Made by a program: the position numbers and the translations under genes
Source: Terramyces sp. JEL0728
Lineage: Eukaryota > Chytridiomycota > Chytridiomycetes > Rhizophydiales > Terramycetaceae
DNA length: 64,000 bases
Direction of reading: 5' to 3'
NCBI GenBank assembly: GCA_027603945.1
Contig: JADIIU010000048.1
Coordinates: 34,410-98,409 of the forward strand
Shown here: positions 1 to 64,000 of the stretch, one piece after another
Layout of the letters: every line of letters begins with the position of its first letter
Position numbering within the stretch: position 1 is the first letter of the stretch
Notes under the pieces: generated by a model
Databases searched by the model: none
What the model was told of the DNA's origin: nothing
Seen by the model: the letters and a program-made list of their open reading frames with translations, nothing else

Positions 1-291
1 GCTGAATTCTTGATGTGCCTCTTGCAGGAAATGAAAGTATTCGTTATGGATATACCTGGATTTGAGGACATTTCCACAAAGCGAGCAAGTGGAATCTAGC
101 GGATTAGGCTTTGTCAAGATTAATCGCTTCTCGATCTGGTTGTACAGAACCAACTGCCCGCTGTGTGTTTCGACTAGTACTCTATTATTAGGGTTAGTAT
201 TTTGGTGAACTAGTTCCGAATGCTCTGCTTTATCTGCCGGTGGTTTGATTACCAGCAGTGCTTTTGATAGCTCGCTGTCCAGCGATTCCAT
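1..291 (-). CDS. Unidentified protein with CxxC pair, N-terminal part
   Basis: An open frame on the minus strand starts at ATG 291 and runs off the left edge (97 codons visible). It ends in the window with a CSLCG pair followed about 14 residues later by an aromatic-rich YFHFL stretch. A short N-terminal segment with a CxxC pair followed by YF-L resembles the start of fungal Iks1-type kinases, but the kinase domain would lie outside the window, so this is only a suggestion. No intron is needed in the visible part. The gene is followed in the same orientation, upstream, by the DUF599 pair. Confidence 0.5.
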   Translation of the reverse strand, partial: MESLDSELSKALLVIKPPADKAEHSELVHQNTNPNNRVLVETHSGQLVLYNQIEKRLILTKPNPLDSTCSLCGNVLKSRYIHNEYFHFLQEAHQEFS

Positions 292-372
292 TTTATTGTA
301 TGAATAATTTTGACCAAATAAATAAAACACAAGTCATGCTTAAGGATTAGTGATTCATCTAATCCGGAGAGT

Positions 373-1081
373 TTATTTATCTTTGATCAGTTTACCAAAT
401 CCAGTCGCTGAATCGCCAACAACAACTGCAACCACCACCAATACAGTAGATATCACCATAGCAATTGGAGACAGGAACCAGAAAAAGTATGGGATTGCAA
501 AATACAGAGATCGAATGCCAGCTGTATAAAATGCAGACCCATTGTTCAGCATTTCAGATATATGCGCAGTCGTCTCACCAAAATCATCTATATCCTGATC
601 AAAATCAATTTCGTCTTTAATATTTACTCCCATTTCAAATCCAGCGTGTAGCAAGTATCTAGCTGCTTGCAAGAAACAAAAGAACGCTGTAAAGTTGAAT
701 GTGATTACCAGGATTGCTTTGATTGGAGTGTATTTGCTGAAAACAATTGTATCATATACCGGATTGAATTTCTTGTTTCGTAGTTGCTCAATACTGAGTA
801 CCAGCACCACCGCATTGAATCCGATTGTTATTGAAGCTTATTATCTATTGATTACCTGTTGCTAGAAATATAGTGACGAATATCCAATTCCGTAGTGTCT
901 GGACAGTGAGCATATCCCCGCCGCTCTTTAATGATGTTTCCTTAACCCATGCTTTGCGGACATAGTACATCCATCCGCCAGTTGTCTTTTTAGGGCGAAA
1001 GTATACTTTGTAAAAGAAATATGCAGTGTAGAGCGCTAGCAAGCAACTAGCGATTGTGACGCACACTTGATCTCTATCCAT
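373..1081 (-). CDS. DUF599 family membrane protein, copy 1
   Basis: Exons 1081..856 and 836..373 give 229 aa. The intron is 19 nt (GTAATCAATAGATAATAAG). The N-terminal part has the signature of the DUF599 family of predicted membrane proteins: an aromatic-rich segment, a tryptophan near an RKAWV block, then D-LTVQTLRNW just before the intron. Four hydrophobic segments are visible. The family occurs in bacteria, plants and some fungi and has no assigned function. It forms a tandem pair with the next gene, which has the same order of segments. The stop codon overlaps an AATAAA-like element (GATAAATAAAC). Family assignment is good; function unknown. Confidence 0.8.
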
Positions 1082-1117
1082 CTCGTGTTTTTTTGTAGTG
1101 AAATATAAATTGGTTTA

Positions 1118-1953
1118 TTAAAGAACCACAACCAGATTACTAATACTTTGCGCTTCACTTAAACTTCGCCTAGATGCTGCTAGTGACTGCATTTCGATAT
1201 ATTCTTTCGGTGTTACAAGTCCTATATTGCCGTCTGATATCACCAACATGCAGACAACTACTATACTAGAAATCAATAGAGCTATGGGACTAAAGTACCA
1301 AAACACTATAGGCATGGAGAAGAATACACCTCTGATTCCCATTGTAAAGTAACTTGCACCAAAGTTCAACATTGAAGCTACGTGCTCAACTGTTTCTTTT
1401 GTATTTTCTCCGGGATGAAACCTCATTTCCTCGTCCATTTGTATTCCTAGTGAAAATGCAACGTGATTAAAGTATCTGATTGATTGGGTCAAACACTATC
1501 TTAGTCTGAATTACAAAGAACGAGAAAAAGTTGCAAGTCATCACGATTGCGGTTTTGTAGTAGACATTCGGACTGTACACTAGTTCAGCGATATACGGAT
1601 CCGTCACTTCTGAAGTTATATTTGACGATTGTATTATCATGTTGATTGCTGTGAACGCGATTGTCAGAACTGTAGTCGCTAGAAATGTTGAAACGACAAT
1701 CCAGTTTCTATTTAGTTTCGGGATACCTCAGTGACTGGACTGCGAGAATATCACTGCCGTTTTTCTTGCTTTTCGTTACTTTTACCCATGCCCGTCGAAC
1801 ATAATAATTCCACCCAACCAGTGTACTGGGGTTTCTGTATACTAATCCATACACTATCCAAAATGCGTAGACACTTAGGACAAATGAAGATATTCCGATA
1901 CATACGTTGGCCGTCGTATCATTTAGTAGCAAGTCTGTTGAATTTAAACTCAT
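1118..1953 (-). CDS. DUF599 family membrane protein, copy 2
   Basis: Exons 1953..1727, 1707..1515 and 1495..1118 give 265 aa. Both introns are 19 nt (GTATCCCGAAACTAAATAG and GTAATTCAGACTAAGATAG). It is a paralogue of the gene at 373..1081: the same W-YYVR-AWVK block, the same LAVQSLRNW motif across the first intron, and the same SFFC...RY segment across the second intron, where copy 1 is continuous. Copy 2 has a longer C-terminal tail. Head-to-tail order with 36 bp between the genes indicates a local duplication. Predicted multi-pass membrane protein, function unknown. Confidence 0.8.
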
Positions 1954-2290
1954 GCAAAGAATTTTTCAGGAATACATACCGTGTATCCCCCATACATGGC
2001 TCGAACAACCATCGATCAATACTATCCTTGTTATTGAAAACGTTCCGTTTAACTGGACGCATTGACCGGCCGTTTTGGCATATCTCCTAATCATTGGCTG
2101 GAGCCCGATAGTGCCGATAACAAACAATCAGCTAGTAGATACCAAGATAACAACAAACAGCGTGTTTGATAACTATCGGGATTACAAAGAACACAGCCAA
2201 CTTCTCGGCGGAGAAACCGGAATTTTAACCGCGAGACTAGCAAGTAGAATAAATATTGTTATTTATTAAATTTATACAATGGATATTTGG
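1954..2290. other. Interval without a supported gene
   Basis: Between the start of DUF599 copy 2 and the stop of the Ecl1-like gene. Short open frames occur on the plus strand but lack a good ATG context and match nothing I recognise. Most likely promoter of the DUF599 copy plus a short 3' flank. Confidence 0.4.
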
Positions 2291-2605
2291 TTAATTTATA
2301 GTTTTCTTGTTTTTCTTTCCACTCTTTCGGCGACAAAAAGATGGAAACGATATTTGGCTTGGTGATGACAATGAAGAAGGAGAAGATCCAAATTCATATG
2401 TGCTAGTTGTATGTATAGATATGTCGTCTGCAAAATATTCGATAGTCGAGTATGGAATTTTAGTTGAATTGAGTCTATCCCAGTCAAACGAGTTTGGTTC
2501 TATTGAGCAAAATTCGGTTAGTTGGCATTTTTCGCTGCAGTATAGGCAGTCTGATGGGACTTGTTTGTCACAGACGAGACACCAACTTGTAAAATATTCA
2601 GACAT
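2291..2605 (-). CDS. Ecl1-family small zinc-binding protein, copy 1
   Basis: An intronless 104-aa ORF with an N-terminal cysteine module: W-C-x2-C, then DCLYCS-x2-C. This layout (CxxC, ten residues, CxxCSxxC) is that of fungal Ecl1/Ecl2/Ecl3 proteins, small nuclear factors that extend chronological lifespan in fission yeast and respond to nutrient or zinc limitation. The middle is acidic and serine-rich. The C-terminus is basic and carries the block ISFPSF-RRK, also found in the two other copies in this window (9428..9697 and 9991..10226). Family call is by motif only; role here is inferred. Confidence 0.7.
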   Translation of the reverse strand: MSEYFTSWCLVCDKQVPSDCLYCSEKCQLTEFCSIEPNSFDWDRLNSTKIPYSTIEYFADDISIHTTSTYEFGSSPSSLSSPSQISFPSFCRRKSGKKNKKTIN

Positions 2606-3492
2606 TCAGGGGTTGACGGGAAACGGAAGCTATTTAAAGTAATCAGGAGGGCCACTTTAAGGAAACGTGAGCGATTCCTACAGGTCACACAAAGGTGGAC
2701 CCGAGTATCCCAGGTCACTTGAACAATAATGAACACAAAAAAACCAAAAAATTTAGAGTAATTGCAGCCGTACTAAATCAGCAATAGAATGGAACCGCAA
2801 CGTACTTTTAGCAATCTTTTTTTTGTTCCTGTTCCTATCGGTTTTGCTGGCTGATATAAAAGGGCTCTTTTGTAATCATTATCAGCTGAGAAAATCCCCC
2901 CAATCGCCACATCTCTTGCCCAAATAAGGGATATTGCGAAAGGAAAGAAATAAAAGGTGTCATCAAAAGGACATATGTTTGCGATTATGCTGCTTTGATT
3001 TAGCTTGTATGTGCTGGTAGCGGCGATAGGGAATTAATAGTTGGGTTTGAGACCGTCAAAGCCACCACACAGCAGTTATTGGCAAAACCATAAAAGAAAA
3101 CGTTGTGTTCAAAAAGAGTAGAGATGGGTGATCGCACTCATCACTCCCATCAAACTCTGCCTCTAGGTGCAAATTCCAACTTGTTCATTGACATTCATTA
3201 ATTTTAAATGAAGTCACAAGACCATGGTACATCTCATGAGCAAAAGTCATAATGACAATTTAATGTTGGTCTATTCTGGCATAGACGCACATTTCTGCGA
3301 CCTGCTGTCAGCGGATATGTATAGATCCTTGCATCGCTACTCGATTAACCGCAAGTGGTTGCTCGTTTGACTGATTAATGCACAAATCAGTCTCATCACC
3401 AACCGAATAGTTGAGTTGAAAATCAATGAATAAAGTACCGAAAAAGTATCTAAAAATCTATTCTGCAGCTCATTCTGTCTATTGAAAAGCAG
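2606..3492. other. Long interval, no firm gene
   Basis: About 890 bp between the start of the Ecl1-like gene and the stop of the first phosphatase. A TATA-like element (GATATAAAAGGG) lies near 2852 on the plus strand. A 48-codon plus-strand ORF (3224..3370) begins with ATG but has no recognisable content. No tRNA or repeat is evident. Confidence 0.35.
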
Positions 3493-4489
3493 TTAAAACT
3501 CTATGGTTCTTTGGTCTAATACAGTCGTAACATCATCAACATCTTTCAGCGACTCTAGGAATGGTATCAAGGAGAGCAACTCGGTATCTTGTCTGTCGTC
3601 ATACCAGCTAGTAATTGGAATAGCGTTTGCAGGGTGGAACAAATAGCAAGTATGGAGATTATCCACTATAATCACATCTTTCAGTGCTCTTCCTAGTAAT
3701 CCTAAATCCTACCATTAATCCCAAGTACTTTGACATAGATTCCTTTGTGATGGACGCAGTGCTCTCTGAATAGTCTATGCTTTACTACTTTGTGTGTGTC
3801 AATTTTATCAATCACCGAATTCGCATACTATTGTTAATGGAATATACCAATGATACTGATGCGGTAAAAACAGCAATTTCATAGTATTTAGATAAAGTAG
3901 AAAGAAACAAGTCGAGACCAGGTCGTAGCAAAACATTCAATTTGACTATTTTGTTTCCTAAATCCAATTGTAAGTGGATATCTGCATCCGCAACGGGTTT
4001 GAATGACGAATGGACTAGAGTTTCATCCAAGTCAAGCACCAGCAATTTCTTTCCTTTGTGTTTCTCGTCTTGCGGAGGTAAAATATTCGTCATTCCCTAC
4101 CATTAACTAAAAATACCGAGATAGACATGGCTGTTGCTGATCTGCTGACACTTGGCATTGTATTTGCTCTATCCAATACTTGATTTCCACCAAAACAAGA
4201 AGCAAAGCAAGAGAATATCGATTCCTTTTCCACAATGATTACTTGTTTTGGTTTTTTAAAATCCATATCAAATTCAGGTTCTTGCAAATCAGCTGAAGCT
4301 AGCAGTTACTCTTTGTAAACCTTTCTTCATGGAATGTCTGCTTTTAAAATCCTTATGAGTAAGCGTTTTTCTTTGTTTTACAGTCTCGACAATTGGGAGT
4401 AATTCCAGCTCGGCTGTTTCTGTAAAGTCATTGATTTTAATTTCCTTGTCTTGCAGTGTTAATGAATCCAAATTCAGTTCAGAATCCAT
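3493..4489 (-). CDS. FCP1-type phosphatase, Psr1/Nem1-like, paralogue A
   Basis: Exons 4489..4321, 4298..4117, 4096..3848, 3827..3729 and 3708..3493 give 304 aa. Introns are 22, 20, 20 and 20 nt, for example GTATATTCCATTAACAATAG. The HAD-type catalytic motif [10 protein letters not shown] follows KKLLVL; the FTAS motif, HRLFREHC block, IIVDN and a terminal NAIPI-SW-D-DTELL segment are those of the small CTD-phosphatase/Psr/Nem1 group (protein Ser/Thr phosphatase). The N-terminal third is unrelated to the catalytic domain but contains FSCFASCFGG, a cysteine pair suited to palmitoylation. First of four tandem paralogues. Yeast Psr1/Psr2 sit at the plasma membrane in the stress response; that role here is inferred. 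Confidence 0.88.
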
Positions 4490-4552
4490 TGAAAAGATTT
4501 TTCAATGTGGACCATTTATACTTTCTTGCCATTTTGGGATGGATATAAAATC

Positions 4553-4590
4553 AACCATTCGGATAGTAGGAATTGGCTATCCGAATGGTT
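4553..4590. repeat. Perfect 14-bp inverted repeat with 10-nt loop
   Basis: Arms 4553..4566 and 4577..4590 (AACCATTCGGATAG and its exact complement). It lies between the start of phosphatase A and the stop of phosphatase B, so it could be a hairpin in a 3' flank or a dimeric protein-binding site. Direct sequence observation; function unknown. Confidence 0.8.
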
Positions 4591-4615
4591 TGGTAATATT
4601 ATTCCTTCATCTTCA

Positions 4616-4665
4616 AAAAGCCGATTAAAAGTATCCAATCACATTAAAAGCCGATTAAAAGTATC
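4616..4665. repeat. 20-bp direct repeat, two copies
   Basis: AAAAGCCGATTAAAAGTATC occurs at 4616..4635 and again at 4646..4665, separated by 10 nt. It lies just downstream of phosphatase B, in the same interval as the inverted repeat at 4553..4590. Confidence 0.85.
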
Positions 4666-4681
4666 ATATTAAAAAGTTTAT

Positions 4682-5656
4682 TCAAGTACTACACATTTGA
4701 TTTAAAACTAGTGAAACATCTTCGATGGATTTCAAGTCTTCCAAAAACGGTAACAATTCATGCAGCTCTGTGTCGTTCGGATTATCAAACCATCCAGTGA
4801 TAGGTATGGCATTAGCCGGATGGAACATGTAGCAAATAGGAGAGTTGTCTACTATAATAACATCCTTCAGCTCTCTTCCCAGCAAAGACAAATCCTGGAA
4901 TTAATATCGTTTACTTTGACGTAATTGCCCTTATGGTGGATACAATGCTCTCTAAACAGACGGTGAGTAATGACTTTGTTGGTATCAATGAAATCTATAA
5001 CTGGATTCGCATACTGAAATTAATCGTAATTACCAGAGGGATTGAAGCTGTAAAAACAACAATTTCAAATACTTTAGAAACTTGCTGTAAAAACTCTCTA
5101 CAGCCTGGTCTTACAAGCACATTAACTTGATAATCAACATTATTCATTTCCAGGTGAATTACATGATCTGCTTTAGGAATGGGCTAAAATTAACTGCATT
5201 TACTTTGAATGAAGTATGAATAAGCGTTTCATCTAAATCCAATACCAGCAACTTTTTACCATAATGCTCTGGCTTCTGTTGTGGTAAAAACGGCTTCATT
5301 TCCGACGAGGGCGATAATGCACTTGGTCTTGATAATGATAGTTTGGCTAACGGAACTGCTGTGGCTCTAGTTACTATATTTGATGCTGCTAGACATGGAA
5401 ATATACATGAAAAAAAGTTTAATAGTGGTGGGAATGAATTGTCTTCCTTTGGACTTTCCATTGGTTTCGTTGCTGGAATATAACTTGAATGTCTGACACC
5501 GGCTTGCGATATTCGTTTCTTTGTTCGCTCCAGTGTAACTGAATCCATTTCGTCATTTGGCTCTGTGAATTGAGTTGCTATGTGGGTGTAGTCGTCTTCT
5601 TTGTCGATTTTTAGGTTTGACAGGTCTGCTACAGTCTTGTCCAATTCACTAGTCAT
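4682..5656 (-). CDS. FCP1-type phosphatase, Psr1/Nem1-like, paralogue B
   Basis: Exons 5656..5204, 5183..5034, 5013..4915 and 4894..4682 give 304 aa. All three introns are 20 nt (GTAAATGCAGTTAATTTTAG, GTAATTACGATTAATTTCAG, GTAAACGATATTAATTCCAG). The catalytic motif [22 protein letters not shown] and IIVDNS are present. The N-terminal half is serine- and threonine-rich and carries FFSCIFPCLAA, the equivalent of the cysteine motif in paralogue A. The first intron interrupts the FK-P junction right after the catalytic motif; the same site holds the non-canonical intron in C and D, and no intron in A. Confidence 0.9.
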
Positions 5657-5973
5657 TTAGGTTTGAAAAAATAAGAGTGCTTTTTGTTTAATAGTGTGAC
5701 ACAAAGTATCAATTTTCTGTGGCTGGTCTTTCACTTTCCTTTGGCTGTGATCCAAAGAAAGGTAGTTGAGTGTACAAACTATCGGCAATAAGCTATTGGT
5801 AGTTGTCGGCAATAAACTACTCGCAACCAGTAATAAACAGTCCGAATTTGAATTGAGCATGCGAGGTTGTCTTGAAGCCAAAAAGACTTTAATGCTCGCA
5901 CGAATACATAGCCATCCGCATTGTTGGCATGAGAGGGAGAGTCAAATACAAAACAAAATCATAATTTTACATT

Positions 5974-7188
5974 CTATTCTTCTAATGTGGTATCCAATAC
6001 AATCTGAAAATTGTCTACATCTTTTAAATCTTCAAGGAACGGTATCAACCCAATCAACTCTGTATCATTCTTATCATCGTACCAACTGGTAATAGGAATA
6101 GCATTCGAAGGCTGAAACATGTAGCTAGACGGTAAATTGTCAATAATTGTACAATCTTTGATATCTCTGCCTAACACAGACAAATCCTATGTTAATTGAG
6201 GTTACTTTGACGTAGATGCCTTTATGGTTTACACAATGTTCTCTGTACAACCTATGCGTTATCACATTATGTTTGTCGAGTATATCCAAGACGCTATCAG
6301 CATACGTAGCTATTGACGCAGTGAAAATGATAATCTCGTAATACTGAGCAAGATGGGTAAGGAATTCGTCAACACCTGGGCGTTTCATTACGTAGATCGT
6401 TTGCATAGATTTGTTGAATTCAAAAGATGTTACAAAATCTGGTTCAAGGATAGGCAAAAGTTAATTCAAATGTACTTTAAACGAAGAGTGGACTAGCGTT
6501 TCATCTAAATCCAGCACAAGCACTTTTTTGCCTTGGTTCTGTGGATTTACTGGTGGGATTACTGATGCATGGTCAGTCTACGTTATATTCAGTGTACTTT
6601 TTCTGGCTTTGTTGATACTGGCTGTAATTCTATCGAAGGCACTTTATGCAGTGATTTTGGGAATAGACATGGGAATAGACATGAAAACCAGTCACTGCTT
6701 TTTTGTTGTGGTTTATACTTGTATTCCTTTGTGTCCATTGGGTCCTTTATGGCGGGTTGAATTTCAATGCTCTCCTTGTCCTCTTGGACACTGTTGCTTT
6801 CCTCAACATCTTTTTCTTTTCTATCAACTGTGTATTCATGAGTATTTTCCTGCACATCGTAATCCAAAGTATAAATGTCATCAAGAATATCTCTAGTTTC
6901 TACTTGTACCAATTCTACTGCTACTGTTTTCAATTTAATTGGAATTTCAGCTTCTGCTACCTCAGTTGGAGTTTGAGTTTCTTCAAGGGATATGGTGGTT
7001 AATTCTAATTGAACTATTTCCACTTGCTGGTCTTGAATTTGATATTCAGCTTCTGCTTTTTGAATTTCAGCTTTTACCACCTCAGTTGGAGTTTGAGTTT
7101 CTTCAAGGGATAGGGTGGCAATGTCTACTTGAACTGTGTCTATCTCCATTTCAGGTACAATTTCATTAGATATATCTCTTTGTACCAT
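5974..7188 (-). CDS. FCP1-type phosphatase, Psr1/Nem1-like, paralogue C
   Basis: Exons 7188..6598, 6577..6476, 6454..6206 and 6186..5974 give 384 aa. Introns are 20 nt (GTACACTGAATATAACGTAG), 21 nt ending TG, and 19 nt (GTAACCTCAATTAACATAG). The ATG at 7188 is used because the open frame extends 21 nt further only to a TTG. The N-terminal half is acidic and contains two copies of a 40-residue repeat (LSLEETQTPTEV...), exactly 120 nt apart, then WFSCLFPCLFP. The catalytic domain is complete ([10 protein letters not shown]). The intron seen in the other paralogues after the FTAS motif is absent here. Confidence 0.87.
6455..6475 (-). other. Non-canonical GT-TG intron in phosphatase C
   Basis: The 21-nt unit starts GTACATTTGAATTAAC and ends TTTTG. 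Only this excision keeps the frame from FK to PILEPDF, matching the FK-PIPKAD junction of paralogue B, whose intron at the same position ends TTTTAG. Canonical AG acceptors downstream shift the frame and hit a stop. Confidence 0.75.
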
Positions 7189-7376
7189 GAAAAATTTCCA
7201 ACCTTTCAATGTCCCAAATTGGGTTTATTCAGGGACCAATTTGAAAGAAGAAAGAGCAGAGCCGAACCAGGCTAGTTATAAGCCGAACAATTACTGGAAT
7301 CTCGGCAACTTTTCTAATTGAAACCAGCACAGTTCATGTAAAATGCATTTATTATACCGTGATTATTAAAACACTA

Positions 7377-8605
7377 TTAATCTGAATTGTTGTCTAATAC
7401 AGTCTGCACATTGTCTACCAATTTCAAATCCTCCAAGAATGGAATCAAGTCTAGCAATTCAGTGTCGGATGGATCATCGAACCAACTTGTAATTGGTATA
7501 GCATTAGATGGATGGAACAGATAGCATGAAGGAGAATTATCAATAATTATTGTATCTTTGATTGGTCTTCCTAATAATGACAAATCCTACAATTAATTTC
7601 ACTTACTTTGACATAGTTGCCCTTGTGGTGGATACAGTGCTCTCTAAATAGTCTATGCTTTACTACTTTGTGTGTGTCAATAATATCAAGAACTGGATCA
7701 GCATACTAGCATTAATCAGAGTTACCATTGAAAGCGATGCTGTAAATACTACTACTTCATACTGGTTTCCTAATCTTTCCAAAAACTCGTCCAAGCCCGG
7801 CCTTTTCAGAACGTATACTTTGTGTATGGTGTTGTTGATCTCAACAGACACTATGAAATCTGCTTTGGGAACAGGCAAAGGTTAATAAAAAGTACCTTAA
7901 AGGAAGAATGAACTAGCGTTTCATCTAAATCTAATACCAGAATTTTCTTTCCTAAATCTTCGCCATCCATTGCAGGCAGAAGTGGTGGGGGCTCAGACTA
8001 TCATAAATTAAAAATTACCGAAGCAATTTGAGATTGTGGAACTGCCATTGTGGCCATAGCAATAGAAGGAGCTCTCTGCAACGGCTCACTCTTTGGTTTG
8101 GTGAAAATACAAGGAAATAGACAGGAAAAGAACGACGAGCAAGTTGAAGCTTGATGGACCGGCTCAGTTTCAATCTCTGCCGGAGCTTCTTTAGTAGAAC
8201 TCTTTGCAGGCTCAACCTTTGATGAATGGCCCACTAATTTAGGAATAAAATACCTTCCATTTCCATTCTCTTTTTTGATTCTTCAATTTTAGCTTTTACG
8301 GCTGAAGTTGAAGGTGCTTGGGTAACTTGGGTGATTATCGATGCAGGCTCTACTTTTTCTGCAGTTATTTTATCCTTGTCGCTCTCTTCTTTGTTTGTCT
8401 CTTCCTTATTTTCTACTTTCTTTTCAGTTTCAGCCGGTTGCTCTTCAGGGAGCGATACTGGCGCTTTTTCTTCTACTGTGTGCTCTCCAGCTTGAGCGCT
8501 ATTGTCATCAGCTATTTGCTGCATCTGCACTCCGCCAACAATGTCAGACTTTTTATCAGTAATATCTGTTAAAATTACATCCGTTTTTTCCGTTTGTACG
8601 TCCAT
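7377..8605 (-). CDS. FCP1-type phosphatase, Psr1/Nem1-like, paralogue D
   Basis: Exons 8605..8254, 8233..8019, 7997..7896, 7875..7726, 7705..7607 and 7586..7377 give 375 aa. Introns are 20, 21, 20 (ending TG), 20 and 20 nt. The N-terminal half is acidic and rich in glutamate and lysine, ending with [10 protein letters not shown], the array's shared cysteine motif. The catalytic domain has [22 protein letters not shown] and a C-terminal [10 protein letters not shown]. About 35 nt of the HRLFREHC exon are identical to paralogue A (3769-3803 versus 7648-7682), more than the surrounding sequence would predict. The ATG at 8605 is the first in frame. Confidence 0.88.
7876..7895 (-). other. Non-canonical GT-TG intron in phosphatase D
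   Basis: GTACTTTTTATTAACCTTTG, 20 nt, at the same position (after SSFK, before PVPKAD) as the TG-ending intron of paralogue C and the AG-ending intron of paralogue B. Splicing to the next AG sites breaks the reading frame. Confidence 0.75.
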
Positions 8606-9427
8606 ATTAATTATTAAATGCGTATTTGACTGTGAGGGGACTTGAAATGGGTGAGCTTGGTTGAGAGGAGTAATGTAGGAAATTTTAACTACCCTTCTCA
8701 AAAATTGCAAGAATCGCTTTTCAAGTTCGTGTCAAGAATCAGCCACACTTGAAAATAGAAAGCGTGGGATCTGAATTCAAAAGGGATTAAAGCCGAGCGA
8801 AATATCACATTCGCTGGACAAAAAAGGTTGTCGAAAGCCTATTTTTTGATTAGTGATTTGATTAATTATTTTCAGTTGCCTTGAATAGGTGCCTGGCCAT
8901 TGGTGTTTGACTTGGGCTTGTATTCTTGTTTGAGCAATTTTAGCTATGTTGGCTGGGTTATCGATTTTGATAAAAACTAGCGGATAATTTGAGTAAAATA
9001 TACCACTGATTATCAGAGCAGATTGTATCTGGCTGATAAGAGTAAATTATAATGAGAATATATATTCTTTCAAAGCAGTACTGGATCGCTGTGTTAGCAC
9101 GCTTTTGACGAAGCGTTCACCAGATCTAGTTGAGATATTCAGGTAGATCTGAGCTTATTTGCTATTTAAATACCATCTCCTTGATTGCAGTCCACTTTGA
9201 ACAAGTCCATTTCAATACTATAAGAAACTCAAAAATTCGCGATACTTGAGATCCGTCATTGCGGTTACCATAATGCACTCTACCGAACCATACCTACATT
9301 CCTACCACTAATGTTCTTTCAATCCCTCCAGAACTCGTAACTTTTATATCGCGTTGGCGCTCGGATGTTGATAGCAAAACGACAAGGGTCAAAGATATTG
9401 ATAGCAAATACAAAAAGAATAAATAAC
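8606..9427. other. Long interval, nothing recognised
   Basis: About 820 bp upstream of phosphatase D and downstream of the second Ecl1-like gene. I see no ORF with family similarity, no tRNA and no strong repeat; probably promoter sequence of phosphatase D. Confidence 0.4.
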
Positions 9428-9697
9428 TTATATTGAAAACTTTCTTTTAGGCTTGTTCCTCCTCCTCTGGAATTTAGGAAACTGTATCTCTTCTTCAGAT
9501 ATTGATATTGTGGTATCGTCTGAAATTACAGAGGCATCGTCCAAAAACCAATCATCGATTGTCTGCAGTTGGTCAGCCAGATTTGCTTGCGATCTTGTTA
9601 ATTGCAGGTCTTTAAGGACGCAGTTTTCCGAGCAGTAAACGCAATCGGTTGGTATATGTTTATCGCAAATTATGCACCAGGATAGATGATAGTCCAT
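9428..9697 (-). CDS. Ecl1-family small zinc-binding protein, copy 2
   Basis: Intronless, 89 aa. It starts MDYHLSWCIICDKHIPTDC and continues VYCSENC, the Ecl1 cysteine arrangement, followed by an acidic middle and a basic tail with the shared block IQFPKFQRRR. The N-terminus is nearly the same as that of copy 3 after splicing, so the two are close paralogues. Likely a nuclear regulatory factor, by family. Confidence 0.75.
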   Translation of the reverse strand: MDYHLSWCIICDKHIPTDCVYCSENCVLKDLQLTRSQANLADQLQTIDDWFLDDASVISDDTTISISEEEIQFPKFQRRRNKPKRKFSI

Positions 9698-9990
9698 TTA
9701 TAAAAGATTTTGTTTTTGGTTGGTTTTATATAGGCAACGTGTTGCGATTGAACGTGTAATATAAGTAATAATGTGGAGGGCTGATGAACAAATGCTCTAA
9801 ATTGTACTATTATGACGAAAATTTCACAATAATTTTCAATGGATAATATGCCTCATTTCTGTAGTCTTATTGCGCAATTTTCGTTTTCTTAACCAGCACT
9901 AATAAATTCCTGCAACTCCCGGTGCTTGCAACGAATCGGACTAGCATGTATCGATTGAAATATGAATGAATAAATATTTATTGACAGAAT

Positions 9991-10226
9991 TTACATATGC
10001 TTTTTCCCCTTTCTCCTTGACAACTTGGGAAACTGTACAGATTCTTCGATAGAATCGTCACTGCTCGAATCATCGCAGTACATATCATCTAGTGAGTTTT
10101 GCAGCGAAAGACAAAAGTCCTTGTAGACACATTTATCTGAGCAGTAAAGGCAATCGGTGGGTACCTGCTTGTTACAGATAATACACCTATCATTAGATTC
10201 GATTACCACGATAAAAAGTAATCCAT
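9991..10226 (-). CDS. Ecl1-family small zinc-binding protein, copy 3
   Basis: Exons 10226..10207 and 10186..9991 give 71 aa. The 20-nt intron GTAATCGAATCTAATGATAG lies inside the first cysteine motif; splicing produces MDYFLSWCIICNKQVPTDC, which matches copy 2. Reading straight through gives an unrelated N-terminus from an ATG at 10260, so the spliced form is preferred. The rest holds LYCSDKC, an acidic middle and the C-terminal block VQFPKLSRRK. The smallest of the three copies. Confidence 0.78.
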
Positions 10227-10294
10227 TTGATGGGAAAATTGTAATTCGAAAGAAAGGCAAATATTACGATCACGTTTTATAGTCATACGAGAAA

Positions 10295-10447
10295 ATGGTG
10301 AAGGCACAACTAAACGTGCCGGGAAATTACAATGCTCTAAACAAGGCAGATTCATTGGCCAATCATAAAGATCAAAGGTCACATCTCCGCCAATTACTGA
10401 TAATGTGTCAGGCTTTGATTCAAAAGTTGGATTTCCTCATCGCATGA
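10295..10447 (+). CDS. Candidate small protein, 50 aa
   Basis: An ATG-started frame on the plus strand, divergent from Ecl1 copy 3 (start 68 bp away). It encodes a hydrophilic N-terminus and a C-terminal amphipathic helix (RQLLIMCQALIQKLDFLIA). No family is recognised. It fits the spacing of divergent genes elsewhere in the window, but could be chance or the first exon of a longer gene. Confidence 0.3.
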   Translation: MVKAQLNVPGNYNALNKADSLANHKDQRSHLRQLLIMCQALIQKLDFLIA

Positions 10448-10596
10448 CCATGCTGATCGGAACCAAACGGGATTTGGCTGAAAGAAAAGTTTGTTAGCGA
10501 GAGCTTATTTCATCTTGGCCATCCTTTCAATCTGATTGACATAACATAAATGGTGAAAACTCTTTATTAATCACTAGTCGCAATGAATATACCACA

Positions 10597-11123
10597 TCAA
10601 CTTGAACCAAAGTTCCTAGCCGCGATCTCTTTAAGCATCTTTAACGTCTGCTCTTCCTTCTTTTGTCGCTCCTTTATACGCTCTTCCATCTGCTCTGCCT
10701 TTTCTTTTTGTATTCTCATTCTCTTGGATTTCTGCTGAGCTTCTTTTGCTGCCTGTCGTAGTATTTCTTCATTGAAATCATCGTCTCCAAATATATCCGA
10801 ATCTTTCATTGCCGGATCTACCTCATTCTCTTGCTTGTGATACGCAGTAAGCATCTTTTTCTTTTCCAACAGAGCTTCTCTATTATCAGAATGGGTTACT
10901 TTCCAGTCTTTTTAGGCACTAGTTCTTCCAATACTACTTCTTGATATTTTCTGAATCGCTTTCGCCCCAGCTTTTCTTCATACCGATCTACTGCTTTCAT
11001 TTCCTGCTCTTCATCCCAGTCCAAGTTGCTTACTTTCGAAGCTAATAACTTTGCTTTCTCTTTTGCTCTCTTCCTTTCATTCATCTCTTCAATCGCATCC
11101 TTTGCTTTCTGGCTCATTGGCAT
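10597..11123 (-). CDS. Charged coiled-coil protein, unknown family
   Basis: Exons 11123..10900 and 10879..10597 give 168 aa; the intron is 20 nt (GTAACCCATTCTGATAATAG). The protein is strongly charged, mostly helical, with an acidic DSDIFGDDDF patch and a C-terminus ending TLKMLKEIAARNFG, a pattern seen in uncharacterised fungal nuclear coiled-coil proteins. A coding-like exon lies just upstream: 43 codons from ATG 11348 to 11217, followed by two intron-like units (near 11200-11216 and 11178-11198). I could not join it in frame, so the true start may be 11348. That start is 45 bp from the divergent DGAT2 gene. Confidence 0.6.
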
Positions 11124-11393
11124 GACTGGGTGAGAATAATATCGCTGATCAAGTCTCTTTTTGTTGTATTTCTCAGTAACTACATGTCAGATAAAAGTAC
11201 ACTAGGTTAGCAACAACTATCCCTTGTCGAATAATTTCCACAATTTCTCTTGCGACAGCTCCGCTACTATTTTCTTCTTTTCAATCCGAACCCACAGATC
11301 GAATTCTCTTTTCACTTGTTCGTAATCATCCCTTCCGATATGTTCCATCAGTGAAAAAAATCGGGGGAAGCGCGCAATTGTTTACTAAATTAA

Positions 11394-12398
11394 ATGGTGG
11401 AATATACAGTTTGTGAAACCAAGCCCGTTTCCGCTGCGTATGGGCTGTTCTCTACAACAGTATGGCTGCTGTTGATGTCTCCCATGTTGATTGCATATCC
11501 ATTGTTTTTTGCGCTGTGTTACTACTACCCAATCCTGCGTCTGCCATTACTAGGGTATTTGGCATGGATCTTTGTTCTTGACAGAGGAGCTCTGATTACA
11601 GGACGTAAAAGCTCTTTTAAACGTATTTATTGGAATTTCCCACATTGGAAAGGATTCGCAGGATACTTTCCTGCCAAACTGGTCAAAACAGCAGAGCTTG
11701 ATCCTGCTAAAAAGTATTTGTTTGGGTTTCACCCGCATGGACTGTATGGTATTTCGTTGTTTGCCTGTTGCTACAATCAAGACCAGTGGTTGCAAAAGTC
11801 AATGTTCCCCGGGATTGACTTGTTGGTATGCACACTTCCTGCAAACTTTTACATTCCTTTCTGGCGCGATTGGTTATTGGCTGTAGGGGTGGGAAATTCA
11901 TCTGCAGAATCAATTAGATATCGAATCAACCATGGGGATCCAGGTACCGGGATGGTTATTGCAGTTGGAGGACAAGAAGAGTTCCGCCATATGAGACCGG
12001 GCACTCTGGATTTAGTGTTGAAGAATAGAAAAGGGTTTGTCAAAATCGCTATTCAAACCGGTGTTTCTTTGGTGCCAATCTTGTCATTTGGAGAAAACGA
12101 TCTATATGAACCAATCCAGAACAGAAAAGTCAAGAAAATCATGAACAGTGTCTTTTACACTCTGTTTAAAGCTTCTGCGCCATTGATTTACGGGAGATGG
12201 GGGACTCTGATTCCAAAGAAGAAGCCTATCTATTGTGTAGTTGGCAGGCCACTGGAAATCAAAGAAGCGAATCCGCATCCTACTACCGAAGAGATTAATC
12301 GCGTCCACAAAGAATATCTCCAAAACATGCAGCAGTTGTACGATGATTTCAAAGACATTTTCCACAAAGATAGGGTTAAAGATATGACATTTGTCTGA
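11394..12398 (+). CDS. Diacylglycerol O-acyltransferase 2 (DGAT2 family)
   Basis: Intronless, 334 aa, near the usual fungal/animal length. It converts diacylglycerol and acyl-CoA to triacylglycerol at the ER and lipid droplets. Two hydrophobic segments lie at about residues 20-65, followed by the YFP motif (91-93), the catalytic HPHG motif (113-116) and a GGQEE block near 192 in the position of the family's GG-xE segment. The closely related monoacylglycerol and wax acyltransferases of the same family cannot be excluded. The start ATG is 45 bp from a divergent minus-strand ORF. TGA is followed directly by ATAAA, so the 3' UTR is short. Confidence 0.92.
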   Translation: MVEYTVCETKPVSAAYGLFSTTVWLLLMSPMLIAYPLFFALCYYYPILRLPLLGYLAWIFVLDRGALITGRKSSFKRIYWNFPHWKGFAGYFPAKLVKTAELDPAKKYLFGFHPHGLYGISLFACCYNQDQWLQKSMFPGIDLLVCTLPANFYIPFWRDWLLAVGVGNSSAESIRYRINHGDPGTGMVIAVGGQEEFRHMRPGTLDLVLKNRKGFVKIAIQTGVSLVPILSFGENDLYEPIQNRKVKKIMNSVFYTLFKASAPLIYGRWGTLIPKKKPIYCVVGRPLEIKEANPHPTTEEINRVHKEYLQNMQQLYDDFKDIFHKDRVKDMTFV

Positions 12399-12518
12399 AT
12401 AAAAGCTGTTGCACTTGAAGCAGTTTCGAATTACAAGAGCAGTTCAAAGCTATCGCGTCACCAATGTCTACCGAATAAAGCCTAAATATAATGAATACCA
12501 GGTATATATTAAACATAA

Positions 12519-13652
12519 TTAAATAAATTGCCATTGAACGTAACATAAACGTCCAATCTCGGAAATTCTATTGTAAACACCTAATGCCTGCCAGACAGCC
12601 CCGTTACCATCAATGTTATCTACCCCGACACAGCCTTGGCATTTGTCAACTACAGTTGCGACGATGGATTGGCCGTTTGGAACAATAGTAATTTGGACCT
12701 TTCTTCCACAAGCATCTGTACCGGTTGGGAAAAAGTCGAGAGATAGAGCAACTACAGGAGTGCTGCCAAGGTTTGGGTAGGCGGTGTATGGAGGACATGC
12801 ACTCCCAGGATCAGAGCTGTATCCAGTCAAAGTTGAATACTTGATACCACTAGAAACAGATGATTGAGGTCTAACGCAAGTTGGGGCAGCAGAGGAGGCC
12901 AAGTAAGACGGGGTTTGGGTAATTTGACATCCATTGGGAGAAAAGGCAGATTGACAGCCTGCACTACAGTAATTGTTGTCATTGCCACAGTTTCCAGACG
13001 AGGAGCAACATTGTCCGTAAATACAGCTAACACCTCCTCCACAAGAACCGCCAGGTCTAAGATTGGTAATTCCAGAAGCAATACCAGGCACTGAAGCAGG
13101 GATTGGCAGAGAAACCGACTGGGAACCGGATGAGGATCCAGCTGCAGGCACACATTGGGAATACCAAACACTTTGAACAACACAGGAACCAGATGCACAA
13201 GTAGTTGCACCAGTGTATCCCTGGCCACCACATTGCCCATACAATGGGACGGATGCTCCAGTGTTTCCAGTGCTGGCAGGCGCGCTTCCAGACGATCCAG
13301 ATGAAGACCCTGGAAGACACTGGGAATACCAAACACTCTGGACTTGACAGGAACCAGACGAACACAAAGTTGCACCAGTGTATCCCTGGCCACCACATTG
13401 TCCGTACAATGGTACAGATCCGCCAGAACCACCACTAGATGATCCAGACAAAGACCCTGGAAGACACTGGGAATACCAAACGCTCTGAACCTGGCAAGTG
13501 TATCCAGCTACGCAGGTAGTAGAACCATAGTAGCCCTGGCCACCACATTGTCCATACCCTGAAACTGCACTGGCTGAACCGACGACTGATCCAGACGAAT
13601 AATATTGAGCTCTATATAGTGATAGTAACGCAAAAGTATGGACAGAAAACAT
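12519..13652 (-). CDS. Secreted CBM1x3-CBM18-expansin-like protein 1
   Basis: Intronless, 377 aa. After a signal-like N-terminus come three CBM1 cellulose-binding modules (YGQCGGQGY...QSVWYSQC), separated by Ser/Gly linkers, one CBM18 hevein-type chitin-binding module (GGSCGGG...CCSSSGNCG...C), and a C-terminal double-psi beta-barrel of the expansin/RlpA type ending CYVQWQF. Such proteins bind and loosen cellulose or chitin-containing walls without hydrolysis. First of three tandem paralogues, which differ in CBM1 number (3, 3, 2) and intron content. The near-identical CBM1 copies suggest recent internal duplication. Confidence 0.9.
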
Positions 13653-14025
13653 TGAAACTTTTTGGAACGGAAAAAGAGTGGTTATTTATATACAAATCCT
13701 TAATGGGATCTCGGAAATAATGATCAGTCATAAAAATAAAACTTTTTGGGGATTTTTGTCGTGATCCACAGCTTATATAAATACCAGAAATCGCCACTAC
13801 CGTTTTGCACAAAGTTTAAATAGTTTAGTTCCGGTACTGAATATGGCAAATCCGATACCCTCCAAATTAAAACAGCATTTAAAATTAAGTTCGGAGAATT
13901 AAAAAGGAACCGCACTGATACTCACCAATAAAAAAAATAAGAGATCGCACTTAAGGCAAGTGCCACCCATTGGGATTCTCAGTTTGAAGGATTTTACCAA
14001 AATGATAGATGAACAGGAAATATAT

Positions 14026-15296
14026 TTAAATAAACTGCCATTGCACGTAGCAAACTCCTCCGATTTCTAATTTTCTCTCCAACAATCCAAGAGACTCCCA
14101 AACCTGATCGTTCGCGTCGATATTGTCAACTCCGATACACCTACTATTAATTTGCAATTACCCTTCGCAGATATCGACCACGGTAGCAATTACAGACGGC
14201 CCATTCGGAACAACTGTAATCTGAATTTTTTTGTAGCATGCATTAGCCTGAGCATATATTGCAGGAGAAAGTGCAACTACTGGGGTACCTAATGGAGAGA
14301 ATTTGGTATATGGTGGACAAGCGCTTCCAGGCGAAGGATCATAGTTTGTTAATGTAGAGTACATTTTCCCACCAGTTGTAGAAATGGATGACGGTGGTCG
14401 AATACATTGCGATTCAGTGTCAGCACCGTAAGCTGGAGGAGTAGATACTTGACAGCCATTTGGAGAGAACAATGCTTGGCACCCTGATCCACAGTATTGA
14501 GCGCTATTTCCGCAGTTACCAGACGATGAGCAACATTCTCCATAGATACAAGCAACACCATTTCCACAGGAACCACCGGGTCTCAAATTGGTTTTGGCTG
14601 TTGCATAGTTAAAAAGAGATGAAGCAACTGCTGGAAGGGCTGCAGGTACAGGTGCAGAATACGCTGGTGGCGAGGCAGACTGTGTAGCGTGAGTAGATGA
14701 GGAATTAGGAAGACATTGAGAGTACGATTGGCTTACTACTTGACATACAGAGCTTGGGCTGCATGCAGTAGGTCCGCTATATCCAGCACCACCACACTGG
14801 GCATAGTCGGCTGCAGTCTCTTGATCACTGTTGGAAGTGGTCGTCGACAAACGTATTGGAGCACTAACAGGCGAAGGCTGACTTTGAATTGCGGTGTCGT
14901 CCATACATTGAGAATACCAATCATTCTGTGCAACACATTTGAGTCCGGTAGCACAAGATGTAGATCCAGTATAACTATTTCCACCTAAATTAGTAGTAAT
15001 TTACCGCATTGTCCAAATGCTGCGACTGATCTGGAAGAGCCGCTTGATCCAGGATCGGAGTTATCAGACCCAGATCCAGATGAATCTGCACTGTTTGAGC
15101 CAGGAAAACATCCAGAGTAATAATCATTGAAATATTTACAGGTATACCCGTCCACGCAAACAGTTGCTCCGGTATAAGCTACTCCGCCGCATTGTCTATA
15201 TGCAGCAACGAGTGTAGCAGATCCAACAACCACTTTGTATGATCCAGTATTCTGCGCGTTCAACGAGGAGATCGAAATTAAGATTTCAAATAGCAT
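14026..15296 (-). CDS. Secreted CBM1x3-CBM18-expansin-like protein 2
   Basis: Exons 15296..15005, 14984..14162 and 14140..14026 give 409 aa. The introns are GTAAATTACTACTAATTTAG (20 nt, inside the second CBM1, after FGQCG) and a 21-nt unit within the C-terminal CEG-CIGVDN segment. The signal-like start is followed by three diverged CBM1 modules, Ser/Ala linkers, a CBM18 module (GGSCGNG...CCSSSGNCG) and the expansin-like barrel. Without splicing the gene appears as three fragments. Same orientation and domain order as its neighbours. Confidence 0.88.
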
Positions 15297-15717
15297 ATTA
15301 AAAAGTCATTTTTCGTCCTTTTTATCCATATCTCTGACCCCGAATCTCGAGTTCACAGAAATAGACAGAAATTCCAAAAATAAGGATTGCATGGTCTCAA
15401 ACGTTGATTCGACCATATTTTCATCTATTATTGTAATCATTTCTTTACAAAGGTGTTATAGGATATTTTGAGTCGAAACAATTGATTGAAAGTTTGCAAT
15501 GCGCGCTTTAGATTTCATCCTTATTTGAACAGACCGCAATTATTGAGCTTGACGATCACAATCCGAGTAATTGAACCGTTTGCAATTGATTCATGACAGA
15601 GCCTGAATCAATTGCAAAACTACAATCCGAGATGAATGTAACTAATGATATACCAGTGCCTTGGAATACTCGGCCAGCCTTGTTATTTCATGTACCGATG
15701 ATTGAATAAAAATTATA

Positions 15718-16787
15718 TTAAACAAAATGCCATTCTACATAACAAACTCCGCCAATTTCAAGTTTTCTGTCAAGCAATCCAAGTGATTCCCAAACCTGAT
15801 CATTTGCGTCAATATTTTCAATTCCAATACACCTTGATTAAAAAATGATTACCCGACACATTTGTCCACTACAGTAGCGATTACGGAGGGACCATTTGGA
15901 ACGACAGAGATTTGGATTTTCTTGTAGCAGACATTCATGTGCGCATAAATATCCAGCGACAGTGCAACAATTGGAGTGCCCAACGGAGAGAATCTTGTGT
16001 ATGGCGGACAAGCACTTCCAGGTGAAGGGTCATAGTTTGTCATTGTTGAATACATTTTACCGCCTGTAAATGAGATTGATGATGCTGGTCTTATACATGC
16101 CGCTTCAGTATCTGGCCCATAGAGTGGTGGAATTGATACCTGGCAACCGTTTGGAGAAAGCGATGCTTGGCAACCTGATCCACAGTACATTGCAGAGTTC
16201 CCACAGTTTCCAAACGCGGAACAACATTCACCATATATGCACGCGGTACCACTTCCACAGGAACCGCCAGGTCTCAGATTAGTCTTGGCAGTAGGGTAGT
16301 TGAATGGCGATGGGTTATTTACTGGCGGAGAAACAGGCACAGTGCTAGCAACAGGCGGTTTAGCGGTTACTTGAGGATTGTTTGATCCAGTTCCAGTTCC
16401 TGGTGCATTAGACGCTTGAATGCACTGTGAAAACCACTGGCTAGAATAATTGCACTTGAGTCCAGATTGGCAGCATTTTTTCCCTGTAAATCCTTGTCCT
16501 CCACATTGAGCAAATAATGCTCCACATCCGGTTGATGGTGTTGAGCTCGGAGTTGTAGGTTTTGGGACAGTAGTTTTTTGCGTATTGCCAGATCCAGGTA
16601 AACACTGCGAAAACCATTTGTTTGGAGGAGATCCAGCAGAACAATGTGATCCTGCTGCACAACACGTAGCGCCAGTCCAACTTGCACCACCACATTGTCC
16701 CCATACTGGCGAACAAGCTGACCGTTTAAATGCAAACTGTTCAAAATCTTGCGCATAGATTCCTAGGTACAATATAAATGCAAGCAT
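15718..16787 (-). CDS. Secreted CBM1x2-CBM18-expansin-like protein 3
   Basis: Exons 16787..15853 and 15832..15718 give 349 aa; the 20-nt intron is GTAATCATTTTTTAATCAAG, at the same place as the last intron of protein 2. A signal peptide precedes two CBM1 modules that carry an extra cysteine (TCC, KCC), proline/threonine linkers, one CBM18 module and the expansin-like C-terminal domain. The shared last intron in proteins 2 and 3, absent from protein 1, suggests either loss in protein 1 or a closer relation of 2 and 3. Confidence 0.88.
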
Positions 16788-17086
16788 ATTTATTAATTAC
16801 ACAAGTCACCACTACTTTATATTTGATTTGAAAAAGACTTGAAATAAGGGTGCTCTGACGCGCATATTAAATCATCATGATCAGTGATTGATTGGTGCCA
16901 TATTCAAGATATTAAAAATTTGATTGATTAGACAAAAGGTGGTATTTAATTGATCTAATGTCCTTATATCTGTAACTATGGAGAAACCAGGAGATATGAT
17001 CTTATCGGCAGAATGGTCAGCAATTTAATATTTACGAATTCTTTAGTCGCTAGTTGACATATTCTTTAGTGTACTCTTGCTTGAAA

Positions 17087-17752
17087 ATGCCCACACAGAT
17101 TAATCTTTTTCAAAGTATATCCAATTTATCTGCAAATTTTGTCAAATTGAGCAAAGGCAGGTTTCAAGTTTCTGTTTCTGAAAAAATGAACTTGCTGACC
17201 CACACAAATATCCAATCGTTCGAGTACATTCTCAACTACATTTTCTTTTTCTACTTGCTGAATGTATCTATTAATTATAACCGAATAACAGAAAAGACAA
17301 TCCTAAAGAAACAAAAGGAATTTGAGAAACTCAAGCAGGAATTGGAGTTACTCAACGAAACTAGAAGGAATTTAAAAGCTCAGTTGGAAGATGTTGAGTA
17401 TAGTTCTGATCTACATAGAGGAGAGGAGCCGGGGTTGTCTGTCGAACCAATACAGGAACAATTGAATTCAGAACAACCAGTGATACAGGAAATACAAATT
17501 GAAAACGATACAGACACAGACGTAGACAATACTTCCACTCACGATTCATTTGAAAGCGAAACAAAAACGCTCGGTGAAAATACCATTTCAGAACTGCGCC
17601 AAATGATTATGGAGTACAAGTACATGTCGCAGGAGTTGAGTCAGCTGGAAATGGAGAATACAGAAATTGTTCATTTGTTGGAACAGTCGTCCAAGCGGAA
17701 ATTGGAGTTGTTGTTTCAATTGTCTATCCGTAAAAAGGAAATAAAAGGCTAA
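17087..17752 (+). CDS. Coiled-coil protein with one membrane segment
   Basis: Intronless frame of 221 aa from ATG 17087; the open frame extends further upstream only to a TTG. A hydrophobic segment (about residues 46-62) is followed by a long coiled coil, an acidic linker and a second coiled coil near the C-terminus. The N-terminus is weakly basic and could be a mitochondrial presequence. No family is recognised. It is convergent with the actin-related gene. Confidence 0.6.
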   Translation: MPTQINLFQSISNLSANFVKLSKGRFQVSVSEKMNLLTHTNIQSFEYILNYIFFFYLLNVSINYNRITEKTILKKQKEFEKLKQELELLNETRRNLKAQLEDVEYSSDLHRGEEPGLSVEPIQEQLNSEQPVIQEIQIENDTDTDVDNTSTHDSFESETKTLGENTISELRQMIMEYKYMSQELSQLEMENTEIVHLLEQSSKRKLELLFQLSIRKKEIKG

Positions 17753-17859
17753 TGGTTTGATTTTATGATCGTTGGTGTTGCAGAGCTCTTGCTTAGATAT
17801 TAGTCCCCACAGTTGATAAAAGACGGGTCTATATGTTTGGATAAGTGTTTATTGAGAAT

Positions 17860-18974
17860 TCACTTGAATCGGCCAACAGCAAGACCATGCTCATTATAAT
17901 CCTGTCTGGAAATGTAATCCCTTCCTCCACTTCCAAAAATCAACTGCAATTAAAATAAATTACTTTAGAGACAATAGCTCCACCAAGAAAAGTAACATCA
18001 GCTGGCCTCTCTTTGTACATGGTCATATATTCAGGTATTCTCAACCACTTGATTTCTTTAGGCTGGTACTCGTTCGAAGTCTCTGATGAGGCAATCAGCT
18101 TCGCAGTCTCAATTTCAAACCGTTCTTTTAAACCTACATTAAAAATAATAACCTTGGAGATTAGATGTTCCCCCACAAAGGACAATAGATTCCCATAACC
18201 CCACTCGTCGTGAAGGTTCGCCTGTGGAGTTAATTACAAGCTTCAATGCTTCATGAATACCCATGCAATTCTTTCCAATCAAGTGCGGGTAAAACAATAC
18301 TTCGCAGCACTTGTGCCGTAAATCACCAATAGTAACGCTTTCTCCCTGCACTGTTAATGTAACTGGTTGAATAGGATCTCTAGTCATCACTACACAGCTA
18401 CGCTCTTTTAATTCAGTGATAAACCCTTGATCTTTTTTGTATTGTCGTTTCAGGACATCGTCAATGTCTTTACCGCCGATAGGAATACTCTTTTGACAAG
18501 CGTGAAGTATACTATTATCAGTGATTGGTGTAATATCTGTTGAAGTATGCCCAATATCAATTACTACACCTGTAACCACCCCAATGCCGTAGAGTGAAGC
18601 TAATGGCTGATCCAGCATGTACAACGCGGGAACATTCAACTCCTCAAACATCATTTTTACTACTTGTTCAATTTCATTTCTGCTCCATTTGATTGGGACA
18701 TTTAAAAGTACTGGTGATTCGTTTTGCAGGAAATTTACTCCATTCTTTAAAAATAAAGTAATTCTGGGTTAATAAAAAGTACAGGAATTCCAATAGGTTT
18801 CCTGTTGGCAGTCCATCGGGGAAAACTTGTTTGTTTTTTATATTCGATAGAGCAGACTAGGTTAAAGCAACGTACGAATTTAGGGAGCTGAGTGTAGTCT
18901 GGAGTACCTAGATATGTCTTGAAAGATCCTGGATCAAGGACTATAATATTGGAATCTCTAGGATGAAAGTTCAT
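17860..18974 (-). CDS. Actin-related protein, probably Arp7/Arp9 type
   Basis: Exons 18974..18876, 18856..18783, 18763..18153, 18133..17964 and 17943..17860 give 345 aa; introns are 19, 19, 19 and 20 nt. Actin-fold signatures: LDPGSFKTYLG in place of the first phosphate loop, QPLASLYGIG, VIDIGHTSTDITP in place of the second, LCGGTSNLQG (adenosine-motif position), FLGGAIVSK and a C-terminal YISRQDYNEHG. Several nucleotide-contact residues differ from actin, and the tail resembles fungal Arp7/Arp9 subunits of SWI/SNF and RSC remodellers. Dynactin Arp10/11 is the main alternative. Family certain, subfamily inferred. Confidence 0.85.
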
Positions 18975-19029
18975 GAAAAATTGAAAAATGAAATTGGGAA
19001 AAAGTCTTTAAAAAAAGTTTATTCTAAAA

Positions 19030-20042
19030 TCATAAATTTTCATCTGAGGGAGGATTAAGTTGAATAGTTGGCGGATTCAATACTGGCGTTGCCGGCGGAT
19101 TCAAAAGAGCAGTTGAAGTATTCTCTGTTGAAAACCCAAGTGTTGATGGGATAGGGCTTCCATATTCCATCCTGGGTGATCCATTACTATTTCTACCGAG
19201 TGTATCATGATGATCTATGCTTCTTTCATACTCTCCACTAGCTCTATTTAATATCCCGCTGTCGTTGGATAAATCCCCTGCAATTTCATCATACTCTGGT
19301 GGAGCTCCAACAGTAACAACCGCATTTGAGGTAAGAAACGATCGCACTGTTCTGACGGTTTGTTGCTCTTCATTTCCATCCATAATATAAACAATGGTCT
19401 CTCTTGACGGTACTGGAGTCAAACTTTTATCCGTTACGCTTAACCGTAAATTAGAAGGTCTTGAGAGTTGTCGAAGAGAAAACTGGGAGTTTGTTCTAAT
19501 AGAGTTAATTTCTTCTAAATCCTGCGAGAAAAATCTAGGGCTACTGGTAGATTCGGTATCGGAATCTCCTTCATACGCTACCTGCACTTCTTCGGCAGCT
19601 TCTGTTATTATCGGTTTTTGGGATTTGAACTGTACATATGGAACTAGTCGAACTATTAGACATGATAGGAGGATTAGGACGATCGTAGCTACGGGAACTA
19701 TAAAATAAATAGAAGTCGCTGAAAAAGACATTTGGGTATCGTTATTCGGCGAGGGAGTTGGGGTGGTCTGATTGTTCATTTTTTGCAAGGTTTCACACCA
19801 TGCCTAAAAAAGAAGCAGCCTTTGAAAAATGGCTGGATATGGAATATATTGGGCTTGAAAATGTTTTATTGCAAAGCTTAGATAAGCAAGATTGTGTGTA
19901 GGTGATATTCGAATAATAGTAACTCACGGTCATCTGATCACACGAAAGTTCAATGCTGCAATTCGATTTCGCACTAATCAAGGCTGTGCAGTAAACTATT
20001 TTGATCTAGTAACAATTGGCGAACTCCCGAGTTGACATGCAT
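19030..20042 (-). CDS. Single-pass membrane protein with short Cys ectodomain
   Basis: The safe core is the frame 19779..19030 (249 aa): a Thr/Pro/Asn-rich stretch, one transmembrane helix (IYFIVPVATIVLILLSCLIV) and a long Ser-rich acidic tail with proline-rich repeats near the end. Upstream coding-like sequence can be joined in frame: exons 20042..20025, 20005..19799 and 19767..19030, using a 19-nt intron (GTTCGCCAATTGTTACTAG) and a 31-nt intron, for 320 aa with a signal-like start and about five extracellular cysteines. The 31-nt intron is unusual here, so the 5' structure is tentative. Possibly a sensor or receptor; no family recognised. Confidence 0.55.
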
Positions 20043-20208
20043 ACTTGCGTTTCAACGGTACTATCACTGCGATTTGATTCCCGACAGCTTTTGGAATGTG
20101 GAAGCACGCGCTAGTGTTATTATACTCTTTGGAGTAACAGCCAAATCAAAAATACTGCAGTGTTGATTAAAATTTTCCAACAGGCTATGGTTTTCGACAA
20201 TGACAGAC

Positions 20209-20252
20209 AATAGCATGACATAATCTTCCTTGGCAATTTCAATAATTATGAC
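20209..20252 (+). promoter_or_regulatory. 44-bp block identical upstream of both GPCR genes
   Basis: The same 44 nt, ending on the first five bases of the ORF (ATGAC), occurs at 20209..20252 and 21442..21485, while flanking upstream sequence has diverged. It may be a shared core promoter or leader, or a recent gene-conversion edge. Confidence 0.6.
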
Positions 20253-21212
20253 AGATGTATATCCAGGCTACACAGATATTGCAGTTATACAAGTAGTTTA
20301 TTCAGGCATAGGCATTTTTGCTTGTTCAATACCAATCATTGTAACTTTTCGCAAACAGTATCCAGCAAACCTACTTTTCCCAATTTCCCTGTGCTATATT
20401 AACTTATTGGCATGCCTGTATGTCTTTATATTCAACATTTTAAATGCAAAAGCGCACCATTTTGTGCCGGAAGGTGTGTTGTGCAGGATATACGGGTATA
20501 TCGGATATTTCTTGTGCTGCTTAGGGATCCTGATTTATACATTGACTTCAATCGACAGGTACATGGTTATAGTGTACAGTTTCAATTTGCCGGATACGTT
20601 GATTAAATGCTCGATAGCTGTCTGCACTGTAATATCGTTCCTGATGGGGATCCTGCCAGAATTAATCGATCCAGAAAAAGTATCAATGGCTGTGCAGCCA
20701 TCACATTCATATTGTACACTGTCATACCCCATGTCTAATTTGATCCCAGTAAAAACAGTTTACTACATGACATTGTTAATAATCGGATCTACTCTCGGAA
20801 TAATTGTATTCTGCTATGTAAATATTTACAAAAAGTTTAAAAATACAGTAAAAAAGATTGGGAAAGTAATGTCGCTTGTGAACAAGGAGCGGAAATTGGT
20901 TTTGTGTTGCGCGATCAACTGCAGTACTTTTATGTTTTTCTGGACACCGTTCTTGCTCAAAGTAGAATCCAATTAATGTAGATTTTGTATGAATTCAACA
21001 CTCGAATGGCGATCAATATGTATTACGATGCTTTTACCAATTTTTGTATCATTTGCAGCTATATTATTCCTTCCTTCATGATAATTATATTTGACGCCAG
21101 AATACACACTTATATCAGAAACTTTTTTGGATTAGAAGGACGCAATAGTCAAGCAACCGCTAACAGCAATCAATTTAATTCCAGTGCTCAATTTCAATCT
21201 GAAATGGTGTAA
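20248..21212 (+). CDS. Class-A-like seven-helix receptor 1
   Basis: Exons 20248..20961 and 20982..21212 give 314 aa. The 20-nt intron GTAGAATCCAATTAATGTAG is identical in the paralogue. Seven hydrophobic segments, SIDRY at residues 101-105 (the DRY motif after helix 3), Cys79 before helix 3 and Cys156 in the second outer loop (candidate disulphide), and a basic third inner loop (KKFKNTVKKIGK) are hallmarks of rhodopsin-type receptors. Class-A-like GPCRs are mostly absent from Dikarya but known from early-diverging fungi. The tail is short and Asn/Gln/Ser-rich. Ligand unknown. Start chosen at the only suitable ATG; a 44-bp block ending there is conserved in the duplicate. Confidence 0.82.
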
Positions 21213-21480
21213 TCCATAGTCTGATCATTCTTAATAAAACTTACTCTGTAAAGGAACCATGATTATTTGAATGTGCGCATTTCTCACAGTCTTTGTGCTA
21301 TGGGAAAGTAAGGTGAGGAAATTACACAGTAGGGACAAGCCATCTTTAGCATAGATGGAATAAACCAAATCAAAATAGGTACTGCAGAGTGCACTGTGAT
21401 TAAATTCTTGCTACATCCCGTGGTTTTCAATAATGGCCGATAATAGCATGACATAATCTTCCTTGGCAATTTCAATAATT

Positions 21481-22448
21481 ATGACTGATGTATATCCAGG
21501 ATTTACAGATATTGCAATTATGCAAGTAGTGTGTTCAGGCATAGGAATACTTGGCTGTTCAATGCCTATCATTGTAACTTTTCGCAAACAGTATCCAGCA
21601 AACCTACTTTTCCCAATTGCCCTCTGTTATGTTAATTTATTTGCGTGCTTGTTTATTTTTGTATTCAATATATTAAACGCAAATGCTCATCATTATGTCC
21701 CGGAAGGAGTGCTGTGCAGGATATGCGGCTATATCGGATGTTTCGTGTGTTGCTTGGGGATCTTGATCTATACATTGACTTCGATTGACAGGTACATGGC
21801 TATAGTGTACGGGTTTAATCTGACGAATACGTTCATTAAATCTTCAATTGCTTTCAGCACTGTACTTTCATTCTTTGTTGGGATCCTGCCAGAATTAATC
21901 GATCCAGAAAAAGTATCAATGGTTGTGCAGCAATCGCAGCTGTATTGCACACTGTCATACCCCATGTCTAATTTTATTCCCGTGGAGACAGTTTTCTACT
22001 TGTCGTTGTTGATTATCGGGTCTACACTTGGAATAATTGTATTCTGCTATGTAAATATTTACAGAAAGTTTAAAAATACCGTCAAGAAGATTGGGAAAGT
22101 AATGTCACTTGTGAACAAGGAACGGAAATTGGTTATTTGTTGTGCAGTCAACTGCAGCACTTACTTGTTTTTCTGGACACCCTTCTTGTTCAAAGTAGAA
22201 TCCAATTAATGTAGATATTGTATGAATTCAGCACGCAAACAAAAATTAATACTTATTTCGATTCTCTGGCCAATTTTTGTATCGTTTGCAGCTACATTAC
22301 TCCCTCCTTCATAATAATTATATTTGACGCCAGAATACACACTTATATCAGAAACTTTTTTGGATTAGAAGGACGCAATAGTCAAGCAACCGCTAATAGC
22401 AATGACATCAATAATAATATTGAATTTCAATCTGAAATGGGTAGTTGA
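21481..22448 (+). CDS. Class-A-like seven-helix receptor 2
   Basis: Exons 21481..22194 and 22215..22448 give 315 aa, a tandem duplicate of the preceding receptor with the same intron sequence and position. The DRY motif (SIDRYMAIVY), the two loop cysteines and the basic third inner loop are conserved. Differences cluster in the helices and outer loops, while the 3' end of the tail is nearly identical, so the pair may differ in ligand but share coupling. Inferred plasma-membrane receptor signalling through a heterotrimeric G protein. Confidence 0.82.
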
Positions 22449-22628
22449 ATATTCTACTTAATAAACCAAATCTTAAAGAATCCAGACGCGTTCTTTTGTG
22501 ATACTCGAAGGGATAGTCTCAAACTATACCATAAGATGGTACCTCGAATGCGGGTATTATCAATGGCTTTTGTTTGAAACAATGACTCGTCACAATAATA
22601 TTTGTTTGTCATAGATAAAATTCTTTCA

Positions 22629-23467
22629 ATGAGCATTGCTGATATAGTCAAGTACGGATTAACAACACTAATAATTATTGTAATTATAGTTTGTATTGCG
22701 TTGATTTTGCCGGTACTTTATACAAACCTCATTCCAGTACATTTTCGAAGCAAGGTGATGACACTGGTAGTCATCGTGGTTCTGACAGGATGTATTAATC
22801 TTAATCAAATATATAATCATATTCCGTATCTGGACCGAGTGGGATCAGTATTAGCACACTTTACATTGTACTTGGGAAACTTGTTTGACATTGGAATCTT
22901 GAGTGTCTTTTCGGTATTAAATCCAAACATCACACTGCTAAGAATAAACTTACTAACAGGATTTGTTACGATTATCTATTTGGGATCAACTTCGGGGGAA
23001 GTCATAAAGTTATTCTACGGCGATACATTTCCAGATATTTTGTCGACCATGAATAACTATGGCGGGATTACAATAGCAATTAGTACCATACTTTATGTAT
23101 ATATTTCTAATGGTAGGATAATATACAAACAACTTATCTGGCGCGATTAATCCTGGCAGCCAAATCAAAACAGAGTCCGGAAACAATAAAGTTTTTCCAA
23201 ACGGTGATTACTAATATGATTGTTCTGTCGATTGGAGATTGGTTTGGGGTGATTGTATTCGCATATGCGATAAAACTAGGAGCATCCAGTGACTTGTACC
23301 TTCTACTATGTATGTTTGCAGAGACTTATACCGGGATACATGGATTATTGATGCTTACTTTATTCAACAAATTAAAGAAATTTGCCTTTATCGAAAAGGG
23401 AAATATCGTAAAGAAGAGTACGAGCTCGCTTCCCAAAGCATTCTGGAAGATATTAACTAAAAAATAA
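22629..23467 (+). CDS. Multi-helix membrane protein, receptor-like
   Basis: Exons 22629..23096 and 23117..23467 give 272 aa; the 20-nt intron is GTATATATTTCTAATGGTAG. Six or seven hydrophobic helices follow a very short N-terminus, with a basic loop (RLILAAKSKQ) between helices 5 and 6 and a lysine-rich tail. It resembles a receptor in layout but lacks a DRY motif, and I recognise no family. It lies just after the GPCR pair in the same orientation, so it may be part of a receptor cluster. Confidence 0.65.
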
Positions 23468-23703
23468 TGGCCATTTGTGCAAGATAGGTAAAAAATGAAC
23501 TGTTTCCTTTGCACCTATTATTTCGCGCCATATCCATTACAGCAGAAAGGTAATATATAAATTCAGAGTGGTATTTATTATCTATTTTCTAGGTGCAACT
23601 TCAATTTCATCTTGTGAAAAATGCGGTTTCAATGCATGCGAAATATTCTCGTTTTTTGGGATGCTATTCTGAGAATTCTCAATCTCTGTTAATTCCATTT
23701 GGT

Positions 23704-24667
23704 TTATTTTCTCTCTCTAGTATTAATAATGAATACCTTCCTGCTCTTGAAGAATACAAACCCTACAATGATTACCAATAGTGCTAATGCCACTGATATG
23801 ATGTAGATATACTCTAGTTTCAATCCCAATACTTTTTTCGTTTCTTGTGAGAGATCAGTTTGGTTGCTGAAGCTAAAATACTGGTAGTTTGCCATTTGTT
23901 GGACTTCTTGGGGGATATCAGTATCGAAATGATTAAAACTGAAATCAAGTACATATAAATTTACAAGTTTTGAGATTTCTTTTGGTATTGGTCCTGATAA
24001 ATCGTTGTTGTCCAAGTAAAAGAATTCCAAATTAACGAGATTTCCAACATCTGGGGTCACTTGACCAGTCAAATTACATGAAGTTGCGGAAAAGAATTGC
24101 AAGTTGGTTAAAGAGGATATTGCAGGGAAAGGCTGCCCAACGATTTGATTGAAATCCAGGGAGATCTCTTGCAAGTTTGAGAGTTTCGGGAACCAAGCAG
24201 GAAAGGTGTCAACAAAATAATTGGCTCCAATATAAAAATATTGTAATTGTGTCATTGAACTAAGATCAGGAATTGTTCCTTCCAGACTGTTGTTTGTCAA
24301 GTCAATCAGGTATAAGTTTGGCAAATTTGTAATCCATGATGGAAAGTTGCCATTGATGTTTGTATCGAATAGAGTTCTACATTAGCAAAAATTACAATTC
24401 CATTAAATTTGTCAAACTAGACAAATTCGGGAGAACTCCTGGCTTCAAGTCCATGTTGTCGGATAAATTGAGTTTCTTTAAACCAGAAAGCTGGCCCAAT
24501 TCTTTTGGTATTGTGCCAGTTAGTGAAGTTCCGTTCAAGTATAGTTCAGTTATTGAATTTTTTACACATGCGATATGTGGATCATTGCAGCAGTTTCCTG
24601 TTAGTGTTCCATTAAATTGCAGAGCTGGTAAAATGGTGCTATTAAGCAAAGCGCAATCCGAAGACAT
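23704..24667 (-). CDS. LRR protein with C-terminal membrane helix
   Basis: Exons 24667..24396 and 24376..23704 give 314 aa, with a 19-nt intron (GTAATTTTTGCTAATGTAG). An N-terminal cysteine cap (SSDC...GNCC...IAC) precedes about eight plant-type leucine-rich repeats (LxxLxLxxNxLxGxIP), then a transmembrane helix (YIYIISVALALLVIIVGFVF) and a short basic tail. No kinase or other inner domain. A signal peptide is expected but not visible: the ATG at 24667 falls right at the cysteine cap, so an upstream exon near 24670-24800 is probably missing. Likely a surface recognition protein. Related in cap and repeat style to the gene at 42134..44724. Confidence 0.75.
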
Positions 24668-24975
24668 TTGCCAAAACTTTGAAAAATCTCAATTTCAACA
24701 AAGCTTTAAGAGTGGTCGGGGACCTTCCTTTTTCAGATCCCAAAAACAGCTGGCCATTTACAAGTGTATCACAAGGAATCCACTAGAAGATGGTCGGTAT
24801 ATACATTCGGCTTGTTGATCTGGAGATTATTGGTCTTTTGACAATTTTCAAAGAGCGCTTCCAAACTGACACTTTACAATAGACACCAAATGACATGCAT
24901 TAATCATGAACGATTAACCCACTGATTTTTGTTCTCAATGAAATTTACTCACTCTTTTTTCAGACTTTACGGAAT

Positions 24976-25347
24976 ATGATTACCATAGTTGATAAGAATT
25001 TCGTCAAAGGACTAATTGAAAAGCCAAGTGTACTCTACATTAACAGCAGGGCTTAATCATCGATGTTCGGGAAAAGGATGAAGTCGCTGCTGGAACGATT
25101 CCAACTGCAAAAACTATTTCGGTAAACGAGTTGGAAGAAGCTCTTTCACTAACGCCTGGCGAATTTAATCAAAGGTATGGATTCAAACTACCTTCAAAAA
25201 CCGATCAGTTGGTATTATTTTGCCAGTCTGGTAGGAGAAGTGCTAGAGCTAGTGCAATCGCTGACCGCAAGGGATATCTAGAGTATTATCAACTAATGTA
25301 GTATTAAAGATTACTCGGGTAGCTGGAACGACTGGGCCAGCAGCTAA
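24976..25347 (+). CDS. Rhodanese-like sulfurtransferase
   Basis: Exons 24976..25029, 25050..25282 and 25302..25347 give 110 aa, with introns GTACTCTACATTAACAGCAG (20 nt) and GTATTATCAACTAATGTAG (19 nt). A single rhodanese domain: GLIIDVREKDEVAAGTIP near the N-terminus, an active-site loop CQSGRRSARA with catalytic cysteine, and the terminal YSGSWNDW motif. The size and order match the small single-domain sulfurtransferases (yeast YOR285W/Rdl type, human TSTD1). It transfers sulfane sulphur from thiosulphate. No single exon is long enough to stand out as an ORF. Confidence 0.9.
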
Positions 25348-25432
25348 GTTAATAAAAAGATGTACGATTACTTTCACTCAGACTGCAGCAGCAAGGAATA
25401 CTTTTTCCGTTTTGAGATTCAGAAAAAAAGCT

Positions 25433-25503
25433 GCCGGCTGGGAGGTTTGAACTCTCGACTTCTTGTTTACGAGACAAGCGCTCTACCACTGAGCTAAGCC
25501 GGC
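25433..25503 (-). tRNA. tRNA-Thr (anticodon CGU)
   Basis: Cloverleaf on the minus strand: perfect 7-bp acceptor stem (GCCGGCT/AGCCGGC), D-arm TAGCTCAGTGGTAGAGC, anticodon arm CTTGT-CTCGTAA-ACAAG giving anticodon CGT, and T-loop TTCAAAC. The T-stem has one A-C mismatch. No intron. It is followed on the minus strand by a run of seven T (25422-25428), a Pol III terminator. Confidence 0.92.
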
Positions 25504-25614
25504 CACCAAATCCTGGGAAAGATGACTTTAACAACATATATTTAAGTAAATGTTGCTAAGAACAACTGATTTTAGGAACATTGAATCAAAGAAAGAAAAA
25601 AATTATAAAGTGGT

Positions 25615-28600
25615 TTATTCATCAATTGAAGATAGCGTCTTTTTGAAAAAATCACTGGTTACTTCAATGGGAGTTGAGAATTGCTTGAGCATTTCCTCGA
25701 TCCCTGTTGGAGACATTACCTTTTTGGCATCTTCCAACTTCATCGATTCAATAAACTCCATATCAAGGCTTGAACTAGCAGTCATTTTAACGAGCTCCAC
25801 TAGAGTATCCTCTTCTTGTGTCTGTAGTTGCTGTCGCTTATCATTGTAATCAAATTTGTACAGTTCCATCTGGAAGCCAGTTTCAATTGGACGTGGCAGT
25901 GGATAGGTATATAAAGGGATATTTTGGCATTGAAGATCAACTTTGTACTCGACTCTTCTACCTTGTTCTTCTTCGACTTTATCCATGAAGGAAAACACGG
26001 ACCTGGTATCATCATCATTTGGCAACTTGAACATTGAGTGACAATTGAATAGTAAATTATCAAACACAATGTGTGCATTTTCCCTGTCGGATTCGTCAAT
26101 CGCCACCAAATACATGCCGAGCTCTGCTAAATCATACTTGGCTAGCACTAATCTACATTACAAATAAATTACTCATTGATTTGAGAAAAGAAAGTTTCAT
26201 ACAATGCCAATCTTCCAGAAAAATTCTTCAAGAAATATTCTTTAAGTACACCTATAATTTCCTGATCGGACGTCAAATTAACTATTCCATTCATCATGTA
26301 ACGTTTATCTTCGTTTGTAAAAATCAATTGACGGCGATTTTTGAAAAAGGTGGTGATTGAATGAACCAAAAACTGGCTTGAATAATTTTTGATATTGATC
26401 GGTTTGCATTTAATAATGCTATTGATAAATTGATTCACTTTGAGCTCTTCGATTATATTGTTTGATGGCGGTAAAAATTCTTCCTTGTTCTTGATTCTTG
26501 TTTCAATAAAGATGTGTAATATTCCAGTGATTGATCCTAGCACATCGTGATTAGAGGCTTCTTTTTTGAATATTGTTTTGAAATTATTCAATATACCCAT
26601 TCGGCCGTCATTTCTGAAAGAGATTGAGTTTGAAATTGATGGAGTGAATTTAGAAGATCCAGTGGCAATGCTTGTATTTCTTCTCTTGATTGAAATCTTG
26701 TGCAACAGTTGCTGAATAGAATTTGTAGATGGTGCCAGCGATTTGAAGGACTGCGAAGTTTTAATTCTAGAATGAGATTGTGGTAGTTTAGAGACTATAA
26801 TCATATCGCACAGTGATTGTTTAACAATTTGTTTTACAGAATCTTGATCTTTGAAAAGCGTAAATTTTGGGCTTGAATATTTGAGGATGCCGGCATTGTG
26901 AATTACATTTGCCATTTCCTGTTTTAAATCAGAGAAGGATTTCCATTCATATTCATCTGGAATGGATTCTGAAATTGATTCCAAGGGCGAATGCCTGTTG
27001 ATTCTTTTAACAACCTTGAACTTTCCGTCTGCATTTACTGCAACAACCATTAATACATTGCTTTTTACTGATTCCATAAATTTAGCGTAATCGCTTTCAT
27101 CTTCTAGTAAGATTAGCGCGATATCATTAGATTCTAGAATTGTTTTATCATAAAGTATTCTGTAGTAAATTGTACTTTTTTCTGCGTCTACATATGCTGG
27201 ATACTTTTGCAAACTATTGTCCTTGATCTTCAAGTGTTTGATTAATCCAAGTAGTTCGGCTGTTTTCTTCGAGTCCATTTGGAAATAAAGGGTTTTACCA
27301 GAGTGCAGCAACACAAATCCTTCATCGCTTTTGTATAGATCAGTGTCCTTCAGCAAGTAATGGCCTGCATTTACAAAATCTGATTTTCCTTTTTTCAGCA
27401 CTTGTATGAATTTTGAAAATATTAATAAAATAACTGGTTGGGAATAGTATCTATCCTTGTACAATTGAACCTCCAGTGCATCAAAGTCGGTCAGAAAGGT
27501 AATTCGCTCACCGTCATATGTGAATTGGAAATTTGCTTGGGTTTTTATGTGGATTTGCTGCATCATGTTTTCCATATGGTTCGCAACTAAAGAATGATTC
27601 AATTTCTTTGCTGATCTGACGGATAATTCATAGGTATCTTTTATAATTTTTTCATTTCCAGAATATTTGTACAAAGCTTCAAACAAGCTTTGGTATCCTA
27701 TAATTCTTCCTGTTGGTTTTTGAAGCTCGTCGCCAAGATATTTGGTTTTGCCAGTCTTTTGCTCCCACATTTGTTCGATCCTGGCCACGAATTTTCTAAA
27801 TTCTGGTGTGTTTACGTGCTTATTATTCTTGCTCTGATCCGGTTTCGAATTCTTCATTCGGTCTTGCTTAATGTATCGCAGTTGATCATGGGCCAGCGTA
27901 AAGGCAGTTGTTGGGGGGATGATTAATTTGATGTGCATCTGGAATATTTGACACATCACAAGAGGTGTGCCAGCGTTTTCCAAGTCAGTCAGGTACGCCT
28001 TGTGGGCAGCCAACAGATTCGATACCGGAATGACTGTAAATTTGATGATACTCTGACTAGCAAACCCCGCGTTTTTCCAGTTTAATAGAAATTCGTTATA
28101 CGCAAAATCAAGAAATTCCAAGCACTGCACAAAATTCTTTTCTGTCTCAATCATTTCATATAATTTGGCATTTTGGGCATGCAAGTCGTACTTTGGCTCC
28201 ATCAATCTTGATTCTGCAGGTTTGCAACGGGTTTTTGGTAACAATCCTTGAGATTAAATCTACTTACCATTGTCCATTAGATACTTGCTATCGTCTACAT
28301 AATAATTCCAAATATCTTCAGCAGGTTTATCCAAGAGTGGTTGAAATGCTTTCCAAATCTTTGAACCTGTAGAGCCCACGTACACATCCACCACAGCATT
28401 ATTAAAGAAATCCTGAATTAGATTGATTTACAATTAATGAGTTTCGCAATTGAATAACACTGTCAACAGAGGAAATATTCAACCTGGTCGCGTTTTCAAT
28501 AAATTTCCCAATGTGCCCATCTATATTTTCAGCTACGGTCTTGCTAGAATCATAAAAGTCCAAATTTGGAAACGGTTTCAAGTATTCCTTTAAAAAGTAT

Positions 28601-29041
28601 TCACAGTATATCTCGTTGCTATTGCAAGCAGGAGCGATAATATTCAGCACTCCCAATATCCCTATAACTAGTCCAACGACTTTGTCTGAACTATTCTGGT
28701 ATACTAGTACAAGTGCAAAATCCTGCTGAACGTACAGTTCTCGGAAAGTGGTTATTTCAATCAGCTTATCCAAATGAGGTGTTGAAGATAATTCTCGCGT
28801 CCAGCCGTTAGGTAATAGCAAGGAGTAAATCTAGATTATTTAATATTTACCTGGTTTTCTTTAGGAGCAAATTCCATGCTCGAGCGGAGACTTGAAAGCA
28901 GCTTGTTGATCATGTCTTGACGCGTCAATAAAAAAGGTAAAAACTAACCATGTAAGGAAATAATTGCGACAAGCTAGTAGAGAAATCCTCAACCAGTTCA
29001 TTGCATTGAAGCCTTGGACTAAAGAACACGGAACATAACAT
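25615..29041 (-). CDS. Rho guanine-nucleotide exchange factor (DH domain)
   Basis: Probable exons 29041..28994, 28973..28949, 28915..28851, 28830..28432, 28412..28268, 28246..26173 and 26152..25615 give 1097 aa; introns are 20, 33, 20, 19, 21 and 20 nt. The first two exons are less certain (an ATG at 28913 is the conservative start). A DH domain lies at about residues 250-440 (ETEKNFVQCLEFL at its start), followed by a PH-like region. The C-terminal third resembles a small GAP-like helical fold but lacks an obvious arginine finger. It would activate a Rho/Cdc42/Rac GTPase controlling actin and wall growth. Confidence 0.75.
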
Positions 29042-29081
29042 CAAGCCATACAAATTATATTTTGATATACAAAGATTAACA

Positions 29082-29939
29082 TTAATTGAGAGTTTGGCTT
29101 TCCAAGTAATAACTTGAAACATCACTCTCGCTTTTAGCAGTGCCAGTCTTGATTAAAGTCCTTCGTTTTGATATGATGTTTAGCGCATTGGCCAGAAATA
29201 AAGTTGTTGGCAAGTCAAAATAAAAGACATTGTACAGGGCAACATTATTCGCACTGAATTCCGCAAACACCGAGACATATACCACTTCCACCAGTAAATA
29301 AACTCCAAAGGTGTAGATTTCAAAGTCGACAATGCTTTTGATCATATCAAAAGTGGCCATATTGCCTCCTCTTTGATAAATGTAGTGCGCAAGATGTAAG
29401 AATAGCACAACTTCGAATATAACTGAAACCAGATGTTCCTGATACACTTGGCCGGTAGTAAACACAGTCTGGCACGGTCCCAAATGGTTATCTGCATTGT
29501 ATAGCACTGCTCCGGTAACAAATACTGCGTTATACCCGTAAGACGCGAAACGTACCCCCAGAACGAAATACAAGAAATAGTAATGTTGGGGCCGATCCGC
29601 ACTAGATATAATTGCAATAATCTTTGTAATTTGCAGAATATCGAAAAAGAAGAACCCGACGTATCTCACCGAATAAGTGATCACTCTGTTCACTGTGCAT
29701 TCCAAAGCCGAATTGACAGAGATATATGAGAACAATAATCCGGATATTGCAAAGAGCATACAGCCAGTAGATGCTACCGCCAAATTCGCGAATCTTGCTG
29801 GTAATGATTTGTAGAGATATACAAATGCAAGTAGTATCCCGCCATTGAATATTAATGATAAGATGTACATGTACAATGTCGCGACCCATACGCCATTTTG
29901 CTGATAGTCCAACCCTCCGATAAAGATCATACCTGTCAT
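29082..29939 (-). CDS. Seven-helix membrane protein, family X, copy 1
   Basis: Intronless, 285 aa, with about seven hydrophobic helices, a short N-terminus (GGLDYQQNGVWVATLYMY) and a hydrophilic tail. It is paralogous to 30544..31374: shared motifs include LDY-x-N-VW-ATL-MY, RFANLA, ECT-NR...YAVRYVGFF-FD-LQI-KI, LGPC-T-F and LYN-FYFDLP. Two conserved cysteines may form a disulphide. No DRY motif and no family I recognise; a receptor is the likeliest role given layout. Confidence 0.7.
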   Translation of the reverse strand: MTGMIFIGGLDYQQNGVWVATLYMYILSLIFNGGILLAFVYLYKSLPARFANLAVASTGCMLFAISGLLFSYISVNSALECTVNRVITYSVRYVGFFFFDILQITKIIAIISSADRPQHYYFLYFVLGVRFASYGYNAVFVTGAVLYNADNHLGPCQTVFTTGQVYQEHLVSVIFEVVLFLHLAHYIYQRGGNMATFDMIKSIVDFEIYTFGVYLLVEVVYVSVFAEFSANNVALYNVFYFDLPTTLFLANALNIISKRRTLIKTGTAKSESDVSSYYLESQTLN

Positions 29940-30053
29940 TCCTGCATTCTGGTATTTAAAAACATTTGGACAGTTGAGCCATTGCTAGCCTATTTTTTGA
30001 AACATGAAGAAATTTAACCTATTCGAGGACAATAGCTGTAACTAATCTATAGA

Positions 30054-30302
30054 GTATTTGTATTATTACTGGCATTAGTTGAAAAAGAGCCGGTATTGTG
30101 GGGATATGTGTTATTTCTCTGCAATACACAATCTTTGTCTTACGGTTTTAATGTGACAGATGGGCTAATCAATTATGTTGGATAAATTGCAAAAAAGCTG
30201 TATTATAGATGGCTAATATTTCTAGCACTGTTCTACTGCTATATCATAGCACCAAGGGTTTGCACTCCTGGATTCCCCGATGCGTTCTTGAAATTTACAT
30301 GA
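30054..30302 (+). CDS. Candidate small membrane protein (5' end unresolved)
   Basis: A plus-strand frame that reads as protein across the interval between the two 7TM paralogues: exons about 30054..30176 and 30198..30302 joined by a 21-nt in-frame intron (30177..30197, starting GTTGGATAAATTGC). It has a hydrophobic start (VFVLLLALVEKEPVLWGYVL), a second helix and a tail containing RVCTPGFPDAF. An intron-like acceptor (CTATAG) lies directly upstream, so a first exon, perhaps with the ATG near 30004, is missing. No family recognised. Confidence 0.35.
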
Positions 30303-30543
30303 TTTTGTTAAGCGCAGGCTGAAACTCGACAATCAATTGATTAGTAGGTTAATAACCTGCATAGCCCCTACCTTTAGCGTACAAGGGTGAAACTCCTCTG
30401 AGCCTGGTGTAATACAAATCAAACATGTCAGGTTAAATTTTAAGCCTTAATTACACAATAGCGAATAGACCAATCGCTGTATAGAATGGCAAATATGGAA
30501 TCTCAAGGGATTTATTCACAGTATTAAACCAAGCATCATACCT

Positions 30544-31374
30544 TTAGATTGTCACAGATGGCAGTCCCCTGATACTTTCCATATTGCTGGAGATGTGCGA
30601 CAGCTTCTTTCGCTGGGCAAGTATATTAAATGCATTCGCAAGAAACAACACAGTCGGCAAATCAAAGTAGAAAATATTGTACAAGTTGACATTACTTGAA
30701 GCGAATCCCGCATACACTGAGAGGTAAACTAATTCCGCCACCAAGTAAGCTATAAAAGTGTAGAGTTCAAAATCCACAATCGATTTCAGTAAATCCAGTG
30801 AAAATCCATTTTTCGATGTCTTGCGGATGTGTATTGTGAGATGAAGGAATAGCACCATTTCGAATAGTACTGAAATTACATGTTCTTGGTATACCGCTGA
30901 ACTGGAAAATATAGTCTTGCACGGTCCTAATCCGTTATGAGCATCATAGAGAACCGTCCCTGAAACAACAATGGTATTATAAGCGTAAGAAACAATTCTA
31001 ACCAGTGAAATCATCAGGATAGAGTAATTGCGGTTGATTTTGTCTGTGGAGGTAATTGCAGATATTTTCATGATTTGCAGGGCATCAAATACAAAGAATC
31101 CAACATATCGCACTGCATAAGAAATATTTCGATTGATCGTACATTCCTGTGCGGTATTCACTGTCACAAATGACAGTAGTAATCCAGTTATGCTAATTAG
31201 CATACACCAAGTTGATATAATAGCGAGATTAGCAAACCTTGACGGAAGTCTGGAATAGATGGATAAGAAAAATGCGATTGACATGGTGTCAAAGGCAACA
31301 GATACGATATACATGCAAAGCGTTGCTATCCACACTGTGTTATCTCTGTAATCCAGCCATCCAATGTAAATCAT
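30544..31374 (-). CDS. Seven-helix membrane protein, family X, copy 2
   Basis: Intronless, 276 aa, same orientation and layout as 29082..29939 and clearly homologous along its whole length (LDYRDNTVWIATLCMY, RFANLAI, YAVRYVGFFVFDALQI, LGPCKT, LYNIFYFDLPT). The tail differs. Separated from copy 1 by about 600 bp that hold a candidate plus-strand gene. Likely a tandem-duplicated receptor or transporter-like protein of unknown ligand. Confidence 0.7.
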   Translation of the reverse strand: MIYIGWLDYRDNTVWIATLCMYIVSVAFDTMSIAFFLSIYSRLPSRFANLAIISTWCMLISITGLLLSFVTVNTAQECTINRNISYAVRYVGFFVFDALQIMKISAITSTDKINRNYSILMISLVRIVSYAYNTIVVSGTVLYDAHNGLGPCKTIFSSSAVYQEHVISVLFEMVLFLHLTIHIRKTSKNGFSLDLLKSIVDFELYTFIAYLVAELVYLSVYAGFASSNVNLYNIFYFDLPTVLFLANAFNILAQRKKLSHISSNMESIRGLPSVTI

Positions 31375-31919
31375 AAAGATGAAATTTTTTGGGGATTTTA
31401 AAGTAGCTTGGCTTGACAGATGGCGCTAAGCTTTTACGTGGATTGGGCTTCGCAGATTTCATTCAAAATTTAATATCTACATAACGTATTATTGCTGAGC
31501 AGTAATATCCTGACCAACTGTATTACGGTTATTTCAAACGCAATCTTGATTTGGTGAACGACAATGGCACCAATATCTATCACCTGCAAATATATTAATA
31601 ACGGGATCTTGAAACATCTAAACTAGTACTCGATGCTTTATTTACTTTGCGATGTAAAGATGGAAAAGCACAACCTTGCTTTCTTTGTGGGTAGAATCGT
31701 ACTTTTGAGGATCAACCCATCACGATTCCCAAACGGTTGCGCTAAAACATTCGTCAGTAGCAAGTATGGAAATAGCATAAGTCGCCTGTCCTATCACACT
31801 TTTTTATACCTGATTTTCTTATCAATATCTCAATAGATATCTGACGATTTCAAAAAAGTCAATCACGAATTCATAGACTCTAGTTGCAAACACCTATTCC
31901 AAATGCAATAACTAATAAT
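31375..31919. other. Interval without a supported gene
   Basis: Contains overlapping short frames on both strands: 67 codons plus (31633..31836) and 46 codons minus (31778..31638, with a signal-like start). Neither has family support and both cannot be real together. Mostly promoter of the downstream 7TM gene. Confidence 0.35.
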
Positions 31920-32204
31920 TTATTCTTCCTGCTCTTTTTTCAACATTCTCTTCCTTTCTGCAAGTATCAATGCATCATAATATCCAAATTGAATCATGCT
32001 AAATTCTAAAAATGCTCCAATCATGATCCCAATTCCAAATGGCTTCAAGTAAGCCCTAAAACTACTGGATTGTGGTTTCTAACGTCAAATAAACAGTACC
32101 GCAATAGGTTCAAAAGGCAGTTTCACCGGTTGTTGCTTTTTGAATCTATTTAGGATATCTTTGGAATCAATAATCTTTGTATTATACCTTCTGAAAAATT
32201 TCAT
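31920..32204 (-). CDS. Small single-pass protein, SMIM4/UQCC5-like
   Basis: Exons 32204..32100 and 32078..31920 give 87 aa; the 21-nt intron has a TTTGAC branch-like element. A basic N-terminus is followed by a short RAYLKPFGIGIMIGAFLEF-type hydrophobic helix and a charged YYDA-ERKRMLKKEQEE tail. This order recalls SMIM4/UQCC5, a mitochondrial inner-membrane assembly factor of respiratory complex III, but the match is by eye and short. Its ATG is 11 bp from the divergent NUS1-like start. Confidence 0.5.
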
Positions 32205-32215
32205 CAAAAGAAAAA

Positions 32216-32782
32216 ATGAAGGAATATGAAATAATTTCGCTGATATATTCGGTAATATGGTACATTGCCAGAAAAATATCACCGCATAGACTGATGGAGC
32301 ATACTAGTCACTGGCAAAAGCATCCTAAACACATTTCATTCATTTTTCACCCACCGACACTCTTGAAATTACTGGAGAATGAAAAGAAAGGGTTGACTGA
32401 CCTGTTGGAAATGACTAGCGAATATTCAGTCAGCCTATACGACCAGCAAGGCATATTACGGAATCAAAATCTAAAAGATATTTGCAACGTAGAGTTTGAT
32501 GAATCCACAAATAATTTATACATTAATAGCAGACAAGTGATTGGAAAACCATTAATCAATCAAATAATAGACGGCGATCGGAAGGAATATAGTACCAAAC
32601 CAGATTTGGTGTTTGTGATTGGTGGAAATCAACTCAAATTGTATGGATACTGTCCATTTCTTATACCTACCAGTGAGTTTTGCCATGTAAAGTATTTGAA
32701 TTTTGAAAACTGCGTCGAATACAGGGAAATTAGGAGAGGTCTTGCTTACTTTGCCAACTGTGAACAGCGACTTGGGAAATAA
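32216..32782 (+). CDS. NUS1: Dehydrodolichyl diphosphate synthase subunit Nus1
   Basis: Intronless, 188 aa, shorter than yeast Nus1. It carries the cis-prenyltransferase fold remnants of the Nus1/NgBR subunit: SVSLYDQQGILR, KPDLVFVIGG-QLKLYGYCPFLIP, E-RRGLAYFANCEQ, and the C-terminal RLGK that holds the essential RxG motif contributed to the active site. With a catalytic Rer2/DHDDS partner it makes the long polyprenyl chain for dolichol at the ER. One N-terminal hydrophobic segment can anchor it. ATG 32216 is the only reasonable start. Confidence 0.85.
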   Translation: MKEYEIISLIYSVIWYIARKISPHRLMEHTSHWQKHPKHISFIFHPPTLLKLLENEKKGLTDLLEMTSEYSVSLYDQQGILRNQNLKDICNVEFDESTNNLYINSRQVIGKPLINQIIDGDRKEYSTKPDLVFVIGGNQLKLYGYCPFLIPTSEFCHVKYLNFENCVEYREIRRGLAYFANCEQRLGK

Positions 32783-32957
32783 AGGTGTCAAATTGGTTTA
32801 ATTTACTATTCTGCCGGAATAAGCCTATTGAGTTCCATTTGGTGCTGGCTTGCCAAATACGTGCCTATTCAGATGCAGTTCACGCGATAGACGATGGTCT
32901 GACTTCCGAGGAAAGATTCAGTATTGAAACGGGATATGCAATCTAAACGATGATAAG

Positions 32958-33151
32958 GAGCCAACAATGTTCCTGTAAAAGATGCTGCTAACTGTGCGCA
33001 GTCAATCCGGCAAGAACTAAAGGACTTGCATGCGCCAGTGTTGGCCATTGAGAATCCATTTTGGATAAGAAGCCGCTTTGATTTTCTGTTTTGTCCATGG
33101 CAATCACCATTTACAGATTTCCGGGTTACGACACCACAACAAATCCGATAA
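32958..33151 (+). pseudogene. ELM1-like fragment (possible pseudogene)
   Basis: A coding-like segment, acceptor-like AAG before it and TAA at its end, with the pattern QELKDLHAPVLAIENP...RFDFLFCPWQSPFTDFRVTTP. This resembles the middle of the ELM1/DUF1022 mitochondrial-fission family (pattern QLQDP-x-P-xxFDLVVAP-D-x-GPNV). A second open piece without ATG lies upstream (about 32822-32944). The C-terminal half of the family is not found before the permease starts at 33386, so this is probably a decayed or incomplete gene, or one with splicing I failed to resolve. Confidence 0.35.
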
Positions 33152-33385
33152 TGTTAGACACCAATGCCTGGGATCCCGGCACTAGTGCAAGTATGCTGCT
33201 TAAGCTCTTAGCCTCTCGAACAATCAATCGTTTCATCCAGCGATTTTCACAAGGTTCAGAACCCGAACATATTTGCGGCACTACTTTGCACCAATCACCG
33301 TTCTGTACCACCAAAATTTTCTCTGCTGGACCCAGAAAAAAAAATATAAAACAAGATTTTTTTACATTAGCAGAAATAGAAAAAA

Positions 33386-34948
33386 ATGTCCTCTGAAGAC
33401 GAAATTAGACTTGCCAAGCTAGGATATAAACAAGGACTTAAACGTCAATTTTCAGCACTTGAAACTTTTGGATTAGTGCTAACCAACTCTTCTGTTATCA
33501 TTGGTGTTATTCCGTTCTTTGGGACTGCCATGTTTTTAGGTGGTCCAGTTGCGTTTACATGGGGATGGCTGATCACAGGATGTTTCACGACTTGTATTGG
33601 TTTGGCTTTAGCAGAAATCTGTTCTACTTATCCAACTGCTGGTGGTTTGTATTATTATTCTGCTGCCCTGGCAGGCAAAAAATATGGCCCAGTTGCTTCA
33701 TGGTTCACTGCGTGGTTCAATGCTTTGGGGCAAGTTGCCGGATGCAGTGGTTCAGTATATGCTGCCGCTCAATTCTTCAACATCTTTTTATTGCAAATCG
33801 CACCAAAGTCTGCCAGCTTTATCTTGACCGCTGATGGTACTCTATTAAATGCCAACGCTACCGTGTTAACTTTTGCCATCATGATGTTGCTTATTGGTCT
33901 TACCAACACTTTTGGTGGAACTGCGTTGAAAATCTCGTCCTACATGTCGACTTTTATTCATCTTATTGGAGGATTTGTGATTATCGTCACTGTTTTGGCA
34001 ACTACACCTGTTAAGCAATCCACTTCATTTGTTTTTACTAACTTTGTGGATTCAACTGGCTGGACCGATACAATGGGAGCTGCACCTTTCTTTGTTGCAA
34101 TGTTGGGCATCCTTCCTTCTGCTTGGTCCCAAATTGGCTATGATTCATCTGCCCACTTGTCTGAAGAAACACACTCTGCCCACATCAATGGTCCTGCTGC
34201 TATTATGTATACCATTGGATGCAGTATCGCATTAGGATGGGGATTGATCCTCAGTTTAACTTACTCTATTGGAGACTTTGCTGCGCAATCTGCAACTCCT
34301 TATGGTCAAATGGCAGCTCAAATCTTTGTTGATAGTGCTGGTACTGCTGGCGGTGCTATCTTGATCTTAATTGTTGCAGTTGCTGGTTTCTTGTGTGGGG
34401 TAGGTACTGTTGCCGCCAATTCTAGAATGTTGTATGCTTTCGCTCGTGATGGGGGATTACCATTCTCCAGCACTTTGGTTGTGCTTGACACAAAAACTGG
34501 TATGCCTTTAAGATTAGTATGGGTGTCTACAATCGTATCTTTCTTGCTGTCTGTTCCAGCGCTATTCTCCACTGTTGTACTAAGTGCAATTGGCGGTGTT
34601 TCCATCATTGGTTTCACAGTTTCCTATGCTATTCCAATCTTCATTAGAATTACAATTGGTGCTGACACCTTTGTTCAAAGCGAATTCAACTTGGGAAGCT
34701 ACAGTAAGTTGATTGGATGGATTGGTGTCTTGTGGACTGTATTTATGTTTGTTATTTTCCAATTCCCAAACAATACTTTAGGTGCATTCCCAGTCACTGT
34801 CACCAACTTCAACTATGTCCCATTGGTTGTAGGCACACTAATCTTGTTTGCTGGTGGATGGTGGGCAGTTGATGCCAAAAACTGGTTCAGAGGTCCGCAC
34901 AGAGAAGCAGGGCTTGAAGCCGTTGAAGCAAAGGAAGAAGACGCTTAA
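33386..34948 (+). CDS. Amino-acid/GABA-type permease (APC superfamily)
   Basis: Intronless, 520 aa, twelve predicted helices, usual length for fungal amino-acid/choline/GABA permeases. Early signature GLVLTNSSVIIGVIPFFGTAMFLGGP in helix 1, AEICSTYPTAGGLYYYSA, and YDSSAHLSEETHSA in the loop after helix 6 are typical of the Bat1/Uga4/Hnm1 group, which import amino acids, GABA or choline by proton symport. The exact substrate cannot be read from sequence. TAA is followed by TAAATAA, so the polyadenylation element is at the stop. Its codon usage looks more biased (GCT, GTT, ATC) than neighbours, suggesting high expression. Confidence 0.9.
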   Translation: MSSEDEIRLAKLGYKQGLKRQFSALETFGLVLTNSSVIIGVIPFFGTAMFLGGPVAFTWGWLITGCFTTCIGLALAEICSTYPTAGGLYYYSAALAGKKYGPVASWFTAWFNALGQVAGCSGSVYAAAQFFNIFLLQIAPKSASFILTADGTLLNANATVLTFAIMMLLIGLTNTFGGTALKISSYMSTFIHLIGGFVIIVTVLATTPVKQSTSFVFTNFVDSTGWTDTMGAAPFFVAMLGILPSAWSQIGYDSSAHLSEETHSAHINGPAAIMYTIGCSIALGWGLILSLTYSIGDFAAQSATPYGQMAAQIFVDSAGTAGGAILILIVAVAGFLCGVGTVAANSRMLYAFARDGGLPFSSTLVVLDTKTGMPLRLVWVSTIVSFLLSVPALFSTVVLSAIGGVSIIGFTVSYAIPIFIRITIGADTFVQSEFNLGSYSKLIGWIGVLWTVFMFVIFQFPNNTLGAFPVTVTNFNYVPLVVGTLILFAGGWWAVDAKNWFRGPHREAGLEAVEAKEEDA

Positions 34949-35281
34949 TAAATAATTTAGAGTATGGCTTCCTAGTGCAATTTATCCTAATTTTGAACTG
35001 CCACTTCAAGGTACATGAGCGAGTGGGGGACGTTGTAAACGTGGGTCTAAGCGTACTCGCTCGCACATTTTTGTGTAACATTTCTTTCCAGCTGGCATTA
35101 GAGCAGCCATATCGTGCAAGATTGGTTTCAGCTGGTATGCCAATAGACTTTCTTGTATGTCGTTTGGAGATGATGTTTCTCTTCTATTCCAAATAAATAT
35201 GGCAGTGGGTACATTGCCAGCGTGACCATGGACACGGCACAGACTTTGTATTAAAAAAGGGCCAACTCGGATGAATTGGCA

Positions 35282-36641
35282 ATGTTCCACTTCTACGCTC
35301 TCGCTGCATTCGTTCAAGCGCACAACGTACAGCATGTTGTTCACGTCATGATGGTAGGTCCGATCTAAATCCAGGAGAACAGGGCTTTTGACACTGTATT
35401 TGGTTACCTCACGCACACTACAGATATAGACAACCTCGTTGGAAAACAATACTGCAACTACGTTAATGTAAGCGACCCACAGTCGTTGAAAGTTTGCACC
35501 GCTCCAAATCAGGTGGATGTTACAAATTATGGTCCAGGTAATTGCATGCTAACGAGACCATGGCTACTTTGATGTAACCAATGAAATATACGGGACCAAT
35601 GATCCCAAAACACCACTCCCAGCTGTTGCCCCCATGAACGGCTTTGCCCAGCAGGGAGCAATTAGTGCGTACAAAGGTGCAGATGCTGCCCATTTGCAGC
35701 AAGTAATGGCCGGGTTCGATCCAAAAAACATTCCTGTTCATGCAACCCTTGCATCAGAATTCACTATATTTGACAGGTGGTTTGCTGCAGTGCCAGGTAA
35801 TTATTACTAACCAAGGTCCAACAGAGCCAAATAGAGCATCTGTGCATTGCGCAACCTCTGGTGGATGGTATGACAATGATGGAAAGAAACTTGCAGCTGG
35901 AAACCCATGCCGTTCAATTTTCCAGGATTTGAAAGATGCAGGAAAAACTTGGAAGAACTATTTCCAAGAAGTGCCTTCAATGTTCTTTTTACGCAACACC
36001 CGTTTGGATATGGTTGCAAATTCCCGTCTGTATGGTGACTTTGTCAAAGATGCTCAAGCTGGAAATTTGCCAAACTACTCCTTTTTGGAACCAACTTTTG
36101 GTACCTTGCCAGCCAACAAGAACACTTATAATGGTAAGTTTCCTTTCATCTAGACGGGCATGCTGGTGATGGCGGTGCTTTCCATGCAGCAGAGTATTTT
36201 TTAAAGGAATTGTACGAGACACTTAGAAACTCTCCACAGTGGGAAACCACTCTACTGCTGATCACCTATGATGAACACGGCGGATTCTTTGACCATGTAC
36301 CTCCACCAAGTGCTCCAAACCCAGATGGCATCACCAGTACCGATCCTGACCACCCTGGTGTCGTATATTCGTTTGATAGACTTGGAGTTCGCGTTCCAGT
36401 AATCGCAGTTTCTCCTTGGGTTGCTAAAGGCAAAGTTGAACACACACCTAATGGTCCACACCCAGACAGTCAGTTTTCCCATGCTTCAATTCCAGCAACA
36501 CTGCGATCAATCTTTAAACTTTCTTCGCCCCCGCTAACCGCTAGAGAAGCTTGGAGTGGAAATTTTGAGGATATTTTGTTAGATGCACCAAGAAACGACT
36601 GCCCGTACGTTATGCCAGCAGTGAACATGAAAGGTTTTTAA
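35282..36641 (+). CDS. Secreted phosphatidylcholine-type phospholipase C
   Basis: Exons 35282..35353, 35375..35537, 35557..35796, 35816..36133 and 36154..36641 give 426 aa; introns are 21, 19, 19 and 20 nt. A signal peptide ([13 protein letters not shown]) precedes the phosphoesterase-family (non-specific PLC/acid phosphatase) domain: [12 protein letters not shown] with the metal-binding ENR-FD motif formed across the first intron, GPDHGY formed across the second, TEPNRAS with PNR, and [10 protein letters not shown]. It cleaves the headgroup of phospholipids, releasing diacylglycerol. Probably secreted or in the vacuole. The first exon is easy to miss. Confidence 0.9.
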
Positions 36642-36841
36642 ATCAATTAGAATAAATTCATAATGATCCGTTTCAAACAAGCCATGTTAAGCTGGCTGCA
36701 GATTATTTAATATTAAGTAAATGCCAGCGTCAAACTCAGCCATAAGCGAATAGTAAGCGAAAATATTTATCCGATTATTTTCCTCAGCGAAACTCGGCTT
36801 ACATAACAGAAACATAAAGCCTCAGGTTTTACAATTTTCCA

Positions 36842-38368
36842 ATGACTGTAGATTCACACTTTCTACATCGCCTGGTTTATGGAAACCACACCAAATTGCT
36901 ACAAAAGGAATTATCCAATTCCTCTAACCCTCATCCATTGTTGAATCAATTCTTTCGGGGACAAACACCATTGACTTTGGCAATTTCGCTTGGAAGGCGA
37001 GAGTGCATTACAATATTATTGGACAACGGGGCTTCAACATTCACTAGGAATGCAGATGGCTGGACGCCTTATCAGGAAGCAATATCCTATGGAGATCGAG
37101 ATATTCTGAAACAACTCTATTTGAAGTATGAGGAGGAACATGATATTTGGACTGGTGAAAAGATTGAAAAAGTCTTGAATTCGTTGCAGCAAGTATTTTC
37201 TCTTAATGACAGGAAAAGACAGATATTCAATTCGAATTGGAATTTTCATTCAAATCCATTATTCCATTTGTTTCAAAGCTGTGTCCTTCTGACACTCTCA
37301 AAGTAGGTTCGTATTGACAGCAGATATACAAGGACGGTCCTGATGTTAGAATTGATTTCTCCCTTGTTGGATACGCTCAGTTCAAATCCATCAGACAAAA
37401 CATCACGATCCTTGTCAAGGCTGGAGTAGGTAGTCTAAACTAATCGTAGATAGAAAAGTTTGCTTTGTCAACCATGATTTGAAGACAGTCTTTCAATTAT
37501 ATCCCAAAGTTGCGAAACAGGTAACATTAACAGAGGAACAACTTGAAAAGAATATTTCCTACGCCTTAAATTCTCCAAATGTAGCTGGTTTTAACGATAG
37601 AGAGGGGCTAATGATATCGATTGGAAGTCAATTTCAATTTCACCAGTCCATTCGTACTTTTCAAAGAAACAAACCACCCTGAAAATAGATAGATGGCCAA
37701 CAACCGTTTGGAATTTGAATTCTGTAGATATTAACTACCTTGTAAGAAAAGAACATTTGTCAGCCAGACCATTCCCTCAACCACTGGATCCCAAATCAGC
37801 TAAAGAGTACGCAATCAAGCAAAAGCAACTGCAGCTAAAAACTGATGGCAAAGTGACTGTTACGGATGAAGAAGTATCGGATGCAAAATTGGCTCTAAAG
37901 TACATGCATAGATCTACACTCGACCCACCACCACAACCTACAATGTCAATTGACGAATACTTTTCAAAAGACGACCCAATTCATCTTGGGAGGACAATAG
38001 AAGTATCCAGCGAAAAACCATCCATTTCTTCAGTATCGGGAAAACTATTTCTGAACGAATCTAGTCTAATGCTGAATGAAGAAAAATCCCCAATGCCCAT
38101 CAATCTATTAAGTTCGCTTTTAGAAGTGATTGGATTTGGAAATGAACAAATGGGCAAACTATCAGACATTATCGAACAAGCTATTCCTGAAGGATTCCCA
38201 ATGCGCATAGAACTGCCAATCTTATGGTTTCCCCTCTCTGCTTGTTTTCAGTTCCAAAAGTTTGAAAATGAGCCAATCTTACCCCACACTTGGTTTGATA
38301 TCCCAACTAAAAACGATGGCTACCAAACAACTGCACTGCCTCATGCAAAATTTGTCTTGGCTGACTGA
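36842..38368 (+). CDS. ANKRD13-like ankyrin/GPCR-chaperone protein
   Basis: Exons 36842..37192, 37213..37302, 37324..37429, 37450..37580 and 37601..38368 give 481 aa; introns are 20, 21, 20 and 20 nt, e.g. GTATTTTCTCTTAATGACAG. N-terminal ankyrin repeats (GQTPLTLAISLGRRECITILLDNGA...DGWTPYQEAISYGD) are followed by the GPCR-chaperone domain: FVSKLCPSDTLKIYKDG, VRIDFSLVG and later LVRKEHL. In animals ANKRD13 proteins bind ubiquitylated membrane cargo and help receptor trafficking. A C-terminal ubiquitin-interacting motif is not evident. Frame changes in the raw sequence are explained by the short introns. Confidence 0.87.
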
Positions 38369-38392
38369 TAAATAAACAATTGTTTACCCAAA

Positions 38393-38702
38393 ATGAAAAC
38401 TGTATTTTTACTCTCATTCGTATCCTGCATTATTGCGGTGGATAAACAACAGGAATGTGAGAGCCAAGGATTAAAGGTAATGGAAACAGTACTAGGAGAC
38501 TTGGTATGCAGGGAAAAGACCAAACAAGAGATCCATGACGAGTATTGCCAATCGCTTGGTATCTATGCCTAATGCAGGTCTGATTGGTATACAGTTTTAC
38601 GATATTTGCTTTACTGAAGCGCAAAAAGCGGTTTACGATGCCTGTTCACTCCGATCTTTCAACAAACCTCAATGTATCAACGATGCGCTAAACAGTGCAT
38701 GA
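38393..38702 (+). CDS. Small secreted cysteine-containing protein
   Basis: Exons 38393..38558 and 38578..38702 give 96 aa; the 19-nt intron is GTATCTATGCCTAATGCAG. A clear signal peptide (MKTVFLLSFVSCIIAV) is followed by six cysteines spread evenly in a helical, charged mature part, like a small disulphide-stabilised secreted protein. No family recognised; such proteins in zoosporic fungi are candidate effectors, but that is inference only. The TGA is joined to ATAAAC. Convergent with the MFS gene, 12 bp apart. Confidence 0.7.
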
Positions 38703-38713
38703 ATAAACGTGAT

Positions 38714-40158
38714 TTATTGGTGTTCAATTAAAACCTGTTCTACTTGCACGTCTTCTTCTGTATGTCTGGTATCAACTACATCTTGTGCGGTTGGCTGCAT
38801 TAGTGCCACTCCACCTATAATATTGAACAGCGCGACCACCAATAGGAAGGTGTTTGGCTTGAAATCAACTGTTGCTGACCATATCATTGGATAGATTACA
38901 TTGAATGCCAGCTTTAGGATTTGATCCACAGCTGAAACACATGCAAAGAGCATACCTTGAGAAGCGGGAGACGCAGAGCTGCTTAAAAGTGATCTGAGAG
39001 TTGGATTCGCTATAACACCAAACGAGTCCAAAATAGATATTAGATAAAGCACCCACCCTTGTTTTGCTATTGAAATCAATAAAGCTGCCGACGCGGAGGA
39101 GAACAGTGCCAGGCGCACTAGGTCCAGTTCAAATTGATATTTTCCCTTCTGCGTTGCTATCTGCCGAGCAAAAATCCTTGTAAATAGCGGATAAATGAAG
39201 ATTAGCCAGCCAACACGGAGTAGAGACCCAGCAAGGCCGTACATACCCTCATCTTGCGAGTCCCATCCAAATACAAACGAGTTGTAAAAGAACATCATCT
39301 TTTTGCCATCAAACGAGATTGCAGTAGCACAAATTCCAAAGAGAAAACAAATGAAGGTTGGCGACATGACTTGCTTGACGACGTTATACATCTTTTTCGC
39401 ACTTTCTGCAACTGACAAGTTGTTTGTCTTTACTCTGGAGAAATCCAGTGACTCTGGTAAAAGCCAAGCAAAAGCAACCAAAGCGCTGGATGTCCCAAAG
39501 AATGCAATGACAAATACGGTTTGTGGATCCAAATGCCTATTCAGTATTCCCCCAACCATTGGGCCAAACCCGAAACTGAATAAAATCACGCCTTCAGCAA
39601 TAACAAAATATTTAGACCTGTCAACCGCGGTAGTTGTATCTGCCAAATACGCAAAAGTATTGTTGATAAGGATAAAGTATGATCCTAGCAGTCCTTCAAT
39701 CAAGTATCCAAGGACTACAACCCATAAGCCAAAATTAAAGTAAGAAACGGCAATGTAGCCAAGGATGACTGCCAACTCGTTAATGACAGACAACAACAGC
39801 ATTGGTTTTCTTCCGAATTTGTCTGAAAGTATTCCAAGCCAAGGAACGGCAATTAATCCTGGTATTCCAGAACAAACTTGAAAAATTGAATTCCATTGCG
39901 ATGCCAATGCTTGATATTCCGGATTCGCTCTGCATTTGTCCCAATCCGGAGCAAAATGAGGTTGTGAAAATATGCTGTTGTACACTGAGGTAGAATTTGT
40001 CGAGCACAGGTACATTATTAGCCATTGATTTGTGATTCCAAAAACAACTGTTAGAAAGAATATTGTGATCATCACTATCGTTAGGAATACCTACAAGGAA
40101 TGTAAATAAAGTAAGGTCTGGCTCTTGTGCGTTGTATTAGCGGTGTCTCTTCATCCAT
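38714..40158 (-). CDS. MFS transporter, TetA/MFSD14-like, copy 1
   Basis: Exons 40158..40095 and 40074..38714 give 474 aa; the 20-nt intron is GTAGGTATTCCTAACGATAG. Splicing restores the N-terminus (MDEETPLIQRTRARPYFIYIPLM) that aligns with copy 2. Twelve helices and the MFS motif A GILSDKFGRKP between helices 2 and 3 are present. The layout resembles tetracycline-resistance-type and MFSD14-like organic-solute transporters; substrate unknown. Tandem with copy 2, about 100 bp apart. Confidence 0.85.
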
Positions 40159-40259
40159 CGAAAAATAGGTGGAACAATTGGGGAAACTCAAACCCGATTC
40201 CCGCCAGGGCAGACAGTGAGGGGAAATATAATTTTAAGCACGTATATATTCAAAAAAAT

Positions 40260-41747
40260 CTACAAATTATCGCCTGCTACGGGAACTTGATCTTCAGTTG
40301 CAATTTTCCCCTTCACAATTCCATTTACTGTTGGCACAAGCATGAGTAGGAATGCAACGAGCAAAACTCCTACATCCATGAGTAGGAATGTATTGGCATT
40401 GTTTTCAACAGTCGCAGCCCAAATAGATTGGTAAACCACGCTAAAGATCAAATTCAATACTTTTTCAATGGTGGAGATACCGGAAAACAACTGGGCTTGA
40501 CTTTCCGCTGGGATCGCATTGGATAGCAGTGATCTGAGCGTTGGGATTGCGATTATCGCAAACCCTTGGATTGGAATGACAGAGTACAAGATCCAGCCTT
40601 TATCTGCAAAGGCAATGACCAACGTTGCAAGGGCAAACAACATTAGCGATGTACGAATTATCGTCAATTCAAAGAATGCCATTCCTCGCGGTTCTTTGAT
40701 AAAGTTTGCAAACAATCTAGTCAGCAAAGGATAGACCAAAAGCATGCTCAGCATCCTGCAGAATGAAGCTGCCAGCACATATTGCCCTTCATCTTGAGCA
40801 TCCCAGCCAAATGTATAGGATACATAGTTGAAAAACTTTGACTGCCCCTCCTGGACAATTGTCAAACAGCAAATTGCAAGCAGGATGAAGCAAAAAGAGG
40901 TAGACATTGCGTTGGAAAAGACTCTGACGATTTTTTGCACGTTCTTTTTCAATGAGCTTGAATCATCGGTTTGCGCTCTATTTGTAGCCATGTCTTTAGA
41001 CTCTGGCAAAAAGATGGCAGTCAGGATAGTGATGATTGTGGTTAGAATCCATGAGATCACAAAGACATCGCTAGGGCCGTTCGGCAAGTTCTAAGGTTAG
41101 ACATGAGTTACTCTGGCGAGAATCCCTCCAATGAGAGGCCCAAAGGCAAACCCAGCAAAGAAAACCGATTCACCAACAACAAAGGTATTTGATCTTTCGC
41201 TCGCTTCGGTAGTGTCTGCAAAGTAAGCCAAAGTGTTGTTGATCAACACTGTAAATGAACCCATAAGCCCGGTTACAATTGCAGTAGCCAAAATTAACCA
41301 TAAACCAACGCCAAAGTATGAGATTGCTACAATACCACCAAGCGAAATTATGGCAGTTGACATGGAGAGAATAATCAGTGGTTTTCTGCCAAATTTATCA
41401 GAAAGAATGCCGTACATAGGAACGGTAATTAATGCTGGTATTCCTCCACAGATTCCCATTGCCATCGTCCATCTTCCTGCGATAACCTGAGCATTGGGGT
41501 TGTGACTGCAAGTCTCCCAGTCTGGAACTGCCGATATTTCATTAGCAAAGAAGCCAGGCAAGTACTGAGTCGATAAGATTGCTGGATCGTCAAACCTTGA
41601 ACAAATATATAGTAATAGCCACTGTCCAATTACTCCTACTGTCATTGAAAGGACCAACAGGTTGAGGAATACAGGTATGCAGACCAAGTAAGGCGAAGGC
41701 TTTTTCCTAGCATTGGCTGGCAGCAATGGTTGGGCTTCAGAATCCAT
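40260..41747 (-). CDS. MFS transporter, TetA/MFSD14-like, copy 2
   Basis: Exons 41747..41112 and 41090..40260 give 488 aa; the 21-nt intron has a CTAAC branch element. N-terminus MDSEAQPLLPANARKK carries a dileucine-like EAQPLL sequence; copy 1 has EETPLI in the same place, a pattern used for vacuolar or endosomal sorting. Motif A is GILSDKFGRKP. Paralogous to copy 1 over its length, but with intron positions that differ. Substrate unknown. Confidence 0.85.
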
Positions 41748-41787
41748 ACTATATTGCCTTTTTGACGATTATTTATCAAGTCTCAGT

Positions 41788-42098
41788 ATGTTGCCACAAG
41801 GAAACACATGGATGGCACCGGAAGTATATCGGAAGGAAAACACCTCGGAAAATGGTAGGTAGCAGCTTGAAATCCTTTGCAAGTTTGCGGAACTCAATAC
41901 CGGCACAATAACCAATGTCTCAGCTCTGTTAATGCCAAGATTTCGAAACTGGCCCTTTGTAGTTCAATCAGTCGGGCCCGACCTTCGTGCACCTTGAATT
42001 TCATGCGACAACTTAATCAAACATTCCACAGATTTGCCAACGGAAAATGCGGGATTGCATTTGTTGCGCAAAGATTAGTAATCGCACATCGCTTTTAA
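41788..42098 (+). CDS. Candidate small gene divergent from MFS copy 2
   Basis: ATG 41788 opens a coding-like frame (MLPQGNTWMAPEVYRKENTS) that meets a GTAGGTAGCAG donor-like site near 41854. Joining to the frame ending 42098 with a 29-nt intron gives a basic, cysteine-containing protein; a 25-nt intron gives a shorter product. Neither matches a family I know. Spacing of 40 bp to the divergent MFS start is typical of real gene pairs here. Confidence 0.3.
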
Positions 42099-42133
42099 TA
42101 TATTACAGCTGTAAACTCCAAATTTAAAGTATA

Positions 42134-44724
42134 TTAATATGTAAAGATTAAAAGCTCGGTTCGGTTCTGATCAGAAATTGGTTTGATAGTTTCGGAAACT
42201 TTTTGAGTGAACCTAAAAGTTCCGTGAATAATACATACTTGGTTCTGATAGTGAAACAAACGAGAAGAATAAAATACCGGATCGTCCCAGTTCGAGCAGG
42301 TTGGATAGATGATTTGAAACGATTCTGGATATGCCGTCGCAGCGCCTTCCAGCACTTTACCCATCCCCTTGATTGATTGGGCCATAAATATTAAATATCT
42401 TTTATCGGTTTGCAATGGAGAACAGTGCAGTCTGAATTCACCCTGTGTCTTTTTGGTTAAATTCATTCCAGCGACCCTAGCTGTCAATACGTCTTTACCA
42501 TCCGTTATGTCCATGTCTATTGATTTGTATTCTATCTCCTTTGTTTACGGTGATTTCATGAGTAGCTGGTTCTGCAGGGTGAGGATAAATAGCCTACGAT
42601 TAATGTCAATTACGGTTATAGGGACTCCGATCTTTGAAAAGATATTTGCTTCAAAGTAGTTTTTCACTTCTTGGTTTCTCTTCTTTGCCATTTTTAACGG
42701 ATCTGCACTTCCAATATTAAAACTCTTGCTCCTCTTTGCTGCGTTTTCCTTTCTTTCTAATTCTCTGGCAGTGATCGCAGTCTTTCTACGAACCAATTCA
42801 GACTTGCTGTTCTTTTTAGATTGCAGACGAGGAAGAGAACTGTATTTCTTGTCCACTGCAAACAATCTTGCTTCTTCGGTGCTGGATGCAACTGCTTCGG
42901 GTGATTTTTCTGTAACTGTTTCAATTACTAAACTGCGAGACTTGTTTACAAAAGTTTTTTCTCTTTCTGGAAAGTAATCATCAGATTTCCGTATTTCAGT
43001 GCAGAGTGCCTTTAGTTTCAAGGAGATTGGATCTTTGAGAGAAGTGTTTACAAAAGTTGAAGAGTCAGACACGGTAGTTGAGGTTTCCGCACCATCAGCG
43101 GCTGCATTCATGTTTGTCTTGTTTCCGAGCCCTGTTAAAGAAAGACTGTCTTTATCGGGGAAGTATCTGTTTGACCAAGCAGGGCTTTCCATAAAAGTAT
43201 TTTCTTTTTCTCCCAACCCAATTTTTAAATCCTTTCTGTCTCCAACATTTAAGATGGTCTTTTTGCGCTCAAACGAATAGTACTCTCTAACTACATCTTC
43301 CAAGACATTTGCATCTTCCTCCTGCGTAGTTGCATAATAAATCTTTACATCGTCTTTCTGGACATTATTCATTTTGTCCGTAGTAATTTCAATAATTGAA
43401 TAAAGGACATCTCTGGATATTTCGTCGTTCGGAGCAAGTATTTCCGGTTCCAGCGATTCCAAATCATCCGGATCGCTGGTTTCGTCATATATGCTGGTAG
43501 AACTACTTCCGGTATCGGTAGAGTCGTGTACATGGACTTTGACTATATTTTTAAGCGGCTTCACATCCAATATTTCATTTGATCTAATTGAAAATTCCTT
43601 TGAAGGCAAATCAACAGATTCCTTTGCGACATCTTCTATTTGTTTGTTTTTAATATCGATAGGATCTTTTGAAAGTACTTCTATTTTATCAGCTAAAAAT
43701 GGCCCTTCTTCACTAGGATCTGATTTGATGGTAGAAGACATACGTTTGCTGTCTGTTATAGATCTAACTAGTGCGGCGATTTCCACAATGTTCTGCTGTT
43801 GATGTTCCTGCGTTCCAAGGATTGGCGATTTGCTGCTTTTCTTGTGTGTGAAATGTCTATAGGCTAAAAATCCAACAATCGCAACAAGGATCAGTAATCC
43901 AAGAACCCATCCCAAGATTGCAGCAATTGGTGCTGACGAAGAATCGTTATTTGAACCGACTGGAGTGGTTGTTGCTACAGGGGAATTTGTATTTACACAG
44001 TCGTTGGAACAAGTCCAGGTATCTTGAACTTTGATACAGCAAGCATTTTGTTCGGTTACAGAAGAAATTAAGGTTTTAAACTGGATTCCAGGATTATCCC
44101 TAAAATTGAATTCCACCAAATTGTTTGACAGGAAACCATCAAACGCAGAAAAACGGTTACTTTGAAAGTCACTAATATTAAGACGGAATACATTTGTTTC
44201 AAAGTTGAATCTGCCGGTATTTGTGGAAAATCTCCATTCAAAAAGTTAAACGACATGTTCAAAGTTTGCAAGTGTGCAAACTTGAACATATCAGCTGTAA
44301 TTGTTCCATAGTATCCCTGGTTTGATAAGTCACTAGATTTAGAATATATCTACAGTGCTATGATGGCTGTCTGGTCGTTGCTGCAAGTAATGCCTGGGCT
44401 CGTACAGCACCACATTGGTTGCTTTACGGTTACAGTTGGGATTGGAGCTGCAGCCACCGGTACTGTAGATGCTTCCGTCTGCTGCAGAATAGTAACTGGC
44501 GGGATATTAGATATCGGCTGAGTTGCTGAAGCCAGAGCAGTGCCTGGACTCGGATTGAATCCCCATACCTGTCTCTTGCTAGATTTCTTGTAAAACGAAT
44601 ACTGTCCAAACAGGATATCGCAATCGTTTGACATTTTGCTGGATTTTTTTAAAAGAAAGTTCTTAATCCTTATTTTCTCGAACCGAAAAAGGAAGGTGGC
44701 AACAGTAAGGAGCTGATCTACCAT
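42134..44724 (-). CDS. LRR-transmembrane-SH3 protein
   Basis: Exons 44724..44354, 44332..44252, 44231..42614, 42593..42499 and 42476..42134 give 835 aa; introns are 21, 20 (GTTTAACTTTTTGAATGGAG), 20 (GTAATTGACATTAATCGTAG) and 22 nt. Order: signal-like N-terminus, cysteine cap (NDCDIL...WCC...ITC), a few leucine-rich repeats, a closing cysteine pair, one transmembrane helix (about residues 250-275), a roughly 400-residue acidic Ser/Thr-rich tail, then an SH3 domain at about 688-745. The SH3 hallmarks ITAIYPHP, VNKGD and NGWVAG are split by the last two introns. A C-terminal region follows. It would link outer-surface recognition to proline-rich partners. The N-terminal 30 residues are uncertain. 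Confidence 0.8.
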
Positions 44725-44819
44725 AGTTTAACTGCAACTAATGGGGCCAGTTGTTAATTTATTCAAGATTTTCGTAGTTTATGGTGCTGATATCGCATGA
44801 TCATCTCCGACTACCTTAA

Positions 44820-45032
44820 TTATAATCTTGCCAGTGCATTTTGAAAAAGTGCATTGACCCCATAAATTAAGGATTTAATCCAATTATTAAAGCCCTTATT
44901 AAGAATCCATTTCCTATTGGTTTCGACAAGCTCTATTGGATTCGAGTCTTTGCCCAGGAATTGTGGGATTTCTTGGACAAGTCTACCTAAGGATCCGACT
45001 TTTAACCAATTTGGATATTTTACACGAAACAT
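44820..45032 (-). CDS. Candidate basic protein, C-terminal exon
   Basis: A 70-codon frame from ATG 45032, preceded in frame by coding-like sequence (AEILTFAKYLPI) back to an acceptor-like CACTAG. Joining across a 46-nt intron to an upstream piece (about 45117-45175) keeps frame but that piece has no ATG. The residues YPNWLKVGSLGRLVQEIPQF read as real protein; no family recognised. The 5' end is unresolved. Confidence 0.35.
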   Translation of the reverse strand: MFRVKYPNWLKVGSLGRLVQEIPQFLGKDSNPIELVETNRKWILNKGFNNWIKSLIYGVNALFQNALARL

Positions 45033-45212
45033 AATCGGTAGATATTTTGCAAATGTCAGAATTTCAGCTGAACTAGTGATTTATTTAGTGGGATATGTTA
45101 AAAGTCCTGCACACATACCTGCTGGATTCCAAACTACCCGACAAAGCCTGTCCAACACTAGAAACTAACCGCGGATGACGGATAATTTACACCATATAGT
45201 TAACAATAATGT

Positions 45213-45767
45213 TTATTCTGAAGATAATTTTTGCAAATAAGTTTTAAATATTCTTGCTATAGGAACTCCCATTTTCAATGCAGAAGCAACATGCTGGCTG
45301 GCAATATCAGCAGAAAGCAGCGGATTATTAATGACATTGATTTTCAAATGGATAGGAGAGTCTCTATAAATTTGTAAAACATTGTTAGGGGTTCCATCTC
45401 TACCTGCCGCCGCAAGTAAGGATTTGTGCTGGATGTTTGCAAATACTGGCGCATAATAAGTGTGCCTGTGGGTCAGTTTCCTTGCTCTTGATTCTATACG
45501 TCCAGCAGCTTTTTGTAAATTCGCACCTCGAAAATCCAACACATTATCGATTACTTTTGGATGCTTGTCTAATGGATGGTCATCGTTTTGTAATAAAGTA
45601 ACGTTAACCCAAATTCCGTTTGTTGATGATCTGATTTGTGGAATTGCTACAAATGAATGTTGGAATATATGGCGGATGTAGGACTGGAGCCATGGATGAG
45701 AAACATTGGATGGCCAGTTGATTAATCCTCGTAGTCTGAGTGCAAATGGGTTTGTTCTGCGTCCCAT
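45213..45767 (-). CDS. Mitochondrial small-subunit ribosomal protein uS3m
   Basis: Intronless, 184 aa. The N-terminus MGRRTNPFALRLRGLINWPSNV matches the conserved start of S3 proteins (NP-xxLRLG/R...W-S), followed by short basic segments and a Rossmann/KH-poor middle as in the reduced mitochondrial S3 (animal MRPS24). The rps3 gene is carried on mitochondrial DNA in many fungi, so a nuclear copy here would mark gene transfer. The call is based on the N-terminal pattern, size and composition. Confidence 0.6.
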   Translation of the reverse strand: MGRRTNPFALRLRGLINWPSNVSHPWLQSYIRHIFQHSFVAIPQIRSSTNGIWVNVTLLQNDDHPLDKHPKVIDNVLDFRGANLQKAAGRIESRARKLTHRHTYYAPVFANIQHKSLLAAAGRDGTPNNVLQIYRDSPIHLKINVINNPLLSADIASQHVASALKMGVPIARIFKTYLQKLSSE

Positions 45768-45821
45768 TGATTTAAAAAAAAAGATTCAAAGCTGAAATTC
45801 AATATTTTCAAACTCTATTTA

Positions 45822-46688
45822 TTAAAAGACGCTCATGGATTGCATTTTCATACGAGTTCCTCCCATAGTACTTTGAACAAGGTCACTTGTCCCTTCGCTT
45901 TTGGAAGATTCAATGACTTTCTTCAGCATGACTCCATAGTACAGATTAGCTCTAGCTCTGAGCGCTACGACAGTGACTGTAGTGATTCCGTCAAACAAGA
46001 ACGGATAGCCATTCATTACCAACATTTTCAACATAAAATCGCAGAACATGAAGAGCCAGACGGTACCATAAGTTGCCAGCATATCAGTATTTTTCCTGGT
46101 AGCTTTAGTATTGTGATGTCCAGTGATTCTAGTAACAGTCTTTAGCAACAAAATATCAGTAAAAGTAGCAAATATTTCAGTAGTAAAGATGAGAACCATG
46201 AATATCATTTTAGAGACTTTGGTGTTCCAAGGAGAAACTGTCAATGGCACTTCTTTATCGTACGTATCCAAGAATGCCAGATAAATTGGAATGAGCGCAG
46301 CCCAAGGAAGCAAGTACAATGGCGCACAGCACCGCTGTACAGTCTGGATGTTTAGTCTAGAAAAGACTGGGAACGAATTTACGAGACGGATGACGGTATT
46401 GTGGTTGATGATAACCAAACCATACTGCCCGCACAAGAACAAGATAAACACAGAGATATTTGTAACCATAAATGACATTTTCGTTTGATTGAAGCCATAG
46501 AAAGTAGCTCCTGCGATACCGCCAATTAGACAGATGAAAGTCACCAGTTTTTGTCTCCCTTTGTCGTTGAAAATGTCAAAAGAAAACCCGTGTTCGTAGA
46601 GTGCAGTCATAGTCAGAGTAAGCACGATTCCAGACACTAGGGCACCGCCTTCTAATGGAATGACATTGGCAACAGGCAATCCCGACAT
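45822..46688 (-). CDS. Seven-helix membrane protein, family Y, copy 1
   Basis: Intronless, 288 aa, about seven helices. It is a paralogue of 47122..47973: common blocks are EGG-VSGIVLTLT-ALYE-G-S-DIFND, RQKLV, WNT-VSK, GYPFLFD-I, LRAR-NLYYGVMLKKV and a tail ending MQSMSVF versus KESASIF. The identical length of loops and the shared last residues suggest functional constraint, perhaps at an inner C-terminal docking site. No known family; receptor or channel-like. Confidence 0.7.
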   Translation of the reverse strand: MSGLPVANVIPLEGGALVSGIVLTLTMTALYEHGFSFDIFNDKGRQKLVTFICLIGGIAGATFYGFNQTKMSFMVTNISVFILFLCGQYGLVIINHNTVIRLVNSFPVFSRLNIQTVQRCCAPLYLLPWAALIPIYLAFLDTYDKEVPLTVSPWNTKVSKMIFMVLIFTTEIFATFTDILLLKTVTRITGHHNTKATRKNTDMLATYGTVWLFMFCDFMLKMLVMNGYPFLFDGITTVTVVALRARANLYYGVMLKKVIESSKSEGTSDLVQSTMGGTRMKMQSMSVF

Positions 46689-47121
46689 TGTATTGAATTA
46701 TTGGTATTTGTGCTTGCTTTTATTTTCAAGTGGCAATCCAAGATATTAGCGCCTCGGTAACCTGGTGCCTCCAATTTCCACACTATTCATTTTGCACAGG
46801 TCCGAGTAAAGCCCAAGAGTTAAAATTCATCAGTTTCTTTTGCCAGCCAAAGGAAAAATTTGATTATTTGCGCTTATAAACAAGCTTAGTGCAAACGATC
46901 TGCACGAAAAAAAGTGACTTTCAAAGTCGTATTACAAAAAATGGCAGTTTCCACTCGAGTTTCATATTTTGGGCCATGTTGATTGCCGCCAAGCGAATTT
47001 TAGCTATTAACCACAGCTTTCTATTGGCAAATAGCTTTCGTAATCTAATCTCTCAAGATTTACTCTCTCATTAAGTGCAAAAGCCTCCAGGTATGGGTGG
47101 AATTGATTGTCGAATACTATA
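46689..47121. other. Interval without a supported gene
   Basis: Upstream of 7TM copy 1 and downstream of copy 2. A 61-codon plus-strand frame (46889..47074) has no recognisable content. Read as promoter sequence. Confidence 0.35.
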
Positions 47122-47973
47122 TTAGAAAATCGAAGCAGATTCTTTTTTCATGTTAGTATTGCGGACTTGACTGGACTGCCCATTTGATACACCATAGGAA
47201 CTTTCGTCCATAACCTTCTTCAACATCACACCATAATACAAGTTGGTTCTAGCGCGAAGAACAACCACGCTGATTGTAATAATAGCATCAAACAAAAATG
47301 GGTACCCCTGCGTAATCAGTATTTTGACGGTGAAATCAGCAAGCATAAAGGACCAAATCACAGCGTAGGATGCATGTAAATCTCTCTTATAATCACATCC
47401 TCCACTCCCAAAGTGATTAGCAGATTTTTGCACTCGGTTTAGTAGCATAATATCTGTAACTGTCGCCAGAGTTTCAGTTACAAAAATCAATATTAGGAAT
47501 AATTCTTTCGATACGACTGTATTCCAGGTAGAAGTAGTCAGCGGGACTTGAAATGGAAACGTTTCATGAATTGCAAAGTAAATTGGAATCAGTGCAACCC
47601 ATGGGAGTATATATAGCACTGAGCACATTTTTTGTATCCTGCTCAGCTCCAAATTTAATGCAACTGCCAGGCGGATAATTGAATTGTGATTGATAATCAC
47701 CATCCCGTATTGTCCGGCCAGGAACAAGATGAACACTGACACGTTTGTAACCATCCAGTTCAACTTTGTTTGATTGGATCCATAGAAAATCAATCCTGCA
47801 ATCCCGCCGATAAACGAAATCAACATGACTAGTTTTTGTCGAGAGCGATCATTGAAGATGTCGATAGAAATACCGTATTCGTATAGAGCCAGTGATGTTA
47901 GAGTCAATACAATACCAGACACTGCCGAACCGCCTTCGAAGGGAATAGCCCTTTCGATTGGAAATGCGGACAT
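47122..47973 (-). CDS. Seven-helix membrane protein, family Y, copy 2
   Basis: Intronless, 283 aa, homologous end to end with 45822..46688, same orientation, about 430 bp apart. Helices and inner loops are well conserved (RQKLVMLISFIGG, LRARTNLYYGVMLKKV); the fifth inner loop and tail vary. ATG 47973 gives the same N-terminal length as copy 1. Function unknown; third duplicated 7TM pair of the window. Confidence 0.7.
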   Translation of the reverse strand: MSAFPIERAIPFEGGSAVSGIVLTLTSLALYEYGISIDIFNDRSRQKLVMLISFIGGIAGLIFYGSNQTKLNWMVTNVSVFILFLAGQYGMVIINHNSIIRLAVALNLELSRIQKMCSVLYILPWVALIPIYFAIHETFPFQVPLTTSTWNTVVSKELFLILIFVTETLATVTDIMLLNRVQKSANHFGSGGCDYKRDLHASYAVIWSFMLADFTVKILITQGYPFLFDAIITISVVVLRARTNLYYGVMLKKVMDESSYGVSNGQSSQVRNTNMKKESASIF

Positions 47974-48431
47974 GACTAAAGATCTTGCTGCAAGATTTTA
48001 TTCTGAATGTACGTCCAATCATTTTGTATGGTATTGTCCCAAACATCCACCTAGAATAACCCTTGTCAACAACGGCAATTAAACAGTCCGTTGGATTCCC
48101 TACAAACAGGGTCCTGACCGAACTACCAATGTTGGCAATCACTCAAACCGGCAGCCTTTCAGTTACAAATCTATACGAAAACGTCACTTATGCAAAGATA
48201 GTTGATCTTCAAAAACGGCGCACCTTATCGACTGAGATTGAACAAAGGGGTGTTAACTATGCTAAACAACAAAGACGCTGCTGTTTGGAAACACTAGAAA
48301 TACATGCGAATGCTCAGTTTAACATTACATGTTTTTATTCTTTTTCGTCTTTTGATTATTCTCACTTGGCTTGTCCTCCACTGGTCTTTTCTTTTCATTG
48401 TGCTCCTTCTCTAAATACAATACCGATTTAA
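47972..48431 (+). CDS. Candidate coiled-coil protein, plus strand
   Basis: Joining ATG 47972..48056 to 48079..48431 with a 22-nt intron (starting GTCAACAACGGC) gives an in-frame protein with a charged helical middle (KIVDLQKRRTLSTEIEQRG). Against it: the ATG overlaps the start codon of the minus-strand 7TM gene, and the last 107 nt are antisense to the well-supported final exon of RPP30. The helical middle may be real with a different start or end. Confidence 0.3.
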
Positions 48432-49245
48432 ATGTCTTTTGGCGGGTAACTGGGTTAAAGATATTTACATCCATGAAGTGTGCAGCTTGTTGTATTCGCA
48501 TTTATCGCATCTCTGGCAACCTGATCGTTCATCTTGAATAAATAGCAAAGGTTAACCACATCCGCAGCTCCTCTAAAATATAGCAAATCACTTGCTTCGC
48601 TCGAAATGATAATATTCTGTCCTTTTGTTACTCGCATCAACGACAGCGCATTTGAAATGACATTTCTTTTGACAGAAACATCTAGATTAACGGAAAATAC
48701 CTTTGATAGCAGGGGCATAGGTTAACTCAAAGCACACTCCTCTGTTGATTGCCATATTAATCGAAGGGAGTTTCAGATAATACGGAAGACGCTCTGAACA
48801 ATCCAACGTAATAATATCGACTTCCATTTCTTGGCATGCTTGATTGAATTGTTTTTCATTGAATGGCATCACGCTAATCAAATTGTAGCTCTGAAATAGT
48901 GCGTTTGATTTTATAGAATAGTTGAAAGTAAGATTTGATAATGGAATATGCAAGCGAGTGTAAATCTTGAATAAATCGGCAGGAGTCTTTAGTTTCGTGT
49001 TTGTAATTTTATGCTGCGCTATTAAATTTAAATAATCATTGATTGGAATTGAGCACGGCTATACTCAACGGATAATTACCTAGATATTAGGATTTTTAAC
49101 CTAATGTAAGCAGGAGACTTGCCTTTTCCTTTGTCAGGTTCCTTGCGGTAACAGTCAATGCGATACCTTTATATCCCAATTCACTCATTAATTTCATTGT
49201 TTCCAGCGGTTTCTTGAAAGTATCATTTGGAACAAAGAGATCCAT
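48325..49245 (-). CDS. RPP1: RNase P/MRP protein subunit p30
   Basis: Exons 49245..49101, 49018..48701, 48681..48469 and 48449..48325 give 266 aa, close to human RPP30 (268). Introns are 82, 19 (GTATTTTCCGTTAATCTAG) and 19 nt (GTAAATATCTTTAACCCAG). Family landmarks: MDLFVPND start, LGYKGIALT, IYTRLHIPL, ERLPYYLKLPSINMAINRG, FELTYAPAIKD, NVISNALSLM, KGQNIIISSEA, LRGAADVVNL-like segment and a lysine-rich tail. The protein is part of nuclear RNase P and MRP, which process tRNA and rRNA precursors. Its start is 16 bp from the divergent PRP17 start. Confidence 0.9.
49019..49100 (-). other. Atypical 82-nt intron with abutting intron-like units
   Basis: The intron of RPP30 that restores the family alignment is 82 nt, four times the local norm. 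Its first 42 nt consist of two directly abutting 21-nt units, each beginning GT, holding a branch-like element and ending TAG (49100..49080 and 49079..49059). It looks like short introns stacked inside an intron. Confidence 0.55.
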
Positions 49246-49261
49246 TTTTTTGTTTTTTAAA

Positions 49262-50895
49262 ATGGGAATCGTTGACTATTCAGACTCTGACGACGATCAA
49301 CCGGTAAAGAAAATCAAGACTGATTTCGCACCAGATGTTCAATTAACGGAATTGCCTACAATGTATACGACCATCACTTCGAAAGAACTCACCAGAAATA
49401 TCCCCTTGAAAGATTTAAATGAACCAATTCAAGGACCAGCAAACCCTTTTTCGGTCACAAAACAAGTGCAGGTTAGGAATATGATGTCTGGATTTGTTGA
49501 AGAGCACCATATGAATGATGCGACCTTCAATAATTTGGCAAGGACTTTTGATACTTATGGATACACTGTCAACCCAGATGGTAGTCATACCGATGTGGTT
49601 GGAGACATGGATTTAGCAAAAAAACAAGAAGGGAAGACCTTGGATGAGATCAAAAAGAAGAGAAAGGAAAGAGAGGGCAAAGGTAGCGTTGAAGATGATA
49701 CGTTCAAAGGACCATGGGTAAATTTTGTTAATACAGGCTGGATTCAAAGACAAAATGTACGAAATGCCATTGCGAACTAAAGAACAAGACGTCTATGTCG
49801 CACCAGAGTACACCTTTGACAAGAAAAAGTTGGAACCTAAAGAAACAAAGGAGACTACCACCTTTCACGGAAATGAAGAGTATGATTACTTGGGCAGATC
49901 GTTTCTCCATCCGCCTTCGGATGTCGGTGTTGATTTGAGAGGAGAAATTGGAAACAAAGAATGCTTTATTCCAAAAAACCTTGTTCATACCTGGACTGGG
50001 CATACCAAAGGTGTCAATGCTATCAGGTATTTCCCAAAGACTGCGCATCTCATTCTTTCTTGCAGTTTAGACCACAAAGTCAAATTGTGGGATGTTTACA
50101 GGGAAAGACAATGTAAAAGAACGTATATGGGACACGATAAAGGTGTTAGAGATGTCCAGTTCAACAATGATGGAGCAAAGTTCTTATCTGCATCATATGA
50201 CAAATTTGTCAAGTTGTGGGACACTGAAACTGGCCAATGTGTTCAAAGATATCAAATGAAAAAGATTCCTTTCTGCCTCAGATTTAACCCAAACGAATCT
50301 AAAAACAACATGTTCCTCGTTGGCTCGGAAGATAGAAAAATTTATCAGTTCGACACTAGATCCCAGGAAGTGGTCGAAACTTATGACCGTCACTTGGGAC
50401 CTGTCAATTCTATCACGTTTTGTCATGACAATAGGCGATTTATTTCTACTAGGTATTGTATTTTCTTACTGTAGTGATGACAAAACTCTCAGAGTCTGGG
50501 AATTTGGTATTCCAATTGTAATCAAGTTCATCGCAGAATCGGATTTACATTCTATGCCAGCGGTTACCACATCGTTTGACGGCAAAAACTTTGCGTGCCA
50601 ATCATTGGATAACAAAGTATTCGTGTTTTCTGCTGAAGACCGTTTGAAACAAAACAAGAAAAAAATATTCCAAGGACACTTGGTAGCTGGATACGCATGT
50701 CAACCAGGGTGGTCGCCAGACAATAGATATGTTATGAGCGGGGATAGTGAAGGGAAGATGTGGTTCTGGGATTACAAAACCACAAATTTGTACAAAAAGT
50801 TCCAAGCGCACGATAAAGTCATCACCAGTTGCTTATGGCATCCACATGAAAGCAGTAAAGTTGCAACCAGCAGTTGGGATGGTACAATCAAGTAA
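49262..50895 (+). CDS. PRP17: Pre-mRNA splicing factor Prp17/CDC40
   Basis: Exons 49262..49727, 49747..50452 and 50475..50895 give 530 aa; introns are 19 nt (GTAAATTTTGTTAATACAG) and 22 nt. The N-terminal acidic start DYSDSDDD, the GPWAG block formed across the first intron, then VHTWTGHTKGVNAIRYFPK and seven WD40 repeats identify Prp17, a second-step factor that stabilises the catalytic spliceosome. In this window it would act on unusually short introns. Upstream frame to 49214 begins with TTG, so ATG 49262 is chosen. Confidence 0.94.
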
Positions 50896-51008
50896 TAACA
50901 TTTTTAACATTAGATTTTGGGATTGAATAAACTCAATTATGATTTATATGATAATATAATTTCGTGCAATATAGTCTTTTCAATTTATTGTGCGAATGAG
51001 ATCATCAC

Positions 51009-52448
51009 ATGTCGTATCTATTACCACTCTGGATTAATTCAATATGCTCAGGACCACCAGACATTATGTACCATTTCAATGAGAATATGACTGTGCCAAT
51101 GTTTTATGATGCTATTTTATATTGGGATATGGGGTATGGATATTGTGGTCTCTCACCAGAATATCTCTATGACAGCTGCTGCTACTATTCAAAAAACTTG
51201 GCTGAAACTGGCGGCTACAAGAGCGGTGGACTCGGTTTAGTTACTGGTTCTCCCCTAGATGTTGCTCCCATAGGATCTAGTAATTATCAGTACTGTCACT
51301 TGCATTCCGATGATTCCAACAACTATTTCGGATTGCTAGATGTATTCGTATTAAATAACGGGAAATGTAATTTTGGGGTATCGTGCTCGAATTCTATCTT
51401 GACCGTATTCAATGATACTGACTGTATCAGCCAGGTCACGCAGACATCACTATCTTCTACAGTATCATTTATAAATGAACTGAATGTTACTGGACAGATG
51501 ATTACCAACCTCAATGGTACAACGGAAATTTATTGGACTGCTGTTCTCGATGAAAACTACACCCCAACAACTTTCGACATCCCAAGCGTTTTGCTTTGCA
51601 TCACGATAGCCCTAATGGGTGTAGTGTATCTGTATTCTGCATATCTTGATTACAGAATCCAAACCAAGCAATTCTGGAAAGACGTACTGATTCACCACGC
51701 CTGGACGCTAAGTGCGATAGTAGTTTTGTACAATTTGTTTGTACCGACCTGTTCTGATTGGATACCTATTTCGCAATACGCATTAAGCAATATCTGCAGC
51801 TTAATAACTGTTCTCAATGGAGTGTACTTTTGGAATAGGGTCTTGGGCACTGGTAAACTTGTCCAAGCAGCAACTTATATGTTTATCTTACTATTGCATA
51901 TGGTTCTTGCCGGAGCAAATTATTTTATTGCTTGCTACTTAGCCATAGCGCTGGACAATCCATTGTGTCCTTACCATGTGCTTAGTGACTGGTTCAATTT
52001 TGCGTTTTACTGGATACTATACATGTTTATACAGAATACTGTTCCAATCATATACTTTGCCTGGAAGATTCTCAGCAAGTCAAAGACTATAATGGACACA
52101 TTAACAAAATTAAACCGCGACCACAAAACAGTAACGATTGTAATTGTTTTGCAAGTGGTAGGTATTGTGGTCTATATTCTTGCGAATTTGTCCATGCAAT
52201 ACTCCAATATTCTTGGTGGAGATGAACAGGCTGCAGTAGCAATTGCAATTAAACAGCTGATGTTGATGCTTCATGGGTTATTCAACACCATGCTTACAAA
52301 TGAGCTGATTTTTATCCTGAAAGGCAGGTTTACCAGCACTAAAATGGATCCCGCTGAGAAACCAAAGATGCTGCTGGATTCGAGGCAAAGTGAATTAGCC
52401 AAAGGAGAGATATCCACGATGATGGATGCGCACACCAGACAAATGTAA
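51009..52448 (+). CDS. Seven-helix protein with large Cys-rich ectodomain
   Basis: Intronless, 479 aa. About 190 extracellular residues with about ten cysteines and several N-glycosylation sequons (NMT, NVT, NGT, NYT) precede seven helices and a roughly 50-residue cytoplasmic tail. The ectodomain-plus-7TM layout recalls family B/C or Frizzled-like receptors, but I cannot match the cysteine pattern to any of them. No signal peptide is obvious at the ATG. TAAATAAAG places the polyadenylation element at the stop. Confidence 0.7.
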   Translation: MSYLLPLWINSICSGPPDIMYHFNENMTVPMFYDAILYWDMGYGYCGLSPEYLYDSCCYYSKNLAETGGYKSGGLGLVTGSPLDVAPIGSSNYQYCHLHSDDSNNYFGLLDVFVLNNGKCNFGVSCSNSILTVFNDTDCISQVTQTSLSSTVSFINELNVTGQMITNLNGTTEIYWTAVLDENYTPTTFDIPSVLLCITIALMGVVYLYSAYLDYRIQTKQFWKDVLIHHAWTLSAIVVLYNLFVPTCSDWIPISQYALSNICSLITVLNGVYFWNRVLGTGKLVQAATYMFILLLHMVLAGANYFIACYLAIALDNPLCPYHVLSDWFNFAFYWILYMFIQNTVPIIYFAWKILSKSKTIMDTLTKLNRDHKTVTIVIVLQVVGIVVYILANLSMQYSNILGGDEQAAVAIAIKQLMLMLHGLFNTMLTNELIFILKGRFTSTKMDPAEKPKMLLDSRQSELAKGEISTMMDAHTRQM

Positions 52449-52499
52449 ATAAAGTGTGAAACTCTAGATTTTAAGGTTAATTTATTTAAAATTACGTGG

Positions 52500-55311
52500 T
52501 TAAGCGGAAGATATACTATTACGAGCTTTACGCTCGTATTCAGCCCATCTCATCAACGGCACTTTGTTTTGTTCAAATGGTGAAGAGTGCTCATCGGCAT
52601 GACCAGCTTTAGACTGTGTTTCTCCAGTAACTTTACGGGTTTCACCCCACGAGAAATCATCAAAGTTCCAGAAAGCGTACAACGGGAGAATAAATTGCCA
52701 GATTGGAAGGGCTAAGAGGTAGATCAGCATCCAGCCTATGTAGGATAAACGGCGGCCAGTAAGTAACACGATAAATGCCGGTAGAAAGATGACCAATACC
52801 ATGGCTGTAGTCATGATCGCATTCGTGATATTGTCAGTAATTGGGGATGCATGGGCAATTGACGAGAAAATCAAGTAATATGTAGAGAGCAAACCAGCTG
52901 GCATGACTGCAGTGGACAACAAGTCCATAAACACTAAAAACTAAAATTATACAAGAAAAACCTGCATAGAGAAGCAAAAAGTACCACACAAAGCATCAAC
53001 TAGTACAAGCTCCATCAAGTTGTGAATTGTAGAGTTAATCCATCTACGGCGTTGAGATAAAAGCGTTTTGAAATCGTCTGGTACCACAGTCTTGCAGAAC
53101 GCCTTTGGCACATAGATTGTTTTTCGCAATGGGAACTGCCTCAACATGATAGTTGTCAAGAACCGATCTTCGCCCAACAAAAGAAGGTTCTTGTCATGCA
53201 GTGTAAAGACTTCGTTAGTAGAATACTGGTCAATGATATCTGGGTTCCCAATGACTGGTATAGTCAGACCATCCTTGTTTGTACTCTTAATTCTCCACAT
53301 GCAGAAACAACCAGGTAGACAAGTAACACCGCCAAATAGAGATTCGAATGCTTTGCCCATGCCATGCGAAATGAAATATTCAAACACCTGGATCATCGTA
53401 ACCCACGATTGTTTCTTGTTTGCAATACGAGTTTCACCACACAAACCATTGATTAACGGATCGTTTTGTACAGCATTAATCAAATAGTGCAAGGACATGT
53501 TATCCACCATTGTATCCGCATCAACCATAAGAACAGTTTCATAGAAATCAGGCGTGACACCAGTGATGTGATGGATTTTTCTGAAAATATCGTAGTCCAG
53601 CGGCGTCATGCGATCATTCAAAGTAACACGCGAGAAAAAGTTCATGAGGATCAACTGCGAGTCTCTTTTTCCTCTGTTTCCGGGTTTTGCGTTTCCTTGT
53701 TCATCAGCGGTACCGCATTTAACGATCAGTACCATAGGAACAACGTGTCCATCTGCGTTGTAAGTCCCACAGTATACTTTTGCCATATTAAGCTGCTTTG
53801 GCCCAGTCGCAATGGCAACATATTCCTTTGGTTCAGGATTCTTTCCGTAGACTTTTGAATGGTGCATCATTTTGATCAAGATATCAGGGGTGGTGTGTTC
53901 GTTCCCACTACCTTTAACTAAACCATCGGCAATCACAAACAAGAGTTTTTTGCGGTCGTCATAATCTGTTTTTGCTAGAGAATCAAGTGTATTGCGAAGG
54001 GATTCTTTTCCTTCACTATAACAAGTAACCAAACAAGCAGTGTACAGCTCTCCAACATTAATCTTTTCTGCAGTTGAATCCGAATCGATAGTAAAAGAAG
54101 ATCCTTGTCGCAGTACTTGCACTTCGCCGCCCAGCAGAGGTTGGGATTGAGTCGGTGATTTTGAAGAGAATTTGCTGTTCATATTAGCTGCATTAGGATT
54201 CCTCGCCAATCTGGCAGACACAAACCAGTCAAAAAGCAGAGCCATGATGAATTTGGAGAACAAAATAGTCAAAATTACAGCCGCAATAGTATAGACAAAC
54301 AGTTTAGACAAGATGCAACTCATTGGCAAGTTGTTTAAAGTTCCAACAGTGTACTTTTGAATCAGACAATCAGCAACAACTCCAGTAGTAATTTTAGATT
54401 GGGCCATTAAGTGTGTCATATCATTCAAAGTCTGCGCTTTTCTAATTAAAGAATCAAGAGGATCACTAGCAATCGGATCTGGATATTGGCTAAAGTATGG
54501 TTGGAAATTCAGCACATTGGTTTGGTATACAACCAAGTTGCGTTGGATAACATCTGACCAATCATACGCGGGGTTAGGACTGACCGTAACCATTTTATTT
54601 TGAAATCCAGCAATTTGCGTGTACAATGTCAAGTTTTGATTTTGAACCAAATCATTCAGATCAAGACAGTTACTGTTTTGTTCACACAGCGATTGGACCT
54701 TGGCGAATGAAAATCCAGTAACGGCGTTATCAGAGCAGCTTGAAATTGGGGCTGCCTTGAATACAGCAGAAACATCTATTCCTGAAAATGACGATGAAGT
54801 TTGTTCAAACAACGTGTTATACGGAGGGAACATTGTAGTTGATAAATACATGCTGCCAAAGATAACTACACCGCCTACATGAAATATATTTACCATACGC
54901 ATTAATAGGAACCGTGTTCTGCAGTAAAGATTCGGGACAAAGCAAGTTTGGCATGAACAACAGTACAAATACTGTTGCCGCCATCATTGCGAATGCAATA
55001 AAACACAAAGCAATCTTTTCTCTCCAAGCTTGTTGTGATTGTGGTAGAATCCCGAATAGTTTAAGCAAAAAAGGCGGAAAGCAACATGTAATACCCCAAG
55101 AAAATACAACCCAGGCACTAGGTTTCCCTCTAGGTTTTTCAAAGATCACTTTATTCCTGGCGATGGTTGCTTTTCTACCCATTGTTTTTGATGTTGGCTT
55201 GCGAGCAATTGTTTTTCTGTGATCTGCAGCATTTTGTGTTGTTCTGCGAGATGGCGCGAATAGTGTTGGTCTCCTCAGAGCGGAATAAGCTGATTCTTCG
55301 TCACCGTTCAT
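52500..55311 (-). CDS. Chitin synthase, division II (class IV-like), gene 1
   Basis: Exons 55311..54894, 54874..52962 and 52940..52500 give 923 aa; introns are 19 nt (GTAAATATATTTCATGTAG) and 21 nt. Basic N-terminus, two membrane helices, a luminal region, then the GT2 catalytic core: VTCYSEGKESLRNTLDSL, VDADT, the EDRFLTT acceptor-site motif and QRRRWINST processivity motif, followed by C-terminal helices and FDDFSWGETRKV, which is typical of class IV enzymes. It polymerises UDP-GlcNAc into chitin at the plasma membrane. No myosin domain. Paralogous to the second copy at the right edge. Confidence 0.95.
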
Positions 55312-55688
55312 TGAAGAGTTTCTGACTGCAAAATTATTTTATAAGTGTACAATTTGGGGCTTGACTGTCGGCGCAGGAAATTTTGTCACCTCGCCTTGTG
55401 TTTAACGAAAAATTGTTGATAAACAGTGGAATTACTACCGCTTTTTGATTTCTAGCTCTGCTGTCAAGCTCTGACGAGTTTACCAGAAATGGATCAGCTA
55501 AACCTTATTTTACAGAGGACATGGACCGCTATCCTTATTATTAACCTTATCTGGAATAAAGAGAAAATAATGTGTAGCCGAGATAATCGCGGATCAACAA
55601 TCACGTAGTAAAGCGTGCTTATAATATGTAGATCTGGGATGATTTTACTACAGCACCAAGTAGGAAGCATATTCGGACAAGATAGCAT
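55312..55688. other. Promoter interval of chitin synthase 1
   Basis: Between the chitin synthase start and the stop of dTMP kinase. A 40-codon plus-strand frame from ATG 55489 has a hydrophobic middle but no recognised relatives. No RNA gene seen. Confidence 0.35.
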
Positions 55689-56366
55689 TTATTGAAAGAG
55701 ATATTCGAAATCTTTACTTGTGCTCAAGTTACTCCCCACAATCTCTACAACTTTTTTGAATATTTCTTCCTTTGAGGTGTTACAATCAATATTAATCCAA
55801 CCCCTATCCCTACATCAACAATTCTTACATTCGCTTGAAGCCCTCATAGACTCTTTTCTGAAACTCTAGCGACTCATATCGTTCATTTCCATAATCACCT
55901 CTTTCTATTGCCAGTTCAGGATCCAAATCAAAAAACAAAACAACATCAGGTTTGAGTAGCCCCTTATCACTATTACAGCACCAATCGAAATCCAGTCCTT
56001 TTGCACTTGAATAGCATATTCCAGAGTAGCAATATCGATCTACTAGCAGTACATATCCATCTAATAGCAACTCTTTCATCTCTTGTACTTGTTCCCATCG
56101 ATTTGCAGAAAATAATAAATGGATAGCGTGATCATTACTGCTACTTCCATTCAAGTAATCATTTATTATTTTGCCTGTATGCGATTCGCGATCTTGTTAA
56201 TTAAACATACTTGGAAATTTGAAAATCTTGCATCTTATATTGCTGCTATCCAGATGATTGCGTAATTGCTGTATCTGCGTTGATTTGCCGCTGCGGTCAC
56301 TAGAATTAATTTTATTTACACTCCTTCGATCACAATCATCGTTCCTCGTTTTTGCATTTTTGTCAT
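55689..56366 (-). CDS. CDC8: Thymidylate kinase (dTMP kinase)
   Basis: Exons 56366..56320, 56299..56211, 56192..55829 and 55809..55689 give 206 aa; introns are GTAAATAAAATTAATTCTAG (20 nt), GTATGTTTAATTAACAAG (18 nt) and GTAAGAATTGTTGATGTAG (19 nt). The P-loop EGVDRSGKSTQ spans the first intron; FPNRESHTGKIINDYL, the DRYCYSGICYSSAKGL motif with DRY, and FFDLDPELAIERG are as in yeast Cdc8. It phosphorylates dTMP to dTDP. The 18-nt intron is the shortest well-supported one here: the PNR motif is exactly restored only by this excision. Confidence 0.93.
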
Positions 56367-56403
56367 TTCAAATCTGGATTATTTTTTTTTCCAATTCTAA
56401 TAA

Positions 56404-56715
56404 ATGAAAATCACATCATTCAGAGCAGTGCATCCCAGACCGATTAATATTAACCCGCCTACATTTATACAAACCATAGTCCACTCGGATGGCAGTTCGT
56501 TTAGAATAAAAACAACTTCACCAAAATCAATGATTACACTGACCAAAGATACAGTGAATCATTCGTTATGGAATCCACTGTCAAAAGTTGTTGATGATGA
56601 AATCGGCGAATTGGCTAAATTTGAACAAAGGTTTGGGGATTTAAGTTCTTTGGATTTTGTAGATAAAGTCAAACAGGCAGATAAAGAAGTCAAAAAAGTT
56701 AATAAAAAGAAATAG
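56404..56715 (+). CDS. MRPL36: Mitochondrial large-subunit ribosomal protein bL31m
   Basis: Intronless, 103 aa. The pattern DGSSFRIKTTSPKSMITLTKDTVNHSLWNP matches fungal bL31m (yeast Mrpl36), which has the TKDT-NH-LWNP signature. It is followed by a basic, lysine-rich tail. The start is 37 bp from the divergent dTMP kinase start. Confidence 0.85.
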   Translation: MKITSFRAVHPRPININPPTFIQTIVHSDGSSFRIKTTSPKSMITLTKDTVNHSLWNPLSKVVDDEIGELAKFEQRFGDLSSLDFVDKVKQADKEVKKVNKKK

Positions 56716-56817
56716 GACTGTTATTTGTACTAAATAGCGGGGTTGCCTTTTGAAATTGCTCATACTTTACTTTCCACCGATGATAAACAGTCCAACCACA
56801 GATGATTAGCAACACCG

Positions 56818-57545
56818 CTAATGCTTTTTATTAATGATTTTGTCAACCGAATTCTCAATAAGAGTCATTAGCGGCCCACTGCCAGCATTCACCATCCCCC
56901 GAACAATATTCTCTACATACTTGCCCATTGGGTCAACTTCAAGGTTCACCAAATGTCCAACACCCTTACCTGGCATAATAACCCTCTGTTGTGTATACGC
57001 AATCAACATAACACTAAACAACCGCTTGCTCCAGTCAACATCGATAACAGTCAACGATGTACCATCCAAACAAACATATCCTTTAGGAACAATATAGGAA
57101 AGGAATTCAATATCCTGCTCTTTCAACTGAAAATGAAAAATCAATGAATTTGGTGGATCCTTGGTAATTGAATAAATAGAAACAGTAGTATCAACATGTC
57201 CCTGCGTCAAATAATGCTTACTTGAACAAAATGGCCGCCAAATCTCGTACTTGCACTCATTGCACGTTCAAGGTTAACATTATCCCCCACTTTGAATTCT
57301 CCAAGGTTGGTTTTGCGCAGAGTTTCTGGAGATATGCCGACTTTGAAGACAGTTCTTTGTGCGTTGAATTCGGTTACTGTTAGACATACGCCGTTTATTG
57401 AGATAGAGTCACCCAGTGAACAGTCAGAGAGAACTACTTCTGCACTGTCGATGGTAAGTGTGTATCCGTTGCCTCCTGATTCTGTAGAGTCGAGTTCTTC
57501 AACGCTGATTACTCTTCCAATTGTTTCTACTATTCCCGTAAACAT
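56818..57545 (-). CDS. RIB5: Riboflavin synthase
   Basis: Exons 57545..57222 and 57201..56818 give 235 aa, the usual length; the 20-nt intron is GTAAGCATTATTTGACGCAG. Two tandem lumazine-binding barrels: MFTGIVETIG...SLGDSISINGVCLTV...NLERAM...RFGGHFVQGHVD, then LDGTSLTV...NLEVDP in the second half. Catalyses the last step of riboflavin synthesis, dismutation of two 6,7-dimethyl-8-ribityllumazine. The intron splits HFVQ-GHVD at the domain boundary. Confidence 0.95.
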
Positions 57546-57601
57546 TTTAGATTAAGTGAAAAAAGAGTGACTCAGTTTCAAATAAAAATAATGGCTGTTT
57601 A

Positions 57602-60600
57602 TTAAATTCTGATTGGATGCTTCTTGACTTGCCATCTACCATCAGCAAAGGATTTAGCCCACTTGCGAACAGGTCCAAGGATCACAACTCCTTCCCAAAT
57701 CATCAGAGCTGCCAAGTTGAAAACGACGATACAGAACACAGTCCATCTGAAGCCTACTGGGATGACATTATGTCCTGAGGTATTGAAATAAACTGATGGT
57801 GCATTCCACCATACAGTGTATCCTAAAGAAGAAAGCACATCTGCAGTTCCACAATTGATATGGAAAATGCAACTGATTGGGTTAGGGCTCGACAGCAAAA
57901 GAAGGGAAAGCAGCAGGAACCCTAGCGAATAAATAGCGATAAAAATCCTGTTTTTAACGAACCCGTTTCGGTACTTGTCACCAAAACTGAATACACACGC
58001 AGAATGGATGATCTGGAATGTCGTCAATATTCCTACTAGTTCTCCTTCATAGTTATCCGCCAGTTCCCACCACTTACGTAAATCAACGTATGTAGAATCG
58101 AATTGGTTGCAGATGTAAAAGGATTGGCCGAATAATGACGATAATAATATGCACAAGAAAATAAAATTGATGACGATTTGACCAAGGACTGACAAGACTG
58201 TTTCAAAACCTAATCTTATTCAATAATTACCTAATAGCCTTGCTGTTGGTCTTGACGCAATTAAACGCTTAGCTGGCTCTGCCATTGTCAGTGCCCAACT
58301 TAATGGAACGGTACACCCGTCAATAAAGATCCACATTGCTTGAGACATTTGAACCTTGAAAAAGTACTGAACCATACCAGAAAAAGTAAGAATCTCACCA
58401 TACATGATCAATAGCCTATATCAGAAATAATTACTTGTATGATGCTAGAGACACGTCCAGTGAGCATCTTGCTTCTCTCAATAGCTCCACACAAGATCTG
58501 AGCGAAACATCCATTGAAGAAAAGTGGGACACTACAGAAGTGCCTGTTCCACATAGTGCAATACCTGCATGTGAAGCCTTCAGCGCGCCAGCATCATTCC
58601 CACCATCACCACACATGGCAGTAATATGGTGATGCATATGTAAACGAACACATTGCACTTTATCCAATGGACTCATTCTTGCAAAGATTCTGATATCGCC
58701 CAAGAACTGTGGGATCCAATGATGCGAAAGCAGCTTGGAGAATGCTTTTCCAGCGACCACTAGTTCTACTTTTCGCCCTCCTTGTCTGCCTTCATAAACA
58801 GCTTTTTCAACTTTGGATTGAGGGTAGGCTTCATTAGTGTCCACATCATGCCAGGTAATAATTTCATCATCATCACATTCTGCCATCAATATCAGTGGTG
58901 CTTGCCCGAATGCATCAATGTTGATCAAGCCAGACTGCTTACCAATAAATACCGCAGTGTTTGCATGATCTCCAGTAATCATAATATTTCTGCAGCCTCC
59001 TTCACGCAGTTGCGACAGTGCTTCAGAAGTATCTGGTTTCAATTCATTTCTAAACAAGATTAAACCAATGATTTCTGCCCCAGCTTCCATTTCTTCTCTG
59101 TTTGCCTTTTGAATAACTTCAGACGTAAACTTTGAATCAAGTTTTCGTCCTGCAATTGCCAAGACATAGTAACCTTGGAGTGCTTGCTCCTTTGCTGCTT
59201 CGATGAAGCCTCCTGGAACGGATTTCGGATCAACAAGTGCCAAGATTTTTTCAAAGGACCCTTTGAGGAAAATATACTTTTCTCCAGTTGTTGAATCCTG
59301 GGCTACACTAGACATATATGCGTGCGCATGCACAAATTCAAATCTCTTGAGTACTTTGAATTCTTTGCCATCTTTTGCAATCACGGTAGAGTTGGAGTTT
59401 GGATCAAGGCTTGCCTGGGTGTATTTAAACATTTCAACGTCAACAAAATTACCAACGAATCTGTTTTGCACCTTTGAGATCGAGTGGCAAGTCTGCATAG
59501 CAAATTGTAGTGCATAGGAGAATGAGGCAAACATGTTTTCAATTTTACCAAGCGTTTTTGTAGTGTTGTTGACCTGTAGCGCACCGCAGAAATCTAACCC
59601 TTCTTTGGTTAAAGTACCGGTCTTGTCGAAACAAAATACTTTAACTTTGCCAGCCAGGGTAATGCGATTCAAATCAACACACATAATACCCTTTCTGCGC
59701 AGGCGGTCGGCAGCAACAGACTGGTTGATGACTAGAACGGCAGGCAACAGAGGGGATAAAACTTGGGAAATGCCAAACATACCATAGAACCAAGTGTCGA
59801 TGCTTGCGGCTTGTAAAATCCCGATTGAAGCAAAAAGCATAACAACTCCCCAGCAAATCAAAATTGGAACGACGATTTTCAAATGTTCAGTGAAAACAAA
59901 CACAAACGGAACTGGATAAAGAATATCTCTAACCAATTTGCCTTTTTCAGTAGAACCACCAGTGGCTAATACGACAGCTTTGACGCACTCCCCTTGCTTA
60001 TCCTTTTGGGTCTCCAGGACAATGGTTCCAGCAAATAAGCAATTTCTTTTTGCATTCAACTCTTTGGAGAACACATTGTTGTCGTCCTTGAGGGAAAATT
60101 TAGTAACTGGCAGCGCTTCACCAGTCAACGAAGATTCATCAACTACTACATCACCAGATAAAATTGCACAATCAATAGATAGAGGCAGACCGGTCAGTCT
60201 GATTTCCATAATATCGCCAACGACCAATTCTTTACTTGGAATTTCAGTCCATCTGTTATTTCTAAAGACTTTGGAATAGCCAGAAAAAGTAGCCATTTCC
60301 AAAACCCTTTGTTGGGCAGCGTTTGAAACAATCACTTTCATAATACCAGAGCCGACAATGATGGCAGTAAGAACCATTCCCATGTAGTAGTAGGCATAAA
60401 AGTACCAAATAAACAACATCATCAGCTGGTATAAATAAAAGATGCCGGTGAATTCTTTCCATAACCCTTGTCCCAATGTGTCAACGGTGAACAAGATTTG
60501 ATTTGGCCCAGAGAGTTCAATTCTATTTTCTGCTTCTTCTTCAGAGATCCCGCCGGACAAGCCAATGATTTCCTTGTTTGTAGACCCAAGATTGAATCGA

Positions 60601-61736
60601 TAGGGTTCAAACATATTTCTCTTTGTGCTAAAGACATATCGAACACATTCGAATTCAACGTACATTCTTCCGCTCCTGGTGATTTGCAATGGCTTCAAGT
60701 CTTTTGACACAGAGATTTTGTTTTTTGAAAAGTAGGATTCAATTTTTTGTGCCAGCATTACTATTTGACCCATTTCATCGTTCTTTACAGCTTTCTGGCG
60801 TCTCTTTTCAACTAGAATATAGGTGGAATTTGCAATATCGGTTGGAGTCAAGAACCAGGTCTTTAGAAATCCTTTTTTGAATTGAAGCCCCAAGAACCAG
60901 GCAGTGGTGACATGCCAGAAGAATACAAACACTTTGGAAAGGTTGTCGTGGTCAACGAAAATAAGTCTTTGATTGCTGTTTGACCAAATTGCAAATACTT
61001 CATAGTAGTCGCAAACTAATGTAATCAACACAATCATCCATCCCAGACTGGTGACGAATATGGAATGTTTGACCAAGCTGCCCAAGAAGCTCTCTCTGTA
61101 TCCAAAGAAATGTATGTTTGTAGTTGGTTCGGAAGAATTTAGAGTTGGAGAGGATAGCGGTTGTGTCTCTTCCTTGTCCATCCCTCTCGTCCTTCTTTCA
61201 ATCCTGCCTTTGTATAGCGAGTAAGTAACCAAAATAGCACACTCCAGGATCATAAAGAAGTAGAAAAACACAAATTCTGGACTGACCCATGAAAATAGTG
61301 CTGGTGCAGGCCCGCTGCAATATTGGACGTATGCTTCCGAGGTAAGCGAATTGCTTAGTTGTGCTTGACATTCATCGACAAGCGGTTTGTTGGTATCGTG
61401 TGGTAATACTTGCAATGATACATTGAAATTAGCTTTGCACGGGAAAAATTGTTTATCAACTGGGTCTCCGGCGCAAGAACAACTACTATTAAATAAAATC
61501 TACATTGATTGTGTTCCTGAACATGCGAAAGCCATTGAAGCGCCAGAATGGCAAATGCCATCTCCGCAATAATACATGCCCAAAGGACAAGGATCTGGTT
61601 TCAAGAATGACGGGCAGTTTGCTATTGAAGAAACGCAAACTGGGGGACAATCCATTTGTCTATTGATTTTGGGACATGCCTGCCCGTTGAGATCAAACTG
61701 ATTCACTGCTATTAGATATCTGCACCTTTGAGCCAT
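57602..61736 (-). CDS. P5-type ATPase with cysteine-rich N-terminus
   Basis: Exons 61736..61504, 61482..58437, 58417..58231 and 58209..57602 give 1357 aa; introns are 21 (or 18), 19 and 21 nt. P-type motifs: TGEA (about 531), FCFDKTGTLT (phosphorylated Asp about 697) and the P5-specific GDGGNDAGALKASHAGIAL hinge. The fourth-helix site reads SPLLPAVL rather than the PPELP of P5A or PPALP of P5B (polyamine) pumps, so the cargo is uncertain. About 150 N-terminal residues before the first helix hold some 16 cysteines (CPPVC, CPLGMYYCGDGICH), an uncommon ectodomain-like extension. Likely in ER or endolysosomal membrane. Confidence 0.88.
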
Positions 61737-62060
61737 GATTTGCTACTAACACTCAGAAACAACAGCGAATAAATTTTCATGTTTGCTTTTTGTAGAGGTG
61801 GAGGATATTATATTTTTTTTGAAACAATGCCAGGAACGATTTTAGTGGGTCAACGTCACCCTAGTTGGGTTCTGAAGCTCTAGACCCAAAAACATATCTG
61901 GAATGAGCACTTTTATCTCAATCTCCCATCCGCTCTTTATCATTGCGGTATTTGGCAGTTTGGCCAAACAATAGGCTGAGCTTATCAAATTAAGACGCTA
62001 GTATTTGACACTGGTAAATAATGGAATGTTTACTGAGTAAACATTGATTGAATGAGCTGG

Positions 62061-62300
62061 TCACAGCTTTCTGCCCGCTTTTAATATTAATTCCAAACTC
62101 CGATAAGCTTTCAAGGTTGGTAAATGTGCTTCAAGTACCGCTTGGTGTTCCTTAAACATTCGCTTGCATTTCCTTATTTTCGTTTCTATCTGGTACCTCT
62201 TTGGATTTCTTGTTGGCCAAAATCCCAAAGGCTCGTTATGTGGCTGATTGGCGTCTTCAAACTGCGATTGTTTTAATTTCCTAAAGTTTATGGCTACCAA
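62061..62300 (-). CDS. Candidate basic protein, 5' end unresolved
   Basis: A 79-codon frame on the minus strand without ATG that reads as a basic helical protein (FWPTRNPKRYQIETKIRKCKR). A 17-nt intron-like unit (GTAGCCATAAACTTTAG) could join it to an ATG near 62354, but that exon would be antisense to the first exon of chitin synthase 2. Either a real gene overlapping the promoter of the synthase or a chance frame. Confidence 0.3.
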   Translation of the reverse strand: MVAINFRKLKQSQFEDANQPHNEPLGFWPTRNPKRYQIETKIRKCKRMFKEHQAVLEAHLPTLKAYRSLELILKAGRKL

Positions 62301-64000
62301 ACGTCCAGATATATTTTCTCCTCCAGATACACTAGAAAGGAAAGCGAATTCATTAGAAAGGGGAAAGGGATCCCTGTTTAGAAAAAGTAATATTTTGTCT
62401 TACATAGAAACATTAGGGAAAACCTTGAACCGCAAGAGCACTGCTGCTAGCCAGCACAAAAAGATGTTTGAAAAGCCTCCTGAGAGGCCTTCAACCTGGG
62501 TATTATTTTCCTGGATTATTACCTGTTGCTGCCCTTCACCAATTTTGGCTGGGTTTGGCATCCTCAAAAATTCCCAACAAGCTTGGAGAGAAAAGATTGC
62601 CTTGTGCTTTATCGCCTTTGTAATGATGGCCTTTACAATCTTTTTCCTCATCTTCTTTTCCAATGTTGTATGTCCCAATCCTGACAACTCTATTCGTAAG
62701 TCATATTTTAACTTAGCATTACATTCCTTTGGAGGGGTGGTTATCTTTGGAAAGCTTTATAATGCTCAGTCGATGAATCCACCTTTCAACTCTCTCTTTG
62801 AGCAGTTGGACAGCACTTTTGCAGGCTATGATGTTTCGGCTGTGTTCCAGAGACCTTCTATCTCATCCTGCGATAAAGATGGGGTTTCAAAATATGCCTT
62901 TGCGCAATTGCCGTCGCCTTGCGAGCCAGATGATTGCATCAGTTTGAACAACCTCGTTACTCAGCAAGGATTACGTCTGTACGATTCGTTGCACGGAACT
63001 AACAATCAGACTATCAAATACAATCCGCAGCCATCGTTTCAATGGGATGATATCATTAACAGAAATTTGGTTGTAGTGGACAGTACCATTTTGGATTTTA
63101 ACACCTACTTGACAGCGTATCCTGTTCCCTTGCTCAATGACCCTGTGGACACATTTATTCGCAAAGCACAAACAATGAACGATGCCACGCACTTGCTGGC
63201 AAACTCAAAAACAATCACAAGCGATTTGAAACAATGCATGACTCAAAGATTCTATGTCGGTGTATTAGCAACACTTCCTATGCAATGTATATTGACAAGA
63301 TTATTCTCATGGGGAATTTCAGCGTTGGTTTTAACAATCATGTTCAGCAAATTTGCAATGGCATTGATCTTTACCTGGTTTGATTCGAGAAAATTATCCA
63401 AAGATCCAACTCCAGATATGATCATCAATAGATACGAAAACATAAGAGCAGCAAAACCGCTGTTGTATGAAGAAACTGGTTACATGAATGCAAGTGTCAA
63501 AAATGGTACTCAAAGAGGTTTGGCATATTCAAGGAAACAGCCGGGCACTGTCGGTCCTGCTTTGCACCCTGCCGATTTATTTACCGTTATGCTAGTTACT
63601 TGCTATTCAGAAAGCGAACAGTCTTTACGAGGAACATTAGACTCTCTTGCCGCCACGGATTACGACGATTCGAAAAAGTTGTTTTTTGTAATCGCTGATG
63701 GTCTGGTACAAGGCAGCGGTAACCCTACTACTACCCCAAACATGCTGATTTCCATGATGGATCACGATCCTAGGTTTGGCATGCAGCCGCAAGCTCAGTC
63801 CTATGTAGCCGTAGCAACTGGTTCAAAGCAACACAACATGGCACAGGTCTATTGCGGCACATACAATTACCAAGGAAGAGCCGTTCCAATGATTTTGGTA
63901 GTCAAATGCGGCACTCCTGATGAAGCTGGTGGACCAAAGCCTGGTAACAGAGGAAAAAGAGACTCGCAGTTGATCCTCATGAACTTTTTCTCGCGTGTTA
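62290..64000 (+). CDS. Chitin synthase, division II (class IV-like), gene 2, partial
   Basis: Exons 62290..62695 and 62717 to the window edge, about 563 aa visible; the 21-nt intron starts GTAAGTCATATT and sits at the same site as the first intron of chitin synthase 1. The N-terminal membrane region (WVLFSWIITCCCPSP, QAWREKIALCFIAFV) and luminal segment (FGGVVIFGKLY...VSAVFQ) align with gene 1. The catalytic domain has begun (VTCYSESEQSLRGTLDSL, KPGNRGKRDSQLILMNFFSR) when the sequence ends; catalytic Asp and QRRRW motifs lie outside. Gene 2 is transcribed in the opposite direction from gene 1. Confidence 0.93.
   Translation, partial: MATKRPDIFSPPDTLERKANSLERGKGSLFRKSNILSYIETLGKTLNRKSTAASQHKKMFEKPPERPSTWVLFSWIITCCCPSPILAGFGILKNSQQAWREKIALCFIAFVMMAFTIFFLIFFSNVVCPNPDNSIRKSYFNLALHSFGGVVIFGKLYNAQSMNPPFNSLFEQLDSTFAGYDVSAVFQRPSISSCDKDGVSKYAFAQLPSPCEPDDCISLNNLVTQQGLRLYDSLHGTNNQTIKYNPQPSFQWDDIINRNLVVVDSTILDFNTYLTAYPVPLLNDPVDTFIRKAQTMNDATHLLANSKTITSDLKQCMTQRFYVGVLATLPMQCILTRLFSWGISALVLTIMFSKFAMALIFTWFDSRKLSKDPTPDMIINRYENIRAAKPLLYEETGYMNASVKNGTQRGLAYSRKQPGTVGPALHPADLFTVMLVTCYSESEQSLRGTLDSLAATDYDDSKKLFFVIADGLVQGSGNPTTTPNMLISMMDHDPRFGMQPQAQSYVAVATGSKQHNMAQVYCGTYNYQGRAVPMILVVKCGTPDEAGGPKPGNRGKRDSQLILMNFFSRV

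Follow-up and report, generated by a model that had tools for sequence, protein, structure and literature searches.

Genes of the chytrid Terramyces sp. JEL0728 appear to carry thousands of introns of about 20 nucleotides, near the smallest size on record for any organism

In the heterotrich ciliate Stentor coeruleus, all 8,806 annotated introns are reported to measure 15 to 16 nt; they occur in 18% of the genes, form a loop of 10 to 11 nt and have a donor-branch distance shorter still than that described below (PMC9505925). The mikrocytid Mikrocytos mackini, an intracellular parasite with a reduced spliceosome, is credited with 224 introns of 16 to 17 nt (PMC10245619). Introns of chlorarachniophyte nucleomorphs span 18 to 21 nt (PMC10245619; PMC5014332), and more than 800 of them are reported from the approximately 300 genes of this relic nucleus. 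Yarrowia lipolytica, Trichomonas vaginalis and Giardia lamblia show a branch point close to the AG and are described as having no polypyrimidine tract, and the same source discusses them with other species that have few introns and a strong consensus at the branch (PMC2483917). The original prediction for the DNA studied here named heterotrich ciliates and nucleomorphs as known cases, rightly, and omitted the mikrocytids (PMC10245619). It also saw a conflict with the usual spacing of the spliceosome, for which the published accounts of Yarrowia, Trichomonas and Giardia (PMC2483917) and of Stentor (PMC9505925) offer precedents.

Intron calls in the window and across the genome

The 15.0-Mb assembly of Terramyces sp. 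JEL0728 (Chytridiomycota, Rhizophydiales) was sampled over 264 kb, comprising the window, i.e., the whole 64-kb stretch analysed, and 20 ten-kb stretches from 20 contigs, each at position 20001-30000. Introns were called with a purpose-written gene finder, which learned its own intron motif and was also run with a flat intron-length prior. The calls fall into the ultra-short class with its narrow range near 15 to 21 nt: 294 of 317 are 18 to 23 nt long, including 239 of the 258 outside the window. Chaperonin genes from the whole genome, where introns are the gaps between exon matches, show 18 of 20 introns at 19 to 24 nt and two longer ones; the predicted genome-wide extent is borne out for the 20 sampled stretches and for these chaperonin genes. 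The sample holds ∼1.1 short introns per kb and ∼2.2 introns per gene, with introns in 98 of 129 complete gene models. By extrapolation, assuming a representative sample and ignoring duplicated contigs, the assembly would contain ∼16,700 introns of 18 to 23 nt.

Within the window, the gene finder places 59 introns in 35 genes. As predicted, nearly all (55) are tiny, at 19 (14 introns), 20 (28), 21 (12) or 22 nt (1). Beyond the called genes lie the homology-backed 18-nt intron of the thymidylate kinase gene and one intron recognized by eye; lower-scoring genes contribute three further entries of Table 1, and the thymidylate kinase gene adds its 20-nt intron. The table lists 61 introns in total, which agrees in order with the "about 70" predicted, and the three sequences quoted as examples are all present on the minus strand.

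Table 1. Putative introns of the window, with the basis of each assignment (ex. 1 to 3, examples quoted in the original prediction; the P-type ATPase is presumed)
Position	Strand	Length (nt)	Gene	Basis
837..855	-	19		gene finder
3709..3728	-	20	NIF/SCP phosphatase 3493-4489	gene finder; spliced protein matches Pfam NIF 1-159/160
3828..3847 (ex. 1)	-	20	NIF/SCP phosphatase 3493-4489	gene finder; Pfam NIF match
4097..4116	-	20	NIF/SCP phosphatase 3493-4489	gene finder
4895..4914	-	20	NIF/SCP phosphatase 4682-5656	no gap vs human SCP1 1t9z_A
5014..5033	-	20	NIF/SCP phosphatase 4682-5656	no gap vs human SCP1 1t9z_A
5184..5203	-	20	NIF/SCP phosphatase 4682-5656	no gap vs human SCP1 1t9z_A
6187..6205	-	19	NIF-like gene piece	low-scoring gene
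6578..6597	-	20		gene finder
7587..7606	-	20	NIF-like	gene finder
7706..7725	-	20	NIF-like	gene finder
7998..8018	-	21	NIF-like	gene finder
8234..8253	-	20	NIF-like	gene finder
10187..10206 (ex. 2)	-	20	outside called genes	joins SW|CIICNKQ frame, by eye
10880..10899	-	20		gene finder
14141..14161	-	21	CBM1/expansin-like	paralogue 12519-13652 intronless at site
14985..15004	-	20	CBM1/expansin-like (same gene)	gene finder
15833..15852	-	20	paralogous gene	paralogue without intron
17944..17963	-	20	actin-related	gene finder; actin family match
18134..18152	-	19	actin-related	gene finder
18764..18782	-	19	actin-related	gene finder
18857..18875	-	19	actin-related	gene finder
20962..20981	+	20	7TM-like (named by eye)	gene finder; neighbour has identical intron
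22195..22214	+	20	7TM-like	gene finder; identical to 20962-20981
23097..23116	+	20		gene finder
23717..23736	-	20		gene finder
24377..24395	-	19		gene finder
25030..25049	+	20	rhodanese	gene finder; Pfam rhodanese 5-101/102
25283..25301	+	19	rhodanese	gene finder; Pfam rhodanese match
26153..26172	-	20		gene finder
28247..28267	-	21		gene finder
28413..28431	-	19		gene finder
28831..28850	-	20		gene finder
35354..35374	+	21	phospholipase C-like 35282-36641	no gap vs Boothiomyces P0121
35538..35556	+	19	phospholipase C-like 35282-36641	no gap vs Boothiomyces P0121
35797..35815	+	19	phospholipase C-like 35282-36641	no gap vs Boothiomyces P0121
36134..36153	+	20	phospholipase C-like 35282-36641	no gap vs Boothiomyces P0121
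37193..37212	+	20		gene finder
37303..37323	+	21		gene finder
37430..37449	+	20		gene finder
37581..37600	+	20		gene finder
38559..38577	+	19		low-scoring gene
41091..41111	-	21		gene finder
42594..42613	-	20		gene finder
44172..44191	-	20		gene finder
44333..44353	-	21		gene finder
48450..48468	-	19	RNase P p30	gene finder; family match 96-213/214
48682..48700	-	19	RNase P p30	gene finder; family match
49718..49736	+	19	CDC40/Prp17	junction without gap vs human PRP17 5mqf_E; four-residue gap seven residues upstream
50453..50474	+	22	CDC40/Prp17	removal restores FISTSDD (vs human PRP17 5mqf_E)
52941..52961	-	21	chitin synthase 1	no gap vs Boothiomyces P0002
54875..54893	-	19	chitin synthase 1	no gap vs Boothiomyces P0002
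55810..55828	-	19	thymidylate kinase	low-scoring gene; two-residue indel at junction vs 2yof_A
56193..56210 (ex. 3)	-	18	thymidylate kinase	removal restores KFPNRE
56300..56319	-	20	thymidylate kinase	removal restores EGVDRSGKSTQ
57202..57221	-	20	riboflavin synthase	junction without gap vs 1kzl_A
58210..58230	-	21	P-type ATPase (presumed)	gene finder; flat-prior run gave 33 nt, same frame
58416..58434	-	19	P-type ATPase (presumed)	gene finder
61483..61503	-	21	P-type ATPase (presumed)	gene finder
62387..62407	+	21	chitin synthase 2	no gap vs Boothiomyces P0004
62696..62716	+	21	chitin synthase 2	no gap vs Boothiomyces P0004

Nature of the short units

With the flat prior, GT-AG calls show a peak at 19 to 22 nt that is missing from control dinucleotides, with 48 calls compared to 2 to 4 in each of five decoys. 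A second comparison gives 44 GT-AG calls in this range and 1 to 7 for each of five alternative pairs, GC-AG and AT-AC among them; GT-AG is the sole pair tried with a clear length peak. In raw DNA, the pattern GTA...YTRAY..YAG is found 71, 89, 31 and 13 times at spacings of 19, 20, 21 and 22 nt, compared to 2.9 to 3.8 times in shuffles, and 1 to 11 times at each remaining spacing from 12 to 60 nt; the motif derives from gene-finder introns, which leaves its spacing as the independent evidence. The self-written gene finder with its self-learned motif could in principle have produced the whole pattern, as could an assembly error. The probability of such an artefact is practically negligible, since the spacing counts need no gene models, independent family matches exist, and one Boothiomyces protein has exactly the same length (426 and 426 aa).

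Removal of the units restores the conserved reading frame: in seven window genes, 16 of the 17 junctions tested, including that of the 18-nt intron, are free of gaps in homology alignments. The exception is the third junction of thymidylate kinase, with a two-residue indel relative to the closest structure. Near-identical copies show three indels in 278 aligned bases of intron, each of one base, compared to two in 6,878 bases of exon, which measure 18 and 3 bases. Single-base indels between such copies number three in introns, three in unannotated DNA and none in exons.

The genome contains a U2 snRNA with GUGUAGUA (140 bits), which the YTRAY branch motif matches, and encodes SF1, U2AF65 and Prp8. 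The U2AF65 match in an exon-wise search lies under the curated cutoff of the family, and its RRM1-RRM2 region aligns well to human U2AF65. Among the components that the original prediction named for inspection, U2, U2AF65 and Prp8 are found and U1 is not. Genome searches run without a positive control genome gave no match for U1 or U6 snRNA, the two best U6 matches being rejected as coding sequence; these genes may be absent from the assembly, carry an interruption or have diverged.

The units thus behave as U2-type introns in DNA-level tests, by their GT-AG ends, YTRAY branch motif, frame restoration, indel pattern and encoded SF1, U2AF65, Prp8 and U2, which supports the predicted spliceosomal reading. 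Units of 18 to 23 nt are, on this evidence, very probably genuine major-class spliceosomal introns and the default intron size of the nuclear genome. Skipping without RNA splicing, through translational bypassing or DNA elimination like that of ciliate internal eliminated sequences, would also be compatible with short, uniform units and with DNA data, to which RNA is invisible. It is very improbable given the GT-AG ends with YTRAY at a fixed spacing, the encoded SF1, U2AF65, Prp8 and U2, and the longer introns of RPS3 and RPL7, which share the 3' end and one of which carries a snoRNA-like insert; to our knowledge, no fungus eliminates such DNA. A branch motif near the AG is also a feature of minor-class (U12-type) introns, whose donor consensus is RTATCC, and AT-AC leads the five control pairs with seven calls at 19 to 22 nt. 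Assignment to this class is nevertheless extremely improbable: the seven AT-AC calls face 44 for GT-AG, the commonest short-intron donors are GTAATT, GTAAAT and GTATTT instead of RTATCC, and branch sites read YTAAY or similar, with no longer U12-type context in the position tables.

Intron architecture and the proposed splicing mode

Most short introns carry the branch motif YTRAY close to their end. The branch A occupies nt 14 to 15 in 260 of 294 short introns (nt 14 in 73 of the 82 19-nt introns) and lies 5 to 6 nt before the intron end in 264 of 294. Most short introns are therefore a two-ruler unit of a GTA donor, a YTRAY branch A at nt 14 to 15 and an AG ending 5 to 6 nt later. The claim that nothing is shared beyond donor, branch-like motif and AG understated the case, as their spacing is also fixed.

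In the proposed mode, the whole short intron would be recognized as a single unit (intron definition). U1, followed by U6, would pair with a weak donor mostly without G at position +5, and the branch motif would be read by SF1 and then by U2 snRNA (canonical GUAGUA). Because the branch-AG gap is fixed, the AG would come together with the branch site. No space is left for a downstream polypyrimidine tract, so U2AF65 must bind elsewhere or act otherwise: it may bind the U-rich donor-branch stretch, extend over the branch site or work chiefly via protein contacts. The released lariat would have a 14- to 15-nt loop and a 5- to 6-nt tail.

The introns could also be real but many of them often retained, their tiny size marking a regulatory or noisy state instead of efficient splicing. 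Nucleomorph introns above 20 nt are reported to splice less well (PMC5014332), and mikrocytid 16-nt introns to be spliced twice as often as those of 17 nt, 63% versus 37% (PMC10245619). Introns 19, 20 or 22 nt long are not multiples of three, however, and their retention would put conserved proteins, among them CDC40, the chaperonins and Prp8, out of frame and break them, which makes this explanation unlikely.

Longer introns are found in RPS3 (45 nt), RPL7 (215 and 123 nt) and CCT (67 and 114 nt), and they share the 3' spacing of the short ones. All five begin with GTAAG, compared to 26 of 294 short introns (Fisher p 9e-6, the five being chosen post hoc). The value is 4/4 (p 9e-5) without the longer intron outside the best alignment and 5/8 (p 4e-4) upon addition of three long calls with a branch-like 3' motif, one of which is a mis-call. 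The 123-nt intron of RPL7 contains an snR39-like snoRNA, which seems to keep at least this longer intron long. In the 264 kb, 23 of 317 calls exceed 23 nt; among the few checked, some are wrong and some real, and at least 3 of the 317 are longer introns. Four such calls, of 28, 134, 174 and 225 nt, lie in the window. By our own reading, the 28-nt call contains a same-frame alternative of 22 nt, and the 174- and 225-nt calls look like two genes joined by the finder. The term "uniform" in the original prediction is slightly too strong given the small class above 40 nt.

The same spliceosome would process this minority with its strong GTAAG donor. We tentatively propose a two-tier system with one spliceosome, a model that we consider plausible but somewhat short of probable. 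Here, the ∼16,700 introns would stand at floor size, two fixed spacings removing any need for G at donor position +5 or for a polypyrimidine tract. In a rare tier, a strong GTAAG donor would lift the constraint of the donor-branch spacing, and these introns would stay long through cargo (e.g., snoRNAs) or through functions in strongly expressed genes. In this model, U2AF65 would be repurposed to uridines upstream of the branch point. The strong donors of the longer introns suggest a trade-off between spacing and splice-site strength. Deletion pressure would likely have shrunk introns to the geometric floor of the spliceosome, save where cargo or another need keeps length.

Comparison with known systems

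Literature searches yielded no comparable ultra-short intron set in a free-living fungus. If the two-tier model is true, no larger set of introns below 23 nt than that of Terramyces is known, and no earlier one from a free-living fungus, according to the literature found. Such introns also point to an annotation blind spot. The chitin synthase protein deposited for Terramyces, the one gene product compared, is incorrect at each of its two introns, and a study of minor introns across eukaryotes is described as leaving out introns below 30 bp (PMC10639083).

Terramyces resembles Stentor, as reported, in GU-AG ends, a fixed position of the branch A, a ∼5-nt tail after it and U2-type machinery (PMC9505925). 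It differs in intron length (18 to 23 nt), a loop of 14 to 15 nt, the high share of intron-bearing gene models and the longer minority in RPS3, RPL7 and CCT; a definition of the ultra-short class (Stentor, mikrocytids) by the lack of longer introns does not fit it. Mikrocytos shares the uniform tiny introns, there compared with transcriptome data (PMC10245619). In contrast to this parasite, Terramyces encodes SF1 and U2AF65. It is also cultured on its own. The nucleomorph range, as published, is almost equal in size, but Terramyces has an ordinary 15-Mb fungal assembly. With Yarrowia, Trichomonas and Giardia, Terramyces shares a branch point near the AG and the missing polypyrimidine tract; compared to them, it has many introns (∼2.2 per gene), a looser branch motif and a short donor-branch spacing as well. 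Intron size is decoupled from U2AF loss. As near-minimal introns here occur in the nucleus of a fungus that encodes SF1 and U2AF65, minimal distances between donor, branch and acceptor become testable in a relative of genetic models, instead of in parasites, giant ciliates or relic nuclei.

Excess and extent of the 19- to 22-nt introns

Three approaches independent of homology, namely frame joining, a gene finder with a flat length prior, and raw motif spacing, show an excess of tiny introns over chance. GT..AG pairs linking two open frames, each 60 codons or longer, number 76 at 19 nt and 80 at 20 nt, compared to 1 to 55 at any of the remaining lengths between 8 and 120 nt. The flat-prior gene finder, which combines a coding model with bare dinucleotides and was run with lengths of 8 to 300 nt and again to 1000 nt, covers gene models with at least 300 nt of coding sequence. 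It returns 16, 22, 7, and 3 GT-AG introns at 19, 20, 21, and 22 nt in the 8- to 300-nt run, whereas five decoy dinucleotide pairs give 0 to 3 at each length. With lengths allowed to 1000 nt, 44 GT-AG introns of 19 to 22 nt stand against 3 for TG-AG, 2 for GA-AG, 4 for GC-AG, 7 for AT-AC, and 1 for CG-AG. The motif GTA...YTRAY-N(1-2)-YAG was derived from these data, its preferred spacing not being imposed. Counted in raw DNA without gene models, its occurrences with a total length of 19, 20, 21, and 22 nt number 71, 89, 31, and 13, compared to 3.6, 2.9, 3.8, and 3.4 in 20 dinucleotide shuffles; the remaining real spacings between 12 and 60 nt yield 1 to 11 each.

A catalogue was built with learned signals and a learned length prior from 264 kb (the window and 20 ten-kb stretches from as many contigs), covering models above the coding-score cut and, among overlapping models, the higher scoring. 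It contains 317 introns in 152 genes, 294 of them 18 to 23 nt long (1, 82, 136, 55, 17, and 3 at 18, 19, 20, 21, 22, and 23 nt); the gene finder is biased against stop-free 21-nt introns. The short class accounts for 55 of 59 introns in the window and 239 of 258 in the other stretches. Complete gene models carry introns in 98 of 129 cases and average 2.19 introns per gene, or 1.67 per kb of coding sequence. Short introns fall in phases 0, 1, and 2 in 124, 80, and 73 cases (17 without an assigned phase). Several longer calls dissolve on closer reading. Long flat-prior calls (139 nt, 213 nt, and others) have 20-nt units at both ends and break up once the length prior is learned. The 45 nt called in RPL18 reduce to an intron of 23 nt, and the 248 nt called in SF1 conceal a zinc-knuckle exon with a 20-nt intron after it. 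One 64-nt call on the forward strand of locus L026 breaks down into three GT..AG units of 22, 21, and 21 nt arranged head to tail, which may reflect the tandem duplication of a tiny intron.

NCBI places Terramyces in the Chytridiomycota (Rhizophydiales, Terramycetaceae), in agreement with the original prediction of a fungus, and the genome of strain JEL0728 comprises 15,016,339 bases in 231 contigs, one of which supplies the window as its positions 34410 to 98409. Extrapolated by length, the assembly would contain ∼16,700 short introns, an upper estimate because some contigs are near duplicates. Three pairs of near-identical regions (L010/L011, L002/L003, and L044/L045), lying on the same or different contigs, probably represent haplotypes or recent duplicates that the assembly did not merge. 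In these pairs, the 6,878 exon bases show 60 substitutions and 2 indels (18 and 3 bases), the 278 intron bases 3 one-base indels, and the 2,063 unannotated bases 5 indels, of which three are single-base; one ambiguous 259-nt intron call in this comparison holds a 10-base indel.

No report of such tiny introns in a free-living fungus was recognized among the matches listed by a search outside subscription papers and preprints; a fungal genome survey cites the Cryptococcus mean of 63 bp as relatively short (PMC8476143). Annotation practice may hide such introns, since a pan-eukaryotic minor-intron survey leaves out introns of <30 bp (PMC10639083) and the one deposited protein checked, a chitin synthase, lacks residues at both intron sites, with coding sequence dropped. 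The same fault at introns may affect further deposited proteins of this genome.

Coordinates of features in the window and at other loci (L) of the Terramyces assembly
Feature	Region	Positions	Strand	Remark
NIF/SCP-type phosphatase genes	window	3493-8605	-	tandem array, some perhaps broken
Three tandem genes with CBM1-like and chitin-binding-like parts and an expansin-like end	window	12519-16787	-	one scanned, others by eye
20-nt intron, 7TM-like gene	window	20962-20981	+	letter-identical to that of the neighbouring gene, a sign of recent duplication
20-nt intron, neighbouring 7TM-like gene	window	22195-22214	+	
Deposited chitin synthase HDV01_005548 (protein P0001)	window	52500-55311	-	
Chitin synthase ORF	window	52947-54902	-	100% identity to a Terramyces sp. 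JEL0728 protein, 97% of query
U2AF65 model	L032	1454-2854	+	
123-nt intron of RPL7	L015	3082-3204	+	

Continuity of the proteins across the junctions

Splicing of CDC40/Prp17 yields a protein whose residues 8 to 530 align to human PRP17 with both junctions gap-free, the first lying seven residues downstream of a four-residue gap. The alignments are likewise unbroken at the single junction of riboflavin synthase and at three junctions of an SCP phosphatase, and two chitin synthases contribute four more gap-free junctions. The sister genus Boothiomyces was compared at the protein level: the phospholipase C-like protein, with four junctions, matches its Boothiomyces counterpart P0121 without gaps (426 residues each, 379 identical). 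Thymidylate kinase contains introns of 20, 18, and 19 nt, with the first two junctions gap-free against 2yof_A and a two-residue indel at the third. Thus, 16 of 17 junctions in seven window genes are gap-free. Additionally, an intronless paralogue is uninterrupted where two neighbouring genes carry 21- and 20-nt introns.

Outside the window, chaperonin genes show 19 gaps between successive exon matches genome-wide (introns within a single exon match are not part of this count), 14 of them of 19, 20, or 22 nt. The five exceptions, judged by eye from profile coordinates and the family pattern rather than an alignment, bring the set to 20 introns; 18 measure 19 to 24 nt, the other two 67 and 114 nt. 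In the same table of gaps, U2AF65 has one of 19 nt and SF1 an ambiguous one of 34 nt. In the metagenome proteins P0003, P0005, P0013, and P0027, the sequence continues past FSMQ at one and the same position, as though an intron were being translated; of six proteins compared, P0034 reads as spliced and one is without the motif. By back-translation, a 19-nt intron can be inferred for P0003.

The junctions, the chance tests, and the catalogue confirm the ultra-short introns that the original prediction had described. Their interpretation as spliceosomal introns is supported at the DNA level, with a minority of longer introns added to the predicted uniform set.

A minority of longer introns

Decoys yield as many long calls as GT-AG, which had suggested that no longer class exists; the DNA reading of the five chaperonin exceptions overturned this view. 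In RPS3, a 45-nt intron follows KKRK, and its removal leaves the protein continuous with human uS3. RPL7 contains introns of 215, 123, and 21 nt, the latter two within a gap-free alignment to a fungal uL30 and the first in codon 4, ahead of the start of the best alignment at residue 10. The introns of 67 and 114 nt belong to two chaperonin genes and agree in length with the profile gaps.

All five longer introns carry a GTAAG donor, compared to 26 of 294 short ones (P = 9e-6; 9e-5 without the 215-nt intron of RPL7). The five were selected post hoc, and a prior list of eight gives GTAAG in 5 (P = 4e-4). All five end in YTAAY plus 5 nt, the same branch-to-acceptor spacing as in the short introns. 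The 123-nt intron of RPL7 holds a match to the C/D snoRNA family snR39/SNORD2 that stays below the gathering score of 40 (28.7 bits, E of 0.005 in 601 bases); C and D boxes are present, and CAUCUUUCGGG adjoins the D box. Yeast snR39 also sits in an RPL7 intron. It can thus be hypothesized from the five introns that length may be kept where cargo is present, and likewise that a longer donor-branch distance accompanies a stronger donor.

Intron architecture and splicing factors

The branch A lies at nt 14 in 73 of 82 introns of 19 nt. Introns of 20 nt (n = 136) are organized as 14+6 in 71 and 15+5 in 60 cases (branch A position plus remainder), and those of 21 nt as 15+6 in 34 of 55. Overall, the branch A occupies nt 14 or 15 in 260 of 294 short introns, and in 264 of the 294 the intron end follows 5 or 6 nt later. 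The GTA donor has A at +3 in ∼90% and G at +5 in only 20%, and the T content of the intron interior is 41%, compared to 28% in coding sequence. In most introns, only Y-N(1-2)-Y-AG follows the branch, which leaves no room for a downstream polypyrimidine tract.

The U2AF65 model comprises an RS-like start, a tryptophan-bearing stretch that is presumably the ligand motif, RRM1-RRM2, and a C-terminal UHM-like part. Its RRM1-RRM2 region aligns to human U2AF65, the exon-wise family match being under the curated cutoff, and the gene itself has four introns of 19 to 20 nt. The tandem RRM is well conserved although the introns are without a downstream polypyrimidine tract. SF1 contains helix-hairpin and KH domains and the zinc-knuckle exon, which the gene finder missed. 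For Prp8, the reading covers the N-terminal part, where introns of 20 and 19 nt occur. U2 snRNA is clear in whole-genome searches, with a canonical branch-recognition box; the same searches gave nothing usable for U1 and U6. The two best U6-like matches, in L010 and L011, are coding sequence, and the U6 gene may be split by introns or absent from the assembly.

Sequence, spacing, reading frame, and the presence of the factors are observed and form the basis of the most likely mechanism. The tiny intron would be recognized as one unit, with YTRAY read by SF1 and U2 and the AG set by distance. U2AF65 would contact a U-rich stretch upstream of the branch or join the complex via protein contacts. 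In Stentor, the branch A is located at nt 10 to 11 and followed by a 5-nt tail (PMC9505925). The 5-nt tail is common to both organisms, and since the branch A already lies at nt 10 to 11 in Stentor, the geometry in Terramyces is less extreme than that of a described case.
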